This document shows positions 1 through 64,000 of a DNA stretch of 64,000 nucleotides, piece after piece. This DNA comes from Myxococcus stipitatus. GTDB taxonomy: Bacteria > Myxococcota > Myxococcia > Myxococcales > Myxococcaceae. Location: NCBI RefSeq assembly GCF_037414475.1, contig NZ_CP147913.1, positions 8,690,501 to 8,754,500 on the forward strand. Reading direction: 5' to 3'. Each line of letters starts with the position of its first letter. Within the stretch, counting starts at the first letter, position 1. The notes beneath the pieces were generated by a model that was given only the letters and a program-made list of their open reading frames with translations, had not been told where the DNA came from and made no database searches. The position numbers were made by a program, and so were the translations under genes.

Positions 1-1108
1 CGCCTCCGAAGGTGAGGACGAGCGAGGCCCGGCAGTAGCGCTCCACGCGGCCGCGAAGGAGCGCGCCCGCTGAGCCCTTCTTGAGTCCACCGGACGGGCC
101 GAGGACCTCGAGCAGTCGTTGGTAGATTTCGATGAAGGACTCGCTTCCGAAGACCTTGATGCTGGAGGACTCGGCGGGGTCCAGCACACCGTGGTCGATG
201 TTCCAGGCCTGTCGCCAATGCATCAGCTCCAGCACGGTGACGAGCGAGTGGGCTCGCGCCAGTTGGAGCTGGACCCAGGCTTCATCGAGGACACGCCGGC
301 CCGAAGGCGTCCGCGTCTCACGAGCCCAAGCGAGGGTCTCCTCCAGGAAGTACGCCGCCGCGCCTGGAGACAGGAGGACCACCCGCTCGTGGTTGAGCTG
401 CGTGGTGATGAGCTTCCATCCTTCGTTCTCCTTTCCGACGCGCATGGAGACGGGGACGCGGACCTGGTCGTAGAAGGTGGCGCTGGTGCGGTTGCCTCCA
501 AGCGTCTCGATGGGCGTGATGCTGACCCCGGGGAGTTTGGGGTCCACCATCAGGATGCTGAGCCCCTGGTGCTTGGGCGCATCCGGGTCCGTGCGTACCG
601 CCAGCCAGATGTATCCCGCCTGTTCGGCCATGCTGGTGAACACCTTCTGGCCTGTCACCACATAGGAGTCCCCCTCGCGAACCGCGCGGGTGCGCAAGGC
701 CGCGAGGTCCGTGCCTGCCTCCGGTTCGGTGTAGCCGATGGCGAACTGAAGCTCGCCTCGCAGCATCGCGGGGAGCAACCGCGCCTTCTGCTCATCGGTG
801 CCGTACTTCATCAGCGTGGGGCCGACCGTGCACAGGGTGAGGAAGGGGATGGGGAAGCCTGCTCGCTGGGCCTCGTCGAAGAACAGGAACTGTTCCAGGG
901 CGGGGCGCCCCTGGCCTCCGTGCTCGCGCGGCCAGCCGATGCCGAGCCAACCGTCGGCGCCCAGCTTCCTCAGCGCCTGTGTGTAGAGCGGGCCTCCCCC
1001 CTCGTTCCCCTCGACCTCGTCGAGGAGCTCCGTGGTGACGAGTTGTTGGAAGTAGCTCCGGAGACGGGCCTGAAGCGCGTGCTCCTCGGCGGAGAGCTCC
1101 AGGTGCAT
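1..1108 (-). CDS. Acyl-CoA dehydrogenase, C-terminus beyond window
   Basis: FAD-dependent acyl-CoA dehydrogenase, expected to introduce a C=C bond alpha,beta to an acyl-CoA thioester. Translation of the minus strand starts MHLELSAEEHALQARL and stays open to base 1, about 369 residues. It shows family landmarks: the GYTEPEAGTD loop near residue 125, a FAD/substrate segment VTGQKVFTS, the mid-domain DQVRVPVSMRVGKENEGW and a C-terminal helical region reading EVLGPSGGLKKGSAG. Family members are about 380-400 residues, so only a short tail is missing. The start is supported by an AGGAGA ribosome site, and the gene lies 8 bp after the acyl-CoA synthetase, so both probably belong to one operon. The physiological substrate is unknown; the FadD19-like and thiolase neighbours suggest a sterol-type side chain or branched acyl-CoA. 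Confidence 0.9.
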   Translation of the reverse strand, partial: MHLELSAEEHALQARLRSYFQQLVTTELLDEVEGNEGGGPLYTQALRKLGADGWLGIGWPREHGGQGRPALEQFLFFDEAQRAGFPIPFLTLCTVGPTLMKYGTDEQKARLLPAMLRGELQFAIGYTEPEAGTDLAALRTRAVREGDSYVVTGQKVFTSMAEQAGYIWLAVRTDPDAPKHQGLSILMVDPKLPGVSITPIETLGGNRTSATFYDQVRVPVSMRVGKENEGWKLITTQLNHERVVLLSPGAAAYFLEETLAWARETRTPSGRRVLDEAWVQLQLARAHSLVTVLELMHWRQAWNIDHGVLDPAESSSIKVFGSESFIEIYQRLLEVLGPSGGLKKGSAGALLRGRVERYCRASLVLTFGG

Positions 1109-1116
1109 GGCTTCTC

Positions 1117-2700
1117 CTAGGCGCGCTCCTCGGTGGCGGCGCTCCGGGCCCAGCGATAGTCGGGCTTGCCACTGGGATGACGGACGATGTGGTCCACCAC
1201 TCGGAGTTGTCGGGGGACCTTGTACCCGGACAGCAGGGTACGGCAGTGCTCTCCGAGCACCTCGAGCGAGACGCGATGATTGGGGCGAGGCTCGATGACC
1301 GCCGTGACTCGCTCACCCCAGTGCACGTCGGGCACGCCCACCACCACCGCGTCGCGGATGGCTGGATGGGCCTTGAGTGCTGCTTCGACCTCCTCGGGGA
1401 AGACCTTCTCTCCGCCGCTGTTGATGCACACCGCGCCTCGGCCCAGCACCGTGATGCGGCCGTCCTTCTCGACGGTGGCGAGGTCTCCAGGGAGGACCCA
1501 GCGCACTCCGTCGATGACGAGGAACGTCGCCGCCGTCTTCTCCGGGTCGTTGTAGTAGCCGAGCGGCAGCCGCCCGCGCCTCGCGAGCCTCCCGATGACT
1601 CCCGAGCCCGGCTGCACGGGACGCAGGTCTTCTCCGAGCACCGCGCTGTTCTCGTCCATGTAGAACGCCACGGCCTCGCCGGAGGAGAACGCCGTCCCCT
1701 GATGTCCGGCCTCCGTCGCGCCGAAGTTGTCGAGAATCAAGGTCTCCGGGAGCTGCTCTTGGAGTTGTTGCCGCACCGCGGAGGAGAGGAACGCACCGGA
1801 CGAGGAGATGACCCTCAGGCAGGAGAGGTCATAGGGGGCGCCAGTGGCGCGCGCCTGGGCCAGTGCCTCGGCGAGCGGGCGGGCCATGGCGTCGCCGACG
1901 ATGACCAGCGTGTTGACCTTCTCCGACTGGATGGCCTGGCAGACGCGGTGAGGTTCATAGCTCCTGCCGGGGACGATGACGGCGGTGCCTCCGGAGAAGA
2001 GGGCGATGAAGGCCGCCCACTGGGCCGTGCCGTGTACGAAGGGCGCCGCCGTCAACAGGAGCATGGGGGCCGGCCGGTCTCGAGCCAGAGGAGCCAGTGC
2101 CTCGGGCCGGTCGATGGGCGGGCCTCCCGGATTGCCTCCCTGGAGTCCGGCGTAGAGCACGTCCTCGTGCCTCCACATCACACCTCGGGGCAGGCCTGTC
2201 GTTCCGCCGGTGTAGAGGATGTAGAGGTCGTCACTCGAGCGAGGCTCGAAGTGGCGGTCCGGGGATGCCGTGGCGAGGAGTTGCTCGTATTCGACGTCTC
2301 CTCCGCCGCCGACCCCCACGCGGAGCCGCAGGGTGGGCACGTTCGCGGCGACGGCGGTGACCGTCGCGACCATCTCGTGCCCGTGGACGAGCGCCGTGAG
2401 GTTCGCGTCCTTCATCAGGAACTCGAGCTCGTTCTCGACGTAGCGGTAGTTGATGTTGATGGGGACCGCCCGGAGCTTGAAGAGTCCGAGGAGGCACTCG
2501 AGGAACTCGATGCCGTTGTGCAGGTAGAGCCCCACATGGTCGCCCGCGCGCACGCCACGTGCTCGGAGGGCGTTGGCCAGTTGGTTGGCGCGAGTGTCGA
2601 GCTGTTGGAAGGTGCGACGGTGGACTCCTGCCACGGCGGCGAGCCGTTCCGGCATGAGGTCCGCGAGACTCTCGAACAGGTCGGCGAGGTTGAACGTCAT
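1117..2700 (-). CDS. FadD19/FadD17-like acyl-CoA synthetase
   Basis: ANL-superfamily ligase of 527 residues that should activate a carboxylic acid to its CoA thioester through an acyl-adenylate. The P-loop-like AMP motif YTGGTTGLPRGVMWRHED begins near residue 163. Other hallmarks are GDAMARPLAEAL, the GYYNDPEKT region, INSGGEKVFPEEVEAAL and the C-terminal GKPDYRW containing the catalytic lysine. From memory of the family, these segments resemble mycobacterial FadD19 and FadD17, steroid side-chain CoA ligases, more than general long-chain FadD. It lies between the acyl-CoA dehydrogenase (8 bp) and a thiolase (15 bp). Substrate preference cannot be read from sequence; a C24/C27 steroid-like acid is an inference. 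Confidence 0.9.
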   Translation of the reverse strand: MTFNLADLFESLADLMPERLAAVAGVHRRTFQQLDTRANQLANALRARGVRAGDHVGLYLHNGIEFLECLLGLFKLRAVPININYRYVENELEFLMKDANLTALVHGHEMVATVTAVAANVPTLRLRVGVGGGGDVEYEQLLATASPDRHFEPRSSDDLYILYTGGTTGLPRGVMWRHEDVLYAGLQGGNPGGPPIDRPEALAPLARDRPAPMLLLTAAPFVHGTAQWAAFIALFSGGTAVIVPGRSYEPHRVCQAIQSEKVNTLVIVGDAMARPLAEALAQARATGAPYDLSCLRVISSSGAFLSSAVRQQLQEQLPETLILDNFGATEAGHQGTAFSSGEAVAFYMDENSAVLGEDLRPVQPGSGVIGRLARRGRLPLGYYNDPEKTAATFLVIDGVRWVLPGDLATVEKDGRITVLGRGAVCINSGGEKVFPEEVEAALKAHPAIRDAVVVGVPDVHWGERVTAVIEPRPNHRVSLEVLGEHCRTLLSGYKVPRQLRVVDHIVRHPSGKPDYRWARSAATEERA

Positions 2701-2715
2701 GTCTGCTCCCTTGGG

Positions 2716-3870
2716 CTAGAGCTGCTGACGCGCGACGATCCACATCGAGAAGAACTGCGAGCCACCGCCATAGGCGTGGCCCAGGGCGACCTTCGCGCCG
2801 TCGACCTGATGTGCACCCGCGAGGCCTCGGACCTGGAGCGCGGCCTCCGCGAAGCGCAGCATCCCCGAGGCGCCAATGGGGTTCGTCGAGAGCACACCGC
2901 CCGAGGGATTGACAGGGAGCGAGCCTCCGAGCTCCGTCGCACCATCGGCGGTCATCCGCCAGCCCTCGTCCCGTTCCGCGAAGCCGAGGTTCTCCAGCCA
3001 CATCGGCTCGAACCAGGAGAAGGGGACGTAGAGCTCGGCGACGTCGACTTCCCGGCGGGGCGAAGTGATGCCCGCGAGTTTGTAGAGGGCGGCGGCGCAG
3101 TCCCGGCCCGCTTGGGGGTTCACCTGGTCCCGGCCCGCGAACATCGTCGGCTCGCTTCGCATGGAGGTCGCCCGCACCCACGCGACGGGGCCCGGGACAC
3201 GCCGAGCGGCTTCGTCGTTGGTGAGCACCATCGCGCACGCGCCATCAGAGGAGGGGCAAGTCTCGAGATACCGCAGCGGGTCCCAGATCATCGCCGAGTT
3301 CGCGACGGCCTCGGTGGAGATGTCACGGAGATGCAGATGGGCGTAGGGGTTGAGCAGCGCGTGCTTGCGGTCCTTGACGGCGACTCGCACGCCGATGTCG
3401 GGCGGTGCTCCTGAACGGCGGATGTACGCGCGCACGAGCGGCGCGAAATAGCCCCCCGCGCCCGCGAGCAGAGGCGGCTGGAATGGGTACTTCGGCGAGA
3501 GGGCCCACATGGCGTCGCTCTCGGATTGCTTCTCGAAGGCCACGGCGAGCACACGTGCGTGGATGCCCGCGCGGATGAGATTGACGGCCATGATGGCCGT
3601 GGATCCACCGACGCTGCCGGCGGTATGCACCCGGAGCAGTGGCTTGCCGCCCGCGCCCAGGCAGTCGGCGAGGTAGAGCTCCGGCATCATCACACCCTCG
3701 AACATGTCGGGCGCCTTGCCCAGCACCACGGCGTCGATGTCCTCGAGGGTCAACGCCGCATCGGAGAGTGCCCGGTCCACGGCTTCGCGGACGAGGCCCG
3801 CCAGTGACACGTCGTCTCGTCGTGCCGCGTGCCGGCTCTGGCCCACGCCGATGACCGCGCAGTGCCTCAC
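2716..3870 (-). CDS. Thiolase / SCP-x-type lipid-transfer protein
   Basis: Thiolase-superfamily protein of the non-specific lipid-transfer (SCP-x/Ltp2) type, expected to cleave or form C-C bonds on CoA esters, probably with a DUF35 partner. The GTG at 3870 is preferred because it overlaps the upstream stop as GTGA and gives MRHCAVIGVGQS, the normal family start, and a length of 384 residues. An in-frame extension to 3912 would overlap the neighbouring thiolase gene further. Visible segments include GSVGGSTAIMAV in the nucleophile region, CAMVLTNDEAARR and the C-terminal NPSGGVLSTNPIGASG followed by GHAYGGGSQF. The usual thiolase cysteine after GS is not obvious, as in retro-aldolase Ltp2 relatives. 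It is translationally coupled to the next thiolase upstream in the operon. Confidence 0.85.
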   Translation of the reverse strand: MRHCAVIGVGQSRHAARRDDVSLAGLVREAVDRALSDAALTLEDIDAVVLGKAPDMFEGVMMPELYLADCLGAGGKPLLRVHTAGSVGGSTAIMAVNLIRAGIHARVLAVAFEKQSESDAMWALSPKYPFQPPLLAGAGGYFAPLVRAYIRRSGAPPDIGVRVAVKDRKHALLNPYAHLHLRDISTEAVANSAMIWDPLRYLETCPSSDGACAMVLTNDEAARRVPGPVAWVRATSMRSEPTMFAGRDQVNPQAGRDCAAALYKLAGITSPRREVDVAELYVPFSWFEPMWLENLGFAERDEGWRMTADGATELGGSLPVNPSGGVLSTNPIGASGMLRFAEAALQVRGLAGAHQVDGAKVALGHAYGGGSQFFSMWIVARQQL

Positions 3871-4934
3871 GAGTCCGCCTCCAACACGCAGACCAGGTTC
3901 TGCTGGAGACACGGTCCACTCGTCGCATGGGCGACGGCGCGGTGGGCACTGCCATTCATGATGCGCAGAGCCGCTTCGCCAATCCGGATGAGCCCCGCCG
4001 ACATCAACGGATTCGCGGCGAGTGCTCCACCAGAAGGATTGATGTCCACATCCCCGTCGAGTCCCAGCGCCTCACGGAGGATGAGCTCCTGATGGGTGAA
4101 CGGGGCATGAAGCTCGGCGACGTCCACTTTCCCTTGGGCCACGCCCGCGTTCGCGGCGGCGAGCGCCGTCGAGGGCGAGCGTGTGAGGTCCCTCATGCCC
4201 AGGCCATGGGGCTCGATGCGGTGGTCGACGCCGCGAATCCATGCCGGACGCGACGAGGCCGCGCGCGCCTTGTCGCCCACGGCCAGCACCATCGCCACTG
4301 CGCCATCCGAGATAGGAGGGCAGTCATGACGCCGCAGCGGCGCGATGAAGTACGGAGCTTCGAGGAGCGTCTCGGGGACCATGTCCCCTGACAGTTGCGC
4401 GTTCGGGTTGGACCTGGCGTTCCTCCGGCTGCGCGCGGCCACTTCCGCCAGGGCTCGCTCCGTCGCGCGCCCTGAGTCGAGGAGGGCACGGGCCTGGAGC
4501 GCCGCGAGGCTGATGGCATCCGGCGCCAGCGGCGCCACGTAGTAGGGGTCGAGCTGCATCCCCAGCACATCGCGAGGCTCCCCGAGTGAGGAACGTCCGA
4601 ACGCATAGACCAGCGCGGTGTCCACATCTCCAAGGGACAAGCGCACGCAGGCTTCGTAGAGCGCCCAGGCGCCGTCCATCTCGACATGGGTCTCCTCGAT
4701 GGCTGGACACGCCCCCACCGCGTCGAGCGCGAGGACAAAGGAGAAGGGTAGACCCGTCACGAAGTCCGAGCTCCCGGAAGCCGTGAAGCCAATCTCCTCC
4801 TTGCGCACCCCAGCCTGGCTCAGCGCGTCCTGGATGACCGGCAGCAGCAGCTCCACGTCGTCACGTGCCCACTCCCGCCGTACAGAGGGGCTCTGCGCGA
4901 ACGCGACGATGGCCACCTCTCGCGCCGCCATCAT
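3867..4934 (-). CDS. Second thiolase / SCP-x-type protein
   Basis: Second thiolase-fold protein, 355 residues from the ATG at 4934 (MMAAREVAIVAFAQS). This ATG overlaps the upstream DUF35 stop as TGATG. Longer in-frame versions run into the DUF35 gene and lack family similarity. Recognisable segments are the N-terminal IVAFAQ strand, ISDGAVAMVLAVGDKA, VDVAELHAPFTHQELI and a C-terminal INPSGGALAANPLMSAGL. It differs clearly from its downstream neighbour, so the pair probably forms a heteromer rather than being a recent duplication. Linked thiolase and DUF35 genes act in actinobacterial steroid side-chain cleavage; assigning that activity here is inference. Confidence 0.83.
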   Translation of the reverse strand: MMAAREVAIVAFAQSPSVRREWARDDVELLLPVIQDALSQAGVRKEEIGFTASGSSDFVTGLPFSFVLALDAVGACPAIEETHVEMDGAWALYEACVRLSLGDVDTALVYAFGRSSLGEPRDVLGMQLDPYYVAPLAPDAISLAALQARALLDSGRATERALAEVAARSRRNARSNPNAQLSGDMVPETLLEAPYFIAPLRRHDCPPISDGAVAMVLAVGDKARAASSRPAWIRGVDHRIEPHGLGMRDLTRSPSTALAAANAGVAQGKVDVAELHAPFTHQELILREALGLDGDVDINPSGGALAANPLMSAGLIRIGEAALRIMNGSAHRAVAHATSGPCLQQNLVCVLEADS

Positions 4935-5422
4935 CAGAGATGCTCCATGTACGCGTGGAAGGGCGCATCGGGTTCCCCGGTGGGGCGGAAACATCGGATG
5001 CTCTCGAGCGAGGGCTTTCGCTCCGGACCGGGAACCCACTCCGCGCGCACCCGCAGCCCCATGCGGACCTCCTCCACGGGCAGTCCCTGGAGCAGGTGCG
5101 AGAAGGGAATGTCCGCGCCATCGAGCAGCACGCTGCCGTGGACGTAGGGCAGGGGGAGCGAGCGGTCCGCCAGGGGAATGTTGACGACGCAGAACGAGAC
5201 GAGTGTCCCGGTCTCCGAAACCACCACGTCCTCACTCAGGACCACGCCACATGAAGGACAGGCGCCTCGGGAGGGCACATAGACCTTCGCGCACACAGGA
5301 CAGCGCTGTCCGACGATACGCCCCTCCATGAGCGCGGCGAGGGAGCGCGAGAGTCCTCGTCCCGCGCTGGCCCGATACTCCAGCCGCACGGGCGCGAGAG
5401 ACACGCGAGGCTTCTCGCTCAC
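4934..5422 (-). CDS. DUF35 OB-fold protein with zinc ribbon
   Basis: Small acyl-CoA-associated protein of 162 residues. The N-terminal rubredoxin-like zinc ribbon is visible as CPVC followed by CPSC, spaced for four-cysteine metal binding. An OB-fold follows (VVSETGTLVSFCVVNIPL, then a hydrophobic strand-rich region ending with RCFRPTGEP). In the family such proteins partner thiolase-like or MaoC-like enzymes and bind the CoA moiety. The GTG start at 5422 overlaps the preceding gene by 4 bp (GTGA) and excludes about 70 low-complexity residues of a longer reading frame. It sits directly upstream of two thiolase genes, which are its likely partners. Confidence 0.85.
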   Translation of the reverse strand: MSEKPRVSLAPVRLEYRASAGRGLSRSLAALMEGRIVGQRCPVCAKVYVPSRGACPSCGVVLSEDVVVSETGTLVSFCVVNIPLADRSLPLPYVHGSVLLDGADIPFSHLLQGLPVEEVRMGLRVRAEWVPGPERKPSLESIRCFRPTGEPDAPFHAYMEHL

Positions 5423-5904
5423 GGCGCCTCCTCGCAAGGCTCGAAGCAGGCGATGTCCCGGATGGAGCCCTCGCGCGTCTCGCTCCAGCGCACGCGCACG
5501 TGCATCCCCGTGGACATCCGCTCGGGCAAGCCGGCATCCACGACGTGGAGCATGGAGGAGTTGGCGCCATCGAGGCGCACCAGCGCCCACGCGAAGGGAT
5601 GGGAAAGCGGGTCGCGGTCTCGCGGTTGGCTCACCCACGCCCAGGTCGTCACCACGCCGGTGGCCGCCACCTCGACGAGCTCGACCAGCGGTTCTCCCGT
5701 ACCAGGGGCGTACTCGGGAGGTGGCACGAGCACGTCACCTCCGCGCGTGCGCGCGCCCAGCAGCCGTTTCTCCTGGAGCCCCGCGAGAAACCGCCCGATG
5801 AGTGGGCCGGTGCTCCTCCGATAGGTGTATTCGAGCGTATAGGGCGCGGTGAGGACGCCCGCACCGCTGACAGCTGCCTGGGATTGCTGGCCGCTCGCGC
5901 TCAT
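5419..5904 (-). CDS. DUF35-like OB-fold protein lacking zinc ribbon
   Basis: 161-residue protein related to the adjacent DUF35 protein but without the CxxC pairs: the zinc-ribbon position reads GARTRGGDVLVPPPEYAP. The second half retains OB-fold-like segments (TGVVTTWAWVSQ, FAWALVRLDGANSSMLHVV, GMHVRVRWSE). It is the first gene of a coupled run with the zinc-ribbon DUF35 and two thiolases. The two DUF35 proteins may form a pair in which only one binds metal, as in two-subunit assemblies on acyl-CoA enzymes. Exact role unknown. The 158 bp upstream separate it from the second acyl-CoA synthetase gene on the same strand; no strong promoter is apparent there. Confidence 0.75.
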   Translation of the reverse strand: MSASGQQSQAAVSGAGVLTAPYTLEYTYRRSTGPLIGRFLAGLQEKRLLGARTRGGDVLVPPPEYAPGTGEPLVELVEVAATGVVTTWAWVSQPRDRDPLSHPFAWALVRLDGANSSMLHVVDAGLPERMSTGMHVRVRWSETREGSIRDIACFEPCEEAP

Positions 5905-6062
5905 GGCTCATCCTCATGGCCCAGCGAGGACTGGCGTGACTCCGAGCCTTCATGCGGGCTCGGATGTGATGGATGATGGATGGATATCCAACCGGGGTCG
6001 ACCGAGGTCGCTCGGGATTGGGGACTACCGGGCACTCTCCTTGCTCCGTGGGGTGCTTGCGA

Positions 6063-7586
6063 TTACGAGTCGCGCAGCTTCCGTTTCATGAGCTTGCCGT
6101 TCGGGTCCCGGGGCAGGGCGACGGTGAAGTCGATGGAGTCGGGGCACTTGAACGACGCGAGCCGCTCCCGGCAGAACGAGAGCAACTCCGCCGCGAGCTC
6201 GGGACCTGGCTGGACTCCGGGCACCGGCTCGATGACGGCCTTGATGCGCTCGCCCCACTCGACATCGGGAACGCCGAGGATGGCCGCATCGGCGACCTTG
6301 GGGTGGCAGCTCAGCGTCATCTCGATTTCCGCGGGGTAGATGTTCACGCCCCCGGAGATGATGAAGTCGCTCTTGCGGTCGCGCAGATACAGAAAGCCCT
6401 CGGTGTCGACACAGCCCGCGTCGCCCACGGTGAAGAAGTCCCCGCGCCAGGCGGAGTCCGTCTTCTGCCGGGCCTTGTGGTACTCGAAGCGATGAGTGCC
6501 CATGCGCATGTAGAGGGTGCCGACCTCGCCCGGTCCACACTCGCTTCCATCGTCACGGAGCACGAGCAGGGTCGACATGGGCCACGCCCTACCCACGGTG
6601 CCCGGGTGCGCGAGCCACTGTTCCGGCGTGGCCAGGGTGCCGCCGCCCTCGGTCGCCGCGTAGTACTCGTAGATGACGTGGCCCCACCAGGAGAGCATCC
6701 CCCGCTTCACTTCGATGGGGCAGGGGGCGGCCCCGTGGATGACATGCCGGAGCGAGGACACGTCGGCTCGGTGTTTCACTTCAGCGGGCAGCGCGAGGAG
6801 CCGTTGGAACAGCGTGGGCACCATGTGTGTCGTGGTGACCCGGTGACGCGCGATGAGCTCGAGTGTGCCCTCGGGAGTCCACTTGTCCATCAGCACCACG
6901 GTGTGTCCGAAGTGCAAGTGGTTGGTGCAGAAGTTGAGAACAGCGGTGTGATACAGCGGTGACGTGGTGAGGTGGACGCCATCGTCCCCTGGCGTAATCC
7001 CGAACAGCCCGAGGAACGAAGCGAAGCTCTCCCCGACGCGCTCGGGAGGAACAGGGGCGAGCGGACGGCGCACGCCCTTGGGCTGGCCCGCGGTGCCGGA
7101 GGTATAGGTCATCGTTGCGCCCGCGGTACGTTCCGGTGGAAGGTCATCGGGCTGGCCGGCCTTGAGCGCGGCATAAGCCTCCAGGCCGGGGACATCGCTG
7201 GTGGCGAAGCAGTCCTGCTCCGTCCATCCGAGCAATGCCAGCGCCTTCCGGGTGACGTCTGTCGTGCGGTCGCAGCAGAAGACGGCTCGGGCCTCGCAGT
7301 CCTCCAGGATGTATGCGATTTCGTGCGACGTGAGGTGGGTGTTGATGGGGGTGAGATACCAACCCGCCTGCCAGGCGGCCATGAACAGCTCCAGCATGGC
7401 CACCTCGTTCTTCAGCACCACCGCGAGCGTGTCACCTCTCCGGAAGCCTCGTGCCCGGAGCCCGTGGACCAGCTGGTTCGCCGCGCGGAGGAGTGTCCCC
7501 GCGGAGGTGACACGGCCATCCGGCTCGATGACCGCCGGATGCGACGGAGCCCGCTGGGCGAGCTCCCAGAAGTTGAGGCCTTGCAT
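6063..7586 (-). CDS. Acyl-CoA synthetase (AMP-dependent ligase)
   Basis: ANL-family acyl-CoA synthetase, 507 residues from the ATG at 7586, which follows a strong AGGAGG site; an in-frame ATG 10 codons upstream lacks one. Motifs are the AMP-binding loop MTYTSGTAGQPKGVRRP, the YEYYAATEGGGTL acyl-pocket region, GDAGCVDTEGFLYLRDR, SGGVNIYPAEIE and a C-terminal LPRDPNGKLMKRKL carrying the adenylation lysine. It resembles medium/long-chain or aromatic-side-chain CoA ligases and is only distantly similar to the FadD19-like ligase 3.4 kb away. It leads the minus-strand catabolic run and diverges from the SCP-2/P450 pair; the 199-bp gap between them probably holds both promoters. Substrate unknown. 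Confidence 0.9.
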   Translation of the reverse strand: MQGLNFWELAQRAPSHPAVIEPDGRVTSAGTLLRAANQLVHGLRARGFRRGDTLAVVLKNEVAMLELFMAAWQAGWYLTPINTHLTSHEIAYILEDCEARAVFCCDRTTDVTRKALALLGWTEQDCFATSDVPGLEAYAALKAGQPDDLPPERTAGATMTYTSGTAGQPKGVRRPLAPVPPERVGESFASFLGLFGITPGDDGVHLTTSPLYHTAVLNFCTNHLHFGHTVVLMDKWTPEGTLELIARHRVTTTHMVPTLFQRLLALPAEVKHRADVSSLRHVIHGAAPCPIEVKRGMLSWWGHVIYEYYAATEGGGTLATPEQWLAHPGTVGRAWPMSTLLVLRDDGSECGPGEVGTLYMRMGTHRFEYHKARQKTDSAWRGDFFTVGDAGCVDTEGFLYLRDRKSDFIISGGVNIYPAEIEMTLSCHPKVADAAILGVPDVEWGERIKAVIEPVPGVQPGPELAAELLSFCRERLASFKCPDSIDFTVALPRDPNGKLMKRKLRDS

Positions 7587-7785
7587 GGGGACCTCCTGCC
7601 GGCTCGGGTTCTCCACGCTAGGCGGCAGCTGTCGCGGATGAGTCAGACGCCCAGGAAGGGAGTGTCTCCTTCCGGGCGAGGGACATCATTCATGGTTCGA
7701 TTCCACCCAAAGACATGCACTGGAGTCTGGCTTGACGTGTTCACCAGGGCACTGGCACTTGAGAGGACTTCCCAGGAGGCCCGCA

Positions 7786-8121
7786 ATGCCACGCGTTTCC
7801 AGTGTCAAAGAATACTTCGATACGCTGCCTGCTCGTTTCGTGACGAGTGCGTCCAAGGGCGTCAACGCGGTCTTCCAGTTCAACCTTCCTGGAGATGGAG
7901 GTGGCACGTACCACGTCGAAGTCTCCGACGGGAGCATGGCGGTGCACGAAGGCCCCGCGGCCTCTCCCAGCGCGACGCTCCAGATGAACGCGCAGGACTA
8001 CATCAAGATGGCGAATGGCGAGCTCAACGGGATGATGGCCTTCATGAGCGGGAGCCTCAAGGTGACGGGCAACATGATGCTCGCCCAGAAGCTCCAAGCC
8101 CTCTTCCCGCAGGGGGTCTGA
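7786..8121 (+). CDS. SCP-2 sterol-carrier domain protein
   Basis: Stand-alone sterol-carrier (SCP-2) domain of 111 residues, a hydrophobic-ligand carrier for sterols or fatty acyl-CoA. Visible features are the N-terminal helix (VKEYFDTLPARF), the central strands with ATLQMNAQDYIKMANGEL and the characteristic closing helix GSLKVTGNMMLAQKLQALF. The ATG at 7786 is chosen because AGGAGG precedes it; an 18-codon upstream extension has no family similarity. It is 9 bp from a P450 gene on the same strand, so the carrier may present its ligand to that P450. It also supports the lipid/sterol theme of the divergent acyl-CoA genes. Confidence 0.9.
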   Translation: MPRVSSVKEYFDTLPARFVTSASKGVNAVFQFNLPGDGGGTYHVEVSDGSMAVHEGPAASPSATLQMNAQDYIKMANGELNGMMAFMSGSLKVTGNMMLAQKLQALFPQGV

Positions 8122-8130
8122 CACGCGGCC

Positions 8131-9339
8131 ATGGAGCCCGACTTCAATCCAGCCCATCCCGCCTTCCGGGCGGACCCACATCGTTGGCTCGGTTGGCTGC
8201 GCGAGCGGGACCCCGTTCACTTCAGCCCTCGGCTCAACGCCTGGGTCCTCACCCGGTACGACGACGTCCGCCGCGCCGCGACGGACGCGTCCCGCTTCAG
8301 CAATGACACGCTGTCGGCCTTCGTAGGCAAGCACGCCGGAGCCATGGGGCCCCGGCGGACCGAGCACCGCATCGGGACGAACCTGGGCATGGCGGATGGC
8401 GAGGTCCACACCCGCCTCCGAGCCGCCATCGCTCCGTTCTTCACGCCTTCGGCCATCAACCGATTGGAGGGAGCGCTCCAGCGCTTCGTTGACGTCCTGC
8501 TGAGTCGCACGGCATCCGGACGAGAGCTGGACCTGGTCGCGGGACTTGGCCGGCCGCTCGCGGTCGAGGCCGTGGCCTCGGGGCTGTTCGGCATTCCAGA
8601 GGACGAGCGGGAGCCGCTGTCCGGCTGGGCCGCGGCCACCACACGCATCAGCGACCCCTTGCTCACGCGCGAGGAGCGCCGAGAGAACTTCATCGAACTC
8701 ACCCGGTTCGCGGACTATCTGGACGGACTGATTGCCCATCGCCGCCATCAGCCCGGCGATGACCTGCTGTCGCGAATCGCCGACACGGAGCGGAGCGGAC
8801 TCTCTCACCCGGAGGTGCTCGCCATGTGTATGTCGATTGTCGGCGGAGGCATCGACACGGTCAGCGTGGGCATCAGCCGGGGCATCCTGGCGTTGCTGGA
8901 CCATCCCCGTCAGATGGCTCTCCTCCGGGCGAACCCAGACCTGCTGCCGGCCGCGACAGAGGAGATCCTCCGCTTCTGCGCTCCCGCCGTATTCGTCGCA
9001 CGTGTGGTGCGCACGGACCTCGAGTTGAGAGGGAAGACACTCAGGGTAGGGGACGTGGTGCTCTATTCACCCGCGGCGGCGTGCCGGGACCCCGCTGTCT
9101 TCCCAGCGCCGGATTGCCTCGACGTGCACCGCGAGGTCGAGCGCGGCCACAACATGGCCTTCGGTCATGGTGCCCACTATTGCATCGGCGCGGCGCTGGC
9201 CCGGCTGGAGCTCCGCGTGGCGTTTCGTGGTGTCCTCTCCCGTCTGCCCCATCTCGAGCTCAAGGTGCCGAGGTCCACCCTGACATACGGACAGAACCTC
9301 ATGTCGATGGGGCTCGAGTCCCTGCCCGTCACCTTCTGA
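8131..9339 (+). CDS. Cytochrome P450
   Basis: Soluble bacterial-type cytochrome P450 of 402 residues. The oxygen-binding I-helix reads GGGIDTV with the acid and threonine intact; the K-helix ExxR is EEILR; the haem loop is FGHGAHYCIGAALARLE with the cysteine ligand. It is expected to hydroxylate a small or lipidic substrate using ferredoxin-delivered electrons. No ferredoxin or reductase gene is adjacent. Coupled to an SCP-2 carrier gene, it may oxidise a carried lipid, as actinobacterial sterol P450s do at the side chain; this is inference. It converges on a SnoaL-like gene with an 11-bp gap. Confidence 0.92.
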   Translation: MEPDFNPAHPAFRADPHRWLGWLRERDPVHFSPRLNAWVLTRYDDVRRAATDASRFSNDTLSAFVGKHAGAMGPRRTEHRIGTNLGMADGEVHTRLRAAIAPFFTPSAINRLEGALQRFVDVLLSRTASGRELDLVAGLGRPLAVEAVASGLFGIPEDEREPLSGWAAATTRISDPLLTREERRENFIELTRFADYLDGLIAHRRHQPGDDLLSRIADTERSGLSHPEVLAMCMSIVGGGIDTVSVGISRGILALLDHPRQMALLRANPDLLPAATEEILRFCAPAVFVARVVRTDLELRGKTLRVGDVVLYSPAAACRDPAVFPAPDCLDVHREVERGHNMAFGHGAHYCIGAALARLELRVAFRGVLSRLPHLELKVPRSTLTYGQNLMSMGLESLPVTF

Positions 9340-9350
9340 CGGAGCCCGCC

Positions 9351-10115
9351 TCAGAACATCCCGTTGCCGTGAGTCATCGTGTCCGGGATGGGTTGGTGGA
9401 CATCCCAATGCTCGGCGAGCTTGCCGTCCTCCACGCGGAACAAGTCGTAGAAGGCCATCCGCTCGCCGCCGAGCTCTCCCTCGGATTGGGTGAAGACGAA
9501 GTGGCCCTCGCCGATGACGCGGTGGATGCGCTCGTAGCGCAGGGAGACACCTCGGGCCGCGAGCCCCTTCAGGTGTGAGACGAAGCCGCTCAGTCCATCC
9601 TCGATGCCGGGACTGTGTTGGAGGTAGTGGTCCCCAGCGAAGAACCCGTGCAGCGCTTCGAGCTGCCCCGACACGAACGCCGCGTCCAGGAATCGCGCGA
9701 CCAGCGCCTTGTTGGCGGCGGTCTGCTCGAGATCCTTCATGGCCGTGGGCCCGTCCACCATGGTGCGCCCGGACGCGAGCGGTTGTTCCTGCATCGCATC
9801 CCAGTGCTCCACCAGCAACCCATCGCGGAGGCGGAACAGGTCGAACACCGCTCGCTTCCTCCCGGCCGGAATCCACTCACTGTGGACGAGAACCAGGTCT
9901 CCGTCCTCCAGCGTGCGCAGGGGAATGAACCGGTTGTCGGGGATGCGTTGCAGCTCCTCCAACAGCCCCACGAGGCCCGCCCGGCCCGGCGGCATGAAGG
10001 GGTTGTGCTGGATGTAGTCCTCGGCGACCAGGCGCTCGAAGACCGACCTGTCGGCCCGGCCGAAGCCGTCCTCCAGGAGCTCCATGACGACGGACCGCTG
10101 GGAACGCGAGGCCAT
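9351..10115 (-). CDS. Tandem SnoaL-like (NTF2 fold) protein
   Basis: 254-residue protein built from two related SnoaL/NTF2-like domains. Repeat 1 (about residues 5-115) and repeat 2 (about 125-250) share the pattern ...YIQHNPFMPPGRAGL / ...YLQHSPGIEDGLSGF and DLFRLRDGLLVEHWDAMQ / DLFRVEDGKLAEHWDVHQ. Such folds serve as polyketide cyclases, ketosteroid-isomerase-like enzymes or stress proteins. The HN/HS and EHWD motifs fit the 'ester cyclase / SnoaL-like' family. The ATG at 10115 is preferred because a GGAGG site lies just upstream. It is the last gene of a minus-strand run, 44 bp after the HEAT-repeat gene. Specific reaction unknown. Confidence 0.8.
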   Translation of the reverse strand: MASRSQRSVVMELLEDGFGRADRSVFERLVAEDYIQHNPFMPPGRAGLVGLLEELQRIPDNRFIPLRTLEDGDLVLVHSEWIPAGRKRAVFDLFRLRDGLLVEHWDAMQEQPLASGRTMVDGPTAMKDLEQTAANKALVARFLDAAFVSGQLEALHGFFAGDHYLQHSPGIEDGLSGFVSHLKGLAARGVSLRYERIHRVIGEGHFVFTQSEGELGGERMAFYDLFRVEDGKLAEHWDVHQPIPDTMTHGNGMF

Positions 10116-10159
10116 TCGCTCCTCCAATCCACTTCATGGGAACCGCGACCGCCTGCTGA

Positions 10160-10720
10160 CTACTTCTTCGCCGCCGCCTTCTTCGCGGGAGCTTTCTTCG
10201 CCGCGGGCTTCTTCTCCGGTGCGGGCCCCAGCAGAGCATCGACCTTCTGGGGCTCTGTTTCACGGACCTTGGCCAGGCCGTTGGTGACAATCCAACGGGT
10301 ATGGGCGTCGCCTTTGCTTGCGCGCAGCCACCGCTCACACAGCGCCAGCACGAGTGCGGGGTTCTTCTTGCTCCCATCGCGCAGCAGGTTGGCGACGGAC
10401 TTGCGGACATAGAGGCTGGAGTCCGCGTTCAGCGTCTCGAGGACAGGGACCACGCTCTCGAACTGCGTGCGGGCCAGTCCGCGCAGCCCCTCGCTGGAGG
10501 CGCGCCGGACGTTCTCATCCGGAGCTTTCGCCCACTTGCGCACCTCCGCGAGCACCGCGTCGGGATGCTTCTTGGACAGCTCCACCAGCGCTGTCGCCGC
10601 CACCTCACGGACCTTCCAGTCCTCGCTCGCGGCCAGGGCGCGGATGTCCGCGAACACCGCCTGCGGGTTGGCCTTGCCAGCCGCCACCAGGGTCTTCACG
10701 TCCGATACCTTCGTAATCAT
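10160..10720 (-). CDS. HEAT-repeat (AlkD-like) protein with Lys/Ala tail
   Basis: 186-residue all-helical protein. HEAT-like repeats are visible, such as DWKVREVAATALVELSKKHPD, DENVRRASSEGLRGLA and SSLYVRKSVANLLRDGSKK, in the style of DNA-alkylation-repair glycosylases (AlkD/AlkC). The protein ends in a lysine/alanine-rich tail (PAAKKAPAKKAAAKK), histone-H1-like and typical of DNA-binding proteins in high-GC bacteria. Its ATG overlaps the stop of the upstream radical SAM gene (ATGA), so the two are translationally coupled. A role in DNA repair or nucleoid binding is inferred; glycosylase activity is not established because the core is shorter than canonical AlkD. Confidence 0.75.
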   Translation of the reverse strand: MITKVSDVKTLVAAGKANPQAVFADIRALAASEDWKVREVAATALVELSKKHPDAVLAEVRKWAKAPDENVRRASSEGLRGLARTQFESVVPVLETLNADSSLYVRKSVANLLRDGSKKNPALVLALCERWLRASKGDAHTRWIVTNGLAKVRETEPQKVDALLGPAPEKKPAAKKAPAKKAAAKK

Positions 10721-11916
10721 GGCTTCTCCTCGGAGGAGTCAAACAAGGGTCCGAATGCGGAAGGCGTGACGGCCCGGACGCGCCCCTGGCGCTTCAGGGG
10801 CCACTCGGTGAGCCAGCGCTCGATGTCCCTCGCGACCGCATCGCCAATCTCCGGCAGCTGACGCAGCCCCGTGCCGGGCTGCCGCCGGTGGAGCTCCGCG
10901 ATGCTGCGGGGCAGCGCGTCCACCGTCCATGCGGCCTTGCGATAGGCCCAGACGCGAGAGGGACTGGCCAGCTCCAGGTCCAGCTCCCAGCACTTCAAGA
11001 AGAGCTGCTCGGCCACCCACTTGTTCACCGCGAGCGGCCCTTCGGCGATGTATCGCGGCATGCGCGCGAGCAGCCCGTGGCGCTCGCACAGCTCCCGGAC
11101 CTGCTGCCCCAGCCGGGCCTTGTACTCACGCGGCGCGCTGGAGCGCGGTGTTCCATCGGGCTCCTCGCCGTACATCCTCCGCCATCGTCCAGGCAACGCC
11201 GGGTCCAGCCGCCCGGCGGCCGCCCACGTGAGCGCGGCCTGGGCTCCCTCCATGCTCATGCCCGCACCGAGCACGAACCTGCCCCCATGGGCCGCCGTCA
11301 TCCGCACCGCCTCGTCCAGGTGCGAGAGGTCATCTCCCACGAAGGGGATGATGGGCATCAGCGACGCGCCCACGAGGATGCCCGCGGAGGCGAGCCGCTC
11401 CATGCACTGGAGCCGGCGCTGGAGTCCCGGGCTGCGGGGCTCGAAGGCCGCCTTCAGCCGAGGGGAGAGGTTGCTGAAGCTGATGACGACTGCCACCCAC
11501 GAGCGGCGGTTGAGCGCCGTCAGCAGGTCCAGGTCCCGCTCCAAGAGCGGCGAGCGCTCCACGATGAACACGGGGAAGGAGAGCTCATGCGCGACCTCGA
11601 GCATCTGGCGCGACAGCCGGTAGCGGTCCTCCGCGGGCTGCTGCCAGTCGCCACAGGCGAGTACGTCCCGCTCCAGCCGCGACAGTTCAGCCCGCAGCCG
11701 CTCCACCACGTTGGTCTTCACCTGGATGAGGGTGTCGAAGGTGTCCGGGTCTCGCTTTCCCAGATAGCGCCCGCCCCGCAGGTAGCAGAACGTGCAGCCA
11801 CTGCGGCAGCCCACGTACGGGTGGGCGCTGTAGCGCGTCCAGAACCAGGGGCCGTCCACGCGCTTGTGCTCGTGGACCACCTGCCGGGCCTGGTATTCCT
11901 CGAACGTGAGCTTCAT
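10717..11916 (-). CDS. Radical SAM protein with C-terminal helix-hairpin-helix
   Basis: Radical SAM enzyme of the Rv2578c/spore-photoproduct-lyase-like group, 399 residues from the ATG at 11916 (MKLTFEEYQARQ). The 4Fe-4S motif is PYVGCRSGCTFCYL, with cysteines at 37, 41 and 44. The barrel continues through VAVVISFSNLS and LMPIIPFVGDD. The C-terminal part has AWTVDALPRSIAEL...LRQLPEIGDAVARDIERWL, which looks like a helix-hairpin-helix DNA-binding motif. Further in-frame sequence exists upstream to 12063, but it overlaps the divergent promoter region and lacks similarity. Coupling to a HEAT/AlkD-like gene suggests a DNA-lesion-repair pair. The ribosome site at 11916 is weak, so the start is uncertain. 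Confidence 0.82.
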   Translation of the reverse strand: MKLTFEEYQARQVVHEHKRVDGPWFWTRYSAHPYVGCRSGCTFCYLRGGRYLGKRDPDTFDTLIQVKTNVVERLRAELSRLERDVLACGDWQQPAEDRYRLSRQMLEVAHELSFPVFIVERSPLLERDLDLLTALNRRSWVAVVISFSNLSPRLKAAFEPRSPGLQRRLQCMERLASAGILVGASLMPIIPFVGDDLSHLDEAVRMTAAHGGRFVLGAGMSMEGAQAALTWAAAGRLDPALPGRWRRMYGEEPDGTPRSSAPREYKARLGQQVRELCERHGLLARMPRYIAEGPLAVNKWVAEQLFLKCWELDLELASPSRVWAYRKAAWTVDALPRSIAELHRRQPGTGLRQLPEIGDAVARDIERWLTEWPLKRQGRVRAVTPSAFGPLFDSSEEKP

Positions 11917-12151
11917 GCCGTTATCAAGATGACGAAGGATGTCCTGGGTAGAGCAGTCGATGGGAGTCTGGCAAGCGGGACTTCGCCAGCGGCCCTTCGT
12001 CCGGCGCTCCCCTGTGCTACCCGCTAGCCCATGAGGGCAGGGCTCGCGTGAAGTGATACACACTCGAAGTCCTTGTGCTTACGGCGTGCGAGGTATTTGT
12101 GTAGACAAGGCCACGCGGCACCGACGTGTCTCGCGATTCCTCAGAGGCCTC

Positions 12152-13036
12152 ATGCCAGCTCAGCTCACGCTTGGACTTGAGCGGTTGTGTGCGGATGTGG
12201 AGGCTGCCGCCGCGCTTGCGGGGGCCTCCTTTTCCCGGGAGGTGACGCACAACGTCTTGAAAGCCTATCAGCGGTTTTTTACACGCTCCGCGGTGAGCTT
12301 TCGCACCTCCACCCGGAGGCCGGAGAAGCGTGAACTCAACGTGCGCTTCGTGGAGCTGGAGACTCCCGAGGACCCGCACGCGGTGGCGCTCTCCGAGGGC
12401 CTGCTCCATCGCAGCGGCCATCCCATCGACGACCTCATCGAGCAGGTCCAACGCAACGTGCCCATCCTGGGCTACGGCATGGACTTCGGCGTCGCGTACG
12501 GCGTGGAGAAGATCTGGCCCTTCTTCCCCCACCGTCCCCAGCCGCTCGAGGTGCTTCGCTCGCTCCCCTCGCTCCCGCAGAGCGTCCAGGCGCACACGGG
12601 CTTCCTGGTCGAGCACGACCTGACGGACGTGAGCCTCTTCGCGCTCGACTACCGGAGCCGCTCGGTCAACCTCTACTTCATGTGCAGGCCCGGCCACTTC
12701 TCCACCAGGCAGCTCGCGGAGCTCATCGGGGCCCTGGGGTTCGAGAATCCCGGAGAGGAGCTGCTCGAGCACTGCACGCGGGCCGTGCCCATCTACTTCA
12801 CCTTCCGATGGGACCGGCCCCGGGTCGAGCGTGTGTGTTTCGGCATCATCGCGCCCGAGCCCGCGCTCCCCCCGACACACCTCCATCCCGTCATCGAGCG
12901 GTTCGTCTCAGGGGTCCCCTTCGCGACGGAGCGCCGCAACTTCATCTACAGCGTGACGCTGTCGCGGGAGGAGACCTTCATCAAGGTCGAGAACGACTAC
13001 AGCGGGACGATGACCGCGTTGATGCAGGTGTTTTGA
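12152..13036 (+). CDS. ABBA-type aromatic prenyltransferase (NphB/CloQ-like)
   Basis: Soluble aromatic prenyltransferase, 294 residues from the ATG at 12152, preceded by AGAGG; the family is about 300. It should transfer an isoprenyl group from a prenyl diphosphate to an aromatic or other electron-rich acceptor. Alignment from memory with Streptomyces NphB is convincing over the central region: DPHAVALSEGLLHRSGHPIDDL matches the DPYA...GHPVDDLL segment, and KIWPFFPHR, LPSLPQSV, LDYRSRSVNLYF and RVCFGIIAPEPAL follow in order. There is no DDxxD motif, as expected for the Mg-independent or ABBA barrel type. It opens the plus-strand tailoring region and is followed 47 bp later by a radical SAM gene. 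The acceptor is unknown. Confidence 0.88.
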   Translation: MPAQLTLGLERLCADVEAAAALAGASFSREVTHNVLKAYQRFFTRSAVSFRTSTRRPEKRELNVRFVELETPEDPHAVALSEGLLHRSGHPIDDLIEQVQRNVPILGYGMDFGVAYGVEKIWPFFPHRPQPLEVLRSLPSLPQSVQAHTGFLVEHDLTDVSLFALDYRSRSVNLYFMCRPGHFSTRQLAELIGALGFENPGEELLEHCTRAVPIYFTFRWDRPRVERVCFGIIAPEPALPPTHLHPVIERFVSGVPFATERRNFIYSVTLSREETFIKVENDYSGTMTALMQVF

Positions 13037-13083
13037 AGACGCTGGAGTGCCGTCGCCACGGGGCAGTCGAGAGGAGCACCGGT

Positions 13084-14427
13084 ATGGAATGGTCGCCTAA
13101 TATCGAGGCGCTGTACTCGAAGATTGTCGCGCAGGTGCCGATGGTGTTCCGGCCCATCGTCAAGCCCAAGCTCCGCGAGGCGGCCGAGGCCCAGAGCCGG
13201 GGCCGGAACGAGAGCTGGGTCAGCGAGGCGGACCTCGTCGCGGCCCTCTTTGAAATCACCCCGAAGCAGTTCAAGGACGAGTGCGTCAACATGGTCCAGG
13301 GACTGGGCCTGGACGCCGCCCGCTTCGTCGACCTCAACGACATCCGCAATCAATACAAGAAGTCCTGGGCGGAGTTTGGCGAGGCCTTCCATCCCGGCAA
13401 CTACCACATCACGCTCTATGTGACGGACCGCTGCAATGAGCAGTGCAAGCACTGCGCAATCGAGCTGTTCAAGCGGGACGACCTGCCCATCAAAGACTGG
13501 ATTCACATCCAGGACAACCTGGAGGGCGCGCTGCGCAAGCAGGGCCGGCGCGGCGTCTACATCTACTTCGGTGGTGAGCCCACCGTGCGCAGGGACCTCA
13601 AGGAGCTCATCACCCATGCGGGGAAGAACGGCTACTTTCAGGCCCTGGCCACCAACGGGCTGCTCTTCAACGACGACTACGCGAGGTTCTGCGCCGAAAA
13701 TGGCATGAGCCATGTCTTCATCAGCCTGGACAGCGCGGACCCTCAAAAGGCGGCGAAGATTCGCGGCGTCAAACGCGCGGGAGACCTGGCGAAGCGCGCC
13801 ATCGAGAATGCGCAGAAGTACGGGATGTTCGTCATCGTCAACTTCGTGGTGATGAAGCAGAACATCGACGAGATGGAGTCGATGAAGACGCTCATCGAGA
13901 GCTGGGGGGCGGCGCCCTACATGCGCGCGGTCATCAAGACCGGCACGGCGGCCGAGTACTGGAAGGAGGTGGGCCTCAGTCCGGAGGAGTACCGGCGCTT
14001 CTACGACTTCAAGTACCGGCACGCCATCGAGGCGGTGCGCAAGGGACTGGGCTCCACGCTGCCCATCTTCGACATCTGGGACTGGACGCCCTTCATGGAA
14101 CAGCCGCGCACCGACGCGGAGCGGACGGCCATCGAGTGGGGCGTGGGCTGCCAGTCCTGCCGCACCATCTCCGGCGTGGACGTCAACGGCGACCTCTTCC
14201 CTTGCTACTACCCCACGCAACTCAAGCTCGGGAACCTCCTGACCCAGCGCTTCGAAGACATCATGGAGACGCAGGTCTTCCGAGACATCAGAGACCGGAA
14301 GAAGAAGAGCGGGAAGTGCACCTCCTGTGGCAACCGTCAGCTCTGCGGCGGCGGCTGCGGTGTCCACTCGGAATGTGAGACGGGGGACTTCTTCGCCTCC
14401 GTCCCGTATTGCTGGCACAAGGAATAG
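13084..14427 (+). CDS. Radical SAM/SPASM protein with PCP_red-like N-terminus
   Basis: 447-residue radical SAM enzyme. The N-terminal 75 or so residues (VPMVFRPIVKPKLREAAEA... then VSEADLVAALFEITPKQF) resemble the small PCP_red domain of protochlorophyllide reductase subunits. This domain recurs in the methyltransferase gene at 22774. The SAM-cleaving cluster motif is CNEQCKHC, cysteines 117, 121 and 124, followed by YFGGEPTVR. A C-terminal SPASM-like domain holds CQSC, CYY and CTSCGNRQLCGGGC for auxiliary Fe-S clusters. SPASM enzymes modify peptides or small molecules; no precursor peptide gene is evident nearby, so a small-molecule substrate is likely. AGGAG precedes the ATG at 13084. The gene is 15 bp from the following oxidoreductase. 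Confidence 0.87.
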   Translation: MEWSPNIEALYSKIVAQVPMVFRPIVKPKLREAAEAQSRGRNESWVSEADLVAALFEITPKQFKDECVNMVQGLGLDAARFVDLNDIRNQYKKSWAEFGEAFHPGNYHITLYVTDRCNEQCKHCAIELFKRDDLPIKDWIHIQDNLEGALRKQGRRGVYIYFGGEPTVRRDLKELITHAGKNGYFQALATNGLLFNDDYARFCAENGMSHVFISLDSADPQKAAKIRGVKRAGDLAKRAIENAQKYGMFVIVNFVVMKQNIDEMESMKTLIESWGAAPYMRAVIKTGTAAEYWKEVGLSPEEYRRFYDFKYRHAIEAVRKGLGSTLPIFDIWDWTPFMEQPRTDAERTAIEWGVGCQSCRTISGVDVNGDLFPCYYPTQLKLGNLLTQRFEDIMETQVFRDIRDRKKKSGKCTSCGNRQLCGGGCGVHSECETGDFFASVPYCWHKE

Positions 14428-14442
14428 GGCTCGGGTGACGCC

Positions 14443-16020
14443 ATGAGCCGCAAGCACGAGGTGGTCATCGTTGGAGGTGGGCACAACGGCCTCACCGTGG
14501 CGTGTTATCTGGCGCGCGCCGGGGTGGACGTGTGTGTCCTGGAGTCCCTCCCTTATGTGGGCGGAGGAGTCATCTCCTCGCGCTCGGTGGTGCCCGGCTT
14601 CAAGGCGGACATCTGCTCCATCTGGCACGGCTTCATCCAGGCCAACCCGCTGTTGTTGGAGGACGAGCTGGGGCTCAAGTCGAAGTTCGGCCTGCGCTAC
14701 CTCACGTCGGAGAACCAGTTCGGCGTCCTCTTCCCGGACGACTCACACCTCAACATCTACCGGGACGTGGACCGGACGTGTCGGTCCATCGCGAAGTTCT
14801 CCTCGAAGGACGCGGAGGCCTACCGGCGCTTCGCCGGCTGGGGCGAGCAGATGTTGGACATGCTGACCCAAGGCATGTTCAACCCGCCGCCGCCCTTCGG
14901 CGCGTTTGTCGCCGCGCTGGACCAGAGTCCTCCGGGCCGCGCGCTCCTGCGCTCGTTGATGATGAGCGCGCTCGACCTCTGCGAGGAGTGGTTCGAGAGC
15001 GACGCGGTGAAGGTGGCCCTCACCAAGTTCTCCGCGCAGTCGGGCATCGCCCCGGGCACGCTGGGCTCGGGCATCGTCCTGTTCCTGTTCATCCCGCTGA
15101 CCCACAAGTATGGCGGCGCCATCCCCATGGGGGGCTCGGGCGCGCTCAGCGAGGCCATGGAGCGCTGCCTGCGGCACCATGGAGGCACCGTCCTCACGGA
15201 GCGCACCGTCGAACAGGTCCTCACCTCGGGCGGCCGAGCGTCGGGCGTGCGGCTGCGCGGAGGCGAGGAGATTCTCGCGACGAAGGCCGTGGTCTCCAAT
15301 CTCCACGCGCGGCAACTGGCGGAGCTGGTGGACCCGGGGCTGCTCCCCGAGGAGTTCGTGAGCCAGCTTCGCCAGCTCAAGCGCTCCGAGTACGGCGCGG
15401 TGAGCCAGGGCTACGCGCTGCGCGAGGCGCCCCGGTACAAGGCGGGGGACGAGGTGAGTGATGCGCTCTTCGTCGAGTTCGCGCCGCTGCCGCTGGAGAC
15501 GTTCCTGCGGGGCTTCGATGAGCTGCGGTATGGCCGCGCCCGCGTGGACATGCCGACCGTCGGATGCCAGACGCGGTTGGACCCCTCGCGGGCTCCCGAG
15601 GGCAAGCACACCCTGCACCTCTTCCACTACGCCCCGTTCGAGCTCGCTGGCGGTGGCGCCGCCCGCTGGGACGACGTTCGGCACGAGGTGGCCAACAACA
15701 TCCTCGCCACGCTTCAGCAGCGGACCACCAACATGGGGGCCGACAACATCATCGGCCGCCTGGTGGAGACCCCCTTGGACCTGGCGCGGCGCAATCCCGC
15801 GATGATTGCCGGGGACTACAACCACATCGGGATGTACCTGAGCCAGCAGCTCGGCAACCGCTATCTGCCGGGGTGGGGCTACCGCACGCCCGTGGAGGGG
15901 CTGTGGATGTGTGGCCCCAGCTGCCACCCGGGTGGTGGTGTGACGGGCGGCGGAAGGGCGGCGGTGCAGCCGTTGATGGAGTCGCTCGGCGTCGACTTCG
16001 CGAGGGCCATCCGCGGCTGA
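14443..16020 (+). CDS. CrtI/CrtO-like FAD-dependent oxidoreductase
   Basis: 525-residue flavoprotein of the phytoene-desaturase/carotene-ketolase superfamily. The N-terminal dinucleotide fold reads VVIVGGGHNGLTVACYLARAG. The interior segment GGAIPMGGSGALSEAMERCL and the C-terminal FAD-closing segment GYRTPVEGLWMCGPSCHPGGGVTGG are typical. Members desaturate, isomerise or oxidise polyprenyl chains or lipids; human PYROXD2-like proteins also belong here. It sits 15 bp after the SPASM radical SAM gene and near the prenyltransferase, consistent with oxidation of a prenylated product. No carotenoid synthase genes (crtB/crtE) are present in the window, so simple carotenoid synthesis is not indicated. 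Confidence 0.85.
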   Translation: MSRKHEVVIVGGGHNGLTVACYLARAGVDVCVLESLPYVGGGVISSRSVVPGFKADICSIWHGFIQANPLLLEDELGLKSKFGLRYLTSENQFGVLFPDDSHLNIYRDVDRTCRSIAKFSSKDAEAYRRFAGWGEQMLDMLTQGMFNPPPPFGAFVAALDQSPPGRALLRSLMMSALDLCEEWFESDAVKVALTKFSAQSGIAPGTLGSGIVLFLFIPLTHKYGGAIPMGGSGALSEAMERCLRHHGGTVLTERTVEQVLTSGGRASGVRLRGGEEILATKAVVSNLHARQLAELVDPGLLPEEFVSQLRQLKRSEYGAVSQGYALREAPRYKAGDEVSDALFVEFAPLPLETFLRGFDELRYGRARVDMPTVGCQTRLDPSRAPEGKHTLHLFHYAPFELAGGGAARWDDVRHEVANNILATLQQRTTNMGADNIIGRLVETPLDLARRNPAMIAGDYNHIGMYLSQQLGNRYLPGWGYRTPVEGLWMCGPSCHPGGGVTGGGRAAVQPLMESLGVDFARAIRG

Positions 16021-16069
16021 CACTTCCGCGGCGGGCCGGGTGCAGTCCACTTCCGTGAGGAGGCGAGCC

Positions 16070-16519
16070 TTGGACGGGAACCTGTCAGCGCGGGTGCTCG
16101 TGTGCGGCGTGGCCGTGGGCCTCGTCGTGAACACGGGGGAGTTCCTCCTCAACGGAGTCCTGCTCCATGGGGAGTGGGGCGTGGTGATGCAATCGCTGGG
16201 GCGGCCACCTCCGGGCGTGGAGTCCATCGCCTCGCTCACGGTGATGACCTTCCTCCTCGGCATCGCCACCATGTGGCTGTATGTGATTCTACGGCGGGGC
16301 TGCGAGACGGACCGGGAGGCCGCGCTCCGGGCGGCCCTGGTGTCGTGGCTGTTCGCCTATGGGCTGGGATTCGGTTGGTCCTGGGCCTTGGGTGTCTTCC
16401 CCGTCTCCCTCTATCTCCCCACGTTGGTCTGGTCTGGATTGGAGCTGTTGCTGGGCACCTTCGTCGGGGCCCGGCTCCTTGCATGGAGGCGACCGGTGTT
16501 GGGCGGCGGGCTGGGGTAG
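16070..16519 (+). CDS. Small integral membrane protein, unknown
   Basis: About 149 residues with four predicted hydrophobic segments: VLVCGVAVGLVVNTGEFLLN, SLTVMTFLLGIATMWLYVIL, ALVSWLFAYGLGFGWSWAL and a final LYLPTLVWSGLELLLGTFVGA. The TTG at 16070 is chosen as start because GAGGAGG lies immediately upstream; a GTG at 16040 is possible but has no ribosome site. No family recognised. It lies between an oxidoreductase gene and a P450 gene on the same strand, so it probably belongs to the same transcription unit, perhaps as a membrane partner or product-handling protein. Confidence 0.7.
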   Translation: MDGNLSARVLVCGVAVGLVVNTGEFLLNGVLLHGEWGVVMQSLGRPPPGVESIASLTVMTFLLGIATMWLYVILRRGCETDREAALRAALVSWLFAYGLGFGWSWALGVFPVSLYLPTLVWSGLELLLGTFVGARLLAWRRPVLGGGLG

Positions 16520-16550
16520 GGCAGTTCCTCGACGCAGAGAGAGGCGAGAC

Positions 16551-17786
16551 ATGTCACAGACGCCCGATATCAGCATCTTCAGCCCCACGTTCCTCGCGAA
16601 TCCCTTTCCCCTCTATCAACAACTCCGGGAGCAGGCGCCGGTCTTCTGGTCTCGGGAGCTGGGGGCCTGGCTCATCTCCCGCTACGCCGACGTGAAGATG
16701 CTCCTCACGGATGAGCGCGCGACCCCCGACCAGAAGGCCTGGTCCGGCTACCCGGAGCTGAAGAACTCCGCGCAGCCGACGGAACATGTCCAGTGGGCGC
16801 TCGACGCCACGCTGCTCCTCTGTCATGGCGCCCAGCACGCGCGGATGCGCCGCTTCGCGAACACGCCGTTCCAGTCGCAAGGCTGTGGCCGCATCGCACG
16901 GGTGACGGAGCAGGTCGTCCACGAGGTGCTGGAGGGCTTCTCCGGGCGCAAGGAGATAGACCTGCTGGCCGACTTCTCGGCGCCCATCCGCATCAAGGTC
17001 ATGGGGCGCCTGTTCGGTGCGGGCTTCAAGCCGGAGGAGGAGGAGTTCCTCGTCACGGGGACGAACCTGGCGCTGGGGTTCCTCGAGCCGTCGCTCGCTC
17101 CGGAGGCCATCTCCCGGAATGAAGGGGCGCTGCGCGGCTTCCGCGCGCTCGTGGAGAACGTCATCCGCCGGGGCCGCGAGGCCGGCGCGCAGGACTCCAT
17201 CCTGGGAGACCTGCTCGCGCCCAACCGCGAAGGGGACCGGCTGTCCGATGAGGAGGTGCTCTCCTTGGTGTTCTCCTTCCTGCTGGCCGGCACCGAGGCC
17301 AACGGCAGCCTCATCACCATGGGCGTGTTGCTGCTGCTGGAGCACTCGGCCCAACTGGCTCACCTCCAGCGGGAGCCGGACCGCTACCCGGATGCCATCC
17401 GCGAGATTCTCCGTTACCGGAGTTTCACCAAATTCCTGCCACGCTATCTGAAGGAAGACATCCCGCTTCACGGGAGCGTCATGAAGCAGGGGCAGATTGC
17501 TCTGCTCTTGTTTCAATCCGCCTTCAGGGACCCGGAGACGTTCGAGAACCCAGACGTCTTCGACGTCATGCGAAAGCGCCAGCACGAGCTGCTCGCGTTC
17601 GGTGCGGGCCCACATCGGTGCGTGGGAGAGCGGATGGCGGAAATCGAGGCTGTGATTGCCTTGAGGGAGTTCTTCAAGCGCTTCCCCAAGGCGACGCTGC
17701 GGGGTGACGAGGCGGACTGGGTGAAACACCATATGCTCGTCGCCGTGCCCAGGTCCGTGCCGGTGGTGCCTGTATTGCTTTCATAG
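16551..17786 (+). CDS. Cytochrome P450 with Thr-less I-helix
   Basis: Bacterial P450 of 411 residues starting MSQTPDISIFSPTF. The K-helix ExxR is present (EILRYR) and the haem loop is FGAGPHRCVGERMAEIEA with the cysteine ligand. The I-helix reads LAGTEANGS, so the usual acid-threonine pair is acid-alanine. Loss of that threonine is known from P450eryF-type enzymes, which use substrate-assisted proton delivery, and from some peroxygenases. The natural substrate is unknown. It lies 31 bp after the membrane-protein gene, and two inverted repeats follow its stop. Confidence 0.9.
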   Translation: MSQTPDISIFSPTFLANPFPLYQQLREQAPVFWSRELGAWLISRYADVKMLLTDERATPDQKAWSGYPELKNSAQPTEHVQWALDATLLLCHGAQHARMRRFANTPFQSQGCGRIARVTEQVVHEVLEGFSGRKEIDLLADFSAPIRIKVMGRLFGAGFKPEEEEFLVTGTNLALGFLEPSLAPEAISRNEGALRGFRALVENVIRRGREAGAQDSILGDLLAPNREGDRLSDEEVLSLVFSFLLAGTEANGSLITMGVLLLLEHSAQLAHLQREPDRYPDAIREILRYRSFTKFLPRYLKEDIPLHGSVMKQGQIALLLFQSAFRDPETFENPDVFDVMRKRQHELLAFGAGPHRCVGERMAEIEAVIALREFFKRFPKATLRGDEADWVKHHMLVAVPRSVPVVPVLLS

Positions 17787-17828
17787 TCTGGCCCGCACGC
17801 GGATGCGGACGTGTGATGAATAGTCAAT

Positions 17829-17878
17829 GCTCCGGGGAGGCCCGGAGCGCATGGCTGTGAATACGGCTCGCCGTATTC
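17829..17878. terminator. Two tandem hairpins after P450 gene
   Basis: Two perfect inverted repeats lie in the 170-bp gap after the P450. The first is GCTCCGGG-gagg-CCCGGAGC (17829-17848), with 8-bp arms and a 4-base loop. The second is GAATACGG-ctcg-CCGTATTC (17859-17878), with the same geometry. Neither is followed by a clear T-run, so they may act as a terminator, attenuator or operator. The next gene starts 78 bp downstream. Confidence 0.45.
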
Positions 17879-17956
17879 GCGAAAGCTGGTTTAATGCCAT
17901 ACAGCGAGAGTCCGGTCTTCGCTGCGCTCCTCCGTCGCTTCCCAGAAGGAGATGTG

Positions 17957-18499
17957 ATGATGCAGGCGCCCGGGCGAGACGAGGCTGAGGTCCTCCTGTT
18001 GGATGGGACGCGCCTTCCGGGGGGCTTCGCCCTCGAGTACCAATGGCTCACCGCCCGGCTCGCCATGGGCGGGATGATTGGCACCGCCGCCAATGTCGCC
18101 GTGTTGCGGGCCGCGCGCATCACCCACGTCATCAACCTTCAGGAAGAGTTCGACGACACGGCGCTGCTGGAGGGCACGGGCATGGTCCTCAGGTGGCTTG
18201 GGGTGCCGGACTCCCTGGAGCCCTTTCCGGCGGAGGCGCTGGGGGAGGCCATCCGCTTCTACCGTCAGGTCATCGCGAGGAGTGACCACCGGGTCTTCGT
18301 CCATTGCATGGCGGGGAAGAACCGCTCGCCGCTCTTCGTCTATGCGCTGCTTCGGGCCGAGGGCTGGACGGAAGAGGCCGCGGTGGAGGCCATCCGCGGG
18401 GCTTCTCCCGCGGCGCTGTTGCGGCGCGGCTCGCTGGATGCCGTCGAACATCTCCTGCCGGGTGTGGTGGATGGAAGCGGAACGGAGGCGGATTCGTGA
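17957..18499 (+). CDS. Dual-specificity-type phosphatase
   Basis: 180-residue cysteine phosphatase from the ATG at 17957, which follows AAGGAG with good spacing; an upstream ATG at 17894 has a poor site. The catalytic P-loop VHCMAGKNRSP (HCx5R-S, nucleophile Cys117, Arg123) is intact, and an aspartate-containing segment PDSLEPFP precedes it in the general-acid position. DSP-type enzymes act on phosphoproteins, phosphoinositides, nucleic acids or small phosphates. Its stop overlaps the start of the PEP-type phosphotransferase half by one base (TGATG), suggesting the two act together on the same phosphate group. Physiological substrate unknown. Confidence 0.85.
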   Translation: MMQAPGRDEAEVLLLDGTRLPGGFALEYQWLTARLAMGGMIGTAANVAVLRAARITHVINLQEEFDDTALLEGTGMVLRWLGVPDSLEPFPAEALGEAIRFYRQVIARSDHRVFVHCMAGKNRSPLFVYALLRAEGWTEEAAVEAIRGASPAALLRRGSLDAVEHLLPGVVDGSGTEADS

Positions 18500-20157
18500 T
18501 GCGACCGAGCGCCGAAATCCAGACGATCCCCTCCGAAGCGGTCTGGGAGAGTCCCGTTCCTGGCGCGCACTGGCTGCGGATGTGGCGGCTGGGAGAGTGG
18601 CTGCGTGAGCCGTTGTCACCGCTCTTCGAGACCCTCCTCCTGCCCGTGCTGACGAAGGGGAGGGAACACTCCGGCAGTGGCCGGTTCGGCTTCCGGATGC
18701 CTCGCGCGTGGCACATGCAGCGGCCGTCGTACATGGTGGCGAACGGCTACTTCTTCGCGCGCGCCGACCCCGACCCGCTGAGTGTGCTCCTCCTGCCTCC
18801 GCGCTTCCTCTTCTCCGAGCTGCGGGGCGGTTGGGTCGACCGTTGGGAACAGCAGGGGATTCGGAGCTACATCGACCGGCTGGAGGGGTACGGCCGTCAG
18901 GTGGAGCAGGCCAGTTCCTCGGCCGCCCTGCTCCACGCGCTGGACCAGCTCGCGCTCGACGTGGCGGAGGTCTGGTACGTCCTGAGCCTGGCCTCGGGTG
19001 GCGCGGCGCCGCTCATGCAGTTCCTGCGAGGGGTGGGGGGCCGGGAGCTTCGCGACGTGCTCGGAGAGGACCAGCTCATCCTCTACCGTGGCTTCTGGAC
19101 GCGGGCCCTGGAGGCGCAGCACAGCGTGTACCTCCTGGCTCGCGAGGTGTCTGCCACGCCGGGGCTCGAGGCCTGGCTGGACGAGGACGCGCTCCCTCGG
19201 CTCCTCCGGGAACCCCAGGCGGTGGGTGTGGCGACGGACTTCCGTCAGCGTGTCCTCGCGCACCTGGAGCTCTACGGGCATGAGACCTCGGTGCTCGACT
19301 TCGCCACCCCCACGTTGGTGGAGAACCCCGGGCCGTTGGCCATCGCGCTGCGCTGTTACTGCTCGCCGCAGGCCGCCGACCCCGCCCAGACGGTCGAGCG
19401 GCTGCAACAGGAGCGCGAGGAGGCGACAGAGAAGCTGCGGGGCCTGCTGAAGGGACCGCGCCGCATGTTGTTCGACACGTTGCTGCGGCGGGGGCAGCGC
19501 TACGCCGTGGCGCGCGAGGACGCGGTGTTCTACCTGCAGATGGGGTGGCCCGTCTTCCGGGCGCTGCTCCTCGAGCTGGGACGCCGGCTCGCCGAGAAGG
19601 GCACCATCGTCGCGCCGGACGACGTCTTCTTCCTCACCACGGGGGAGCTGCATGCCCACGCGCTTCAGCGGAGCACCCAGAAGCGGGTGAGGGAAGTCGA
19701 GGAGCGGAAGGCGCGCCGGGAACTCCGGCGGCAGCTCACGCCGCCCGCGCGCATCCCGGCGGAGGCATCGGCTTGGGAGTCGGCGATGCGCTGGCCCGTC
19801 AACCTCCGGCGGTTGTGCGCGCAGACGGAGTCGCCGTCGTCCGTCCTCCAGGGCACCGCCGCGAGCCCGGGCCGCGTGCGTGCGCTCGCGCGGGTGCTGA
19901 CCTCGCCCGCGGAGTTCGACCGTCTCCAAGAAGGCAACGTCCTGGTCGCGGTGGCCACCACGCCCAGCTGGACTCCGCTGTTCGCGCGCGCCGCGGCGGT
20001 GGTGACGGACGTGGGCGCCATCTCCTCGCACAGCTCCATTGTCGCGCGCGAGTACGGCATCCCCGCCGTCGTCGGCACCCAGCAGGCCACCCGAGTGATT
20101 CGGGATGGCCAGATGGTGACCGTCGACGGCACCGCGGGCCAGGTCCACCTGGAATAG
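18499..20157 (+). CDS. PEP-synthase-like protein: swivel/phosphohistidine half only
   Basis: 552-residue protein ending in a PEP-utilising mobile domain. The segment VTDVGAISSHSSIVAREYGIP carries the phosphorylatable histidine (His511), and ASPGRVRALARVL starts the swivel domain. The preceding 450 residues resemble the substrate-binding middle part of rifampin phosphotransferase-type enzymes. No ATP-grasp domain is encoded here; a matching stand-alone ATP-grasp gene lies at 34702. Together they would form a split dikinase-like enzyme that moves a phosphate from ATP through histidine to an acceptor. The start overlaps the phosphatase stop (TGATG). Acceptor unknown; phosphorylation of a pathway intermediate or of the product is the main inference. 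Confidence 0.8.
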   Translation: MRPSAEIQTIPSEAVWESPVPGAHWLRMWRLGEWLREPLSPLFETLLLPVLTKGREHSGSGRFGFRMPRAWHMQRPSYMVANGYFFARADPDPLSVLLLPPRFLFSELRGGWVDRWEQQGIRSYIDRLEGYGRQVEQASSSAALLHALDQLALDVAEVWYVLSLASGGAAPLMQFLRGVGGRELRDVLGEDQLILYRGFWTRALEAQHSVYLLAREVSATPGLEAWLDEDALPRLLREPQAVGVATDFRQRVLAHLELYGHETSVLDFATPTLVENPGPLAIALRCYCSPQAADPAQTVERLQQEREEATEKLRGLLKGPRRMLFDTLLRRGQRYAVAREDAVFYLQMGWPVFRALLLELGRRLAEKGTIVAPDDVFFLTTGELHAHALQRSTQKRVREVEERKARRELRRQLTPPARIPAEASAWESAMRWPVNLRRLCAQTESPSSVLQGTAASPGRVRALARVLTSPAEFDRLQEGNVLVAVATTPSWTPLFARAAAVVTDVGAISSHSSIVAREYGIPAVVGTQQATRVIRDGQMVTVDGTAGQVHLE

Positions 20158-20172
20158 CGAGGAGCGTCGCCA

Positions 20173-21603
20173 ATGAGAACGGGTCCTCAGTATCTCCAGA
20201 GCCTCGATGACGGTCGTCAGGTGTTCCTCGCGGGGACGCGGGTGCGTGACGTGGCGGCGCACCCGGCGCTCGCGGGCTGTGCCCGCACGCTCGCGAACCT
20301 CTACGACGCGCAGGCCCGGCCCGAGCTCCAGGACGTGCTGACCATGGAGGGGACATCGGGCAAGCGCGTCAGCCTCGCCTGGATGGTGCCCAGGGGCAGC
20401 GCGGACCTGGAGCGGCGGCGGCGCATGATTGAGCACCTGGCCCGCCAGCAGGGCGGCACCATGGGCCGGCTGCCCGACTACGTCCCGCTCATCGCGCTGG
20501 GCCTGTACTCCGCTCGGGGACAGCTGGCTCGCGCCACACCGGAGTGGGCCGGAAACGTCGAGCGCTACTTCGCCACCTGTCGCGACGCGGACCTGCTCCT
20601 CACCCACAGCTTCGCGGACCGGCAGATTGACAGGTCCAAGCCGAGCGCCGCGCTCAATCACCTCCAGGTGGTGAGCCGAGACTCGGAGCACCTCGTCGTC
20701 CGGGGCATCAAGTCCATGGCGACGCTGGGGCCGTTCGCCAATGAGTACCTGGTGCTCACGCCTCCGCGCGCGGGGCTCGCGCCGCAACAGGCGCTCTTCT
20801 TCTCCGTGCCCGTGGCGACCCCGGGCCTGCGCTTCATCTGCCGCCAACCTTTCTCCGAGGGCGAGCCGGCGGACCACCCGCTCAGCTCCCGCTTCGACGA
20901 GATGGATGCCTGGGCCGTCTTCGACGACGTGCGGGTCCCCCTGTCGCGTGTCTTCCTCGCGGAGAACGTCGACGTGCTCCAGGCGGTGTGGCGGCAGGTC
21001 AATGTCTTCGCCTACCACCACATCCTCATCCGCATGGCCGTGAAGGCGGAGCTCTTCGCGGGGGTCAGCTCCCTGGTGGCCCAACAGTTGGGGACCTCGC
21101 AGTTCGAGCGGGTGAAGGAGGAGCTCGCGGACATCCTCCGGCACGTCGAGACGCTGCGCGCCTTCATCCGCGCCGCCGAGGCAGACCCCGTCCTCACGCG
21201 AGAGGGCATCGCCATGCCCAACCCGCGCACGTTGATGGTCGCGCACATGTACGCGGTGGAGCAGCACCCTCGGCTCCAACAGACGCTGCTCTCGTTGAGT
21301 GGGCAGGGGGTGCTCATGGCGCCCACGCACGCGGAGCTTGGCAGCGGCGAGCTGCAAGAGGACCTGGAGCACTACCTGTCCGGAGGACCCACGGCGCCGG
21401 CGGACCGGGTGCGCTTGTTCCGGCTGGCCTGGGACCTGGCGGGCGGATCGTTCGCCACGCGGCAGGTGATGTTCGAGCTGTTCAACGGCCGAGACCTGGC
21501 GCGCAACCGGCTCCAGTTCGGGCAGAGCTACGACGTGTCCTCCTTCGAGCAGATGGCCCGGAGGCTCGCGGGAATCGAACCGGGAGAGGAGCAGGGGCGA
21601 TGA
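20173..21603 (+). CDS. HpaB-type flavin-dependent monooxygenase
   Basis: 476-residue oxygenase component related to 4-hydroxyphenylacetate 3-monooxygenase. Diagnostic stretches are the N-terminal QYLQSLDDGRQVFLAG...VRDVAAHPA, the central HPLSSRFDEMDAWAVFDDVRVP and the C-terminal acyl-CoA-dehydrogenase-like helical bundle. Family enzymes use FADH2 supplied by a separate reductase to hydroxylate phenols ortho to the OH, or to epoxidise or oxidise other rings. No HpaC-type reductase gene is seen in the window. GAGGAG lies upstream and the gene follows the PEP-type gene by 15 bp. Its 3' end overlaps the amidohydrolase (ATGA). An aromatic intermediate in the pathway fits with the aromatic prenyltransferase nearby. 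Confidence 0.87.
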   Translation: MRTGPQYLQSLDDGRQVFLAGTRVRDVAAHPALAGCARTLANLYDAQARPELQDVLTMEGTSGKRVSLAWMVPRGSADLERRRRMIEHLARQQGGTMGRLPDYVPLIALGLYSARGQLARATPEWAGNVERYFATCRDADLLLTHSFADRQIDRSKPSAALNHLQVVSRDSEHLVVRGIKSMATLGPFANEYLVLTPPRAGLAPQQALFFSVPVATPGLRFICRQPFSEGEPADHPLSSRFDEMDAWAVFDDVRVPLSRVFLAENVDVLQAVWRQVNVFAYHHILIRMAVKAELFAGVSSLVAQQLGTSQFERVKEELADILRHVETLRAFIRAAEADPVLTREGIAMPNPRTLMVAHMYAVEQHPRLQQTLLSLSGQGVLMAPTHAELGSGELQEDLEHYLSGGPTAPADRVRLFRLAWDLAGGSFATRQVMFELFNGRDLARNRLQFGQSYDVSSFEQMARRLAGIEPGEEQGR

Positions 21604-22769
21604 GCAACACCGTGGCCGACAAGGCTCGGTCCTCGATGACCGTCGATGTGGACCGGCACGTCCAGGAGACGTGGCGCATCTTCCAGGACTACGCCGAGCC
21701 GCAGTTCCGCTCCCACGTGTACCGCAAGGTGGAGCTGCCGGATGGCTCGTCGCGCATCGCCATCGGCGAGCGGGTGATGGCGTTCTCCGGGGCCATGTGG
21801 GACGACCCCTACGCGAACCGGATGTTCGACGACCATCGCTTCTGGCCGAACCACCCGCTGCGCGAGGGCTTCGACCCGAAGGGATACCTGGCGACGCTGG
21901 ACGCGGAGGGCATCGACGTGGCGCTGCTCACGCCCACGCTCGCCCTGGGCAACGCCACCATTCCCAACGGCATCGCGGGCTCCGCGCTCTGCCGCGCCTA
22001 CGGGCGCTGGGTGGCCGAGTTCGCGAGTGTCGCGCCGAAGCGGCTTCGCCCCGTGTATCCAGTCAACCTGCATGACGTGAACCTGGCCGTGAAGGACGGG
22101 CGCTGGGCCATCGAGACCTTGGGACTCGCGGGCTTCCTGCTCGTCCCGTTGCCGGTGGGCGACCGCATGCTGCAAGACCCCGCGTTGGACCCGTTCTGGA
22201 GCCTCGCGCAGGAGCTGAACGTCCCCATCCAGGTCCACACCATCTCCTCGTTGCCGGACGCCCAGGGGCGTGGGCCGCTGGTGGACGTGGTGGCGGGGGC
22301 GAAGCGGTTTGGCGGGAGCCTCTTCCTGCATCACCTGGTGTCACACCGCATCGAGCAGCAGCTCGCGCTCGCCAGCCTCATCGCGGGTGGGGTGCTGGAG
22401 CGCTTCCCGAAACTCCGGCTCGTCTTCGTCGAGGCGGGTGGTGAGTGGGTGCGCGGCTGGCTGGCGGAGATGGACGCCCGCTACGACTCGCCCATGATGA
22501 GGCGCAGCGTGCCCTGGCTCACGCTGCGGCCGAGCGAGTACTTCCAGCGGCAATGCCTGGCGGCGTTCCACGCGAACGAGCCGTTGAGGGGCGCACTCGG
22601 CAAGGAGCTCGGCGCGGGCCAGCTCGCGTGGGCCTCCGACTATCCGCATCACGACTCGCTCTTCCCGGGCGCGGGAGAGGCGGTGCGCCGGGAGGTGTCA
22701 CCACTCGCGTTGGAAGACCAGGAGCGGATCCTCGGCGGAAACGCAGCACGCTTCTACGGGTGGATGTGA
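21600..22769 (+). CDS. Amidohydrolase-2 family hydrolase/decarboxylase
   Basis: 389-residue TIM-barrel protein of the ACMSD-like amidohydrolase family. It starts with SMTVDVDRHV in place of the usual DxHxH, then PVNLHDVNLAVKD, a central IQVHTISS, LFLHHLVSH, LVFVEAGGEWV and ASDYPHHDSLFPG, which supply the likely metal/base histidines and the terminal aspartate. The N-terminal motif shows D-x-x-H rather than a full HxH, so metal binding may be altered. Family members hydrolyse C-N or C-C bonds or decarboxylate aromatic acids without oxidation. The ATGA overlap with the HpaB-type gene suggests consecutive steps. Exact reaction unknown. Confidence 0.83.
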   Translation: MSNTVADKARSSMTVDVDRHVQETWRIFQDYAEPQFRSHVYRKVELPDGSSRIAIGERVMAFSGAMWDDPYANRMFDDHRFWPNHPLREGFDPKGYLATLDAEGIDVALLTPTLALGNATIPNGIAGSALCRAYGRWVAEFASVAPKRLRPVYPVNLHDVNLAVKDGRWAIETLGLAGFLLVPLPVGDRMLQDPALDPFWSLAQELNVPIQVHTISSLPDAQGRGPLVDVVAGAKRFGGSLFLHHLVSHRIEQQLALASLIAGGVLERFPKLRLVFVEAGGEWVRGWLAEMDARYDSPMMRRSVPWLTLRPSEYFQRQCLAAFHANEPLRGALGKELGAGQLAWASDYPHHDSLFPGAGEAVRREVSPLALEDQERILGGNAARFYGWM

Positions 22770-22773
22770 GGCC

Positions 22774-23706
22774 ATGGCCATGGATATCCAGTGGGAAGCC
22801 CAGGCGCGGGCGCTGTTCCAGGACCTGATGGGGAAGGGGCCTCCCGAGGCATTCAGGGACTCGGCCTCGGCCGCCATCGAGCGGGAAGCGGAGCGCGGCG
22901 CGAGGGAGCGCGGTGGCGGGCAGATTGAGCGCGAGGACGTCGCGCGCGCGTGCCTGCGGGTGGCGCCTCCCGCCTTTCGTCCTCGGGTGATGAAGAACCT
23001 CGCCGCCCATGGCCTCGACGGCAATGCCTTCCTTCCCCCGGACAAGCAGGCCGCGCCTCCCGCCGCTCCGAAGAAGCTGGAGGACTCGTTCGACTCCGAA
23101 TGGGACCGGGTGCACGCGCGACTCGCCGGCCACCGGGAGGAGGTCGCTCGCATCTACGCCATGAAGAAGCGCGAGGGACCGCTGCGGGTGCTCGACCTCG
23201 CGTGTGGAACCGGCAAGCACCTGCTCGAGTTCGCGCGCGACGGACACGTGTGCCACGGCGTGGACCAACAGGGCTGGAAGCTGGACAAGGCCGCCGCGCA
23301 GTCGCGCGCGCTCGGTCTGGACATCGGCTTCACGAACACGGACCTGAAGTCACTGGAGCTGTCCGGCACGTTCGACCTGGTGGTGTGCCTCTACGCGATG
23401 AGCACCATGACCACCGACGAGGACGCGCGGGCCACGCTGCGTGTCGCCACCCGCCATCTCGCCGAGGACGGCATCTTCGTCTTCAACGTCATCAACAAGG
23501 CCGCCAACTCGGACCCGAACGCACCCATGTACCGCTCCGTGCACGTGGACCACCACCTGCGCGACTACACGTTCGACGAGGTGGTGGAGCTCCTGCGCGG
23601 GGCCGGACTCGAGCCCGCCACGACGCAGTCCTCGACGGTGTTGGATGTCGAGGACCTGGACCTGTTCATCGCAGCCCGGCATGGGAGCGCGCCCCATGGA
23701 AAGTAG
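22774..23706 (+). CDS. Class I methyltransferase with PCP_red-like N-terminus
   Basis: 310-residue protein in two parts. Residues 1-90 (WEAQARALFQDLM..., IEREDVARACLRVAPPAF..., NLAAHGLDGNAF) mirror the N-terminal domain of the SPASM radical SAM protein encoded at 13084. Residues 110-300 form a SAM-dependent methyltransferase with motif I LRVLDLACGTGKHLLE, a following acidic loop GVDQQGW and motif IV FDLVVCLYAMSTM. O-, N- or C-methylation cannot be distinguished. The stop overlaps the start of the next radical SAM gene by 11 bp. The shared N-terminal domain suggests both enzymes recognise the same carrier or substrate. Confidence 0.83.
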   Translation: MAMDIQWEAQARALFQDLMGKGPPEAFRDSASAAIEREAERGARERGGGQIEREDVARACLRVAPPAFRPRVMKNLAAHGLDGNAFLPPDKQAAPPAAPKKLEDSFDSEWDRVHARLAGHREEVARIYAMKKREGPLRVLDLACGTGKHLLEFARDGHVCHGVDQQGWKLDKAAAQSRALGLDIGFTNTDLKSLELSGTFDLVVCLYAMSTMTTDEDARATLRVATRHLAEDGIFVFNVINKAANSDPNAPMYRSVHVDHHLRDYTFDEVVELLRGAGLEPATTQSSTVLDVEDLDLFIAARHGSAPHGK

Positions 23707-25090
23707 CTTCCCGCTCTACCGCTATTGGAGTGACTACCCCAAGCGCGACGTCGAGTACGTCCGCTGGTATCCGCCCACGCTGCAGGTGGTGGATGGGGAG
23801 ACCATCCTGGAGGCGCTGGGGCGAGGGCCCGAGGCCGCGGCCTTCTATCTCCACATTCCCTTCTGCAAGGACGTCTGTCCCTACTGTCCGTTCAACAAGT
23901 ACCGGATGCGCGATGACCGGGCCAAGGCGTTCATGGACGGCGTCCTGCGGGAGATCGACCTCGTCGCCGCGCAGCGCCACCGGCGGGGCACGAAGACGAG
24001 TGGCGGGTACTTCGGCGGTGGCACACCCACGGCCATGGAGACGCCGGACCTGCTCCGCCTCATCGAGCACTGCCTGGAGCGCCTGCCGCCCCAGCCCGGC
24101 TCCGAGGTCACCATCGAGGCCAACCCCGACACCGTCGACCTGGACAAGCTGCGGCAGCTGCGCGCCAGCGGCATCAATCGCATCAGCTTCGGGGTGCAGT
24201 CCTTCCGGCCGGAGTTCCTCAAGATTCTCGGGCGCACGCATGGCGTGGACGGCGCGGTGAACGCCATCGAGCTCGCCCGGAAGGCGGGCTTCGACAACAT
24301 CGCCATCGACCTCATCTACCGCGTGCCCGGGCAGACCGTGGCGCTGTGGGAAGCGGACCTGGCCAAGGCGCTCCAACTGGGCGTGGACCACATCAGCACC
24401 TACTGCCTGTTCCTGGACCCGGGGACGCGCCTCTACAACGAGACGCTGATGGGCCACGTGGCCGCCTATCCCCCGGAGTCGGAGGAGGTGGCGATGTACC
24501 AGGCCACGCAGCAGGTGCTCGGGGCCGCGGGCTTCATCCACTACACCATCAACGACTTCGCGCGGCGGATGGGGCGGCGCTCGGAGCACCACCTGATGAA
24601 CTGGCAGGCGCCCCAGCGCAGCTACGCGGGCATGGGCCCCGGCGCGTTCAGCTACACGGAGGGAGACGAAGCCTTCATCTACTGCACCATCCACTCGTTG
24701 CAGGAGTACCTGGACGTGCTGAAGGAGGGCCGGCTCCCGGTGCGGCTCGCCAACCGGCTCACGCCGGAGGAGCGGCGCTCCCGCTACATGGTCATGGGGC
24801 TGCGGTGCCTGTCGGTGAGCAAGGCCGGCTTCCGCCGCCTCTTCGGCCAGGAGATGACGGACGTGTTCGCCGGGCCCATCGACCAGCTCAAGGAGTGGGG
24901 CCTGCTCGACGAGGACGGTGAGCAGGTCTTCATGACGGAGCGAGGCCGGCACTTCGCCTCCAACGTGCTCAAGGCCTTCTACACGCCCGCCAACCGGGGC
25001 AAGCCGCAGGCCATCGGCGTGGAGCTGCTCGCGGGCAAGGGGTTGAGCCTGGTCTCGGTGGGCCAGCCGCGCACGGAGACGGGGACATGA
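23696..25090 (+). CDS. HemN/HemW-like radical SAM protein 1
   Basis: 464-residue radical SAM enzyme of the coproporphyrinogen dehydrogenase-like family. The cluster motif is HIPFCKDVCPYCPF, with cysteines 57, 61 and 64, followed by GYFGGGTPTAM, NRISFGVQSF and a C-terminal HemN-type domain (NWQAPQRSYAGMGPGAFS). In secondary metabolism these class C enzymes often methylate or cyclopropanate unactivated carbons using two SAM molecules. The ATG at 23696 lies inside the 3' end of the methyltransferase gene; longer in-frame versions to 23441 overlap it heavily. A clear paralogue follows at 25512. A housekeeping HemW role is unlikely given the duplication and setting. Confidence 0.87.
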   Translation: MESSFPLYRYWSDYPKRDVEYVRWYPPTLQVVDGETILEALGRGPEAAAFYLHIPFCKDVCPYCPFNKYRMRDDRAKAFMDGVLREIDLVAAQRHRRGTKTSGGYFGGGTPTAMETPDLLRLIEHCLERLPPQPGSEVTIEANPDTVDLDKLRQLRASGINRISFGVQSFRPEFLKILGRTHGVDGAVNAIELARKAGFDNIAIDLIYRVPGQTVALWEADLAKALQLGVDHISTYCLFLDPGTRLYNETLMGHVAAYPPESEEVAMYQATQQVLGAAGFIHYTINDFARRMGRRSEHHLMNWQAPQRSYAGMGPGAFSYTEGDEAFIYCTIHSLQEYLDVLKEGRLPVRLANRLTPEERRSRYMVMGLRCLSVSKAGFRRLFGQEMTDVFAGPIDQLKEWGLLDEDGEQVFMTERGRHFASNVLKAFYTPANRGKPQAIGVELLAGKGLSLVSVGQPRTETGT

Positions 25091-25515
25091 GCAACGCGCT
25101 CGCCAGCATCACCCCGGAGCACTGGGCGCGCATCCTCTCGACGGTCTTCGGCCAGGTGTCCCAGGAGCCGCTCTGCCGGCCCATCCTCGCCTCCATCGGG
25201 AAGATCCGCTTCCAGCTGTTGCTCAAGGACCGGCCGGAGCTGAGCTACTGGGAGGAGTACCTCGGAGACCAGGTGGTGCCTCACCTGGGCGTCGCGGACG
25301 AGTTCCACGTGCAGGCGGAGACGACCTTCGCCGTGCTCACCGGGACCTTGCTGCGCACGCTCAGTTTGATGGAGGCCGCCGCGGATGAGGCCTACGACAT
25401 CAAGGGTGACACCGAGGCGCTCATGCGCTGCGCCAACCTGCTGCCGTACGTGATGGTGACGTTCTCACGAGTGGTGGACGCGGAGCTCCACCCTGGACAG
25501 GAGCGACGCTCATGA
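25087..25515 (+). CDS. Small SCP-2-like protein between radical SAM genes
   Basis: 142-residue protein of uncertain family. The C-terminal half (FAVLTGTLLRTLSLMEAA...YDIKGDTEALMRCANLLPYV) follows the SCP-2 pattern of a gated helix, then an IKGD turn, then a closing helix, so it may be a hydrophobic-ligand carrier. The N-terminal half contains a moderately hydrophobic helix-rich segment. It overlaps both flanking HemN-like genes by ATGA, which is strong evidence that the three products are made together in similar amounts. A substrate carrier or partner for the radical SAM pair is the best guess, but this is inference from weak similarity. Confidence 0.65.
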   Translation: MSNALASITPEHWARILSTVFGQVSQEPLCRPILASIGKIRFQLLLKDRPELSYWEEYLGDQVVPHLGVADEFHVQAETTFAVLTGTLLRTLSLMEAAADEAYDIKGDTEALMRCANLLPYVMVTFSRVVDAELHPGQERRS

Positions 25516-26885
25516 GTGACAGCCCCGGCTATGAATTCTGGCGCGAGTACCCCGACCACGACCCGCAAGCGGTGGTCTGGTACCCGCTCACCTACGGCCC
25601 GCTGGACGTCAACAAGGTCTGGCCCCAGGCGGGGCCCGAGCCCAAGCACGAGACGTCGCTCTACATCCACATCCCGTTCTGCGCCGTCATCTGCCCGTTC
25701 TGCCCGTTCAACAAGTTCGCGTCGGTCGAGAAGATGATGTCGGAGTTCGTGGTGGCGGTGAAACGGGAGATAGAGCTCCTGGCCTCGCGCTCCTACTGGT
25801 CGAACGCCCACATCAGCGCCGCCTTCTTCGGCGGTGGCACCCCGACGGCCCTCTCCGGAGAGCGGCTGTGCGACATCATCGAGACGTGCCGCAAGCTGCT
25901 GCGCTTCAGCGACGACACGGAGCTGACCATCGAGGGCAGCCCGGAGACCTTGACGCCCGAGAAGCTCAAGATGCTGCGCGGCGTGGGCGTCAACCGCATC
26001 AGCTTCGGGGTGCAGTCCTTCGACGACCACTACCTGAAGATGTTGGGGCGGGGGCACAACGCGGCGACCGCGCGGAAGACCATCGACATGGTCGCGGATG
26101 CCGGCTTCGACAACGTCGCCATCGACCTGATGTACCGCCTGCCCGGCCAGACGCTGGAGGAGGTGGAGAAGGACCTGGACGTCGCGGTGCGCTCGGGCGT
26201 CAGCCACATCAGCGCCTACAGCCTCTTCGTGGAGCCCGGCTCGCCCCTGGCCCGCGTGCAGCACCGAGGCAAGCTGCTGCCGCTGCCGGACGAGGAGACG
26301 GACCTGGAGATGTTCCGCCTGGTCATCGACAAGCTCGCCCAGTCGAAGTTCGAACTGTACACGCTCTATGACTTCGCCCCGCCCGGCAGGCGGTGCGAGC
26401 ACCACGTCATCAACTGGCACGCACCCCAGAAGGAATACGTGGGCATTGGCCCCGGCGCCTTCTCCTTCGTGCGCAACGGGAATGACGAGTTCGTCTACGG
26501 CAACGTCAATCCCCTGGAGCGCTACTTCGACCTCCTGCGCGAAGGACAGCTTCCCATCGACTTCGGCGTGCACCTCTCCGAAGAGGAGCAGATGGCGCGC
26601 TACATGGTGCTGGGCACCAACGGGCTGGACATCCCCAAGGCGCCCTTCGAGCAGCGCTTCGGTCAGTCCATCAGCTCGGTCTTCGGGGAGACGGTGAACC
26701 GGCTCCAGGGCTGGGGCCTGGTGGAGGACCTGCCGGAGCGCGTGTCCCTGACCCGCAAGGGCCGGCTGTACCTGGCGAACGTCGGGAAGTCTTTCTGCAC
26801 GGAGCGGAACCGGATGAAGCCACACCCTGCCGGGGTGGACCTGCAGAAGGGTGCCGGTCAAAGCCTGATCGGCATCAATAAGTAG
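25512..26885 (+). CDS. HemN/HemW-like radical SAM protein 2
   Basis: 457-residue paralogue of the protein encoded at 23696. It has the cluster motif HIPFCAVICPFCPF, cysteines again at 57, 61 and 64, then AFFGGGTPTAL, NRISFGVQSFDDHY, IDLMYRLPGQT and a C-terminal domain containing HHVINWHAPQKEYVGIGPGAF. The two proteins share architecture throughout but differ at many positions, so duplication is old and functions have probably diverged. As for its paralogue, class C methyltransferase or cyclopropanase chemistry is plausible. It overlaps the SCP-2-like gene by 4 bp. A short four-cysteine protein gene follows after 23 bp. Confidence 0.87.
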   Translation: MSDSPGYEFWREYPDHDPQAVVWYPLTYGPLDVNKVWPQAGPEPKHETSLYIHIPFCAVICPFCPFNKFASVEKMMSEFVVAVKREIELLASRSYWSNAHISAAFFGGGTPTALSGERLCDIIETCRKLLRFSDDTELTIEGSPETLTPEKLKMLRGVGVNRISFGVQSFDDHYLKMLGRGHNAATARKTIDMVADAGFDNVAIDLMYRLPGQTLEEVEKDLDVAVRSGVSHISAYSLFVEPGSPLARVQHRGKLLPLPDEETDLEMFRLVIDKLAQSKFELYTLYDFAPPGRRCEHHVINWHAPQKEYVGIGPGAFSFVRNGNDEFVYGNVNPLERYFDLLREGQLPIDFGVHLSEEEQMARYMVLGTNGLDIPKAPFEQRFGQSISSVFGETVNRLQGWGLVEDLPERVSLTRKGRLYLANVGKSFCTERNRMKPHPAGVDLQKGAGQSLIGINK

Positions 26886-26908
26886 CAGTCGCAGCAAGGA
26901 GGTATGGC

Positions 26909-27112
26909 ATGGAAAAGATCAAGGCCCCTGTTCGGGTGAACTACCGCCCCGTGTCGGAGGACCCCGCGCGGAGATGCTCGGATTGTTTCTTCTTCGAACA
27001 GCCCCACGAAAGCGATGACGGCCATTGTTTCGGTCATCAGGTCAGCGCCACGGGAGTCTGTGACGCCTTCTCGGCGCCCGCCGGGCTGATGCCCGACAGT
27101 GCCAGTAATTGA
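26909..27112 (+). CDS. Small four-cysteine protein, HiPIP-like spacing
   Basis: 67-residue protein, preceded by a strong AAGGAGG site. Four cysteines occur as CSDC, then CFGH 12 residues later, then GVCDAF; the arrangement resembles high-potential iron-sulfur proteins or other small Fe-S/zinc proteins. No signal peptide is visible, unlike most periplasmic HiPIPs. It may be an electron carrier for the two preceding radical SAM enzymes or for the P450s nearby, because no ordinary ferredoxin gene is present in the window. Family assignment is tentative. Confidence 0.7.
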   Translation: MEKIKAPVRVNYRPVSEDPARRCSDCFFFEQPHESDDGHCFGHQVSATGVCDAFSAPAGLMPDSASN

Positions 27113-27178
27113 TTCTCAGGCATTGGCGCTGAACACACTCAGGAGCGGGCGCTTCACCGCGCTCGCGGGGGAATCGTC

Positions 27179-28093
27179 ATGGCAAATCCTGCCAGTTCCA
27201 AGCTGAACAAGTTGTTGGATGATGTGGAGAGCGGCTCCATCTCCGTGCTGGATTTCCTGAAAGACGTCTCAGGCAAGCCGGAGTACCTGAACGGTCTGGG
27301 CAAACATGTCACGAAGTCCGGCAAACCCTCTCGGGTCCGGCTCAAGGGGGCCTTTGCCCGCAGCAGGGTCCTGATGCGGATTGAATCGGTGGACCCCACG
27401 GGCGCCAACCACGTGGAGGGCTCCGTGCTCCCCGGCGCCTTGCAGTTCACGCAGTTGATGAAGCGTGGCCAGTTCGAAACCCTGGTCACCAAGGGCGCGG
27501 CGGAGATCAACGTCGCCGGCACCACGTCGAAGGTCTCCACGGGCAACAAGCTGGTCATCCATGCGGGCAATCCCTTCGGGTTCATGAACTCGGGGAGCCA
27601 GCCGTGGGACTTCAAGGCGATTCACTCGGCCTGGAACCCGGACACGTTCGTCTACGAATACGCCCAGCAGATGCTGGTGGGAGACCAGCTGTGGTTCTCC
27701 ATCAAGCCCACGATGGACGACGCCTCGGACCGGCCCTACTACAACATCCGCTCGTCCACGGCTGGCACCTTCTCCGTTGTCATGGTGGACCCCAAGCAGA
27801 GCACCATTCCCTGCTACTACTCGGATGGGGAGAACATCATCAGCGGGCTGGTCGGCACGGGTGAGCTGGTCCTGGGCACGAAGCGGATTCCCCTGGAGCG
27901 CGGCAAGGCCCAGTCCGTGCCGCCCAAGGAGCCGTTCCAGATCGTCAACCCCGGCCCCGAGCCCCTCATGGCGGAGATTCGCCCGGAACCCGCGCGTGAG
28001 TGGCAACCGGCGACGTCCTTCTGGGAAGCCCAGCCCGGGAAGTTCGTCACCGGGGACCAGGTGTTCTTCGAATACGTCTTCTCCACGCCCTGA
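27179..28093 (+). CDS. Unknown protein, two cupin-like halves
   Basis: 304-residue soluble protein that I cannot assign to a named family. Two beta-rich segments look alike in layout: EGSVLPGALQFTQLM...GNPFGFMNSGSQPWDF in the first half and VGTGELVLGTKRIPL...PFQIVNPGPEPLMAEI in the second, which is a pattern seen in bicupins. The histidine/glutamate metal ligands of cupins are not obvious, so it may be a non-catalytic or ligand-binding version. No signal peptide is seen. It is followed 15 bp later by a P450 gene, implying a shared transcript. Confidence 0.65.
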   Translation: MANPASSKLNKLLDDVESGSISVLDFLKDVSGKPEYLNGLGKHVTKSGKPSRVRLKGAFARSRVLMRIESVDPTGANHVEGSVLPGALQFTQLMKRGQFETLVTKGAAEINVAGTTSKVSTGNKLVIHAGNPFGFMNSGSQPWDFKAIHSAWNPDTFVYEYAQQMLVGDQLWFSIKPTMDDASDRPYYNIRSSTAGTFSVVMVDPKQSTIPCYYSDGENIISGLVGTGELVLGTKRIPLERGKAQSVPPKEPFQIVNPGPEPLMAEIRPEPAREWQPATSFWEAQPGKFVTGDQVFFEYVFSTP

Positions 28094-28108
28094 AAAGACA
28101 GACCGACC

Positions 28109-29464
28109 ATGCACCAGCCTCCGCTTCCTCCTCATGCCTCGGGTGTGCCGTGGGTGGGGGACTCCGTCGAGTTCGGACGGAACCCCAAGCGGTTCGTGTT
28201 GAAGCGGCAGGCCCGGTTCGGCCCGGTCTTCATGGGTCACATCCTCGGAGCGTCCACGGCCGTCATGGTGGGGCCGCAGGCGCTCCGGTTCGTCCTCTCA
28301 TCGCATCGCCATCACTTCGTCTCAGGGCCCGGCTGGCCTCGCGGGCTGGGCATGTTGATGAGCGGGGCCCTGATGATGAAGGACGGCGACGTGCAACTGC
28401 GGACCCGCCGCCTCCTGGCGCCGGCGCTCGCGGGCTCGGCCCTGGCCAGCTACACGCCGGTGATGGAGGCGACGGCGCGGCGCCATCTGGACCGCTGGGT
28501 CCAGCAGGGCCGGCTGTCGCTCTACGACGGGCTCAAGGGGCTCACGTTCGACACCGCCAGCCAGCTGCTCTTCGGCACGCCCGAGGGTGCCGACACCGGG
28601 CGGCTGGGGCAGCTGTTCGCGACGTATACGGCGGGCATGCAGGGACTCCACCCCGTGGTGCCGCTGCGGGTGCCATTCACTCCCTTCGGGCGGGCCTTCG
28701 CGGCCCGCTCGCAGATGCTGCGAGAGGTGACTCGAATCATTCGGGAGCGGGAAGGGACCACCGGCTCGGATGCGTTGGCGAGGCTGCTCGAGTCGCGCAA
28801 GGAGCAGGGCGAAGGTTCAGGGGCCGACGCGCTCGCCGAGCAGGCCTTCTTCCTGCTCTTCGCGGGACATGAGAGCACGAGCTCGCTGACGACCTCGGCG
28901 TGCTTGGAGTTGTCGCGGCATCCCGGCCTGCTCGACACCGCGCGCGAGGAGGCGCAATCGTTGGGGGAGGGCCCGCTCACGATGGAGCGCGTGGAGCGGC
29001 TGCCCTTCCTGGAGCAGGTGCTGCTGGAGACGGAGCGGCTCCATCCGCCGTTCTCGGGCAGCTTCCGGCAGGTGGTGAAGCCCTTCGAGTTCAACGGCTT
29101 CCGGGTGCCCGAGGGCTGCCGGGTCTTCTACTCCATCAACGGGACGCACGGAGACCCCGCGACGTTCCCGGAGCCGGAGCGCTTCACCCCGGAGCGCTTC
29201 ACCCCGGAGGCGGCCCGATGTGCCCGGCATGAGCTGGGATTGGTGGGCTTTGGCGCGGGCCCGCGAAGCTGCCTGGGCATGGGCTTCGCGAAGCTCCAGG
29301 CGAAGGTCGTCCTCGCGCTCCTGCTGCGGGACTACGAGTGGAGCCTCCTGCCGAAACAGAGCCTGGACCTCGTGTATCTGCCCTCGCTCTTTCCAAAGGA
29401 CCATCTGCGGGTCTCGTTCCGGCGGCGCGCCGCCGAGGAGCCCCGGCGCAGGGGGACGGCATGA
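28109..29464 (+). CDS. CYP120/CYP26-like cytochrome P450
   Basis: 451-residue P450 of the eukaryote-like CYP120 type, which in cyanobacteria and animals oxidises retinoids and other polyisoprenoids. The I-helix is LFAGHESTSS, the ExxR is ETERLH, and the haem loop is FGAGPRSCLGMGFAKLQAKV. The sequence between them contains a 15-bp in-frame tandem duplication (29177-29206) giving RFTPERFTPE. The retinoid-like preference suggests an isoprenoid substrate here, fitting the prenyltransferase and CrtI-like genes. It overlaps the following flavoprotein gene by ATGA. Confidence 0.9.
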   Translation: MHQPPLPPHASGVPWVGDSVEFGRNPKRFVLKRQARFGPVFMGHILGASTAVMVGPQALRFVLSSHRHHFVSGPGWPRGLGMLMSGALMMKDGDVQLRTRRLLAPALAGSALASYTPVMEATARRHLDRWVQQGRLSLYDGLKGLTFDTASQLLFGTPEGADTGRLGQLFATYTAGMQGLHPVVPLRVPFTPFGRAFAARSQMLREVTRIIREREGTTGSDALARLLESRKEQGEGSGADALAEQAFFLLFAGHESTSSLTTSACLELSRHPGLLDTAREEAQSLGEGPLTMERVERLPFLEQVLLETERLHPPFSGSFRQVVKPFEFNGFRVPEGCRVFYSINGTHGDPATFPEPERFTPERFTPEAARCARHELGLVGFGAGPRSCLGMGFAKLQAKVVLALLLRDYEWSLLPKQSLDLVYLPSLFPKDHLRVSFRRRAAEEPRRRGTA

Positions 29465-30711
29465 ACAAGGTGCGGATCGGCAAGGTCGTCATCGTCGGGG
29501 GTGGTGTCGCGGGCAGCAGTCTGGCCATCCATCTGGCGCGGGCGGGCCGCGAGGTGCTCATCGTGGACCGGCCCCTGAAGCTGGACCTGCTCGTGGGTGA
29601 GTCGCTGTTGCCGCCCGCCACGGCCATGCTCCAGGAGCTGGGCATCGAGGATCAGGTGAAGGCGTGCTCCACGCTCAAGCGCGGCGTGGCCTTCGTCATG
29701 CGCACCGGGCGCGTGCTGCTGCTCAACCTCCAGACGCTGACGGGCCTGTCCGCGTCCTACGCGTACAACGTCCCCCGTCCTCGCTTCGACGAGCTCTTGC
29801 GGACGCGGGCCCAGGAGGTGGGCGTGCGAGTGGTGCATCACGCCGCGCGCCTCCAGGTGGACGGGGGCCGCGTGGAGCTCTCACCGGAGACGTTGGAGGC
29901 CTGTGGGCTCCAGCAACCGCCGGACCTCGTGATTGATGCCACCGGACGTGCGCGCATGTTTGGCCGGGCCATGGAGCTGCCGGGCGTGGCGGGCAAGCGC
30001 AACGACACGTGTCACTTCGCCCACTTCGAGAACGTCGAGCTGGGCGTCACGTTGCCGGGCTGCGCGGTCATCACGGCGATGAAGACGGGGTGGGCCTGGC
30101 GCATCCCTCTGCCGGACCGGATGAGCGTGGGCGTGGTGCAGGACACTGCTCACCTCACCGCCTATGGCAGCACGCCCGAGGAGCGGCTCGAGCAGGCCTT
30201 GCGCGACGACCCCATCATGGCCGCCGCCACGCGCGACGGGCGGCGGCTCACTGGGGCACGCGTCTACAACAACTACCAATGGCGCTATGAACGCTTCCGG
30301 GGACCGAACTGGGTGCTCGTGGGGGACGCTGCGGGCTTCGTCGACCCCACGCTGTCCTCGGGTGTGCTCCTGTCGCTCCAGGGCGCCTCTGGCCTTGCGA
30401 AGGCACTCACGTCGGATGACGTCTCGAGCGCGCTCAACCGCTGGGAGGCGACCTATCGCGAGAACATCGCCACCTGGCAGGAGCTGGTGGACTCGTTCTA
30501 CGACGGGCGGCTGTTCGCCATGATCATGCAGGGCGAGGACTTCGCGCGGAACAACGAGCTGCTTGGGCCCTTCAACCGGCACATGGAGCGCAACGTGGCT
30601 GGCGCCGTGCTGGGCGCGCGGACGACCCATTGGTACAGCCAGCGGCTGGTGCGGATGATCATCAACCACGGGCTGGTGCGATACCAGCCCGGGGAGTGGG
30701 CCATCCGCTGA
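29461..30711 (+). CDS. Halogenase-like FAD-dependent oxidoreductase
   Basis: 416-residue flavoprotein with the fold of flavin-dependent halogenases of the CndH/PltA type and their relatives geranylgeranyl reductase and PHBH-like hydroxylases. Features are the dinucleotide motif GGGVAGSSLAIHLARAG, GESLLPPATAM, a lysine in TLKRG (Lys73) at the position used by halogenases, the WxWxIP motif as WAWRIP (211-216) and WVLVGDAAGFVDPTLSSGV. WxWxIP together with that lysine favours halogenase over simple hydroxylase, but geranylgeranyl-reductase-like activity on a prenyl chain is an alternative. It is coupled by ATGA to the CYP120-like P450. No flavin reductase gene is adjacent. Confidence 0.8.
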   Translation: MNKVRIGKVVIVGGGVAGSSLAIHLARAGREVLIVDRPLKLDLLVGESLLPPATAMLQELGIEDQVKACSTLKRGVAFVMRTGRVLLLNLQTLTGLSASYAYNVPRPRFDELLRTRAQEVGVRVVHHAARLQVDGGRVELSPETLEACGLQQPPDLVIDATGRARMFGRAMELPGVAGKRNDTCHFAHFENVELGVTLPGCAVITAMKTGWAWRIPLPDRMSVGVVQDTAHLTAYGSTPEERLEQALRDDPIMAAATRDGRRLTGARVYNNYQWRYERFRGPNWVLVGDAAGFVDPTLSSGVLLSLQGASGLAKALTSDDVSSALNRWEATYRENIATWQELVDSFYDGRLFAMIMQGEDFARNNELLGPFNRHMERNVAGAVLGARTTHWYSQRLVRMIINHGLVRYQPGEWAIR

Positions 30712-30721
30712 GGCCTGGTGC

Positions 30722-32095
30722 TCAGCTCGCCGCGGACCGCGCGAAAGGGCAGGTGCCGCGGCGGACCGGCAGCCCCTCCGCGGGCACCAGGTGGATGCCA
30801 TCCGCCTTGGGAACCACACGGGGCGTGGCCAGCTCCAGTCCGGCCTGGAGAATCATGGCGGCGGTGACCACCTTGAGCTCCAGCAGCGCGAACTTCTGCC
30901 CCAGGCAGCGCCGGTTCCCGCCGCCGAACGTCGTCCACTTGTGCGCGGCGGGAGGACTGCCCAGGAAGCGCTCCGCACGGAAGTCGTCCGGCTCCGAGTA
31001 GAGGTCTCTGCGCCGGTGCAGCAGATAGGGGGAGTTGATCAACACGGTGTCCGCCGGGAGCTCGTACTCGCGCAGACGCATGGGCGCCTTGAGCACCCGT
31101 CCACCGCAGATGGGCGACAGCGAGCGGTTGCGGAGGCACTCCTTGAGGACCGCGTCGAGGTAGGGGAGCGAGGACAGCCGCGACTCGTCGAGCTCTCCGC
31201 CGGTGTGGACGGTGTCCAGCTCCGCGCGCAGCCGCTCACGGACCTCGGGCAGGGCCATCAGTCGCTCGGCCACCCAGGTCAACGCGACCGCCGTGGTCTC
31301 CAGTCCCGCGATGAGGAGCGCGACGGTCTCATCGCGTATCTCCCGGTCGGTCAGCCGCAGGCCGTCCTTTCCCTCGGCGCGGATGAGCAGGGACAGCACG
31401 TCCTCCGCGGTGGCGAGTCCCGGGTCGGCTCGCTTGCGTGCAATCTCCGCGAAGAGCAGCGCGTCGGTGTCGCGGACGATGCGGACGATTCGTCCCCAGG
31501 GACTCAAGGGGCCCAGGTCCCACCGCAGCGCGGGAATCAGCAGCATCTTCGAGCCCATGCCCAGGCTCGCCACCTGGGAGATGAGCTTGAGGAAGCGGCC
31601 ATGGCCAGGCGCGGTGTCATCCAGGCCCAGCACCGTGCGGAAGATGATGCGCAGCGCGATGTCCTGCATCTGGGGTTGGAGCGGGAAGCGCTCGGTCCGG
31701 GGCCAGCGCTGGATGGCCGCGGTGGCAATGGCATACATCGCCCCCGCATGTCGCTCCACGTGCCCCCCTCGGAACGGCGCCTGGACCAGCTCGCGGCGGC
31801 GGGCGTGGGCTTCACCGTCCAGCGTGAGCGTGCAGTTCCATCCAGTCAGAGGGGAGAAGACGCTGCCGGCGGCCTCGCCCGCGTGAAGGAGGTCCGGGCT
31901 CCCGGTGTACATCTCCTTGAGGTCGTCTGGATTCGACAGACAGACCTGCTTCCGGCTCCCGGGGAACTGGAGCGTGAAGAGGTCGCCGAACCGCGTGACG
32001 CACTCGTCCAGGAACGCGAGGGGGTTTTGGAAGAAGCGGAAGCCCTGGACCGCCGCGGAGGCGGGGGGGCCAGGAGGCAGCTCATGTCTGGTCAT
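30722..32095 (-). CDS. Cytochrome P450, minus strand
   Basis: 457-residue P450 of the CYP110-like class that includes fatty-acid and terpene hydroxylases. The I-helix is LLIAGLETTAVAL, with leucine in place of the common histidine; ExxR is ECLR; the haem loop is FGGGNRRCLGQKFALLELKV. The ATG at 32095 gives MTRHELPPGPPAS, typical for the proline-rich leader of this class. It is the only minus-strand gene in the tailoring block and converges on the flavoprotein gene with a 10-bp gap. It diverges from the KstD-like gene across 116 bp with an operator-like repeat, so the two may be co-regulated. Confidence 0.9.
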   Translation of the reverse strand: MTRHELPPGPPASAAVQGFRFFQNPLAFLDECVTRFGDLFTLQFPGSRKQVCLSNPDDLKEMYTGSPDLLHAGEAAGSVFSPLTGWNCTLTLDGEAHARRRELVQAPFRGGHVERHAGAMYAIATAAIQRWPRTERFPLQPQMQDIALRIIFRTVLGLDDTAPGHGRFLKLISQVASLGMGSKMLLIPALRWDLGPLSPWGRIVRIVRDTDALLFAEIARKRADPGLATAEDVLSLLIRAEGKDGLRLTDREIRDETVALLIAGLETTAVALTWVAERLMALPEVRERLRAELDTVHTGGELDESRLSSLPYLDAVLKECLRNRSLSPICGGRVLKAPMRLREYELPADTVLINSPYLLHRRRDLYSEPDDFRAERFLGSPPAAHKWTTFGGGNRRCLGQKFALLELKVVTAAMILQAGLELATPRVVPKADGIHLVPAEGLPVRRGTCPFARSAAS

Positions 32096-32144
32096 GGACA
32101 CACCTGGGACTGGCTCGAGAGGGACCCTGGAGTGCGAGAGCTAT

Positions 32145-32165
32145 CACTGTAGAAGACTGTCAGTG
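32145..32165. promoter_or_regulatory. Operator-like inverted repeat between divergent genes
   Basis: CACTG and CAGTG arms are separated by 11 bases, in the middle of the 116-bp gap between the minus-strand P450 and the KstD-like gene. An ACTGTCAGT half typical of TetR-family sites is embedded. The location fits a shared regulatory site, but no regulator gene is encoded in the window. Confidence 0.35.
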
Positions 32166-32211
32166 TATCGCGTCTCGCTCACTTCGTTGGGAACCGGATG
32201 GAGATGAGTCC

Positions 32212-33924
32212 ATGGACACGCACGCGGATGGAACGACGGCGGTGGATGTCCTGGTCGTAGGCTCGGGCGCTGGAGCCATGACAGCCGCGGTGCGCGCCGC
32301 GCACCTGGGCGCCAAGGTGCTGCTCATCGAAAAGAGTGCTCGTTACGGTGGTTCATCCGCCATGTCCGGCGGCTGTGTCTGGATTCCCAACAACCGCTTC
32401 ATGAAGAAGGCGGGCATCGAGGACTCCGACGCGGAGGCGATGCGCTACCTGCGGACGCTCACCAAGGGCCGCATCGCCGAGGAGCGGCTGGAGGCGTGTG
32501 TCTCCGAAGGCCGCGCCATGGTCGACTTCCTCCAGGACCACTCGGACGTCGCCATGGGCATCATCCCCGCGTACCCGGACTACTATCCGGAGGTGCCTGG
32601 CGGGAAGAGCAGTGGCCGCTCGCTGGAGGCGTTGCCGTTCCACGGCTCGGAGCTGGGGGCGGACTTCTACGACATGCGGGAGAGCCATCCCCAGATGCTC
32701 TTCCTCGACGAGATCTCCCTCTCGTTCCCCGAGTCGCGCCACGCGATGCACCGGCGTCCAGGCTGGGTGGGCCTGATGATGAAGACCCTGGCTCGCTACT
32801 GGCTGGACGTGAAGGGCCGGCTGAAAGGCCGCAGGGACCGGCGCGTCTGCCTGGGCGCCGCGCTGGTGGCCCGGCTTCGGGGGACGCTGGCGAAGCAGGG
32901 CGTGCCCCTGTGGCTGAACACGGGCTTCAAGGACTTCGTCGTCGAGCAGGGCCGGGTGGTAGGCGTGGTCGCGAGCCGAGGCGGACAGGCGTGCCGTATC
33001 CTCGCGCGCCAGGGCGTCATCCTCGCGGCCGGAGGGTTCGAGCGGAACAACGCCATGCGCGAGAAGTATCTGCCCGCGCCTACCAAGGCGGAGTGGAGCA
33101 CGGGCAACCCGGAGAACACGGGTGATGTCATCTCGGCGGGCATGAACCTGGGCGCCGCGACGGACTTCATGGAGGACGCATGGTGGGGACCCACCAATCC
33201 GATTCCAGGCCGGCGCGCGGGTGTGGCGTACATGTTCGTCACGGAGCGCTCCGTTCCAGGAGGCATCCTGGTGAACCGCGACGGCGTGCGGGTCGTCAAC
33301 GAGTCCGCGCCCTACAGCGACATCGTGAGGGCGATGTACGCAACGCCGGACAGCGAGGGGCGGCCGAGTGTCCCGCTCTACCTGGTGGTCGACGCCGCGT
33401 TCCGGCGCAGGTTCAGCCTGGGGCCCATCATGCCCGGCGTGCCGGACGCCAAGGTGCCCAAGCACTTGTTCGAGCAGCGCTTCCTCGTCCGGGGAAACAC
33501 CCTGGATGACCTGGCGGCGCAGGTGGGCATCCGCGCGGACGGCTTGAGGGAGACCGCCGAGAAGATGAACCGCTACGCACGCGAGGGGAAGGACCCGGAC
33601 TTCCATCGCGGTGACAGTCTTTACGACGCCTGCTGGTCGGATGCGTCCTATGGGCGCAATCCCTGTCTCGGGACGCTGGCCGAGCCGCCGTTCTACGCGG
33701 TGGAGGTGTATCCCGGCGACATCGGAAGCCGGGGGGGCTTGCGGGTGGATGCCCATGCACGGGTGCTGCGCGCGGACCAGGAACTCATCCCGGGGCTGTA
33801 TGCCATTGGAAACTGCTCCGCGCCTGTCTATGGGGACAGCTATCCGGGGGCAGGGGCCACGCTGGGTCCGGCGATGACCTTTGGCTACGTGGCCGCGAAC
33901 CGGGCCCTGGCCGGCGGCGCGTGA
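32212..33924 (+). CDS. KstD-like FAD dehydrogenase (3-oxosteroid Δ1-type)
   Basis: 570-residue flavoprotein of the fumarate reductase/3-ketosteroid dehydrogenase superfamily. It has the N-terminal VDVLVVGSGAGAMTAAVRAA, YGGSSAMSGG, VILAAGGFERNN and the C-terminal GNCSAPVYGDSYPGAGATL followed by GPAMTFGYVAANRAL, all closely like KstD. Such enzymes introduce a double bond into a cyclic ketone, classically the steroid A-ring. In this setting it may desaturate a ring of a terpenoid or steroid-like scaffold; a true steroid substrate is unproven. GGAGATGAG precedes the ATG. It is divergent from a P450 gene and is followed by a secreted-protein gene after 123 bp. Confidence 0.88.
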   Translation: MDTHADGTTAVDVLVVGSGAGAMTAAVRAAHLGAKVLLIEKSARYGGSSAMSGGCVWIPNNRFMKKAGIEDSDAEAMRYLRTLTKGRIAEERLEACVSEGRAMVDFLQDHSDVAMGIIPAYPDYYPEVPGGKSSGRSLEALPFHGSELGADFYDMRESHPQMLFLDEISLSFPESRHAMHRRPGWVGLMMKTLARYWLDVKGRLKGRRDRRVCLGAALVARLRGTLAKQGVPLWLNTGFKDFVVEQGRVVGVVASRGGQACRILARQGVILAAGGFERNNAMREKYLPAPTKAEWSTGNPENTGDVISAGMNLGAATDFMEDAWWGPTNPIPGRRAGVAYMFVTERSVPGGILVNRDGVRVVNESAPYSDIVRAMYATPDSEGRPSVPLYLVVDAAFRRRFSLGPIMPGVPDAKVPKHLFEQRFLVRGNTLDDLAAQVGIRADGLRETAEKMNRYAREGKDPDFHRGDSLYDACWSDASYGRNPCLGTLAEPPFYAVEVYPGDIGSRGGLRVDAHARVLRADQELIPGLYAIGNCSAPVYGDSYPGAGATLGPAMTFGYVAANRALAGGA

Positions 33925-34047
33925 AGGTGCGTCTGGAAGGCGAGGCGCTGTCCGCCCGAAGACGCCGCCTCGCGGGCCCCTGGAGGGGGTTGACGACGTC
34001 CCGTACCTTGGTGCGTGGCTGTTGTCGCGCGCGAAGGAGGCCGGGGC

Positions 34048-34662
34048 ATGCACGGCTGGGTGAGCAGGGTGGTGCTGGTGCTCGTCTCGGTGGGAAGCAG
34101 CGCCCGCGCGGAGGCCCCGGACGAGGTGAGCCACAAGGTGGAGTTGCTCATGGACTGCGGCTTCCTCGCGGGAAGCGAACGGCTCACCGTCGTGGTGAGC
34201 GCTCCGAAGTCCGTGGCCCAGGGGCGCTCCTACACGCTGACCTTCCAGAATGGCGAAGGTATCGTGCCGAAGAGCCGGGGGCCCATCAAGATCCACGAGA
34301 TTCACGACATCGAGCTCACCCTCGGCTTCGCGTCCACGGCCCGCCTGGTTCCGGGCTCGGTGAGCCTGGAAGGGGGGCTCAACGTGGGGGAGACCTCGGT
34401 CTTCATCGATGCTCGGAACAACCAGCTCACCTATGTCCTCGCGACCAATGGGACCCGGATTCCGGCGGGGATGCGCTACACGCCGCCCCGGGTGCGCTGG
34501 CAGGTGCTCAACGAAGCCCAGCCGGGGGCCGAACTGCCGGTGCGCATCGAGCGCATCGCCATCCAGAGCCGCAGCAGCCTGGGAACGAAGCGCGTCGTCT
34601 GCAATCCGGAGCCGGAGGACTCGGTCCTCGTGCGCACCCGCTCGGTGGCCATGTCCCGCTGA
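34048..34662 (+). CDS. Secreted protein of unknown function
   Basis: 204-residue protein with a clear Sec signal peptide: HGW, then a hydrophobic core VSRVVLVLVSVGSS and a likely cleavage after ARA. The mature part is beta-rich (LTVVVSAPKSVAQGRSYTLTFQ, GLNVGETSVFIDARNN, RIPAGMRYTPPRVRW) and includes two cysteines, one near residue 39 and one near the C-terminus, that may form a disulfide. The layout recalls immunoglobulin-like extracellular proteins, but no family is recognised. The ATG at 34048 follows GGAGG. It lies 39 bp before the ATP-grasp gene, so co-transcription is likely, though a functional link is unclear. Confidence 0.7.
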   Translation: MHGWVSRVVLVLVSVGSSARAEAPDEVSHKVELLMDCGFLAGSERLTVVVSAPKSVAQGRSYTLTFQNGEGIVPKSRGPIKIHEIHDIELTLGFASTARLVPGSVSLEGGLNVGETSVFIDARNNQLTYVLATNGTRIPAGMRYTPPRVRWQVLNEAQPGAELPVRIERIAIQSRSSLGTKRVVCNPEPEDSVLVRTRSVAMSR

Positions 34663-34701
34663 GGCTGGGCGCGCGAGGGACGTGTCCTCCAGGAGGTGGG
34701 C

Positions 34702-35544
34702 ATGACTGAGCCATGGGGGCCGTGGGTGATGTGGCTGCGGAGCATCCGCCTGGAGGACGTGGGGCGCGTGGGCGCGAAGGCGGCGCGGCTGGGGCAACTG
34801 GTCCACGGCGGCTTCGACGTGCCCGATGGCTTCGCGCTCACCGTGGACGTGCTCGCGCACTTCCTCCATCACCATGGCTTGAGCGTCAGCAGTGACGCCA
34901 GGGTCCTCCACGAGTCGCCGCTGCCCGAGGACGTGTCCGCGCGGCTCGGGGCGGCCCTGACGGAGCTGGGGGAGGGCGCGGTGGCGGTGCGCTCCTCGGG
35001 TGTGGAGGAGGATGGCGCGGCGGCCTCCTTCGCGGGCCAGTACGACACGGTGCTCGACGTGCGAGGCCTGGAGGCGCTCGAGGCCGCGGTGCGCCGGTGC
35101 TGGGCGTCCGCGCTCGGCGAGCGGGTGCGCCTGTATGCGAAGCGGCGGGGGCGCGAGGTGTCGCTTCGGATGGGGGTGTTCGTCCAGAGGATGCTGTCTC
35201 CAGAAGCCGCGGGGGTGATGTTCACCGCCCATCCGGTGACGGGGGCTCGAGGCGAGGTGCTCATCCATTCCGTGCGAGGACTGGCCGAGCGCCTGGTGTC
35301 CGGCGAATGTGTCCCGGACGAGTGGACGGTGCGCGGAGACGACGTGCGGTGCCATGCGAATGTCGAGCACAGCCTGACGGCCGCGCAGGCCCATGCGCTG
35401 GCGATGCTGGCGCGCCGGGTGGAGCGGCTCTGTGGCCAACCCCAGGACATCGAGTGGGCGTTGACGGGCGGCCGGCTGCTGCTGCTCCAGGCGCGCCCCA
35501 TCAGCGCGTTGCCCGGCCCGGCGGCGCGGGCTCCGGCGCATTGA
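34702..35544 (+). CDS. Stand-alone PEP-synthase-type ATP-grasp domain
   Basis: 280-residue protein corresponding to the N-terminal ATP-binding domain of PEP synthase, pyruvate phosphate dikinase and rifampin phosphotransferase. Landmarks in order are GAKAARLGQL, VPDGFALTVD, VAVRSSGVEEDGAAASFAGQ, QRMLSPEAAGVMFTAHPVTG, GLAERLVSGECVPDEW and the terminal DIEWALTGGRLLLLQARPI. The domain ends right there, with no swivel or histidine domain. Those parts occur in the separate protein encoded at 18499, so the two probably form one split enzyme. AGGAGG sits 5 bases before the ATG. It is the last plus-strand gene before a convergent lipoprotein gene. Confidence 0.88.
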   Translation: MTEPWGPWVMWLRSIRLEDVGRVGAKAARLGQLVHGGFDVPDGFALTVDVLAHFLHHHGLSVSSDARVLHESPLPEDVSARLGAALTELGEGAVAVRSSGVEEDGAAASFAGQYDTVLDVRGLEALEAAVRRCWASALGERVRLYAKRRGREVSLRMGVFVQRMLSPEAAGVMFTAHPVTGARGEVLIHSVRGLAERLVSGECVPDEWTVRGDDVRCHANVEHSLTAAQAHALAMLARRVERLCGQPQDIEWALTGGRLLLLQARPISALPGPAARAPAH

Positions 35545-35576
35545 AGCGCCGGGCCTCGCCGCCAGGTGATGGAGGG

Positions 35577-36233
35577 TCAGACGTCCGGCAGCGGCCGTCC
35601 ATGCACGCGGGCGACGATGCTGTCGAACAGGTCCCGGGCGCTCACGGCCATGTCGCTGGGCCCCACGGTGGCGCCCTTGCCCTGCACCACGATTTCCAGC
35701 TTCGTGGTGGTGTCGTTCACCTGGTGGACGACGATGGAGTGCTGGGCGCGTTCGACGTATGAGCTGCCGGAGGTCTTCCGGGCCACTTCGATGATGCGGA
35801 CAGGGGCCTCGACGGTGCCTTCCACGACACCCAGGCGGAACGTCATCTCGAACTCGATGGTGATGAAGTTCCGCACGATGTTGTGCGTGCGGAAGCTCAC
35901 ATCGTAGTCGGGCTCGACGTTCCAGGTGACACGCCACTCGTCGATCTGCCGACGGTCGACCAGGGTGTCCGGATTCTTCATCGCCTCGAACACGGCCAGG
36001 ATGGGCGCATGCACGAAGCCCCGGCCATGGCCGAAGACGACGTCATCCTTGCCCGTGCCATCCACGGTGGAGAGCCGCTCCGGGTAGGGATCTCCAGCCT
36101 GCGCGGTGGGCTCCGGCGCGGTGGATTCCTCGAGCGGCTCCAGTCCCGGCGGCGCCGGGGTTTCCTCCGAGCTGTCGCAAGCCGACAGCAGCGCGGTGGA
36201 GAGCAGTGCCACCGCGAAAAGCCGAGCACGCAT
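35577..36233 (-). CDS. Lipoprotein with SRPBCC-like domain
   Basis: 218-residue protein with a lipoprotein signal: MRARLFAVALLSTALLSAC, lipobox LSAC. After an acidic, proline-rich linker (about residues 20-55) the mature domain (FVHAPILAVFEAMKNPDTLVD, VSFRTHNIVRNFITIEFEM, TTKLEIVVQGKGATVG) looks like a START/SRPBCC helix-grip fold that can bind hydrophobic ligands. That similarity is weak. GGGAGG precedes the ATG. It is divergent from the large PUFA-synthase-like operon across a 568-bp gap, so it may share regulation with it. Function unknown. Confidence 0.75.
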   Translation of the reverse strand: MRARLFAVALLSTALLSACDSSEETPAPPGLEPLEESTAPEPTAQAGDPYPERLSTVDGTGKDDVVFGHGRGFVHAPILAVFEAMKNPDTLVDRRQIDEWRVTWNVEPDYDVSFRTHNIVRNFITIEFEMTFRLGVVEGTVEAPVRIIEVARKTSGSSYVERAQHSIVVHQVNDTTTKLEIVVQGKGATVGPSDMAVSARDLFDSIVARVHGRPLPDV

Positions 36234-36455
36234 GGAAACCTCCCGTGTCCTTCGAATGAACTTCGTGGGACGACGTGTTGCCATGGCAGTCTTTCCTGAC
36301 GGTGGAGGTGCGATTCCAGGCCCCCCGCGCCGTGCGTCACGATGTTGTTCATCTATCAATAGTCGGTGAGCCCAGTCCCCAGCCCGCCAACCCGCCGGAT
36401 GTCCGCGCGGAGCCCCTCCCATGAGCCGCCTCGGGTTCACCCTGGCGACACAATC

Positions 36456-36473
36456 TGTTGCGTTCTTGCAACA
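36456..36473. promoter_or_regulatory. Palindrome TGTTGC-N6-GCAACA
   Basis: Perfect 6-bp arms separated by 6 bases in the control region before the megasynthase operon. The 18-bp size and symmetry fit a dimeric regulator site, though chance occurrence cannot be excluded. Confidence 0.35.
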
Positions 36474-36533
36474 CGGAGTCTCATCCGAGGAACACGACGC
36501 GACGGATGTTGTCGTTGGTGCGACGAGCCCTGG

Positions 36534-36547
36534 TGCGATGTGTCGCA
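36534..36547. promoter_or_regulatory. Palindrome TGCGA-tgtg-TCGCA
   Basis: Perfect 5-bp arms around a 4-base centre, 61 bp downstream of the preceding palindrome. A weaker GTCG-N6-CGAC repeat lies between the two. The cluster suggests an operator array; no regulator gene is in the window. Confidence 0.3.
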
Positions 36548-36801
36548 AAATACCTGCATCCACTCGCCGGCTCTTCAGAAGCCTCGCTTCGAGCTGCGTG
36601 ATGTGTTGCTGTAGCGTAATCCGCATCAACATTGTTCGATTGTGAGAAATAAAAAAGATTGATCTGGCTGGATATTGTCGCCTAGTTTGGACAAGGCAGA
36701 GTCCTGGCTTTTGGGGAATGACAGGCTTGACTCCTCTCGGTGAATACATCCGAGGCGGAGGTCTTCGTGCGAGGTTTCAACGCGAGTTGGGGGCAGGTGT
36801 C

Positions 36802-39800
36802 ATGGAGGAGTCGCGTTTCCGGCCGATTGCCATTGTCGGCATGGGGGGCGTATTCCCGAAAGCAGCCAATCCCGAGGCATTCTGGGAGCGGTTGCAGACG
36901 GGGCCCACCGCCATTCGAGAGCTGAATGAGCGTGAATTGCAACGGACAGGCTATTACGACGCGGACAGAGCCGCCGCGGACCGGACGTATTGCAAGCATG
37001 CCGCCCCGTTGGATGAGCTGACGCTCGATTTCCGGAAGTATCGCATTCCACCCAAGGTCGCCCAGGATATGCACCGCACGCAGCTCGCGTTCCTGGAGGC
37101 GACCGCGCAGGCGCTCGCGGATTCTCAGGCGGTGGTGAGAGGCGTGGCGCCGGAGCGGATTGGCTTCACGTTGGGCTCACTCGGTGGGGGGCTTCGCCCG
37201 GACACGCGGGTCCGCACGCGTCTGTTGGATATGGACGCGTGTCTTTCACGTGCCCTGCGTGAGGTTCAGCTGGACGAGCCGCTGGCTGAAGACATCCGGA
37301 TGTCGACGGTCCGACGGGTCGAGCAGGAGATGGCGGGTATCACCGAGGACGAAGCCATCGCCTCCTTCAGCAGTGTATGGGTGGGGCGGGCCGCCAAGCT
37401 CTTCGACATCCGAGGTCCCCACGCCACGGTGGATGCGGGTTATGCCTCCACGCTGGCCGCCCTCCAGACGGCGAGTGCCCAGCTGAACGCGGGGGACTGT
37501 GACGTGGCGTTGGCCGCGGGATGCAGTCAGTTGCTCACACCGCATGACCTGGTCGCGTTCAGCAAGCTGGGGGGCCTGTCCGTCTCGACGCTGGCGCCGT
37601 TTGATCGCCGGGCCAGCGGGACGTTGTTGGGGGAGGGGGTGGGCGTCTTCGTCCTGCGCCGGCTGGATGACGCGCTGTCGGCGGGCGAGCGAGTCTACGC
37701 GGTCCTGCGTGGCATCGGCGCGGCGTCGGACGGGCGAGGCAAGTCCCTCATGGCGCCCAACTCGCGGGGGCAGGTGCTCGCGATGCGCCGGGCCTATGCG
37801 CAGGCGGGCTACGCGCCTTCCAGCGTGCAGTACGTGGAGTGCCATGCCACGGGCACCATCCTGGGCGACGTCACGGAGTTCCAGAGCCTGAAGGAAGTCT
37901 TTGGCGGGCAGCTCGCGGCGGGGAGCGTCCGGCTGGGGGGCGTCAAGGAGTTGACGGGGCACCTCCAGGCGGCGGCGGGGGCGGCGGGGCTCATGAAGGC
38001 CACCCTCGCGCTGCACCACAAGGTCCTGTTGCCGCAGCATTCGTTCGAGGAGTCGGCGGAGGGAATCGACCTCCAGCAGAGTCCTTTCTACATCTCGAAC
38101 CAGGGCACGCCCTGGCCCGAGGTGACGCAGGGCCTCCGGCGCGCGTCGGTCAGCGCGTTCAGCTTTGGCGGCATCAACTACCACCTGACGCTGGAGGAGT
38201 TCTCCCAGGCGTATCACTCGGACCTGGTCCGGACGCTCAACGCGCCTCAGCCCGCGGAGCCCGTCGCCATCGTGGGATTGGGAGGTGTCTTTCCCCAGGC
38301 GGGCAATGCGCAAGAGCTCTGGGAGAACCTGCTGCACAAGCGCTGCGCCATCGGAGAGATTCCCGCAGAGCGCGCGCCCATCGACCGTTACCTGGACCCG
38401 ACGCGGCAGAGCAAGGTCCGGCCCTACACCAACCTCGCGGGCTACATCGTCGACGGCGCCTGGCCACAGGAGCAGGTCCGTGTGCCGCCGAAGATGGCCT
38501 CGCAGATTGACCGGGGCCACAGCTGGACGATGAAGGCGGCCCTGCAAGCCCTCTCCGATGTCGGAGCGAGCCAGCGGGCCGTGGACCCCTCCCGCATCGG
38601 TGTGGTGATGGGGTACCTGCCGCCGCTGGAGCGCGAGTTCCAGACGCAGGCGCGCGTGTACTACGCGGAGTTCGACGCCCGGCTCGCGGAGCAGCTCCGG
38701 AGTCACGGCGTCGACGATGCGACGGCGGCGCGGCTGCGCGAGGTCTCCGAGCGGCTCTACAAGAGCGAGCTGCCCCCCATCACGGAAGACACATTGCTGG
38801 GGTACCTGGGGAGCCTGTCGGTGGGGCGCGTCGCACATCACCTGGACCTCCAGGGGCCGATGCTCATGGTGGAGAGCGCTTGTGCCTCCAGCCTGGCGGC
38901 GCTGGACATCGCCATGAACCAACTGCGCACCCGGCAGTGTGACCAGGTGCTCGTCGGGGGCATGTACGCGTCGCTGGGCGTGGATGCCCTGAGCCAGTGC
39001 TGCTCGTTTGGCGGGCTGTCGCAGAAGGGCTCCTTTCCGTTCGATGCACGGGCCGACGGCTACATCACGAGCGAGGGTGCCGCGCTCATCGCCGTGAAGC
39101 GCTTGTCCGACGCGGAGGCCGCGGGAGACCGCATCTACGCGGTGGTGCGCTCGGTGGCGGGGGCCACGGACCCGAAGAGCGCCTCCATCTGGGCTCCGTC
39201 CTCGGAAGGACAGGTGCAGGCGGTTCGCAGGGCGGTGGAGAAGGCGGGCGTCAAGCCCACGGAGGTCCAGTACGTGGAGGGGCACGGAACGGGCACTCCC
39301 GTGGGTGACCCCATCGAGGTGCAGACGTATCAAGCCGTCTACGGACGGGCGCCCTCGGACGGAAAGCTGCTCCTGGGCTCCGTGAAGTCGAACGTCGGCC
39401 ACTTGAACTCCGGCGCGGGCGCCGTGGCGTTGACCAAGGTCGCGCTGGCGCTGCATCACAAACAGGTCCCGCCGAACATCGGCTTCGAGAATCCCAACCC
39501 GCGCATCCCGTGGGAGCAGGTGTCCTTTGAGGTGCCGACCGAGGCGCGGCCTTGGGAGTTGGAGGGCCCGGGACTCCGGCGGGCCGGCGTGACGTCCTTC
39601 GGCTTGGGGGGAACGAGCTTCCACGCCGTCGTCGAGGAGTACCCGTCGAGCCCCCAGAAGCGCCCGCTCCAGGTGAGGACGCCTGAGCCCGAGCGCGCTC
39701 CTTACCTGGGGCTCTCCGGCACGAGCCGTGAGGACATCCTCCAGCAGGTGGGGCAGTGGCTCCAGTCGCTCGAGCGGGAGCCGGGCCTGGAGCTGAGAGG

Positions 39801-40977
39801 AGCACGAGGGGAGTCCTCGCTGCCGTGCCGCCTGGCCATGACCCTTCCAAAGGGCCCCGCCGCGCGCAAGGCGCTGGAGCGGGCTCGCACGTTGTTGGCG
39901 GGGACGGGCTCACCGAGCCTGCCGGAGCAGGGCATCTTCTTCTACGACAGCCGCGACGAGCGCCAGCTGCACCTGGGGAAGGTCGCGGCGGTCTTCCCGG
40001 GGCAGGGCCCGCAGTACGCGAACATGCTCCGGGAGCTGGCGGCGGAGTACCCGGTGGTTGCGCGGACGCTCGCGGAGGCCGACCAGGTCTTCACGTCGAT
40101 GACAGGGGAGCCGCTCTCTCGGACGTTCTGGGTTCCGCCCGGGACGGAGGACACCTACCGGCAGGATGATGACACGGTCCATGCGGCGGTCTTCGTCGCG
40201 AACGTGGCGCTCTACCGGCTCATCCGAGAGCAGGGCATCCGGGTCGATGTCTTGCTGGGCCAGAGCGCGGGTGAGTACGCGGCGCTCGTCGCGAGCGGCG
40301 TGCTCTCGTTCGAGCATGGGTTGCGCGCCGTCTATCGGCGCACGCTCGCGGTGACGCGGCTGCCACCTTCCGCCTCCGGTCAGATGCTGAGCGTCAGCGG
40401 CGACTTCGACAAGCTCCGTCAGTTCCTGCCCCAGGTCGGTGGATACGTGACGGTGGCCGCGGAGAACGCGCCAGGGCAAGGCATCGTCGCGGGAGAAGGG
40501 AGGGCGGTCGAGGCGGTCGCCCGCTGGTGCCGGGAGAATGCATTCGAGGTCCGGGTACTCCCCGTCTCCCATGCGTACCACTCGCGGCTCATCGCGGGGG
40601 CCATCCCCGTGCTTCGCGCGGAGTTGGAGCAGCTCCCCTGGAACGCCCCGGCGCTCCCCGTGCTCTCCAGTGTGCACGGGCGCTACTACGCGACGGTGGC
40701 GGATGCGAGGTTCATGTCCCGTCACCTCGCGCTGCAGTACGTGCTGCCTGTTCGGTTCGGCCAGCACGTGCGCCAGCTTCATGACGAGGGCACGCGGCTC
40801 TTCATCGAAGCAGGGCCCAAGTGGTCCCTCACCGCGTTCATTCAATCGACGCTGAAGGGGCTGCCGTACCAGGCCCAGGCCAGCAATCACCCCAAGCTCG
40901 GCGAGGTCGAGCAGTTCCACCGACTCCTCGCCTTTGGCTACGCCCACCGTTTGTGCGGACAGCAGGTGTCTCGATGA
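36802..40977 (+). CDS. PUFA/PKS-type synthase subunit: KS(Cys→Tyr)-KS-AT
   Basis: 1391-residue subunit of an iterative fatty-acid/polyketide synthase. Domain 1 (about residues 8-450) is a ketosynthase with Tyr214 in place of the nucleophilic cysteine (VDAGYAS), but both catalytic-type histidines remain (ECHATGT, KELTGH). Domain 2 (about 480-950) is a full ketosynthase with Cys694 (VESACASS), EGHGTGT and KSNVGH. Domain 3 (about 1045-1350) is an acyltransferase with FPGQGPQ, Ser1155 in GQSAGEY and His1257 in VSHAYHS, so it should load extender units. The ATG at 36802 gives the same N-terminus as the paralogue at 51109; an upstream ATG at 36718 is less likely. First gene of the operon, overlapping the ACP-KR gene by ATGA. 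Confidence 0.9.
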   Translation: MEESRFRPIAIVGMGGVFPKAANPEAFWERLQTGPTAIRELNERELQRTGYYDADRAAADRTYCKHAAPLDELTLDFRKYRIPPKVAQDMHRTQLAFLEATAQALADSQAVVRGVAPERIGFTLGSLGGGLRPDTRVRTRLLDMDACLSRALREVQLDEPLAEDIRMSTVRRVEQEMAGITEDEAIASFSSVWVGRAAKLFDIRGPHATVDAGYASTLAALQTASAQLNAGDCDVALAAGCSQLLTPHDLVAFSKLGGLSVSTLAPFDRRASGTLLGEGVGVFVLRRLDDALSAGERVYAVLRGIGAASDGRGKSLMAPNSRGQVLAMRRAYAQAGYAPSSVQYVECHATGTILGDVTEFQSLKEVFGGQLAAGSVRLGGVKELTGHLQAAAGAAGLMKATLALHHKVLLPQHSFEESAEGIDLQQSPFYISNQGTPWPEVTQGLRRASVSAFSFGGINYHLTLEEFSQAYHSDLVRTLNAPQPAEPVAIVGLGGVFPQAGNAQELWENLLHKRCAIGEIPAERAPIDRYLDPTRQSKVRPYTNLAGYIVDGAWPQEQVRVPPKMASQIDRGHSWTMKAALQALSDVGASQRAVDPSRIGVVMGYLPPLEREFQTQARVYYAEFDARLAEQLRSHGVDDATAARLREVSERLYKSELPPITEDTLLGYLGSLSVGRVAHHLDLQGPMLMVESACASSLAALDIAMNQLRTRQCDQVLVGGMYASLGVDALSQCCSFGGLSQKGSFPFDARADGYITSEGAALIAVKRLSDAEAAGDRIYAVVRSVAGATDPKSASIWAPSSEGQVQAVRRAVEKAGVKPTEVQYVEGHGTGTPVGDPIEVQTYQAVYGRAPSDGKLLLGSVKSNVGHLNSGAGAVALTKVALALHHKQVPPNIGFENPNPRIPWEQVSFEVPTEARPWELEGPGLRRAGVTSFGLGGTSFHAVVEEYPSSPQKRPLQVRTPEPERAPYLGLSGTSREDILQQVGQWLQSLEREPGLELRGARGESSLPCRLAMTLPKGPAARKALERARTLLAGTGSPSLPEQGIFFYDSRDERQLHLGKVAAVFPGQGPQYANMLRELAAEYPVVARTLAEADQVFTSMTGEPLSRTFWVPPGTEDTYRQDDDTVHAAVFVANVALYRLIREQGIRVDVLLGQSAGEYAALVASGVLSFEHGLRAVYRRTLAVTRLPPSASGQMLSVSGDFDKLRQFLPQVGGYVTVAAENAPGQGIVAGEGRAVEAVARWCRENAFEVRVLPVSHAYHSRLIAGAIPVLRAELEQLPWNAPALPVLSSVHGRYYATVADARFMSRHLALQYVLPVRFGQHVRQLHDEGTRLFIEAGPKWSLTAFIQSTLKGLPYQAQASNHPKLGEVEQFHRLLAFGYAHRLCGQQVSR

Positions 40978-43900
40978 ACATTGCGACTGAAGCCGCGGTT
41001 CGACAGGAGCTCGTGACCGCGCTGGCCGAGCTGACGGGCTATGTGCCCGAGCTCTTCTCACCCCACGTCCGTCTGGTGGATGAGCTGGGGCTGACGCACG
41101 AGGAGGTCCAAGGCGCGGTGACCTCCGTCGAGCGCAAGCTCCAGCTCCCATCGCGGCGGCCGGTTGAAGGCGCGACGGTGGCGACCCTCGCTGAAGGTCT
41201 CGTGAAGCCCCAGTCCCCTGGAGTGCCCGTGGAGATGCGTGTGGAGATGTCGCTGGAGCAGGTGCTTGCCTTTGTCGACGACTGCGCGGCGCGACAGGAG
41301 CGCCCCGTCCTGGAGACGATTCTCGAGGAGACACGTGGCGCGCTGGCCCGGCTGGACGCGGCAGCGGTCCCCGCTCCCGTTGCCGGCACATCGAAGGGGC
41401 CCTCGCCCGTGGCGCCGGATGAGGCGATGAAGCTGCTGGTGGGCGCGCTGGTGGAGCGCACGGGCTATCCAGCGGAGATGCTGGAAGCGGACCTGGACCT
41501 GGAAGCAGACCTGGGCATCGACACGGTGAAGCAGGTGGAGGCGTTCGCGATGGCGCGAGTGCACCTGAACGTGGAGAAGGATGAGAACTTCCGGCTCAGG
41601 GACCACAACACGCTGAACAAGATGGTGAAGTACCTGACGAGCCGGGCTCCCGCTGCCGCGACGCCACCCGTGGCGGTGCCACAGGCCCCGGTGGAGGCCG
41701 CCCAGGTGCGTGAGTCGCCCATGGCCTCGGGGGCATCCACGGTCGAAGGGGTCCTTGAGTTCCTCCGGGCCGCGATGGCCGCGAAGACGGGCTACAACCT
41801 GGACATCCTCCAGCCGAAGTTGGACCTGGAAGTGGACCTGGGCATCGACACCGTCACCCAGGTGGAGGTCTTCGCCCACGCGCGAACGACTCACGGCGTC
41901 GCGCGGGACGACAAGTTCCGGGTGCGCCACTACAACACCCTCCAGAAGATGGCGGAGTACCTGGTGGCTCGGGCTCCGGCACAAGTGTCCAACGGCGTGA
42001 AGTCTTCACCCGAGCTCGTGGTGGAGACCCGTGCGCGGCACGCGGCGGGGACGGGCGCGGACGAGGCGATGAAGCTGTTGGTGGGCGCGCTGGTGGAGCG
42101 CACGGGCTATCCGGCGGAGATGCTGGAAGCGGACCTGGACCTGGAAGCGGACCTGGGCATCGACACGGTGAAGCAGGTGGAAGCGTTCGCGATGGCGCGA
42201 GTGCACCTGAACGTGGAGAAGGACGAGAACTTCCGGCTCAGGGACCACAACACGCTGAACAAGATGGTGAAGTACCTGACGGGCCGAGCTCCCGCGGCGG
42301 CATCACCGGTGGCCGCGACGCAGGCTCCCGTGGAGGTGGCCCAGGCGGCGCGGGCAACGACGATTCCAGAAGTCGCGGCGGCATCGACGGGATTCTCCGC
42401 GCAGGACGTGCAGGCGTACCTGGTGACCGTGCTCCAGGGGAAGACGGGCTACAACATCGAGCTCATCCAACCGGACCTGGACCTCGAGGTGGACCTGGGG
42501 GTCGACACCGTCACCCAGCTTGAAGCCTTCGCGATGGCTCGCGAGAAGTTCGGGGTGGCGCGCAACGAGAAGTTCCGGGTGCGCAACTACAACACGGTCC
42601 GGAAGATGTCCGAGTACCTGGTCGCGTACGCCCAGGCTCCGGCGGTCGAGGTGCCTTCTGCCGCGAAGGAGGCGCCGGGGCTCGAGGACGTGCGCCGCTT
42701 CATCGCGCGATGCGAGGCCCAGGGTGACACGGCGTCCTTGCGCAGATTGGCCGGGCACCTCGAGGGCCAGCTGCGTGCCCCCGTGCAGGCCGCGGTGGCT
42801 CCGGCTCAGTTCGCGGGCAAGCGGTACGAGGTTCATCCGGTGGCGCTGGAGGTCCAGGCCGATGTGCGGACCGTCGAGCATCTGAAGGGCAAGACGCTGG
42901 GCATCACCACCGACGCGCAGGGGGCGTACAAGACGCTCGCGAAGCTGTTGGAGGCGGCGGAGGCGCGGGTCGTCATCCTGTCCTCGGAGCCCGGTTCACG
43001 GCAGGGTGTGTCACTGGATTGGAGTCAGCCGGAGAGCGTGGGACAGCGGCTCAAGCAGCTCCAGGAGACCCAGCCGCTTGACGGACTCATCCTGCTCCAC
43101 ACCGCGTCGCTGGCGCCCAAGCTGATGGACCAGGAGGTGGCCGCCTGGGCTTCCACCCTGAACAGCTTCTCGTTGGGGCTCTTCCAGAGCGGGGTCGCCG
43201 TCTACGACCGCATCCAGGAGATTCCAGGGGGCGGCTGGTTCGTCGTGGCCACGGCGGGCGGAGGCTTCTTCGGTCATTCCAACGCGCAGGGACGGATTCC
43301 TCTCGCGGGCGCGGCGGGTGGCTTCGTCAAGTGCTTGAGGCGGGAGCGGCTCAACGCGCGCTGCAAGGTGGTGGACCTGGACATCCAGGACTCCGCCCTC
43401 TGGGCGCGGCAGATCTGGAACGAGCTGGTCTGCTCGGACCGCGACGTCGAGGTCGGATACTCCGCGGGCCGCCGCTACGTCTTCCGTGACATCGAGACAC
43501 CCCTGGCGACGGCTCCCGTGAGCATCAAGCCCGGCTCCGTCGTGGTCGTCTCTGGCGGTGGGCGTGGTGTGGTCTATCCGTGCGCGAAGCTGCTCGCGAA
43601 GGTCACCGGAGCACGCGTCATCATCACCGGGCGCACGGTGCCTCCCCGGGGTGACGAGGAGTGGCTCAAGGTTCCGGAGGTGGAGCTGCCCGCGTACCGG
43701 ATGACGTTCATCAAGCGCTACCTGGCGGAGCATGCGGGGGCGACGCCGGTGCAGGCACGCCGTGTCTTCGACTCCGACGTGGCCAACCGGCGCGAGCTGC
43801 ACCGGAACCTCGACGACTGCCGGCGGCAGGGCATCTCGCTCGAGTACAAGGTCTGCGACATGACGGAGGTGAGCGCCGTCCGGAGCCTGCTGGCGCAGGT

Positions 43901-44462
43901 GCGCCGCGACTACGGGCGCATCGACGGCATCGTGCACGGCGCGACCATCGAGGAGTCCAAGAGCCTCCCGATGAAGTCCTCGGATGCGTTCGTGCGGACG
44001 CTCGCGTCCAAGGCCCACCTGTGGCGCGTGCTGGTGCAGGAGACCTGGAACGACAACCTCCAGTTCTTCATCAACTTCGGCTCGGGCAGTGGCCGCTATG
44101 GCAACAAGGGGCAGACCGACTACTCGCTGGCGAACTACCTCGTCGCGAAGGCGGGTCTGGTCTACGGCGCGCTGCGGCCCGGGGTGCGCAGCGTGACCAT
44201 CGACTGGCCCGTGTGGGTCGGCGCCGGCATCGTGGAGAACAACGCGGACTACCAGGAGCGCCTGCGCGCGATGGGCATCTGCGTCATCCACATCGACGAA
44301 GGGGCGTACTGGTTCGTCGAGGAGCTCCTGCGCGGTGGTTCCGCGGGCGAAGTGGTCATCGCCGACGACAGGACGTTCGAGACCTTGAACCTGCCTCGGC
44401 ATGACAAGGCGGCTCCCAGGGTGGTCAGCCAGGACGCTGGCGGAACCCGCTATGCCATCTGA
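40974..44462 (+). CDS. Tandem ACP-KR subunit with Thr in all ACP sites
   Basis: 1162-residue subunit. A degenerate ACP-like segment (residues 1-70) is followed by four ACP repeats centred on residues 184, 293, 398 and 512. Each reads DLGIDTV or DLGVDTV, with threonine where the phosphopantetheine-bearing serine is expected; PUFA synthase ACPs normally read LGIDSI. The C-terminal half is a ketoreductase of the PfaA type: a pseudo-Rossmann part, VVVVSGGGRGVVYPCAKLLA as NADPH-binding loop, and FGSGSGRYGNKGQTDYSLAN with the catalytic Ser-Tyr-Asn pattern. Repeats 1 and 3 are nearly identical, as are repeat types 2 and 4 in layout. It overlaps the flanking genes and is co-transcribed with the KS-AT gene. 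Confidence 0.88.
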   Translation: MNIATEAAVRQELVTALAELTGYVPELFSPHVRLVDELGLTHEEVQGAVTSVERKLQLPSRRPVEGATVATLAEGLVKPQSPGVPVEMRVEMSLEQVLAFVDDCAARQERPVLETILEETRGALARLDAAAVPAPVAGTSKGPSPVAPDEAMKLLVGALVERTGYPAEMLEADLDLEADLGIDTVKQVEAFAMARVHLNVEKDENFRLRDHNTLNKMVKYLTSRAPAAATPPVAVPQAPVEAAQVRESPMASGASTVEGVLEFLRAAMAAKTGYNLDILQPKLDLEVDLGIDTVTQVEVFAHARTTHGVARDDKFRVRHYNTLQKMAEYLVARAPAQVSNGVKSSPELVVETRARHAAGTGADEAMKLLVGALVERTGYPAEMLEADLDLEADLGIDTVKQVEAFAMARVHLNVEKDENFRLRDHNTLNKMVKYLTGRAPAAASPVAATQAPVEVAQAARATTIPEVAAASTGFSAQDVQAYLVTVLQGKTGYNIELIQPDLDLEVDLGVDTVTQLEAFAMAREKFGVARNEKFRVRNYNTVRKMSEYLVAYAQAPAVEVPSAAKEAPGLEDVRRFIARCEAQGDTASLRRLAGHLEGQLRAPVQAAVAPAQFAGKRYEVHPVALEVQADVRTVEHLKGKTLGITTDAQGAYKTLAKLLEAAEARVVILSSEPGSRQGVSLDWSQPESVGQRLKQLQETQPLDGLILLHTASLAPKLMDQEVAAWASTLNSFSLGLFQSGVAVYDRIQEIPGGGWFVVATAGGGFFGHSNAQGRIPLAGAAGGFVKCLRRERLNARCKVVDLDIQDSALWARQIWNELVCSDRDVEVGYSAGRRYVFRDIETPLATAPVSIKPGSVVVVSGGGRGVVYPCAKLLAKVTGARVIITGRTVPPRGDEEWLKVPEVELPAYRMTFIKRYLAEHAGATPVQARRVFDSDVANRRELHRNLDDCRRQGISLEYKVCDMTEVSAVRSLLAQVRRDYGRIDGIVHGATIEESKSLPMKSSDAFVRTLASKAHLWRVLVQETWNDNLQFFINFGSGSGRYGNKGQTDYSLANYLVAKAGLVYGALRPGVRSVTIDWPVWVGAGIVENNADYQERLRAMGICVIHIDEGAYWFVEELLRGGSAGEVVIADDRTFETLNLPRHDKAAPRVVSQDAGGTRYAI
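41418..42293 (+). repeat. Near-identical 234-bp ACP repeats (units 1 and 3)
   Basis: Unit 41418-41651 and unit 42060-42293 differ at only about ten positions by eye and encode ACP repeats 1 and 3. Between them and after the second unit lie more diverged ACPs 2 and 4, giving an A-B-A-B order. The identity points to duplication of a two-ACP block followed by homogenisation of the A units. Confidence 0.85.
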
Positions 44463-46548
44463 CACAGGCGGGTCGCTCCCGCTGGTGGTCCTGTCGGGTC
44501 GTCCCCATGAGGTGGGCCGGCAGTACGGCTCCCTCATGCGGGAGGAGATTGCTCGCGCCGTCGCGGTCCAGGACGAGGCCATCCGGCCCATGCTCGAGCT
44601 GATTGGCACGACGGAGCAGGCCATGCGGCAGCGCCTGGAGACGCTCGCGGCGCTGCTGCCCGAGGACATCCACGAAGAGGTGCGAGGCGTCGCGGAGGCG
44701 AGCGGCTTTCCGCGAGAGACCATCCTCTACCACACGCTGGTGTTGGACATCCTGTCGGGGGCGCCCATCGGGTGCTCGCAGTTCGCGGCCTTCGGTCGCG
44801 CGACCGTCGAAGGGAGGGTCCTGCACGGACACAACCTGGATGTGCCGTACGCGTCGCTGGCGAAGTTCATGCGGCCCACGTGCATCGTCTATCGGCTCGA
44901 AGGTCGCATCCCCTTCATGTCGGTGACCTTCTGGCCGGTGGCGTTGGGGGTGTGCTCCGGGATGAACGCCGAGGGGCTGAGCCTTGGTGTGAATGTCCCG
45001 GTGGCTCCGCTGGACCCGCGCACGTTCTATCCGCTCACGTTCCAGAACCGGGAGGTGCTCTCTCGGGCGCGGACGCTCGATGAGGCGCGTGGGGTGCTGG
45101 AGGGCCTGCCTCGCGGTGGAAGCTGGAACCTGATGATGTCCCATCGCTCGGGGCAGGCGATGGTCTGGGAGCAGGTGGGGCCTCACTCGGGGCGGTACTC
45201 GGCGCATCCGGAGCAGGACTTCATCGTCTCCACCAACCACCTTCGAGTCGCACACAAGTCGGCCCGAGGCCACGAGGCCGTGGCCTTGGAGATGTTGCAG
45301 GACATGCAGGAGGACTCCCTGCACCGGTACCGGCGGCTGGAGCAGCTCATGCGTGGGCACTGGGGGGGCGTCCAACTGGATACGGCCGTCGGCTTCCTGC
45401 GCGACTGTGGTGAGCAGGAGGGTGGGGCATCGCCTTCGATGAAGACCATCTGCCGGGCGGACAACGCCTTGAGCATGGTCTACGAGCCGGCGAGTTTGAC
45501 CTTGGACTTCGCGGCGGGGAGTGTCCCCGCGGCGCTGGCTTCGCGGCGGCGGATTCAGCTCGCGCCATTGTTCCAATCTTCGCCCGCGCAGGTGAATGAG
45601 GAGCGAGGCGCGTTTCCCATGCAGGGGACGGCGCGTGAGCCGGATTGCCGGGTTCGCACCTTCACGCTCGATGAAGACGTCTACCTCACCGAGCACCTGG
45701 TCAACGGAGTCCCCGTGTTGCCAGGAGCCTCGGCCATCGAGTGGCTCGCCGAGGTCGCGGCGATTTCGGGAGGGGACGCCGTCCGCGAGGTTCGTGACGT
45801 ATCGCTCGAGAAGTTCATCCGCGTCCGGCCCGAGCGTCCGACGCAGGCGAGTGTCCGCACCGCGCGGACGCGAGAGGGGCTGGAGGTCTCCGCCTACGCC
45901 GACCTGCTGAACCCCAGGGGCGCGGTGCTGCGCGCGGACGTGCCGCACTACCGCGCGGAGGTGTTGTTGGGCGAGCGTCCGCGGCGGAAGGTCCCCAAGG
46001 GATTCGGTACGGCCCGAGGGGTGGATGGAGAGCTGGCCTTCAGCCGCTCCTACGTGAAGGACGCGTACTTCCACGTCGGACCTCCCTTCCGCATCGTGGA
46101 TTGGATCAGCTATCCCAGTCCGACGGAGGCCATCGCGAGCCTTCACATCCCCGAGCCGACGTCCTACTTCGCCTCGATTCCTTGGGCGCGCTTCTGGCTC
46201 AACCCCTTCGTCCTCGACGGGTGTTTCCAGCTCGCTGGTACGCTGGGCATCCTGCACAACCTGAGGGCCCCTGTTCCGAAGGGTGCGCATCGGTTGGTGC
46301 TGGGCCGGACGCCGAGACCGGGTGAGCGGCTGTGGTGCCTCGCGCGTCTGAACCGCGAGGTGGGCGAGCTCCTCTTCTACGACTTCACTGTCTGGGATGA
46401 GGAGGGGAGCATCTGCCTCGAGGCCCACGACTACTGCTCCATCAGCGTGGACGCCTATACGCCGGAACAGAAGGCGTATCTGAGGAGCGCCCTGGACCCA
46501 TCCGGAGTCCTCCAGCCAGGAGTCCTCGAGAGGCGCGCGCATGCGTAG
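44452..46548 (+). CDS. Fusion: C45-family Ntn acyltransferase and DH domain
   Basis: 698-residue bifunctional protein. Residues 1-370 match acyl-CoA:6-aminopenicillanate acyltransferase/peptidase C45 proteins: GRQYGSLMREEI near the start, then IGCSQFAAFGRATVEGRVLHGHNLD, with a Gly107-Cys108 site equivalent to the autocleavage site that frees the N-terminal cysteine nucleophile. FIVSTNHL follows. Residues 385-690 form a double-hotdog dehydratase: HLVNGVPVLPG with His415, and FVLDGCFQ with Asp589. It may move an acyl chain to an amine, or release it, while the DH works on the ACP-bound intermediate. The ATG at 44452 overlaps the KR stop by 11 bp. I know of no standard PKS with this fusion. Confidence 0.85.
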   Translation: MPSDTGGSLPLVVLSGRPHEVGRQYGSLMREEIARAVAVQDEAIRPMLELIGTTEQAMRQRLETLAALLPEDIHEEVRGVAEASGFPRETILYHTLVLDILSGAPIGCSQFAAFGRATVEGRVLHGHNLDVPYASLAKFMRPTCIVYRLEGRIPFMSVTFWPVALGVCSGMNAEGLSLGVNVPVAPLDPRTFYPLTFQNREVLSRARTLDEARGVLEGLPRGGSWNLMMSHRSGQAMVWEQVGPHSGRYSAHPEQDFIVSTNHLRVAHKSARGHEAVALEMLQDMQEDSLHRYRRLEQLMRGHWGGVQLDTAVGFLRDCGEQEGGASPSMKTICRADNALSMVYEPASLTLDFAAGSVPAALASRRRIQLAPLFQSSPAQVNEERGAFPMQGTAREPDCRVRTFTLDEDVYLTEHLVNGVPVLPGASAIEWLAEVAAISGGDAVREVRDVSLEKFIRVRPERPTQASVRTARTREGLEVSAYADLLNPRGAVLRADVPHYRAEVLLGERPRRKVPKGFGTARGVDGELAFSRSYVKDAYFHVGPPFRIVDWISYPSPTEAIASLHIPEPTSYFASIPWARFWLNPFVLDGCFQLAGTLGILHNLRAPVPKGAHRLVLGRTPRPGERLWCLARLNREVGELLFYDFTVWDEEGSICLEAHDYCSISVDAYTPEQKAYLRSALDPSGVLQPGVLERRAHA

Positions 46549-49414
46549 CGTTCGCCAGGAGCCCATCGCCATCATCGGGATGGGGTGCGTGCTGCCCGAC
46601 GCGCCCGACGTGCCAGCGTACTGGCGCAACCTCCAGTCCGGGCATGTGTCCGTGCGTCACCTGTCGGGTGCGCGCTGGGATTGGAGCCAGTACGGCAGCG
46701 ACGACCCGGGCGCGGTGGACCGTACGTACTCGTTTCTAGGTGCTCCGGTGGATGGGCCTCGCTTTGACTGGAAGAAGTTCAAGGTTCCTCCCATCGAGCT
46801 CAAGCTGCTGCACACCATCGAGATGATGGTGCTCGAGTCCGCCTTCCAGGCGATGACGAGCGCGGGCTACACGCCCGAGCGCTCGTTCGCGCGAGACCGT
46901 GTCGCGGTGATTGCTGGCTCCAGCGGAATGGGGCGCAAGAGCAACCTGGGCTTCAACACGAAGTGGCGACTCCCCGAGTTGCTTCGTGCGGCGCGCGCGG
47001 CTCCGGCGTGGAATCAACTCTCCACGGAGAATGCGGAGCGGCTCGTGCGAGAGCTCCAGACGGAGTTCGCCCAGCAGCACATCGACAGCTCGGATGATTG
47101 GACCTTCTGGGGCTTCATGAGCCCGGTGTTGGGACGTGTCTGTAGCTTGTTCGACCTGCACGGCCCGCACTTCTGCGTGGATGCACATGCCGCTTCGGGT
47201 CTCGCCGCGCTCGAGACGGCGGTCCAGGGCTTGATGAATGGTGAGTGGGACATGGCGCTGGTGGGAGCCGCCAGCCCAGCGCTGTCGCCAATGGAGTACG
47301 TGCTGCACGGCAAGCTGCGGCGGCTGTCGACGCGTGGCGTGTTCCCACTGGATGCCCGCGCGGATGGCACCGCGCTCGGTGAGGGCGCGGTGATGCTGTT
47401 GCTCAAGCCGCTGGAGGCCGCGCGCCGGGATGGTGACCCCATCCAGGCGGTGCTCCGTGGCGTGGCTGGCGTCAATCGGGGGGCGGGCCCGTCACTGACG
47501 GGAACGGACCCGAGGGCGCATCACCAGGCCGCGAGGGAGGCCCTGCGTCGAGCCGATGTCCCGGTCGACTCGGTCTCCTATCTGGAGACGGGCGCGACGG
47601 GTGTGCCCGCCTGGGACGGCCATCTCGTCGCGGGGCTGGGGAGCGCCTATCGAGAGGCCGGCCATGTGTCGCTGGGCGCCGTCGCGGAGTCGGTGGGCGA
47701 CTTGCAGACCGCCTCGGGCCTCGCGGCGTTGCTCAAGGTGGTCCTGATGCTGCGGGAGCACAGCCTCATTCCACAGCGCTCCTTCCAGACGTGGCACCCG
47801 GACCTCGTGTTGAAGGACACGCCGTTCGACGTCAGCGCGCGGAATGACTGGCCCACGCGAGGACCCAGGCGCGCGGCCATCCATGCCGCGGGTTTCGGTG
47901 GCGTCGCGTATCACGCGGTGGTGGAGGAGCATGTGCCGGAGACGTCGCGGCCCTCCTCGGTGAGACGCGCGCCGCGCTCGCCAGGCGCCGCCTCGGAAGC
48001 CATCGCCATCGTGGGGCTCTCCTGCAAGTACCCGGGGGCCTCCGCGCCCCAGAGGCTCTGGGAGAACACCCTCCAGGGACACCACGCGGTGCGGGACATC
48101 CCCGAGTCTCGCTGGCCCGTGTCGCTCTATCACGACGCCACGCGAGAGTGGCTGGGTGGCCGGGATGCCTACTTCCGCGTGTACACGCCGAAGGCGGGAC
48201 AGGTTCAGGACACTCCTGAGCTCTCACCTGAGTTCGGACTGCCGCCCAGCGCGGTCGCCGAGATGGATGTGTCGCAGCGTTGGGCCTTGGAGGTCGCGAA
48301 GGCGGCGGTGGAGGACGCGGGGTTCGGGCAGCAGGGGCGGACGCTGCCGCCGGAGCGCACGGCGGTCATCGTGGCCACGACGCCGGGAAACCGTCAGGAG
48401 ACCCTCGTCGAGACGCGGCTGGCCTACCCTGAGTTCGCCAGCATCTACCGCCAGGTGTTGAGCCGGGCGGGGATTTCGGGTGAGGCGGCGGAGCGCCTCA
48501 TCGAGGAGGCGCGTCAGGGCTTCCTGGGGGGAGCGCCGCAGGTGACTTCCCACACACTCCCTGGGCTGCTCAACAGCGCACCCGCGACGCGTGTCGCGCG
48601 AGCGTTGGATGCGCGGGGGCCCGCGTTCACGGTGGAGTCCGCCTGTGCCTCCACGCTCACCGCCTTGAGCCTGGCGATCCAAGGGCTGCGTGACGGCCGA
48701 TGGGACGTGGCGGTGGTGGGCGGCGTGTGGTCCATCATCACGGCGCCATTCTGCGTGAGCATGTGTTTCGTCCGGACCATCTCTCCGAAGGGGATGACGC
48801 AGCCGTTCTCGAAGGACGCGGACGGCTTCGTCCACGGAGAGGGCTGCGGCATCTTCGTCTTGAAGCGGCTCTCGGACGCGAAGGAGGACGGGGACCGGAT
48901 TCACGCCGTGATTCAGGGCGTCGGGGGTTCGACGGATGGAAGAGGCAAGTCCATCTTCGCGAGTCAGGCACGAGGTCAGGAACTGGCGATGCGGCGCGCG
49001 CTCCTGGACGGCGGGGTCGAGCCCTCGGGCATCCAGTACGTCGAAGCACACGGGAGCGGCATGTTGGAGGGAGATCTCCCCGAGGCGGAGGCGCTGCTCG
49101 AGGTCTACGGTCGGCCAGAGCAGCCCGTGACGTTGGGTGCACTGAAGCCGCTGATTGGACATTCCTACGTCGCGTCCGCGGGGGCGGGGGTCATCCGAGC
49201 CGTGCTCGCGCTTCAGCGCGGCGTCCTCCCGCCGCTCTTCACTGGAGCCGCGTTGAACCCACGACTGGCGTCCTACGAAGGCCCGCTGGCCTTTCCTCGC
49301 GAGGCGCGGCCCTGGCGAGTGGACGGAGGCCCTCGGCGCGCGGCTGTGAATGCGTATGGCTTTGGCGGAACCAACTACCACCTCATCCTCGAAGAGCACC
49401 GTGAATCCCCCTGA
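46541..49414 (+). CDS. Double ketosynthase subunit: inactive KS + active KS
   Basis: 957-residue subunit with two ketosynthase domains and no AT. The first (about residues 6-460) has lost all catalytic residues: Ala217 replaces the cysteine (VDAHAAS), the first histidine motif reads LETGATG and the second reads AESVGD. It is probably a chain-length-factor-like structural half. The second (about 480-950) is intact at Cys702 (VESACAST), EAHGSGM and LKPLIGH, with a GSGM variant of the usual GTGT. Together they look like one heterodimer-like CLF-KS unit, in reverse order to the KS-CLF of PfaC. The ATG overlaps the end of the preceding gene by 8 bp. Confidence 0.87.
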   Translation: MRSVRQEPIAIIGMGCVLPDAPDVPAYWRNLQSGHVSVRHLSGARWDWSQYGSDDPGAVDRTYSFLGAPVDGPRFDWKKFKVPPIELKLLHTIEMMVLESAFQAMTSAGYTPERSFARDRVAVIAGSSGMGRKSNLGFNTKWRLPELLRAARAAPAWNQLSTENAERLVRELQTEFAQQHIDSSDDWTFWGFMSPVLGRVCSLFDLHGPHFCVDAHAASGLAALETAVQGLMNGEWDMALVGAASPALSPMEYVLHGKLRRLSTRGVFPLDARADGTALGEGAVMLLLKPLEAARRDGDPIQAVLRGVAGVNRGAGPSLTGTDPRAHHQAAREALRRADVPVDSVSYLETGATGVPAWDGHLVAGLGSAYREAGHVSLGAVAESVGDLQTASGLAALLKVVLMLREHSLIPQRSFQTWHPDLVLKDTPFDVSARNDWPTRGPRRAAIHAAGFGGVAYHAVVEEHVPETSRPSSVRRAPRSPGAASEAIAIVGLSCKYPGASAPQRLWENTLQGHHAVRDIPESRWPVSLYHDATREWLGGRDAYFRVYTPKAGQVQDTPELSPEFGLPPSAVAEMDVSQRWALEVAKAAVEDAGFGQQGRTLPPERTAVIVATTPGNRQETLVETRLAYPEFASIYRQVLSRAGISGEAAERLIEEARQGFLGGAPQVTSHTLPGLLNSAPATRVARALDARGPAFTVESACASTLTALSLAIQGLRDGRWDVAVVGGVWSIITAPFCVSMCFVRTISPKGMTQPFSKDADGFVHGEGCGIFVLKRLSDAKEDGDRIHAVIQGVGGSTDGRGKSIFASQARGQELAMRRALLDGGVEPSGIQYVEAHGSGMLEGDLPEAEALLEVYGRPEQPVTLGALKPLIGHSYVASAGAGVIRAVLALQRGVLPPLFTGAALNPRLASYEGPLAFPREARPWRVDGGPRRAAVNAYGFGGTNYHLILEEHRESP

Positions 49415-50261
49415 CTTCAGCGTGGAGGTGGTGAAGGTCGAGCTGCCGGGCGGGCCGCGCATCACCGTGGCGGTGGTGCCGTTGTCCTCCGTGCGCCGAG
49501 CCTGGCCCATCCAGTCCGATGGCCCCATCTCGCGCGTGTTGACCCCCGCGGAGATCGCCGTGAGCGGGATGCATGGTGTGCTCGAGCGGAGGCTCGCCCA
49601 TCTGGCTGGACGCATCGCCGCGAAGCTCGCGCTGCTCTCGCACCTGCGAGCGCAAGGCTTCTTCTTGGAGGCTCGTGAGCTGGGACTCACCCAGATGATG
49701 GCGGGGCCCCGGGAGGGGCGGCCCGTCGCCCAGCTTCCGGCGGGCGTGCCCGCTTGTGACGTGTCGATATCGCATTCGCACGGCCTGGCGCTGGCGGTCG
49801 TGTCGAGTGGCGGAAGGGTGGGCGTGGACCTGGAGCGGGTCGCGCCTCGGTCCGTCGCGTTTCTGGAGGAGGCCTTCAACGAGGTGGAGCGCGCGTGGCT
49901 CGAGGAGCGGGCCCGGTTCGAAGGGCGGACACTGGATGAGCTGTCGAGCCTGGGATGGTGCCTCAAGGAAGCGCTGGTGAAGTGCTCGGGGGAGGGGCTG
50001 CGCGCGGCGCTTCAGCAGGTGACCTTCGAGGGATGGACGGAGCTGCGGGGCCCGCGGGTGCACCTGGCTCCTCTGACAGAGGGACCGGATGCGTTCGCCC
50101 GGCTCGTCCACCTGAAGGTTCCAGGGGCACGGGAGTCAGACGTCACGGGCCTGCTGATGTTGGGGCAGGGGTACGCGCTGGCGGTCCTTCATGACGCGCG
50201 TGAGGAAGGCGTGTGGATGGGAGAGGCGGGGCGGTTCGCTTTGAGGGAGGCCTCGTCATGA
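49401..50261 (+). CDS. Sfp-type phosphopantetheinyl transferase
   Basis: 286-residue PPTase that transfers the phosphopantetheine arm of CoA to carrier proteins. Motifs are ISHSHGLALAVV, GVDLERVAPRS with Asp143 and Glu145, and WCLKEALVKCSGEGL with Lys189 and Glu190, all at Sfp/Svp-family positions. The N-terminal half is longer than the minimal enzyme. The GTG at 49401 overlaps the preceding KS gene by 14 bp; an ATG at 49350 would add 17 residues lying over the KS gene. Being embedded in the operon, it is the likely activator of the neighbouring ACP repeats, whose modified residue is threonine rather than serine. It overlaps the next gene by ATGA. Confidence 0.92.
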   Translation: MNPPDFSVEVVKVELPGGPRITVAVVPLSSVRRAWPIQSDGPISRVLTPAEIAVSGMHGVLERRLAHLAGRIAAKLALLSHLRAQGFFLEARELGLTQMMAGPREGRPVAQLPAGVPACDVSISHSHGLALAVVSSGGRVGVDLERVAPRSVAFLEEAFNEVERAWLEERARFEGRTLDELSSLGWCLKEALVKCSGEGLRAALQQVTFEGWTELRGPRVHLAPLTEGPDAFARLVHLKVPGARESDVTGLLMLGQGYALAVLHDAREEGVWMGEAGRFALREASS

Positions 50262-51112
50262 TTCGCGGCGGGCCCACGCTGGGGACCGTGGTGGCGTGTG
50301 ATGGGAGCTGGCGCTTCGAGCGCGGCGTCGACATCCAGTCGGACCCCTATCTGCTGGACCACGTCGTCGAGGGCAAGCCGGTGTTTCCCGCCGCGTACCT
50401 GGTGGGCTTGATGACCCAGGCAGCCCACCGTGTGTTGCCAGACCATCAGGTGCTGGGCGTCGATGACGTGAGCTTCGTGCAGGCGGCTCATTTCATGGGC
50501 ACGCGGGCCCTGGAGTTCGCTGTCACGGCGGAGTGCTCGGAGGCACGTCACGTCGCGGTGGGCATCTCCTCGAGCATGGCGCCACCTCGCGCGGGGTTCC
50601 CTCGCATCCACAGAACCCATGCTCGGGGAACCGTGCGGATGGGGGAGCGCGTCGCGCAGACCGCGCGCTTTCAGCGCTTGGATTTCACCCGGGCGGGGGA
50701 CTACGCGGAGCTGTACCGGTTGCCGCGAGAGATTCAGCACGGGCCTTCGTTCCTCGCGGGTCGGAGGTATCGGCAACCCGCGCCGAAGCAACTGCTCGCC
50801 ACGGTGTCTCCTCCAGACCCCTCACCGCGAGGGTGGAGGTTGGAGGCGGATGAGCCGGGGTGGCCCGCGTCGCTGCTCAACGCCATCCTCCATGTGGGCT
50901 TCTCCCTGGGGGTGTTGGCTCGCGAGCGGACGGTCCTCCCGCTGGAGCTGGCCTCCGCGAAGCTGCACGCGATTCCGGACGGTGAGGTCCAGGTGTTCGC
51001 GCGGATGACGGAGGCTCGGGAGGGACGACTGACCTTCCACGTGGTCTCCTGGGACACGGATGGACGGCTGGTGGCGCTCTTCCGCGGCTTCACCGTGCAG
51101 GAGGTTCCATGA
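50258..51112 (+). CDS. Stand-alone DH-like (double hotdog) protein
   Basis: 284-residue dehydratase-domain protein. The first hotdog carries DHVVEGKPVFPAAYLVGL with His35 in the HxxxGxxxxP motif. In the second, the usual aspartate is Asn208 (LLNAILH), so catalysis as a complete DH is doubtful. It may form a composite active site with another DH, in the way PUFA synthases use paired DH domains, or act as an isomerase. The ATG overlaps the PPTase stop by ATGA, and the stop overlaps the next KS gene the same way. One of three DH-type units in the operon, together with those at 44452 and 55035. Confidence 0.82.
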   Translation: MIRGGPTLGTVVACDGSWRFERGVDIQSDPYLLDHVVEGKPVFPAAYLVGLMTQAAHRVLPDHQVLGVDDVSFVQAAHFMGTRALEFAVTAECSEARHVAVGISSSMAPPRAGFPRIHRTHARGTVRMGERVAQTARFQRLDFTRAGDYAELYRLPREIQHGPSFLAGRRYRQPAPKQLLATVSPPDPSPRGWRLEADEPGWPASLLNAILHVGFSLGVLARERTVLPLELASAKLHAIPDGEVQVFARMTEAREGRLTFHVVSWDTDGRLVALFRGFTVQEVP

Positions 51113-54100
51113 GCCCCGCGCGCTTCCGTCCCGTCGCCATCGTGGGCGTGGGGTGCGTGTTCCCCCAGGCGAACAGCGTGGAGGCTTTCTGGTCGAAGCT
51201 CTTGACGGGCGGCACGGCCCTGGGAGTGCTGAACGAGCGGGAGTTCCGCTCGGACGGATACTTCGACTCCTCGCCGACGACACCCGACCGCACGCATTGC
51301 CGTCATGGCGCGCTCGTGGACGAACTGGAGCTGGACGCGCGGAGGTACCGCATCCCGCCCAAGGTCTTGCGAGACATGCATCGGATGCAGCTTGCGTTCA
51401 TCGACGCCACCGCACAGGCGCTCGATGACGCGCGGAGGAGCCTGACGGGAGTGGCACCAGAGCGTGTCGGGTTGGTGCTCGGGTCGACAGGCGGTGGATT
51501 GCGCCCTGGGGCTCGTGTCCACACTCGGCTCGTGGACATGCTGCGCTCCCTGTCCGCGTCGCGGACACTGTCCTCCCGTCATCCGGGAATGGCGGCGGAG
51601 CTGTCGGAGGCGCTCACGGTTCAGCTTCAAGCGGAGCTGTCCGGGACCAGCGAGACCGAGGCCACCGCGTCGTTCAGCAGCATCTGGGCGGGCCGCGCCG
51701 CCAAGCTCTTCGACCTGCGAGGGCCTCACTTCACGGTGGATGCGGGACATGCGTCCTCGCTGGCGGCCATTCAGAGCGCGAGCCAGCAGCTCAACTCCGG
51801 GGACTGCGACGTGGTGTTGGCGTCGGGATGCAGCCAACTGCTGACGCCGCATGACCTGGTGGCGTTCGGCAAACAGGGAGCGTTGGGGACGTCCTCGCTG
51901 GTGCCGTTCGACTCCCGCTCGGGTGGCACGCTCCTGGGGGAAGGTGTCGGCGTGTTCGTCCTGCGCCGGCTGGAAGACGCGGTGGCGTCGGGCGCGAAGG
52001 TCTACGCGGTCATCCGAGGCATCGGCGCGGCGTCCAGCGGTGCGAGCTCCTCGCTCCTGACTCCGGGGCCGAAGGGCCAGGTCCTGGCGATGCGCGAAGC
52101 CTATGCGCGGGCAGGCTATGGACCCCGCGAGGTGCAGTATGTGGAATGCCATGGCTCGGGGATACCCGAGGAGGACGCGACCGAACTCGCGAGCCTGCGT
52201 GAGCTCTGGTCCGAAGCGGAGGATTCATCGCGGGTGCGGCTGGGCGCGGTGAAGGAGCTGACAGGGCACCTCCAGGCGGCCTCGGGAGCAGCGGGGTTGT
52301 TGAAGGTGGCCCTCTCGCTGTTCCACAAGGTGCTCCCGCCCCAACACACCGCGCGGGACTCCGCGGATCTCCGCGCCTCGCCGTTCCACTTCGCGAAGAC
52401 GCCGTCGCCATGGCCGCCGGTCAAGGACGGGGCGCGGCGCGCATCGGTCAACGCCATCGGGTTGGGGGGACTGAACTATCACCTGACGCTCGAGGAGTTC
52501 TCCGCGGACGCGCATGCATGCCTCGCGGCCACCTTGCGCCCACCGCGTCCTCCCGAGCCCATCGCCATCGTGGGGTTGGGAGGTATCTTTCCGGGCGCGA
52601 GTGACGTCGCGAGCCTTTGGGGCAACCTGCTGGAGAAGCGCTGCGCGATTGGCGCGATCCCACCCGAGCGAGCGGAGACCGCCCGCTACCTGGACCCGAC
52701 GCGCAAGAGCAAGGCCCGGCCCTACACCAACCTCGCGGGCTACGTCGTCGATGGGAGCTGGCCACAAGAGCGGGTCCGCGTCTCGGAGGGCGTCGCGGCG
52801 CAGATAGACCGAGGGCAGAGCTGGACGATGCGGGCCGCGTTGCAGGCGCTCGACGATGCCGGGCACTCACCCGGGAGCGTGGACCCACGGCGCGTCGCGG
52901 TCGCGATGGGCTACATGCCGCCGCTCGAGCGTGAGTTCCAGACGCAGGCGCGCGTGTACTACGCGGAGTTCGACGAACGGCTCGAGGCGCAGTTGCGGAA
53001 GCGGGGCATCGACGCCGAGACGGCGCGCCGCATCCGCGACGAGGTGGAGGCGGAGTACAAGCGCGAGCTGCCTCCCATCAACGCCGAGACGCTGCCGGGC
53101 TATCTCGGCAGTCTCGCGGTGGCGCGTGTCGCGCATCACCTGGACTTCCAGGGGCCGGTGATGATGGTGGAGTCTGCGTGTGCCTCCAGCCTGGCGGCCG
53201 TGGACATCGCCGCCAACTTCCTGCACACGCGCGAGAGTGACCTGGTGCTCGCGGGTGGCATGTACGCGACGCTGGGTGTGGACGCCATGACCCAGTGGTG
53301 CTCCTTCGGAGGTTTGTCGCAAAGCGGCTCGTTTCCATTCGATGCGCGAGCCGATGGCTACGTGACGAGCGAAGGCGCGGCCATGCTCGCGCTCAAGCGC
53401 CTCTCGGATGCGGAGGCGGCGGGTGACCGCATCTACGCGGTGATTCGCGCGGTCGCGGGAGCCACCGACCCGAAGAGCGCTTCCATCTGGGCGCCATCAT
53501 CGGAGGGACAGGCGCAGGCGGTGCGCAGGGCCGTGGAGAAGGCCGGAGTCACTCCCGAGGACATCCAGTATCTGGAAGGCCACGGCACGGGGACGCCGGT
53601 GGGGGACCCCGTCGAGGTGGAGACGTATCGCGCGGTGTACGGGCGCGCGGGAGCCGGGAGGAAGGTCTTCCTGGGCTCCATCAAGTCGAACCTGGGCCAC
53701 CTGAACTCCGGAGCAGGAGCCGCGTCACTGCTCAAGGTCGCGCTCGCGCTGCACCATGGACAGGTTCCGCCCAACGCGGGCTTCGCGACGCCCAACCCGG
53801 TCATCCCGTGGCGTGAGCTGCCGTTCCATGTCCCCACGCGGCCCGAGCCATGGGAGCCCGACGAGCACGGTGTCCGCCGCGCGGGCGTCACCTCATTGGG
53901 CTTGGGAGGCACCAGCTTCCACGCGGTCGTGGAGGAGCATGTGCCCAAGGCCACGGTGCTGCGCATCGATGGAGCGGAGCGAGGCGAGCTGCTCTCGAAG
54001 GTGGAGCACCTTCTGAGCGAGCGCGGACATGTGCCCGATAGGAAGTCGGAGCGAGGCGCGGATGACGTGGAGACTCCATGCCGCTTCGCGGTGGCGCTGC

Positions 54101-55038
54101 CCTCCGGGATGACCGCACGACGGATGCTATCGCGTGCTCGGGATGCACTGGCGGGCGCGGCGACGCTCGCGATGCCGGAGCAGGGACTCTATTTCTACGA
54201 CACGCGCGATTCGCGCCGGCTCCATGAGCGGAAGGTGGCCTGGGTCTTCGCGGCGGGAGGGAGCGCCCCCGCGAATGGGCTCCACGCGCTGGCCGAACGG
54301 TATCCCGAGGTGCTCACCACGCTGGATGACGCGGCGTCCGCTTTCGAGGACGTCACGGGGCAGCCGCTGCGAATCGCGTCGGGGCAGGACGGACTTCCTG
54401 GCGACCTGTCGGAGGTCGTGACCGGGGTCGCGTACTACCGGCTGCTGCGCGCTCGCGGGCTTCGGGTCGACATCCTGTTGGGGGAGGGGGCAGGGGAGTA
54501 CAGCGCCCTGGCCGCGAGTGGAATGCTCTCGATGAGGGACACGGTGCGCGCCTTGTTCCTGAGGTCTCGTGCACGAGCGCACCTCGACTCTCGCCCCTCG
54601 CGTCCTGGTGCGAGCGCGCTGCAAGCCTTGAGGGAGGGACTGGTGGAGCTTGCCTGGAGTTCTCCCCAGGTGCCGGTCCTGTCCGCCGTGCATGGGCGCT
54701 ACCACGAGGCCTCACCTCAGGTTGGTTTCCTCGCGCGACACCTCGCCTTGCTGGATGCGCAGCCCTCTCGCTTCCACGAGCACGTGCGCCGCATCTACGA
54801 CGACGGAGTGCGCGTGTTTCTCGAGGCCGGTTCTGGTGAGTCGTTGGCCGCTTGTCTCGAGTCCACGCCGGGCATCGCCGCGCAGGTGATGCATGCCCGG
54901 CATCCCGCTGGGACGGAAGCGGTCGAGCGGTTCCAGCGCCTGTGGGCCTTCAGTGACGTTCACCGTTTGCTGCCATCCGCTGAGCGCGCTCGCGCGCTCC
55001 GGCCTGGAAGCACCTTCCATGAAGAGCAAGTGAGATGA
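51109..55038 (+). CDS. Paralogous synthase subunit: KS(Cys→His)-KS-degenerate AT
   Basis: 1309-residue paralogue of the subunit at 36802, colinear along most of its length. KS domain 1 has His214 at the cysteine position (VDAGHAS) but keeps ECHGSGI and KELTGH. KS domain 2 is intact: Cys691, EGHGTGT, KSNLGH. The third domain is a decayed AT: FPGQG is replaced by FAAGGSAP, the nucleophile serine is Gly1127 (GEGAGEY), and a large part including the catalytic histidine segment is deleted. This subunit therefore cannot load extender units itself and must rely on the AT at 36802 or the trans-acting protein at 60536. Overlaps both neighbours by ATGA. Confidence 0.9.
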   Translation: MSPARFRPVAIVGVGCVFPQANSVEAFWSKLLTGGTALGVLNEREFRSDGYFDSSPTTPDRTHCRHGALVDELELDARRYRIPPKVLRDMHRMQLAFIDATAQALDDARRSLTGVAPERVGLVLGSTGGGLRPGARVHTRLVDMLRSLSASRTLSSRHPGMAAELSEALTVQLQAELSGTSETEATASFSSIWAGRAAKLFDLRGPHFTVDAGHASSLAAIQSASQQLNSGDCDVVLASGCSQLLTPHDLVAFGKQGALGTSSLVPFDSRSGGTLLGEGVGVFVLRRLEDAVASGAKVYAVIRGIGAASSGASSSLLTPGPKGQVLAMREAYARAGYGPREVQYVECHGSGIPEEDATELASLRELWSEAEDSSRVRLGAVKELTGHLQAASGAAGLLKVALSLFHKVLPPQHTARDSADLRASPFHFAKTPSPWPPVKDGARRASVNAIGLGGLNYHLTLEEFSADAHACLAATLRPPRPPEPIAIVGLGGIFPGASDVASLWGNLLEKRCAIGAIPPERAETARYLDPTRKSKARPYTNLAGYVVDGSWPQERVRVSEGVAAQIDRGQSWTMRAALQALDDAGHSPGSVDPRRVAVAMGYMPPLEREFQTQARVYYAEFDERLEAQLRKRGIDAETARRIRDEVEAEYKRELPPINAETLPGYLGSLAVARVAHHLDFQGPVMMVESACASSLAAVDIAANFLHTRESDLVLAGGMYATLGVDAMTQWCSFGGLSQSGSFPFDARADGYVTSEGAAMLALKRLSDAEAAGDRIYAVIRAVAGATDPKSASIWAPSSEGQAQAVRRAVEKAGVTPEDIQYLEGHGTGTPVGDPVEVETYRAVYGRAGAGRKVFLGSIKSNLGHLNSGAGAASLLKVALALHHGQVPPNAGFATPNPVIPWRELPFHVPTRPEPWEPDEHGVRRAGVTSLGLGGTSFHAVVEEHVPKATVLRIDGAERGELLSKVEHLLSERGHVPDRKSERGADDVETPCRFAVALPSGMTARRMLSRARDALAGAATLAMPEQGLYFYDTRDSRRLHERKVAWVFAAGGSAPANGLHALAERYPEVLTTLDDAASAFEDVTGQPLRIASGQDGLPGDLSEVVTGVAYYRLLRARGLRVDILLGEGAGEYSALAASGMLSMRDTVRALFLRSRARAHLDSRPSRPGASALQALREGLVELAWSSPQVPVLSAVHGRYHEASPQVGFLARHLALLDAQPSRFHEHVRRIYDDGVRVFLEAGSGESLAACLESTPGIAAQVMHARHPAGTEAVERFQRLWAFSDVHRLLPSAERARALRPGSTFHEEQVR

Positions 55039-58000
55039 CCTCGGAAACTCAGGCAGCGACCCGGACGTCCACGCCCATTGCCATCATCGGGGCTTCGTGT
55101 CTGGTGGCGGGCGCCGAAACGCCGGAGCAGCTCTGGCGATACATCTCGGAAGGGACGCCGCGGTTCGCGCAGGTCCCGACGTCGCGCTTCCGGTGGGAGA
55201 GCTTCTACAGCAAGGACTCCTCCGACACGGAGAAGGGCGAGGTGTGGCGGGCGTCGTTCTTCAACGACCTGGAGCTGCCGTGGCGTGAGTACAAGGTCGG
55301 GCCGAAGATGCTCGATGAGCTCCACCGCTGTGAGCTGTACACGGTGGAGGCGATTCGGCGGGCCCTCGTGGATGCGCGCCTGTTGGAGCGTCCGTTTCCC
55401 CGTGAGCGCACCGCCGTCATCATGGGCGGGTCGGAGATGGGCTACGACCCGCGCGTCATCCATCCCTTCCTCTGGCACCGGCCCAAGTTGACGGCGGCCG
55501 TGCAGGCGGCGGTTGACGGCTCGGGGCTCCACGAGGACGCCCGGCGCCGCATCATGGAAGACGCCGAGCGCGCGTTCCACGAAGTCAGTCACCGCGAGTT
55601 CACGCGCGGCACCGTCTCCGGGATGAGTCTGTCACTGGGACGGGCCTGTTCCTTGTTCGACCTGAAGGGACCGCACTTCGTGGTGAACTCGGCGTGTTCG
55701 TCCGTGCTGTCCGCGTTGGAGAGCGCCGTCAACGGGCTCACGCTGGGCGATTACGACGTCGCGCTGGTGGGAGGCACGAGCCCCTATTTGACGCCCGCGC
55801 CCTTCGTCACCTTCGAGCGGATGCGGCTGCTGACGCGCGAGGCCCAGCCCCGTCCCTTCGATGCCGACGCGAGTGGGACTCTCCTGGGAGAGGGCACGGG
55901 CTTCTTCGTGCTGCGGCGCTTGGAGGACGCGCTGAAGCAGGGCGACTCCATCCTCGGCGTCATCCGAGGCATCAGCGGCGCGAACGACGGGCGCAGAGGC
56001 GCGTTGATCAGCCCACCCCTGGATGCCCAGGTCCGCGCGGCGCAGCGGGCATACGAGCTCGCGGGGTACTCACCCGAAACGGTCCAGTATCTGGAGTGTC
56101 ACGCCAATGGCGTGGAGTTCCTCGAAGCGTCAGAAATCGCGGCGATGCAGAAGGTGTTCGCGGGTCATTCGCCGCGCAGCCTGACCATCGGCTCCACCAA
56201 GAACATGGTGGGCTATCTGCTCTCGGCGTCGACGCTTCCGGGCATCGTCCGCACGTTGATGGCCATGAAGCACCAGACGTTGCCCGCGCAGGCACACGTG
56301 CGTCAGCCTCGCGAGGAGCTGCGCGCGCAGGGCTCTCCCTTCCAATTGCTCGCGGAGCCCGCGCCGTGGAAGGCACCCGCGGACGGAACGCCTCGTCGCG
56401 CGGGGGTGAACTCGCTGGCGATGGGGGGACAGGCCTATCACCTGGCGTTGGAGGAGTTCGTTCCGGAGTACCACGCGCGGCTGGTCTCGCGGCTCGGTCC
56501 CGCCCCGAAGCGGGAGCCGGTCGCCGTCGTGTCGTACGGAGCCCTGGCGCCGGGCGCGCTGGACAGCGACACGTTCTACGAGAACGTGCTGGGGAAGAAG
56601 AACCACATCATCCGGGTGCCCAAGGAGCGGTTCGACATCGACCGGTACTTCGGCTCCGAGGGGGAGATGGGGAAGATCTACTGCCCGCTTGGAGGATTCA
56701 TCGAGGGCTTCAAGTTCGATGAGAAGGCGTTCCTCATTCCTCCGACGTTGGCGGTGCAACTGGACCGCTCACACCTCTTCGCGCTGACAGCGGCGGAGGA
56801 GGCGCTGCGCAAGACGACCGCGCCCCAGAAGGCACCGTTGCGAACCTCGGTCTTCATGGCGGACATGCCCGGGCGCCTGCGCGAGCGGGAGGTCGAGCTG
56901 CGCATCACCTATACCGAGATGGATGTGCTCTTCCGGCGGGTGCTCCAGGAGCACGGGCTTCCACCCGCCGCGGTCGATGAGCTTGCCCGCGAGGCCGAGG
57001 GGAACTTCAAGGCTCGCATGGCGCCCATGACGCCCTATACCCATGCGGGATATGCCGGCAGCTCGGAGGCGACGCTCATCGCCCATGTGTATGGCTTCAA
57101 GGGGGCCACGGGCATCTTCGAGAGCACCTGCGCGTCCTCGCTCGCGGCCATCGATGCGGGCGTCGAGAACCTCCAACTGGGCCTCGCGGACGTCGTGTTG
57201 GCGGGCGGAGTGTTCTCGGATCTGGAACCCGACCTGTATGCCATCAACTGCACCTTCCGAGGGGTGAGTGGCTCGGGGAGCCGTCCGTTCGACGCGGAGG
57301 CCTCCGGGTTCATCCCGGGCGAAGGAGCGGGTGTCGTGGTGCTCAAGCGCCTGAAGGACGCGGAGCGGGATGGCGACGCGATTCTGGGCATCATCAAGGG
57401 AATCGGGTCCTCCAGTGATGGGAAGGGCAAGTCGCTGCTCGCGCCCAATCCGGTGGGACAGGAGCTGGCGGTTCGTCGCGCGATGGAGCGAGCGGAGGTC
57501 TCCCCCTCGTCCATCCAGTACATCGAATGCCACGGCACGGCGACGCCCGTGGGGGACTTCACGGAGATCTCCACCTACTCGCAGGTCATGCGTGGGCTCG
57601 CTCCGGGCTCGGTGGGTATCGGTTCAGTGAAGTCGATGATTGGCCACCTGCACTCGGCGGCGGGAGTCATCAACCTCATCAAGGTGTTGAAGAGCCTGGA
57701 GCACCGCGTGCTTCCGCCGCAGATCAACTTCGAGCGCCCGAATCCGGATATCGCGTGGGACACCGTTCCCTTCGAGGTCATCACGGAGGCGCGGCCCTGG
57801 AATGCTCCCGCCGATGGAGGTCCACGCAGGGCGAGCCTCAGCGCGTTCGGCATGGGCGGCACCAACTACCACGTGGTGGTGGAGGAGTACGCCGGGCGAC
57901 GCGAGGACGACAACTCCTTCCCCTTGGTGGGAGCGGTGCTGGAGCGCACCGAGGACACGTTGTCCGCCGTGCGTGAGCTGAACCTCGAGACGGACCGCTA

Positions 58001-58874
58001 CCTGAGTGAACACAAGGTCAACGGCGTCGCGGTGCTCCCAGGCACTTTCGGTATGGAGCTGATGGCGGAGGCCGCGCTGCTGCTTCGTCCTGGGTTCGAC
58101 GTGAGGGGGCTCGAGGGCGTGCGCTACCACCAGGCGGCGAAGGTCTGGGAGGGGCGGAGTACGCGCCTCGTTGTCTCGGCGAGCGCGGGCGCGGCGGATA
58201 CTTCGGGGCGGGTAAGCGTGGCCCTCCAGGTGGACATGGAGCTGAGGCCTCGCGCCGACCTGCCAGCGGTTCGCCGCAAGCTCTACACCGGGACCGTGGT
58301 CCTCTCCGCGCGGCGCACGCTTCGAGAAGAGGACACCGTGAAGGTGGAGCCCGCGATGGCGGCGCTCTTCTCGACCGAGGGGCGCCAGGACTTCCGCCCG
58401 CTCTACAACCGTGGCGAGGAGACGCATCTCGGCCCCCGGATGCAGGGTTGCCGATACCTGCGCTTCTTGTCACCCACGCAACAAGCCGCGTGGGTGATGC
58501 AGGAGCGGATGGAGGACCTGTTCTCCTTCACCCCATCTCCGCGCTTCCGGGTGGGGCCGCTCGTGCTGGACGCCATCAACCACGCGGCGGGGATGACCGC
58601 GTACTACTCGCTCGAGTCCCTGGTCCTCCCGGAGGGCGTGGACCGCATGCGACTGCACGAGCCATTGCCCGTGGGTGAGGAGGTCGCGGTCCACTGCACC
58701 TATCTGGGGACCCATGAAGGCATCGCCCGACTTCGCGTCGTGGCCTTCCATCCTCGGACTCGCAAGGTCTTCGTCGAACTCGACGGACTCCGATTCAGCG
58801 TGCTGGGGCACCTGGGGCCGGAGCTCAAGCCCATCATCGACGGCCGCCTGAAAGGAACGCAGGGGCGGGCGTAG
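55035..58874 (+). CDS. Synthase subunit: KS-KS-DH
   Basis: 1279-residue subunit. The first KS (about residues 12-465) keeps its cysteine, Cys221 (VNSACSSV), and the first histidine (ECHANGV), but the second histidine motif reads TKNMVGY, so condensation is probably impaired. The second KS (about 485-955) has Cys699 (ESTCASSL), ECHGTAT and VKSMIGH and looks active. The C-terminal DH (about 975-1270) has HKVNGVAVLPG with His993 and VLDAINH with Asp1179, an intact catalytic pair. It should carry out condensation and dehydration on the shared ACPs. The start overlaps the previous gene by ATGA; the next gene follows after 28 bp. Confidence 0.9.
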   Translation: MTSETQAATRTSTPIAIIGASCLVAGAETPEQLWRYISEGTPRFAQVPTSRFRWESFYSKDSSDTEKGEVWRASFFNDLELPWREYKVGPKMLDELHRCELYTVEAIRRALVDARLLERPFPRERTAVIMGGSEMGYDPRVIHPFLWHRPKLTAAVQAAVDGSGLHEDARRRIMEDAERAFHEVSHREFTRGTVSGMSLSLGRACSLFDLKGPHFVVNSACSSVLSALESAVNGLTLGDYDVALVGGTSPYLTPAPFVTFERMRLLTREAQPRPFDADASGTLLGEGTGFFVLRRLEDALKQGDSILGVIRGISGANDGRRGALISPPLDAQVRAAQRAYELAGYSPETVQYLECHANGVEFLEASEIAAMQKVFAGHSPRSLTIGSTKNMVGYLLSASTLPGIVRTLMAMKHQTLPAQAHVRQPREELRAQGSPFQLLAEPAPWKAPADGTPRRAGVNSLAMGGQAYHLALEEFVPEYHARLVSRLGPAPKREPVAVVSYGALAPGALDSDTFYENVLGKKNHIIRVPKERFDIDRYFGSEGEMGKIYCPLGGFIEGFKFDEKAFLIPPTLAVQLDRSHLFALTAAEEALRKTTAPQKAPLRTSVFMADMPGRLREREVELRITYTEMDVLFRRVLQEHGLPPAAVDELAREAEGNFKARMAPMTPYTHAGYAGSSEATLIAHVYGFKGATGIFESTCASSLAAIDAGVENLQLGLADVVLAGGVFSDLEPDLYAINCTFRGVSGSGSRPFDAEASGFIPGEGAGVVVLKRLKDAERDGDAILGIIKGIGSSSDGKGKSLLAPNPVGQELAVRRAMERAEVSPSSIQYIECHGTATPVGDFTEISTYSQVMRGLAPGSVGIGSVKSMIGHLHSAAGVINLIKVLKSLEHRVLPPQINFERPNPDIAWDTVPFEVITEARPWNAPADGGPRRASLSAFGMGGTNYHVVVEEYAGRREDDNSFPLVGAVLERTEDTLSAVRELNLETDRYLSEHKVNGVAVLPGTFGMELMAEAALLLRPGFDVRGLEGVRYHQAAKVWEGRSTRLVVSASAGAADTSGRVSVALQVDMELRPRADLPAVRRKLYTGTVVLSARRTLREEDTVKVEPAMAALFSTEGRQDFRPLYNRGEETHLGPRMQGCRYLRFLSPTQQAAWVMQERMEDLFSFTPSPRFRVGPLVLDAINHAAGMTAYYSLESLVLPEGVDRMRLHEPLPVGEEVAVHCTYLGTHEGIARLRVVAFHPRTRKVFVELDGLRFSVLGHLGPELKPIIDGRLKGTQGRA

Positions 58875-58902
58875 GCCGTCGCGTCTCCGTGCGACTCTCA
58901 TC

Positions 58903-60495
58903 ATGACATCGACACCGTCTTTTCATCCGCCGTTCGTCTGGGGTACGCGCGCGGCGGGCCTGTTGTTGTGTGTGCTCTCCTGGCACCTCGGTGGATGGGC
59001 CTTCCTGGGATGGGCGTGGGCCGCGCTGAGCCTGTTGCGGGTGCCCCGCCGCGGGTTGCTGGTGGAACTGGCCGGGGTCTCCGGCCTGTTGCTGCTGCTG
59101 TCACCTGACTGGATGCCACTGGTGGGCGTGGTGCTTGCGCTGTGCGTGATTCCACTCGCGCCCGAATCCCACGCGCTGAACATGAATGGCGTGGACCGCT
59201 ACTTCTATCTCCAGGACGGTCCTGGTTCGCGGATGAACTCGCATCACTTCGTGGACACGGACGCGCCGATGGAGCGCGAGCCACTGGAGCGCGCCGTGTC
59301 CGCCGTGCTGGGCGAGGTGCCTCTGGCCCGCTCGTTCGTCCGCGAGGCGCCTCTCGGAATCGTGCGCTTCGTGGCGCGGCGCCCTTGGGTCGGGCCCACG
59401 GAGCTGTTGTCGTGGTCGGACCTGCCCGTCGAGGCGGAGGATTCGCGCGTATTGGATGCGCCCATGGACCTGCGGCGCCTGCCGCCGTGGCGAGTGATTC
59501 ACGCGCCTCGACCCGAGGGTGGCTTTCGCCTGTGTCTCACGGTCCATCACAGCGCGGTGGATGGGGAAGGGGGGCTGCTGATGCTCGACCTGCTCGTGCG
59601 CCGCTACAACGAACTGCGCGCGGGGAGACCGCTCTCGCCGCGAGTCCCACTGCACGGTGGCCAGCGCTTGCGAGCGCAGACGCGCCCTCGGGGGCTGGGA
59701 TGGACGCTGCGGATGATGCGCCGGCACTTCTCCCTGGGAGACCAGGACAAGGGCGCTTCGGCCGTGCTCGCGGATGATGTGGCCGCGCGTCCCACGCACA
59801 CGCGGCACCACCTGCTGCGCATCCCGGGGGAGAGCTGGCAGCGCCTCAAGGCCGTCTCCACCGCGCGGGGCGTGAGCCGCAATGACCTGCTCGTGGGGGC
59901 TGTCTTCCGCGCCGCCGATGCACTTCGTCAGGCGCGTGGCGCGCCGGACCTGCGGTTCCGAGCCTTCGTGCCGACGAATCTCCGCTCCGCGCTGGGGATT
60001 CCATCCGGATTGGGCAACTACCTGGGAATGCTTCAAGTCGTGGCGCGTCCCGACGAGATTCGCTCACCGGGCCTGGAGCGGCTCTTGTCGGAGTCCATCC
60101 GGAGCATGCGGGTCCTCGAGGAGTCCGTGGGCTTCATGGTCAACATGGGGCTGGTGACGCTGATGCCCCCCGGGATGTTCCGGGCGGCGTTGAAGCGCAA
60201 TGACGCGGACCCCTCCGCGTTCAACTACTCGCTGCTGGTGAGCACCATCCGCCAGCCCGAGGAGCTGGCCCTGCCGGAAGGTATCGGCACCGAGCGTGTC
60301 CTGGTCCGCGGCTCCCTCACGGGAAGCCCCTGCATCGGCGTCGTCATCATCCATTCAGGGGGAGCGGTGCACGGCGTCATCGAATACCTCTCGCCGACGA
60401 TGCGCGACGCGACGGTGCACGAGTTCGGTGAACGGTGGCTGGCCGAGGTCGAACGCCTGGCTTCGGCGGATCAATCACTGCCCGCCGCGAGCTGA
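58903..60495 (+). CDS. Membrane-anchored HHxxxDG acyltransferase
   Basis: 530-residue protein. Residues 10-90 contain two or three hydrophobic segments (AAGLLLCVLSWHLGGWAF, LAGVSGLLLLLSPDWM, VGVVLALCVIPLA) that should anchor it in the inner membrane. The rest is a chloramphenicol-acetyltransferase-like/condensation fold with HHSAVDG at residues 215-221, as in wax-ester synthase and PapA-type acyltransferases, followed by DLRFRAFVPTNLRS and FNYSLLVSTI. It probably transfers the finished acyl chain from ACP or CoA to a hydroxyl or amine at the membrane. It follows the KS-KS-DH gene by 28 bp. No thioesterase is present, so this is a candidate release enzyme. Confidence 0.87.
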   Translation: MTSTPSFHPPFVWGTRAAGLLLCVLSWHLGGWAFLGWAWAALSLLRVPRRGLLVELAGVSGLLLLLSPDWMPLVGVVLALCVIPLAPESHALNMNGVDRYFYLQDGPGSRMNSHHFVDTDAPMEREPLERAVSAVLGEVPLARSFVREAPLGIVRFVARRPWVGPTELLSWSDLPVEAEDSRVLDAPMDLRRLPPWRVIHAPRPEGGFRLCLTVHHSAVDGEGGLLMLDLLVRRYNELRAGRPLSPRVPLHGGQRLRAQTRPRGLGWTLRMMRRHFSLGDQDKGASAVLADDVAARPTHTRHHLLRIPGESWQRLKAVSTARGVSRNDLLVGAVFRAADALRQARGAPDLRFRAFVPTNLRSALGIPSGLGNYLGMLQVVARPDEIRSPGLERLLSESIRSMRVLEESVGFMVNMGLVTLMPPGMFRAALKRNDADPSAFNYSLLVSTIRQPEELALPEGIGTERVLVRGSLTGSPCIGVVIIHSGGAVHGVIEYLSPTMRDATVHEFGERWLAEVERLASADQSLPAAS

Positions 60496-60535
60496 CGCCG
60501 GAACACCGCGCGGCTTCCCTTGAAGAACGCCTTGG

Positions 60536-61519
60536 ATGGACATCATGAACGACACATCGCGGGGAGAGGTGGCGGAGCGTTGGGCGTGGCTCTTTCCCGG
60601 GCAGGGGTCCCAGAAGGTCGGGATGGGCCGGAGGATGCTCGAGCGCTCCGTCGAGGCACGGCGCGTCTTCGAGGAAGCCTCGGAGGCCATCGGGGTCGAC
60701 CTCGCGCGGCTCTGCCTGGAGGGACCTCTCGAGAAACTGACGGCGACCGAGAACGCGCAGCCCGCCATCGTGACGGTGAGCGTGGCGTGCCTCGCGGAGT
60801 TGCGAGAGCTCGGGCTTGAACCTCCCATCGTGGCGGGGCACAGCGTGGGGGAGTTCTCCGCCCTCGTGGCCGCGGGATGCCTGCCGCTGGCGGAGGCGGT
60901 CCGTGCGGTGCGCAAGCGAGGCCAGCTCATGGCGAGCGTGACGGCGCCAGGCCGCATGTTGGCCGTCATGGGTCTGGAGCAGTCGCGGGTGGAGGCGCTG
61001 TGCCAGGAGGCCGCGCGTGAAGGGGTGGTCGTCGTGGCCATCCACAACAGTCCCCAGCAGTTCGTGCTCTCCGGAGCCGTGCGAGCCCTGGAGTGCTTCA
61101 AGGACCTGGCGCTGGCCGCGGGCGCGAAGGAATGCGTGATGCTGGAGGTGAGCCATGCCTTCCACTCACCCTTGATGGCCCAGATTCACGAGGACTGGCG
61201 CGCGGAGGTCGCGCGACTCCGGCTGCGCATGCCCCGGTGCCCCGTGATCCTCAACACCACGGCGAAGGAGTTGCGGACACTCGTCTGCATCCGGCAATCC
61301 TTGGGGGATCAAATCACCGCTCCTGTCCTGTGGATGCAGTGCGTGAGGAATCTCGCCGGACAGGGCGTGACGCGGGTGCTCGAAGTCGGCGACAGCAAGG
61401 TGGTGTCGTCGCTCGCGCGCCGCACCGTGCCATCTCTCCAGGCATTGACGTTCCTGGATCCTTCGATCCTCAACCAGATTGCACCTGTCAAGGGCTGGCG
61501 GACCCTGGGTGAATCTTGA
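60536..61519 (+). CDS. Trans-acting malonyl transferase (FabD-like)
   Basis: 327-residue stand-alone acyltransferase with all catalytic elements: FPGQGSQ, Ser103 in GHSVGEFSAL, a GHSV motif typical of malonyl specificity, and His207 in VSHAFHSPL. It resembles FabD and PfaB-type AT proteins and could supply malonyl groups to the ACP repeats, especially for the subunit whose own AT is inactivated. Two in-frame ATGs (60536 and 60545) are possible; neither has a strong ribosome site. It is the last gene before a 173-bp gap with a hairpin, so it probably ends the operon. Confidence 0.88.
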   Translation: MDIMNDTSRGEVAERWAWLFPGQGSQKVGMGRRMLERSVEARRVFEEASEAIGVDLARLCLEGPLEKLTATENAQPAIVTVSVACLAELRELGLEPPIVAGHSVGEFSALVAAGCLPLAEAVRAVRKRGQLMASVTAPGRMLAVMGLEQSRVEALCQEAAREGVVVVAIHNSPQQFVLSGAVRALECFKDLALAAGAKECVMLEVSHAFHSPLMAQIHEDWRAEVARLRLRMPRCPVILNTTAKELRTLVCIRQSLGDQITAPVLWMQCVRNLAGQGVTRVLEVGDSKVVSSLARRTVPSLQALTFLDPSILNQIAPVKGWRTLGES

Positions 61520-61527
61520 CGCGGTAG

Positions 61528-61542
61528 GCCTCGCAACGAGGC
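61528..61542. terminator. Hairpin after the malonyl transferase gene
   Basis: GCCTCG-caa-CGAGGC, a perfect 6-bp stem with a 3-base loop, begins 9 bp after the stop codon. It lacks a T-run, so intrinsic termination is uncertain, but the position at the end of the operon fits. Confidence 0.4.
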
Positions 61543-61692
61543 TCCGCGCAACGATTTCTCAAGGAAGTGCGCTGGCTTGTCTTCTCTTGGACTTCTTTAA
61601 ACCTACATCTGCCCTGTCTTGAACTGATGGGGGGCTTGTGGCAGGTTGTGAGCGTTTAGCTGGCGCGAAGCTTCTTCCGGAGAGAGGGTGCC

Positions 61693-62262
61693 ATGCCGGT
61701 TTGTGGGGGGGGCTTCGGCCCACGGGCGCGGAGTTGCGTCTGGTCATGTCTGGGTACGGTCCTGCTCTCGAGTCTGCTCGTTGGGGCGTGCTCGCACACT
61801 CCTGCCGCGCCAGCGACTTGCGAGCAGCCTCCTCCTTTTGTCCTGCATCTCGACGCGAGCACGCGCCTCAACGCGGATGACGTGGGCCGCTCGCTTCCGA
61901 CGAACATCCAGGTCTTCCAGCTCAAAGGCTCACGCCGCCTCGAGGCCGCGGACTTCCAGGACTTGTGGCAGCGTCCCAAGGAAGTCTTGGAGGAAGACTT
62001 GCTGGCCATGGATGAGTTCACCCTCGAGCCAGGCCAGCAATTGACGCGTGAAGTCAGTCGGACTTCTGGTGCGAGCTACCTTGCCGTCGTGGGAGTGTTC
62101 AGGCGCCCCGCAGGACAGGTGTGGCGGGCCGTGGAGCGGCTGCCCCAGGTGAGGCCGGAGGACTGCGACCCGGCGAAGAAGGCAGGTGCGCGTGAGTCTT
62201 CGATGCGATTCCTCGTCGAGGACTACCGCGTCGAGGCTCGCTCGAGCGAGGTCCGCAGATGA
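61693..62262 (+). CDS. tssJ: T6SS outer-membrane lipoprotein TssJ
   Basis: 189-residue lipoprotein. The signal region VLLSSLLVGAC places the lipidated cysteine near residue 33. The mature part, with FVLHLDASTRLNADDVGRSLP, IQVFQLKGSRRLEAADFQDLW and SYLAVVGVFRRPAGQVWR, matches TssJ, which anchors the TssL-TssM membrane complex of the type VI secretion system to the outer membrane. GGAGAGAGGG precedes the ATG. It overlaps tssK by ATGA and begins a new operon unrelated to the biosynthetic genes upstream. The 173-bp gap before it shows no clear promoter motif. Confidence 0.87.
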   Translation: MPVCGGGFGPRARSCVWSCLGTVLLSSLLVGACSHTPAAPATCEQPPPFVLHLDASTRLNADDVGRSLPTNIQVFQLKGSRRLEAADFQDLWQRPKEVLEEDLLAMDEFTLEPGQQLTREVSRTSGASYLAVVGVFRRPAGQVWRAVERLPQVRPEDCDPAKKAGARESSMRFLVEDYRVEARSSEVRR

Positions 62263-63680
62263 AGACGCCCCAGCGTGTTGTCTGGTCCGAGGGGATGTTC
62301 ATGAATCCCCAGCACCTGCAGCAGGCGGACCTCTATCACGAGGGATTGGTCGCGGCCCGGCTCGGCGCCCTGACGCCGTATGACTGGGGGGTCGTCGAGC
62401 AGGAGGTGGATGAGAAGGCACTCGCGGCGGGCCAGTTCCAGCTCCTGCGCTTCACGGGCATCCTCCCGGACGGCCTGCCGCTGTCCTTCGAGCGAGGCCA
62501 GCCCGAGGCCCCGCAGACGCGCCCCATCGAGGAGCACTTCAGCGCCAACAAGCGCTCGCTGGATGTGTACCTGGGCGTGGCCCGGGAGCGCGAAGGCATC
62601 TCGAGCTACGGCGCGACGGAGGAGTCCACGACGTCGCCGCGCTTCTCGATGGTGAGCCGCTCCGTGCCGGACCTGGCGGCGGCCGAGTCCGTCGTGCCGG
62701 TGGCCTTCGCGCAGCGCAACCTCCGGCTGCTCTTCGGCACGGAGCCGCGCGAGGACTACGACGTCATCAAGATCGCCGAGCTGGTGCGGGACCGGACGGG
62801 CGCCGTCGCGCTCGCCAGCAACTACATCCCTCCCTGCCTGCGCATCTCCGCCTCGCCGTACGTGCTGGACAGGCTGCGCCAGATCCTCAAGGCGATGCAG
62901 GGCAAGCAGCGCGAGCTGGCCGAGGGCCGCCGTCACCGCGACGCCACCGCGCTCGAGTTCTCCGCGGGCGACGTGACGAAGTACCTCCAGCTCAGCGCGC
63001 TCAACGGCCTCATCCCGCAGGTGGCCCACGTGGTGGAGGTCGCGGACCTCAACCCGCAGATGGTGTACCTGCTGCTGTGCCAGGCCGCCGGTCAGCTCTC
63101 CACGTTCTCCGCGGAGGCGGACCCGGGCGACCTGCCCAAGTTCCAGTACACCAACCTGCGCGCCACCTTCGACGGCCTCTTCCAACTGCTCCAGAAGCTG
63201 CTGGATGTCGTGGCCATCGAGCAGTGCATCACGGTGACGTTGGAGTCGCGCAAGGACGGCATGCACCTGGGGCGGCTGGAGGACGAGCGCTTCCTGAAGG
63301 CCGCGCAGTTCATCCTCGCGGTGCGCAGCGACCTGCCGGAGGCGGAGGTCGCCAAGAGCCTGCCGAACCTCTCGAAGATCGCCAGCTTCGTGGAGATTCG
63401 CGACATCATCAAAGCCGCGGCTCCGGGAGTGCCGGTGGAGGTCACCTTCCGCCCTCCGGCCGAGGTGCCGGTGAAGCCGGGCGTGGTGTACTTCTCGCTC
63501 GAGAGCGGCGACCCGTACTGGAAGAACGTCATCAGCGAGCAGAACGTGGCCATCTATCTGCCTCGCCCCTTCGAGCCATCGAAGACCAAGCTGGAACTGC
63601 TCGCGGTCCCCCGGTCAGGCGGCAACGGGAATGGGACCCATGGCGGGAGTTCGGCGAAGAAGAGCGCTGTCAGTCGTTAG
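62259..63680 (+). CDS. tssK: T6SS baseplate protein TssK
   Basis: 473-residue protein matching TssK, which connects the T6SS baseplate to the membrane complex. Recognisable segments are VVWSEGMFMNPQHLQQADLY at the N-terminus, the GILPDG strand turn, the central HVVEVADLNPQMVYLLLCQA and the C-terminal YFSLESGDPYW. Length agrees with the family (about 440-480). It overlaps tssJ by 4 bp and is followed by tssL after 92 bp. Together with tssJ and tssL this is the standard tssJKL order. Confidence 0.93.
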   Translation: MKTPQRVVWSEGMFMNPQHLQQADLYHEGLVAARLGALTPYDWGVVEQEVDEKALAAGQFQLLRFTGILPDGLPLSFERGQPEAPQTRPIEEHFSANKRSLDVYLGVAREREGISSYGATEESTTSPRFSMVSRSVPDLAAAESVVPVAFAQRNLRLLFGTEPREDYDVIKIAELVRDRTGAVALASNYIPPCLRISASPYVLDRLRQILKAMQGKQRELAEGRRHRDATALEFSAGDVTKYLQLSALNGLIPQVAHVVEVADLNPQMVYLLLCQAAGQLSTFSAEADPGDLPKFQYTNLRATFDGLFQLLQKLLDVVAIEQCITVTLESRKDGMHLGRLEDERFLKAAQFILAVRSDLPEAEVAKSLPNLSKIASFVEIRDIIKAAAPGVPVEVTFRPPAEVPVKPGVVYFSLESGDPYWKNVISEQNVAIYLPRPFEPSKTKLELLAVPRSGGNGNGTHGGSSAKKSAVSR

Positions 63681-63772
63681 AAGTGGGTTGAGGCGGGGGG
63701 CTGTCCACCACTCTGTCATCGCTGTACCTGGTGGGGCTCCCGGTCATCACGACGGGTGGAGGCATCGACAGG

Positions 63773-64000
63773 ATGGACAGAATCAATTCCATCACGCAGG
63801 AGAGCTTCGGGGCGCTGCTCCAGCTCCGGCAGTTCGGGGACAATGCGCTGCCCGCGGCGGAGCTCGTGCACCGTCAGCTGCGCACGTTCTTCGACCGCAT
63901 GCTCAAGCGCGCCAACGAGCTGGGCTTCGGCCAGCAGGACGCGCAGGAGATTGCCTATCCCATCGTCGCGCTCGCGGATGAGCTGGCCCTGGCTCGCGCT
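63773..64000 (+). CDS. tssL: T6SS inner-membrane protein TssL (DotU-like), 3' truncated
   Basis: The first 76 codons of a DotU/TssL-like gene run to the end of the window. The N-terminus reads MDRINSITQESFGALLQLRQ and continues with FGDNALPAAELVHRQLRTFF and DAQEIAYPIVALADELALA. This is the cytoplasmic helical domain that TssL uses to contact TssK and TssM. The C-terminal membrane anchor lies outside the window. An AGG ribosome site lies just upstream of the ATG at 63773. Assignment rests on these segments plus position after tssJ and tssK. Confidence 0.82.
   Translation, partial: MDRINSITQESFGALLQLRQFGDNALPAAELVHRQLRTFFDRMLKRANELGFGQQDAQEIAYPIVALADELALARA

Follow-up and report, generated by a model that had tools for sequence, protein, structure and literature searches.

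Introduction

Two sets of biosynthetic genes adjoin each other in the genome of the soil myxobacterium Myxococcus stipitatus, and the question raised by this locus is whether they serve one pathway or two. A sequence-only reading of the window, i.e., the whole analysed stretch of 64,000 nucleotides, had proposed a single hybrid system, in which an acyl chain would be joined to a prenylated aromatic core. On balance, two neighbouring biosynthetic units with most likely separate products are favoured here, because related bacteria can carry the synthase on its own.

Gene content of the locus

Scans against Pfam and NCBIfam recovered in 12152-61519 all of the enzymes named beforehand except one P450 (Table 1): the prenyltransferase, the three radical SAM enzymes, the flavoproteins, the split phosphotransferase, the four double-KS proteins, the ACP-KR protein, the DHs, PPTase and AT are confirmed, while only three of the four P450s, all of them real, lie in this stretch and the fourth is located outside, at 8131-9339. 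The proposed membrane acyltransferase shows only a weak PapA match, and its hydrophobic N terminus was recognized by eye. The label "PUFA-type" holds as a resemblance, but the PfaA model scores 744.7 bits, below its NCBIfam cut-off of 1010.1, and no PfaD-type enoyl reductase was found in the genome (best TIGR02814 score 25.1 bits, cut-off 449.25). Genes beyond the earlier naming are those for a DSP phosphatase, an Amidohydro_2 enzyme, a methyltransferase beside the HemN-type enzymes, a 159-aa hydrophobic protein, a HiPIP-like protein, a cupin, a C45-type domain fused to a DH, and a minus-strand lipoprotein between the blocks. Internal stops are absent from the 16 reading frames re-checked, and dN/dS values against three near relatives are 0.06-0.36 for genes of both blocks, which argues that the gene set is not due to chance. 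The right edge is sharp: from 61607, similarity resumes to three relatives without the cluster beside their T6SS.

Table 1. Genes of the tailoring block (to 35544), the intervening lipoprotein gene and the synthase block (from 36718), with the evidence for each assignment.
Position	Strand	Product	Evidence
12152..13036	+	ABBA aromatic prenyltransferase, 294 aa	PF11468 209 bits (cut-off 22), full-length match
13084..14427	+	Radical SAM/SPASM enzyme, 447 aa	PF04055, PF13186
14443..16020	+	CrtO/CrtI-type FAD oxidoreductase, 525 aa	NF045689 271.6 bits (below cut-off 1000)
16040..16519	+	Hydrophobic, probably membrane protein, 159 aa	Translation; no Pfam match; 88-90% identity in 3 relatives
16551..17786	+	Cytochrome P450 no. 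1, 411 aa	PF00067 92 bits; heme motif FGAGPHRCVG
17894..18499	+	Dual-specificity-type phosphatase (DSP), 201 aa	PF00782 40.5 bits
18499..20157	+	C-terminal half of split PEP-synthase-like dikinase, 552 aa	PF00391 88 bits
20173..21603	+	HpaB-type flavin phenol hydroxylase, 476 aa	PF11794 244 bits, PF03241 157 bits
21600..22769	+	Amidohydrolase-superfamily enzyme (Amidohydro_2), 389 aa	PF04909 114 bits
22774..23706	+	SAM methyltransferase, ~120-aa N-terminal extension, 310 aa	PF13649 58.6 bits; DLACGTG motif
23696..25090	+	HemN-type radical SAM enzyme no. 1, 464 aa	PF04055, PF06969
25087..25515	+	142-aa protein between the HemN-type genes	No Pfam family over cut-off; structure model pLDDT 55, too poor to use
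25512..26885	+	HemN-type radical SAM enzyme no. 2, 457 aa	PF04055, PF06969; alignment; tree
26909..27112	+	HiPIP-like small iron-sulfur protein, 67 aa	PF01355 19.4 bits, just below cut-off 22
27179..28093	+	Cupin protein, 304 aa	PF07883 43.8 bits
28109..29464	+	Cytochrome P450 no. 2, 451 aa	PF00067 220.8 bits; heme motif
29461..30711	+	Flavin-dependent halogenase-type enzyme, 416 aa	PF04820 120 bits; GWxWxIP and FxxPxxSxG present
30722..32101	-	Cytochrome P450 no. 3, 459 aa as longest ORF	PF00067 179.7 bits; heme motif
32212..33924	+	3-Ketosteroid delta-1-dehydrogenase (KstD)-like flavoprotein, 570 aa	PRK12844 587.6 bits (under cut-off 789)
34048..34662	+	Probably exported protein, 204 aa	Signal-like N terminus by eye; no Pfam match over cut-off
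34702..35544	+	ATP-grasp (N-terminal) half of split dikinase, 280 aa	PF01326 197 bits
35577..36239	-	Lipoprotein	Signal peptide, lipobox-like LLSAC by eye; no Pfam match; 90-91% identity in 3 relatives
36718..40977	+	Inactive KS (Y-H-H) - active KS (C-H-H) - AT	PF00109 x2, PF00698; triad alignment
40974..44462	+	Four tandem ACPs - KR	PF00550 four stretches, PF08659; four LG(I/V)DTV sites
44401..46548	+	C45-type Ntn-hydrolase/acyltransferase domain fused to DH	NF040521 154 bits (over cut-off 85); PF14765, PF21089
46541..49414	+	Inactive KS (A-G-D) - active KS (C-H-H)	PF00109 x2; triad alignment
49350..50261	+	Phosphopantetheinyl transferase (PPTase)	PF01648 46 bits
50213..51112	+	Dehydratase	PF21089, PF14765
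51109..55038	+	Inactive KS (H-H-H) - active KS (C-H-H) - degenerate AT (GEGAG)	PF00109 x2
55035..58874	+	Degenerate KS (C-H-Y) - active KS (C-H-H) - DH	PF00109 x2, PF21089
58903..60495	+	PapA/condensation-type acyltransferase, hydrophobic N terminus	PF16911 20.2 bits (cut-off 30); translation
60536..61519	+	Stand-alone acyltransferase (GHSVG)	PF00698 156 bits

Properties of the tailoring enzymes

The ABBA prenyltransferase, the HpaB-type and halogenase-type flavoenzymes, the KstD-like dehydrogenase, the P450s and a pair of HemN-type enzymes unlike HemW give the tailoring block the look of a cluster for a prenylated aromatic product, as yet uncharacterised. The GWxWxIP and FxxPxxSxG motifs are those of flavin-dependent halogenases, and the three best solved chains for the halogenase-type enzyme are halogenases. 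The second HemN-type enzyme is 42% identical to the first in an alignment; in the pair, CPYCPF/CPFCPF replaces the CxYCDF of HemW and HH..NW replaces HN..YW, both HemW motifs being present in 14 of 14 homologues hand-picked from 80. Scores above the NCBIfam HemW cut-off (227.3 and 253.1 vs 205.4 bits) count against a function other than that of HemW, but in a tree the pair forms a clade of its own, grouping with HemN-type proteins from further clusters that look biosynthetic, apart from HemW. Its layout (HemN-type domain, HemN_C, intact CxxxCxxC) fits class C radical SAM methyl(ene)transferases, and the best solved relatives are HemN and NocN.

Residues 217-551 of the C-terminal dikinase half align to 537-880 of the 5fbs, 5hv1 and 5hv2 chains, covering the acceptor-side region and the phospho-His domain. 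The RedH and PigC models also match this half (142 and 140.5 bits), and PigJ matches the three double-KS proteins scanned (331, 264 and 331 bits), as would be expected of a PigC/RedH-like ligase that, as happens in prodigiosin assembly, condenses two halves made independently. This assignment is highly improbable, since all these scores fall well short of the cut-offs (1350, 1300 and 900), the models for PEP synthase and rifampin phosphotransferase do about as well (158 and 141.5 bits), and no genes for pyrrole formation were noticed in the window.

A catabolic or steroid-related role, in which the KstD-like protein and P450s would form one degradation island with SnoaL-like, acyl-CoA dehydrogenase, acyl-CoA ligase, thiolase and OB-fold genes, appears quite improbable as well. 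Such genes do occur in the left flank (1-10127), where the two genes tested, SnoaL and radical SAM-HHH, are limited to the same four genomes as the tailoring block (4 of 27 genus genomes), and the KstD-like protein scores 587.6 bits with the steroid family; that score, however, stays below the family cut-off, and we know of no place in steroid breakdown for a prenyltransferase, a halogenase-type enzyme, a HemN-type pair or a SPASM enzyme.

Distribution of the two blocks

The distribution was followed in 195 Myxococcota genomes, including that of the window, with one marker protein per block, the tailoring marker being the radical SAM/SPASM protein (full-length homologues, E <= 1e-25). The synthase marker occurs in 13 genomes and the full-length tailoring marker in four, all of them near relatives and all among these 13. 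Hence nine of the 13 synthase-marker genomes lack the tailoring marker, which is, in one direction, the outcome that the sequence-only reading had itself named as refuting a single system; absence rests on the one marker for all nine, supplemented by the neighbourhoods in six (G134, G141 and G147 by marker only). The blocks therefore do occur separately as far as the synthase is concerned, but the tailoring marker without synthase was never seen among the 195 genomes. The tailoring block search covered Myxococcota and plasmids, and an all-bacteria scan with the SPASM protein, using poor patterns, found nothing.

G003 and G005, of the same genus, retain all ten synthase genes in order, including the PapA-type gene, and none of the window's tailoring genes occurs in the 60 kb around their synthase. 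The synthase has quite different neighbours in G041, G145, G146 and G135 from two other genera, such as a TPP enzyme-AMP ligase-carrier fusion in G041 with a homologue in G135; among these four synthases, neither the PapA-type enzyme nor a counterpart of the 51109..55038 protein was seen.

A single hybrid pathway in the M. stipitatus clade, arising when a tailoring block was newly acquired and captured the old lipid synthase, is possible but rather unlikely. The polyene chain would then be attached to, or part of, a prenylated oxidised aromatic product, and cyclopropanation or methylation of the chain may be the task of the HemN-type pair, by analogy with the action proposed for Jaw5 on a polyketide (PMC6050322, in part), a polyene modification that such a pair and an enoyl-reductase-free synthase would suit. 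The block sits beside the synthase in all four tailoring genomes with order and spacing unchanged and was not seen away from it; the two left-flank genes share its restriction; and the synthase adjoins the T6SS in this clade, whereas the two lie on different contigs in G003 and G005, where the 20 kb upstream of the T6SS hold nothing of the window. Moreover, no aromatic-core-building enzyme is evident in the tailoring block, so the synthase could supply the core. Against this, the co-occurrence counts as a single evolutionary observation because only four near relatives are involved, and adjacency alone is weak evidence, since cluster-dense segments are marked in myxobacterial chromosomes (PMC10435759, in part). 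Nor are the blocks equally constrained: the 18 genes running from the SPASM enzyme through KstD have a median identity of 94.5% to G013 (92% with the prenyltransferase (89%), exported protein (82%) and ATP-grasp half (81%) added) vs 87% for the ten synthase genes. The opposite-strand lipoprotein gene sits in the 1.2 kb between them. On the other side, a scan of 33800-37000 found neither promoter nor terminator and thus marks no transcript boundary between the blocks. It appears unlikely that the two blocks form one pathway in this clade to an undescribed metabolite class, in which an enoyl-reductase-free secondary-lipid synthase with four CLF-KS pairs would make a polyene, the HemN-type pair would cyclopropanate or methylate it, and the chain would be linked to a prenylated aromatic unit that may be halogenated.

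Proposed functions

Gene content, intact motifs, distribution and selection are established by the analysis; substrates, reaction order and products are predictions for each block under the preferred reading of two separate units. The region 36718-61519 would represent a PUFA-synthase-like (secondary-lipid) iterative megasynthase, probably inherited as a unit in Myxococcaceae. Its ATs would put malonyl units on the four tandem ACPs, an active KS paired with an inactive KS acting like a chain-length factor would extend the chain, and the KR and DHs, the latter on three proteins, would act in every round. Double bonds would remain since PfaD is lacking, giving a polyene or polyhydroxylated acyl chain, of which a polyene is the best prediction, and the C45-type and PapA-type acyltransferases may pass it to an acceptor. 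The region 12152-35544 would be an aromatic-tailoring cluster of one Myxococcus clade, acting on a phenolic or indolic precursor that HpaB and the P450s may hydroxylate and the ABBA enzyme prenylate, with possible halogenation, possible phosphorylation by the split dikinase, and a putative one-carbon unit added by the HemN-type pair with the adjacent methyltransferase.

The locus thereby contributes some 20 genes for aromatic tailoring as a cluster not yet characterised. The occurrence of the synthase without the block in G003/G005-type strains and with it in M. stipitatus-type strains makes this a case in which neighbouring clusters might fuse into new pathways. Gene clusters of M. stipitatus DSM 14675 have been worked on before, as titles in a reference list indicate.

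Comparison with known systems

In accordance with the sequence-only reading, which recognized no described pathway, the literature listings searched contain no matching description, neither of the tailoring cluster nor of its product, and no myxobacterial ABBA prenyltransferase. The prenyltransferase shares a full-length family match and its best solved chains with the ABBA enzymes (Orf2/NphB type; AmbP, CloQ), the closest being 4ee6, 5ynt and AmbP3, followed by others including 1zb6, AmbP1 and CloQ. HemN-type radical SAM enzymes in secondary-metabolite clusters are shared with the C10P/C10Q cyclopropanase of CC-1065, where a methyltransferase is the partner of C10P (PMC6050322, in part), and with CoeI of coelulatin, which acts on an anthraquinone (PMC9714029, in part); both act on phenolic substrates. 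As far as these descriptions, rather than sequences, allow a distinction, the cluster differs in that its HemN-type enzymes are two paralogues whose genes flank that of a 142-aa protein, and its methyltransferase by the N-terminal extension. Dikinase parts on separate genes recall the two-subunit phenylphosphate and phenylphosphoamidate synthases (PMC7500099, in part), likewise by description and not by subunit sequence; as differences, the halves are 14.5 kb apart, and no carboxylase gene was noticed.

The synthase block shares with pfaABCDE and secondary-lipid synthases the tandem ACPs followed by KR, the AT, DH and stand-alone AT, its own PPTase, the KS/CLF-like pairs and the arrangement of genes in one run. 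It differs from pfa synthases in that the inactive or degenerate KS precedes the active one in all four double-KS proteins, the reverse of PfaC in the triad alignment, and in the four such pairs, the missing PfaD, the PfaA-like function split over two genes, the C45-DH fusion and the PapA-type gene. Its layout matches none of the earlier-described secondary-lipid types in the portion of PMC3098273 compared, which describes types A-T (later types and Figure 1 stand outside the comparison), and is new relative to those types in its repeated inactive-active KS pairs and lack of an enoyl reductase. A PUFA-like synthase beside other biosynthetic machinery is also known from the hybrid PKS-NRPS-PUFA clusters for zeamine, fabclavine and chitinimine (PMC13291983, in part), where a word search of the main text yields neither "radical SAM" nor any term starting with prenyl or Myxococc-; those clusters carry PKS and NRPS modules, unlike the M. 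stipitatus cluster.

Two Adjacent Blocks of Genes

The region is real and little known, and it is somewhat better read as two adjacent units, a tailoring block and a synthase block, than as a single system. The majority of the window genes lie on the plus strand and are arranged as these two blocks, which are separated by a lipoprotein gene (see table); the source genome is a single contig of 10.31 Mb, of which the window covers positions 8690501-8754500, and 8 of its 51 ketosynthase matches fall in the window. The family scans bore out the enzyme identities proposed in the sequence-only reading, that of the membrane acyltransferase weakly, while its joining of all these enzymes into one hybrid pathway went too far.

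Positions of features in the window
Feature	Position	Strand	Remarks
Acyl-CoA dehydrogenase, two acyl-CoA ligases, two SCP2-type thiolases, OB-fold partner, P450, double SnoaL-like protein	1-10127		similar to gene sets for side-chain degradation
Radical SAM protein with helix-hairpin-helix (HHH) domain	10717-12063	-	divergent from prenyltransferase gene
Tailoring block	12152-35544	mostly +, one P450 on -	family scans
Prenyltransferase gene	12152-13036
Radical SAM/SPASM gene (tailoring marker)	13084-14427		searched as 13033-14427
Gene of 142-aa protein	25087-25515		overlaps both HemN-type genes
Lipoprotein gene	35577-36239	-	between the blocks
Synthase block	36718-61519	+	family scans
C45-type/DH fusion gene (synthase marker)	44401-46548
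Type VI secretion genes TssJ, TssK	61607-64000		abutted by the synthase cluster

On the right side, similarity to G003, G005, and G016, three relatives whose type VI secretion genes lack this cluster alongside, starts again at 61607; TssK occurs in 26 of the 27 genus genomes (E <= 1e-100). The 20 kb upstream of the type VI secretion genes in the same relatives gave no match to the window or to the 60 kb to its left, so the left edge was not located. The SnoaL gene and the radical SAM-HHH gene to the left of the tailoring block are each present in the same four of 27 genus genomes, which indicates that the clade-specific region is wider than 12152-61519. A scan of positions 33800-37000 found neither a promoter nor a terminator.

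Distribution of the Two Blocks

With the window genome included in every count, 13 of the 195 Myxococcota genomes, from one family and three genera, carry the synthase marker, and the tailoring marker occurs in full length in four of the 195 (E <= 1e-25), with matches of 28-31% restricted to the radical SAM region in seven further genomes; the prenyltransferase was present in 4 of 80 genomes. All four genomes with the tailoring block (G000, the window genome, and G008, G013, and G014) also contain the synthase in constant gene order, with 28.6-28.7 kb between the prenyltransferase and ACP-KR genes, as would be expected if both blocks served one pathway. However, G003 and G005, which belong to the same genus, contain all ten synthase genes in order (two of those in G003 being seen in just one of two comparisons) and no tailoring gene in the 60 kb fetched per genome. 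The synthase is therefore an independent unit, and the separate occurrence that would speak against the previously assumed hybrid system is seen in this direction only. A common pathway of both blocks appears less likely than two adjacent units, which we prefer. The synthases of G041, G145, G146, and G135 lack the third double-KS gene and the PapA-type gene and have different neighbors, as read in an analysis which missed some small genes, such as the DH gene in G145 and G146. Together with G003 and G005, these were the synthase neighborhoods read, G134, G141, and G147 being left out. In G041, which represents another genus, a gene for a TPP enzyme-AMP ligase-carrier fusion lies downstream of the synthase (locus L039:12024-18029), and a homologue occurs in G135. 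When the genes flanking the G003 synthase were sought in four genomes, in order to detect an empty site, the right-flank gene was found in G016 and G010 and was absent from G000 and G014, and the left-flank gene gave a single match (49%) in G014.

Beyond this phylum-level comparison, an all-bacteria scan with the SPASM query yielded 133 pattern matches and no relatives, and one with the HemN query yielded at least 584 relatives. None of the best 80 of these carries the tailoring block; in two cases, there was a single weak similarity to a further tailoring protein (24 and 21% identity). Plasmids gave no SPASM match at 1e-30 and three matches of the HemW type. Homologues of HpaB are encoded in G016 and G010 (37%) and as a tandem pair in G131 from another genus (31 and 30%); the surrounding 35 kb in G016 and G010 contain a HemN-type gene and none of the other tailoring genes of the window (E <= 1e-8), and the surrounding 20 kb in G131 contain the two HpaB genes only.

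Values of dN/dS against G008, G013, and G014 are 0.06-0.36 for genes of both blocks, as obtained by NG86, which is rough at this G+C content. The 18 genes spanning the SPASM enzyme through KstD have a median identity to G013 of 94.5%, which falls to 92% when the genes for the exported protein, ATP-grasp half, and prenyltransferase bring the set to 21; for the ten synthase genes, the median is 87%. As judged from these values, both blocks are maintained, yet evolve differently. The gene for the SPASM enzyme is unbroken in G008 and G014, as the stop codon reported there falls on residue 7 when the longer frame is translated and precedes the ATG start (residue 18).

Properties of the Tailoring Enzymes

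The closest solved chains to the prenyltransferase are 4ee6, which we take to be a phenazine-type enzyme, 5ynt, and AmbP3. Two other candidate genes for this enzyme were discarded, one being an out-of-frame ORF (33921-34709) and the other matching a cupin (27179-28093). The halogenase-type flavin enzyme has both halogenase motifs, and its best matches among solved chains are mostly halogenases. The HemN-type enzymes form a pair of tandem paralogues with 42% identity and are devoid of the HemW motifs. An unrooted tree of limited size (20 sequences, of which 14 were hand-picked from the best 80 of at least 584 relatives) groups them with HemN-type proteins of biosynthetic-looking clusters from a Clostridium and G010, with a local support of 0.97. 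Their identification as HemW chaperones was set aside on the basis of motifs and tree, yet both score above the NCBIfam HemW cut-off. The 142-aa protein is 91-94% identical in three relatives and matches no family over cut-off; a possible role as lipid carrier was considered for it, its predicted structure being poor (pLDDT 55). The enzymes of the block may act in a step-by-step tailoring route. A ribosomal-peptide interpretation was rejected, since no precursor-like gene was recognized by eye among the listed conserved small ORFs of the relatives and no Pfam leader-binding domain was matched. PCP_red-like N termini, suspected by eye, were likewise unsupported for the methyltransferase (11.6 bits, E 0.3) and the SPASM enzyme (no match).

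Comparison With Known Systems

The region would probably be flagged by automated cluster finders. The cluster is not described in the titles and abstract openings listed by literature searches on clusters, radical SAM enzymes, and prenyltransferases of M. stipitatus, on myxobacterial secondary-lipid or PUFA synthases (Myxococcus, Corallococcus) and hglE-KS in Myxococcus, or on myxobacterial meroterpenoids and ABBA enzymes.

The synthase contains four tandem ACPs upstream of KR and four double-KS proteins with the aligned triads Y-H-H/C-H-H, A-G-D/C-H-H, H-H-H/C-H-H, and C-H-Y/C-H-H, the first KS being inactive or degenerate and the second active in each case. This order is the reverse of that in PfaC, given as KS followed by CLF in PMC3098273. 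The C-terminal AT of the third double-KS protein is probably inactive, as suggested by its serine motif GEGAG. PfaD was not found in the window genome (top match 25.1 bits, cut-off 449), and among the 10 of the 13 synthase genomes that were searched, two, G145 and G135, contain a PfaD above the cut-off, located away from this synthase. From the layout without PfaD, we infer a polyene or hydroxylated chain as product.

The dikinase of the tailoring block is encoded by two genes, one for the ATP-grasp half and one for the phospho-His half, a feature shared with phenylphosphate synthase, which consists of separate subunits related to such dikinases, according to PMC7500099. A methyltransferase gene directly adjoins a HemN-type gene in the window and in the G010 and Clostridium clusters, the window methyltransferase showing no BLAST similarity to the other two. 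The loci L207-L210 (from G016 and G010) and L113 (from Clostridium sp. KNHs205) represent a separate type of cluster with HemN-type radical SAM enzymes adjoining a methyltransferase; the methyltransferases of G010 and L113 are 42% identical, L113 additionally codes for three CN-hydrolases and a BtrH-type protein. In the Myxococcus copies (L207-L210), an HpaB is encoded. The HemN-type genes of the window with their adjacent methyltransferase gene recall the pair of a HemN-type radical SAM enzyme and a methyltransferase named C10P/C10Q in PMC6050322.
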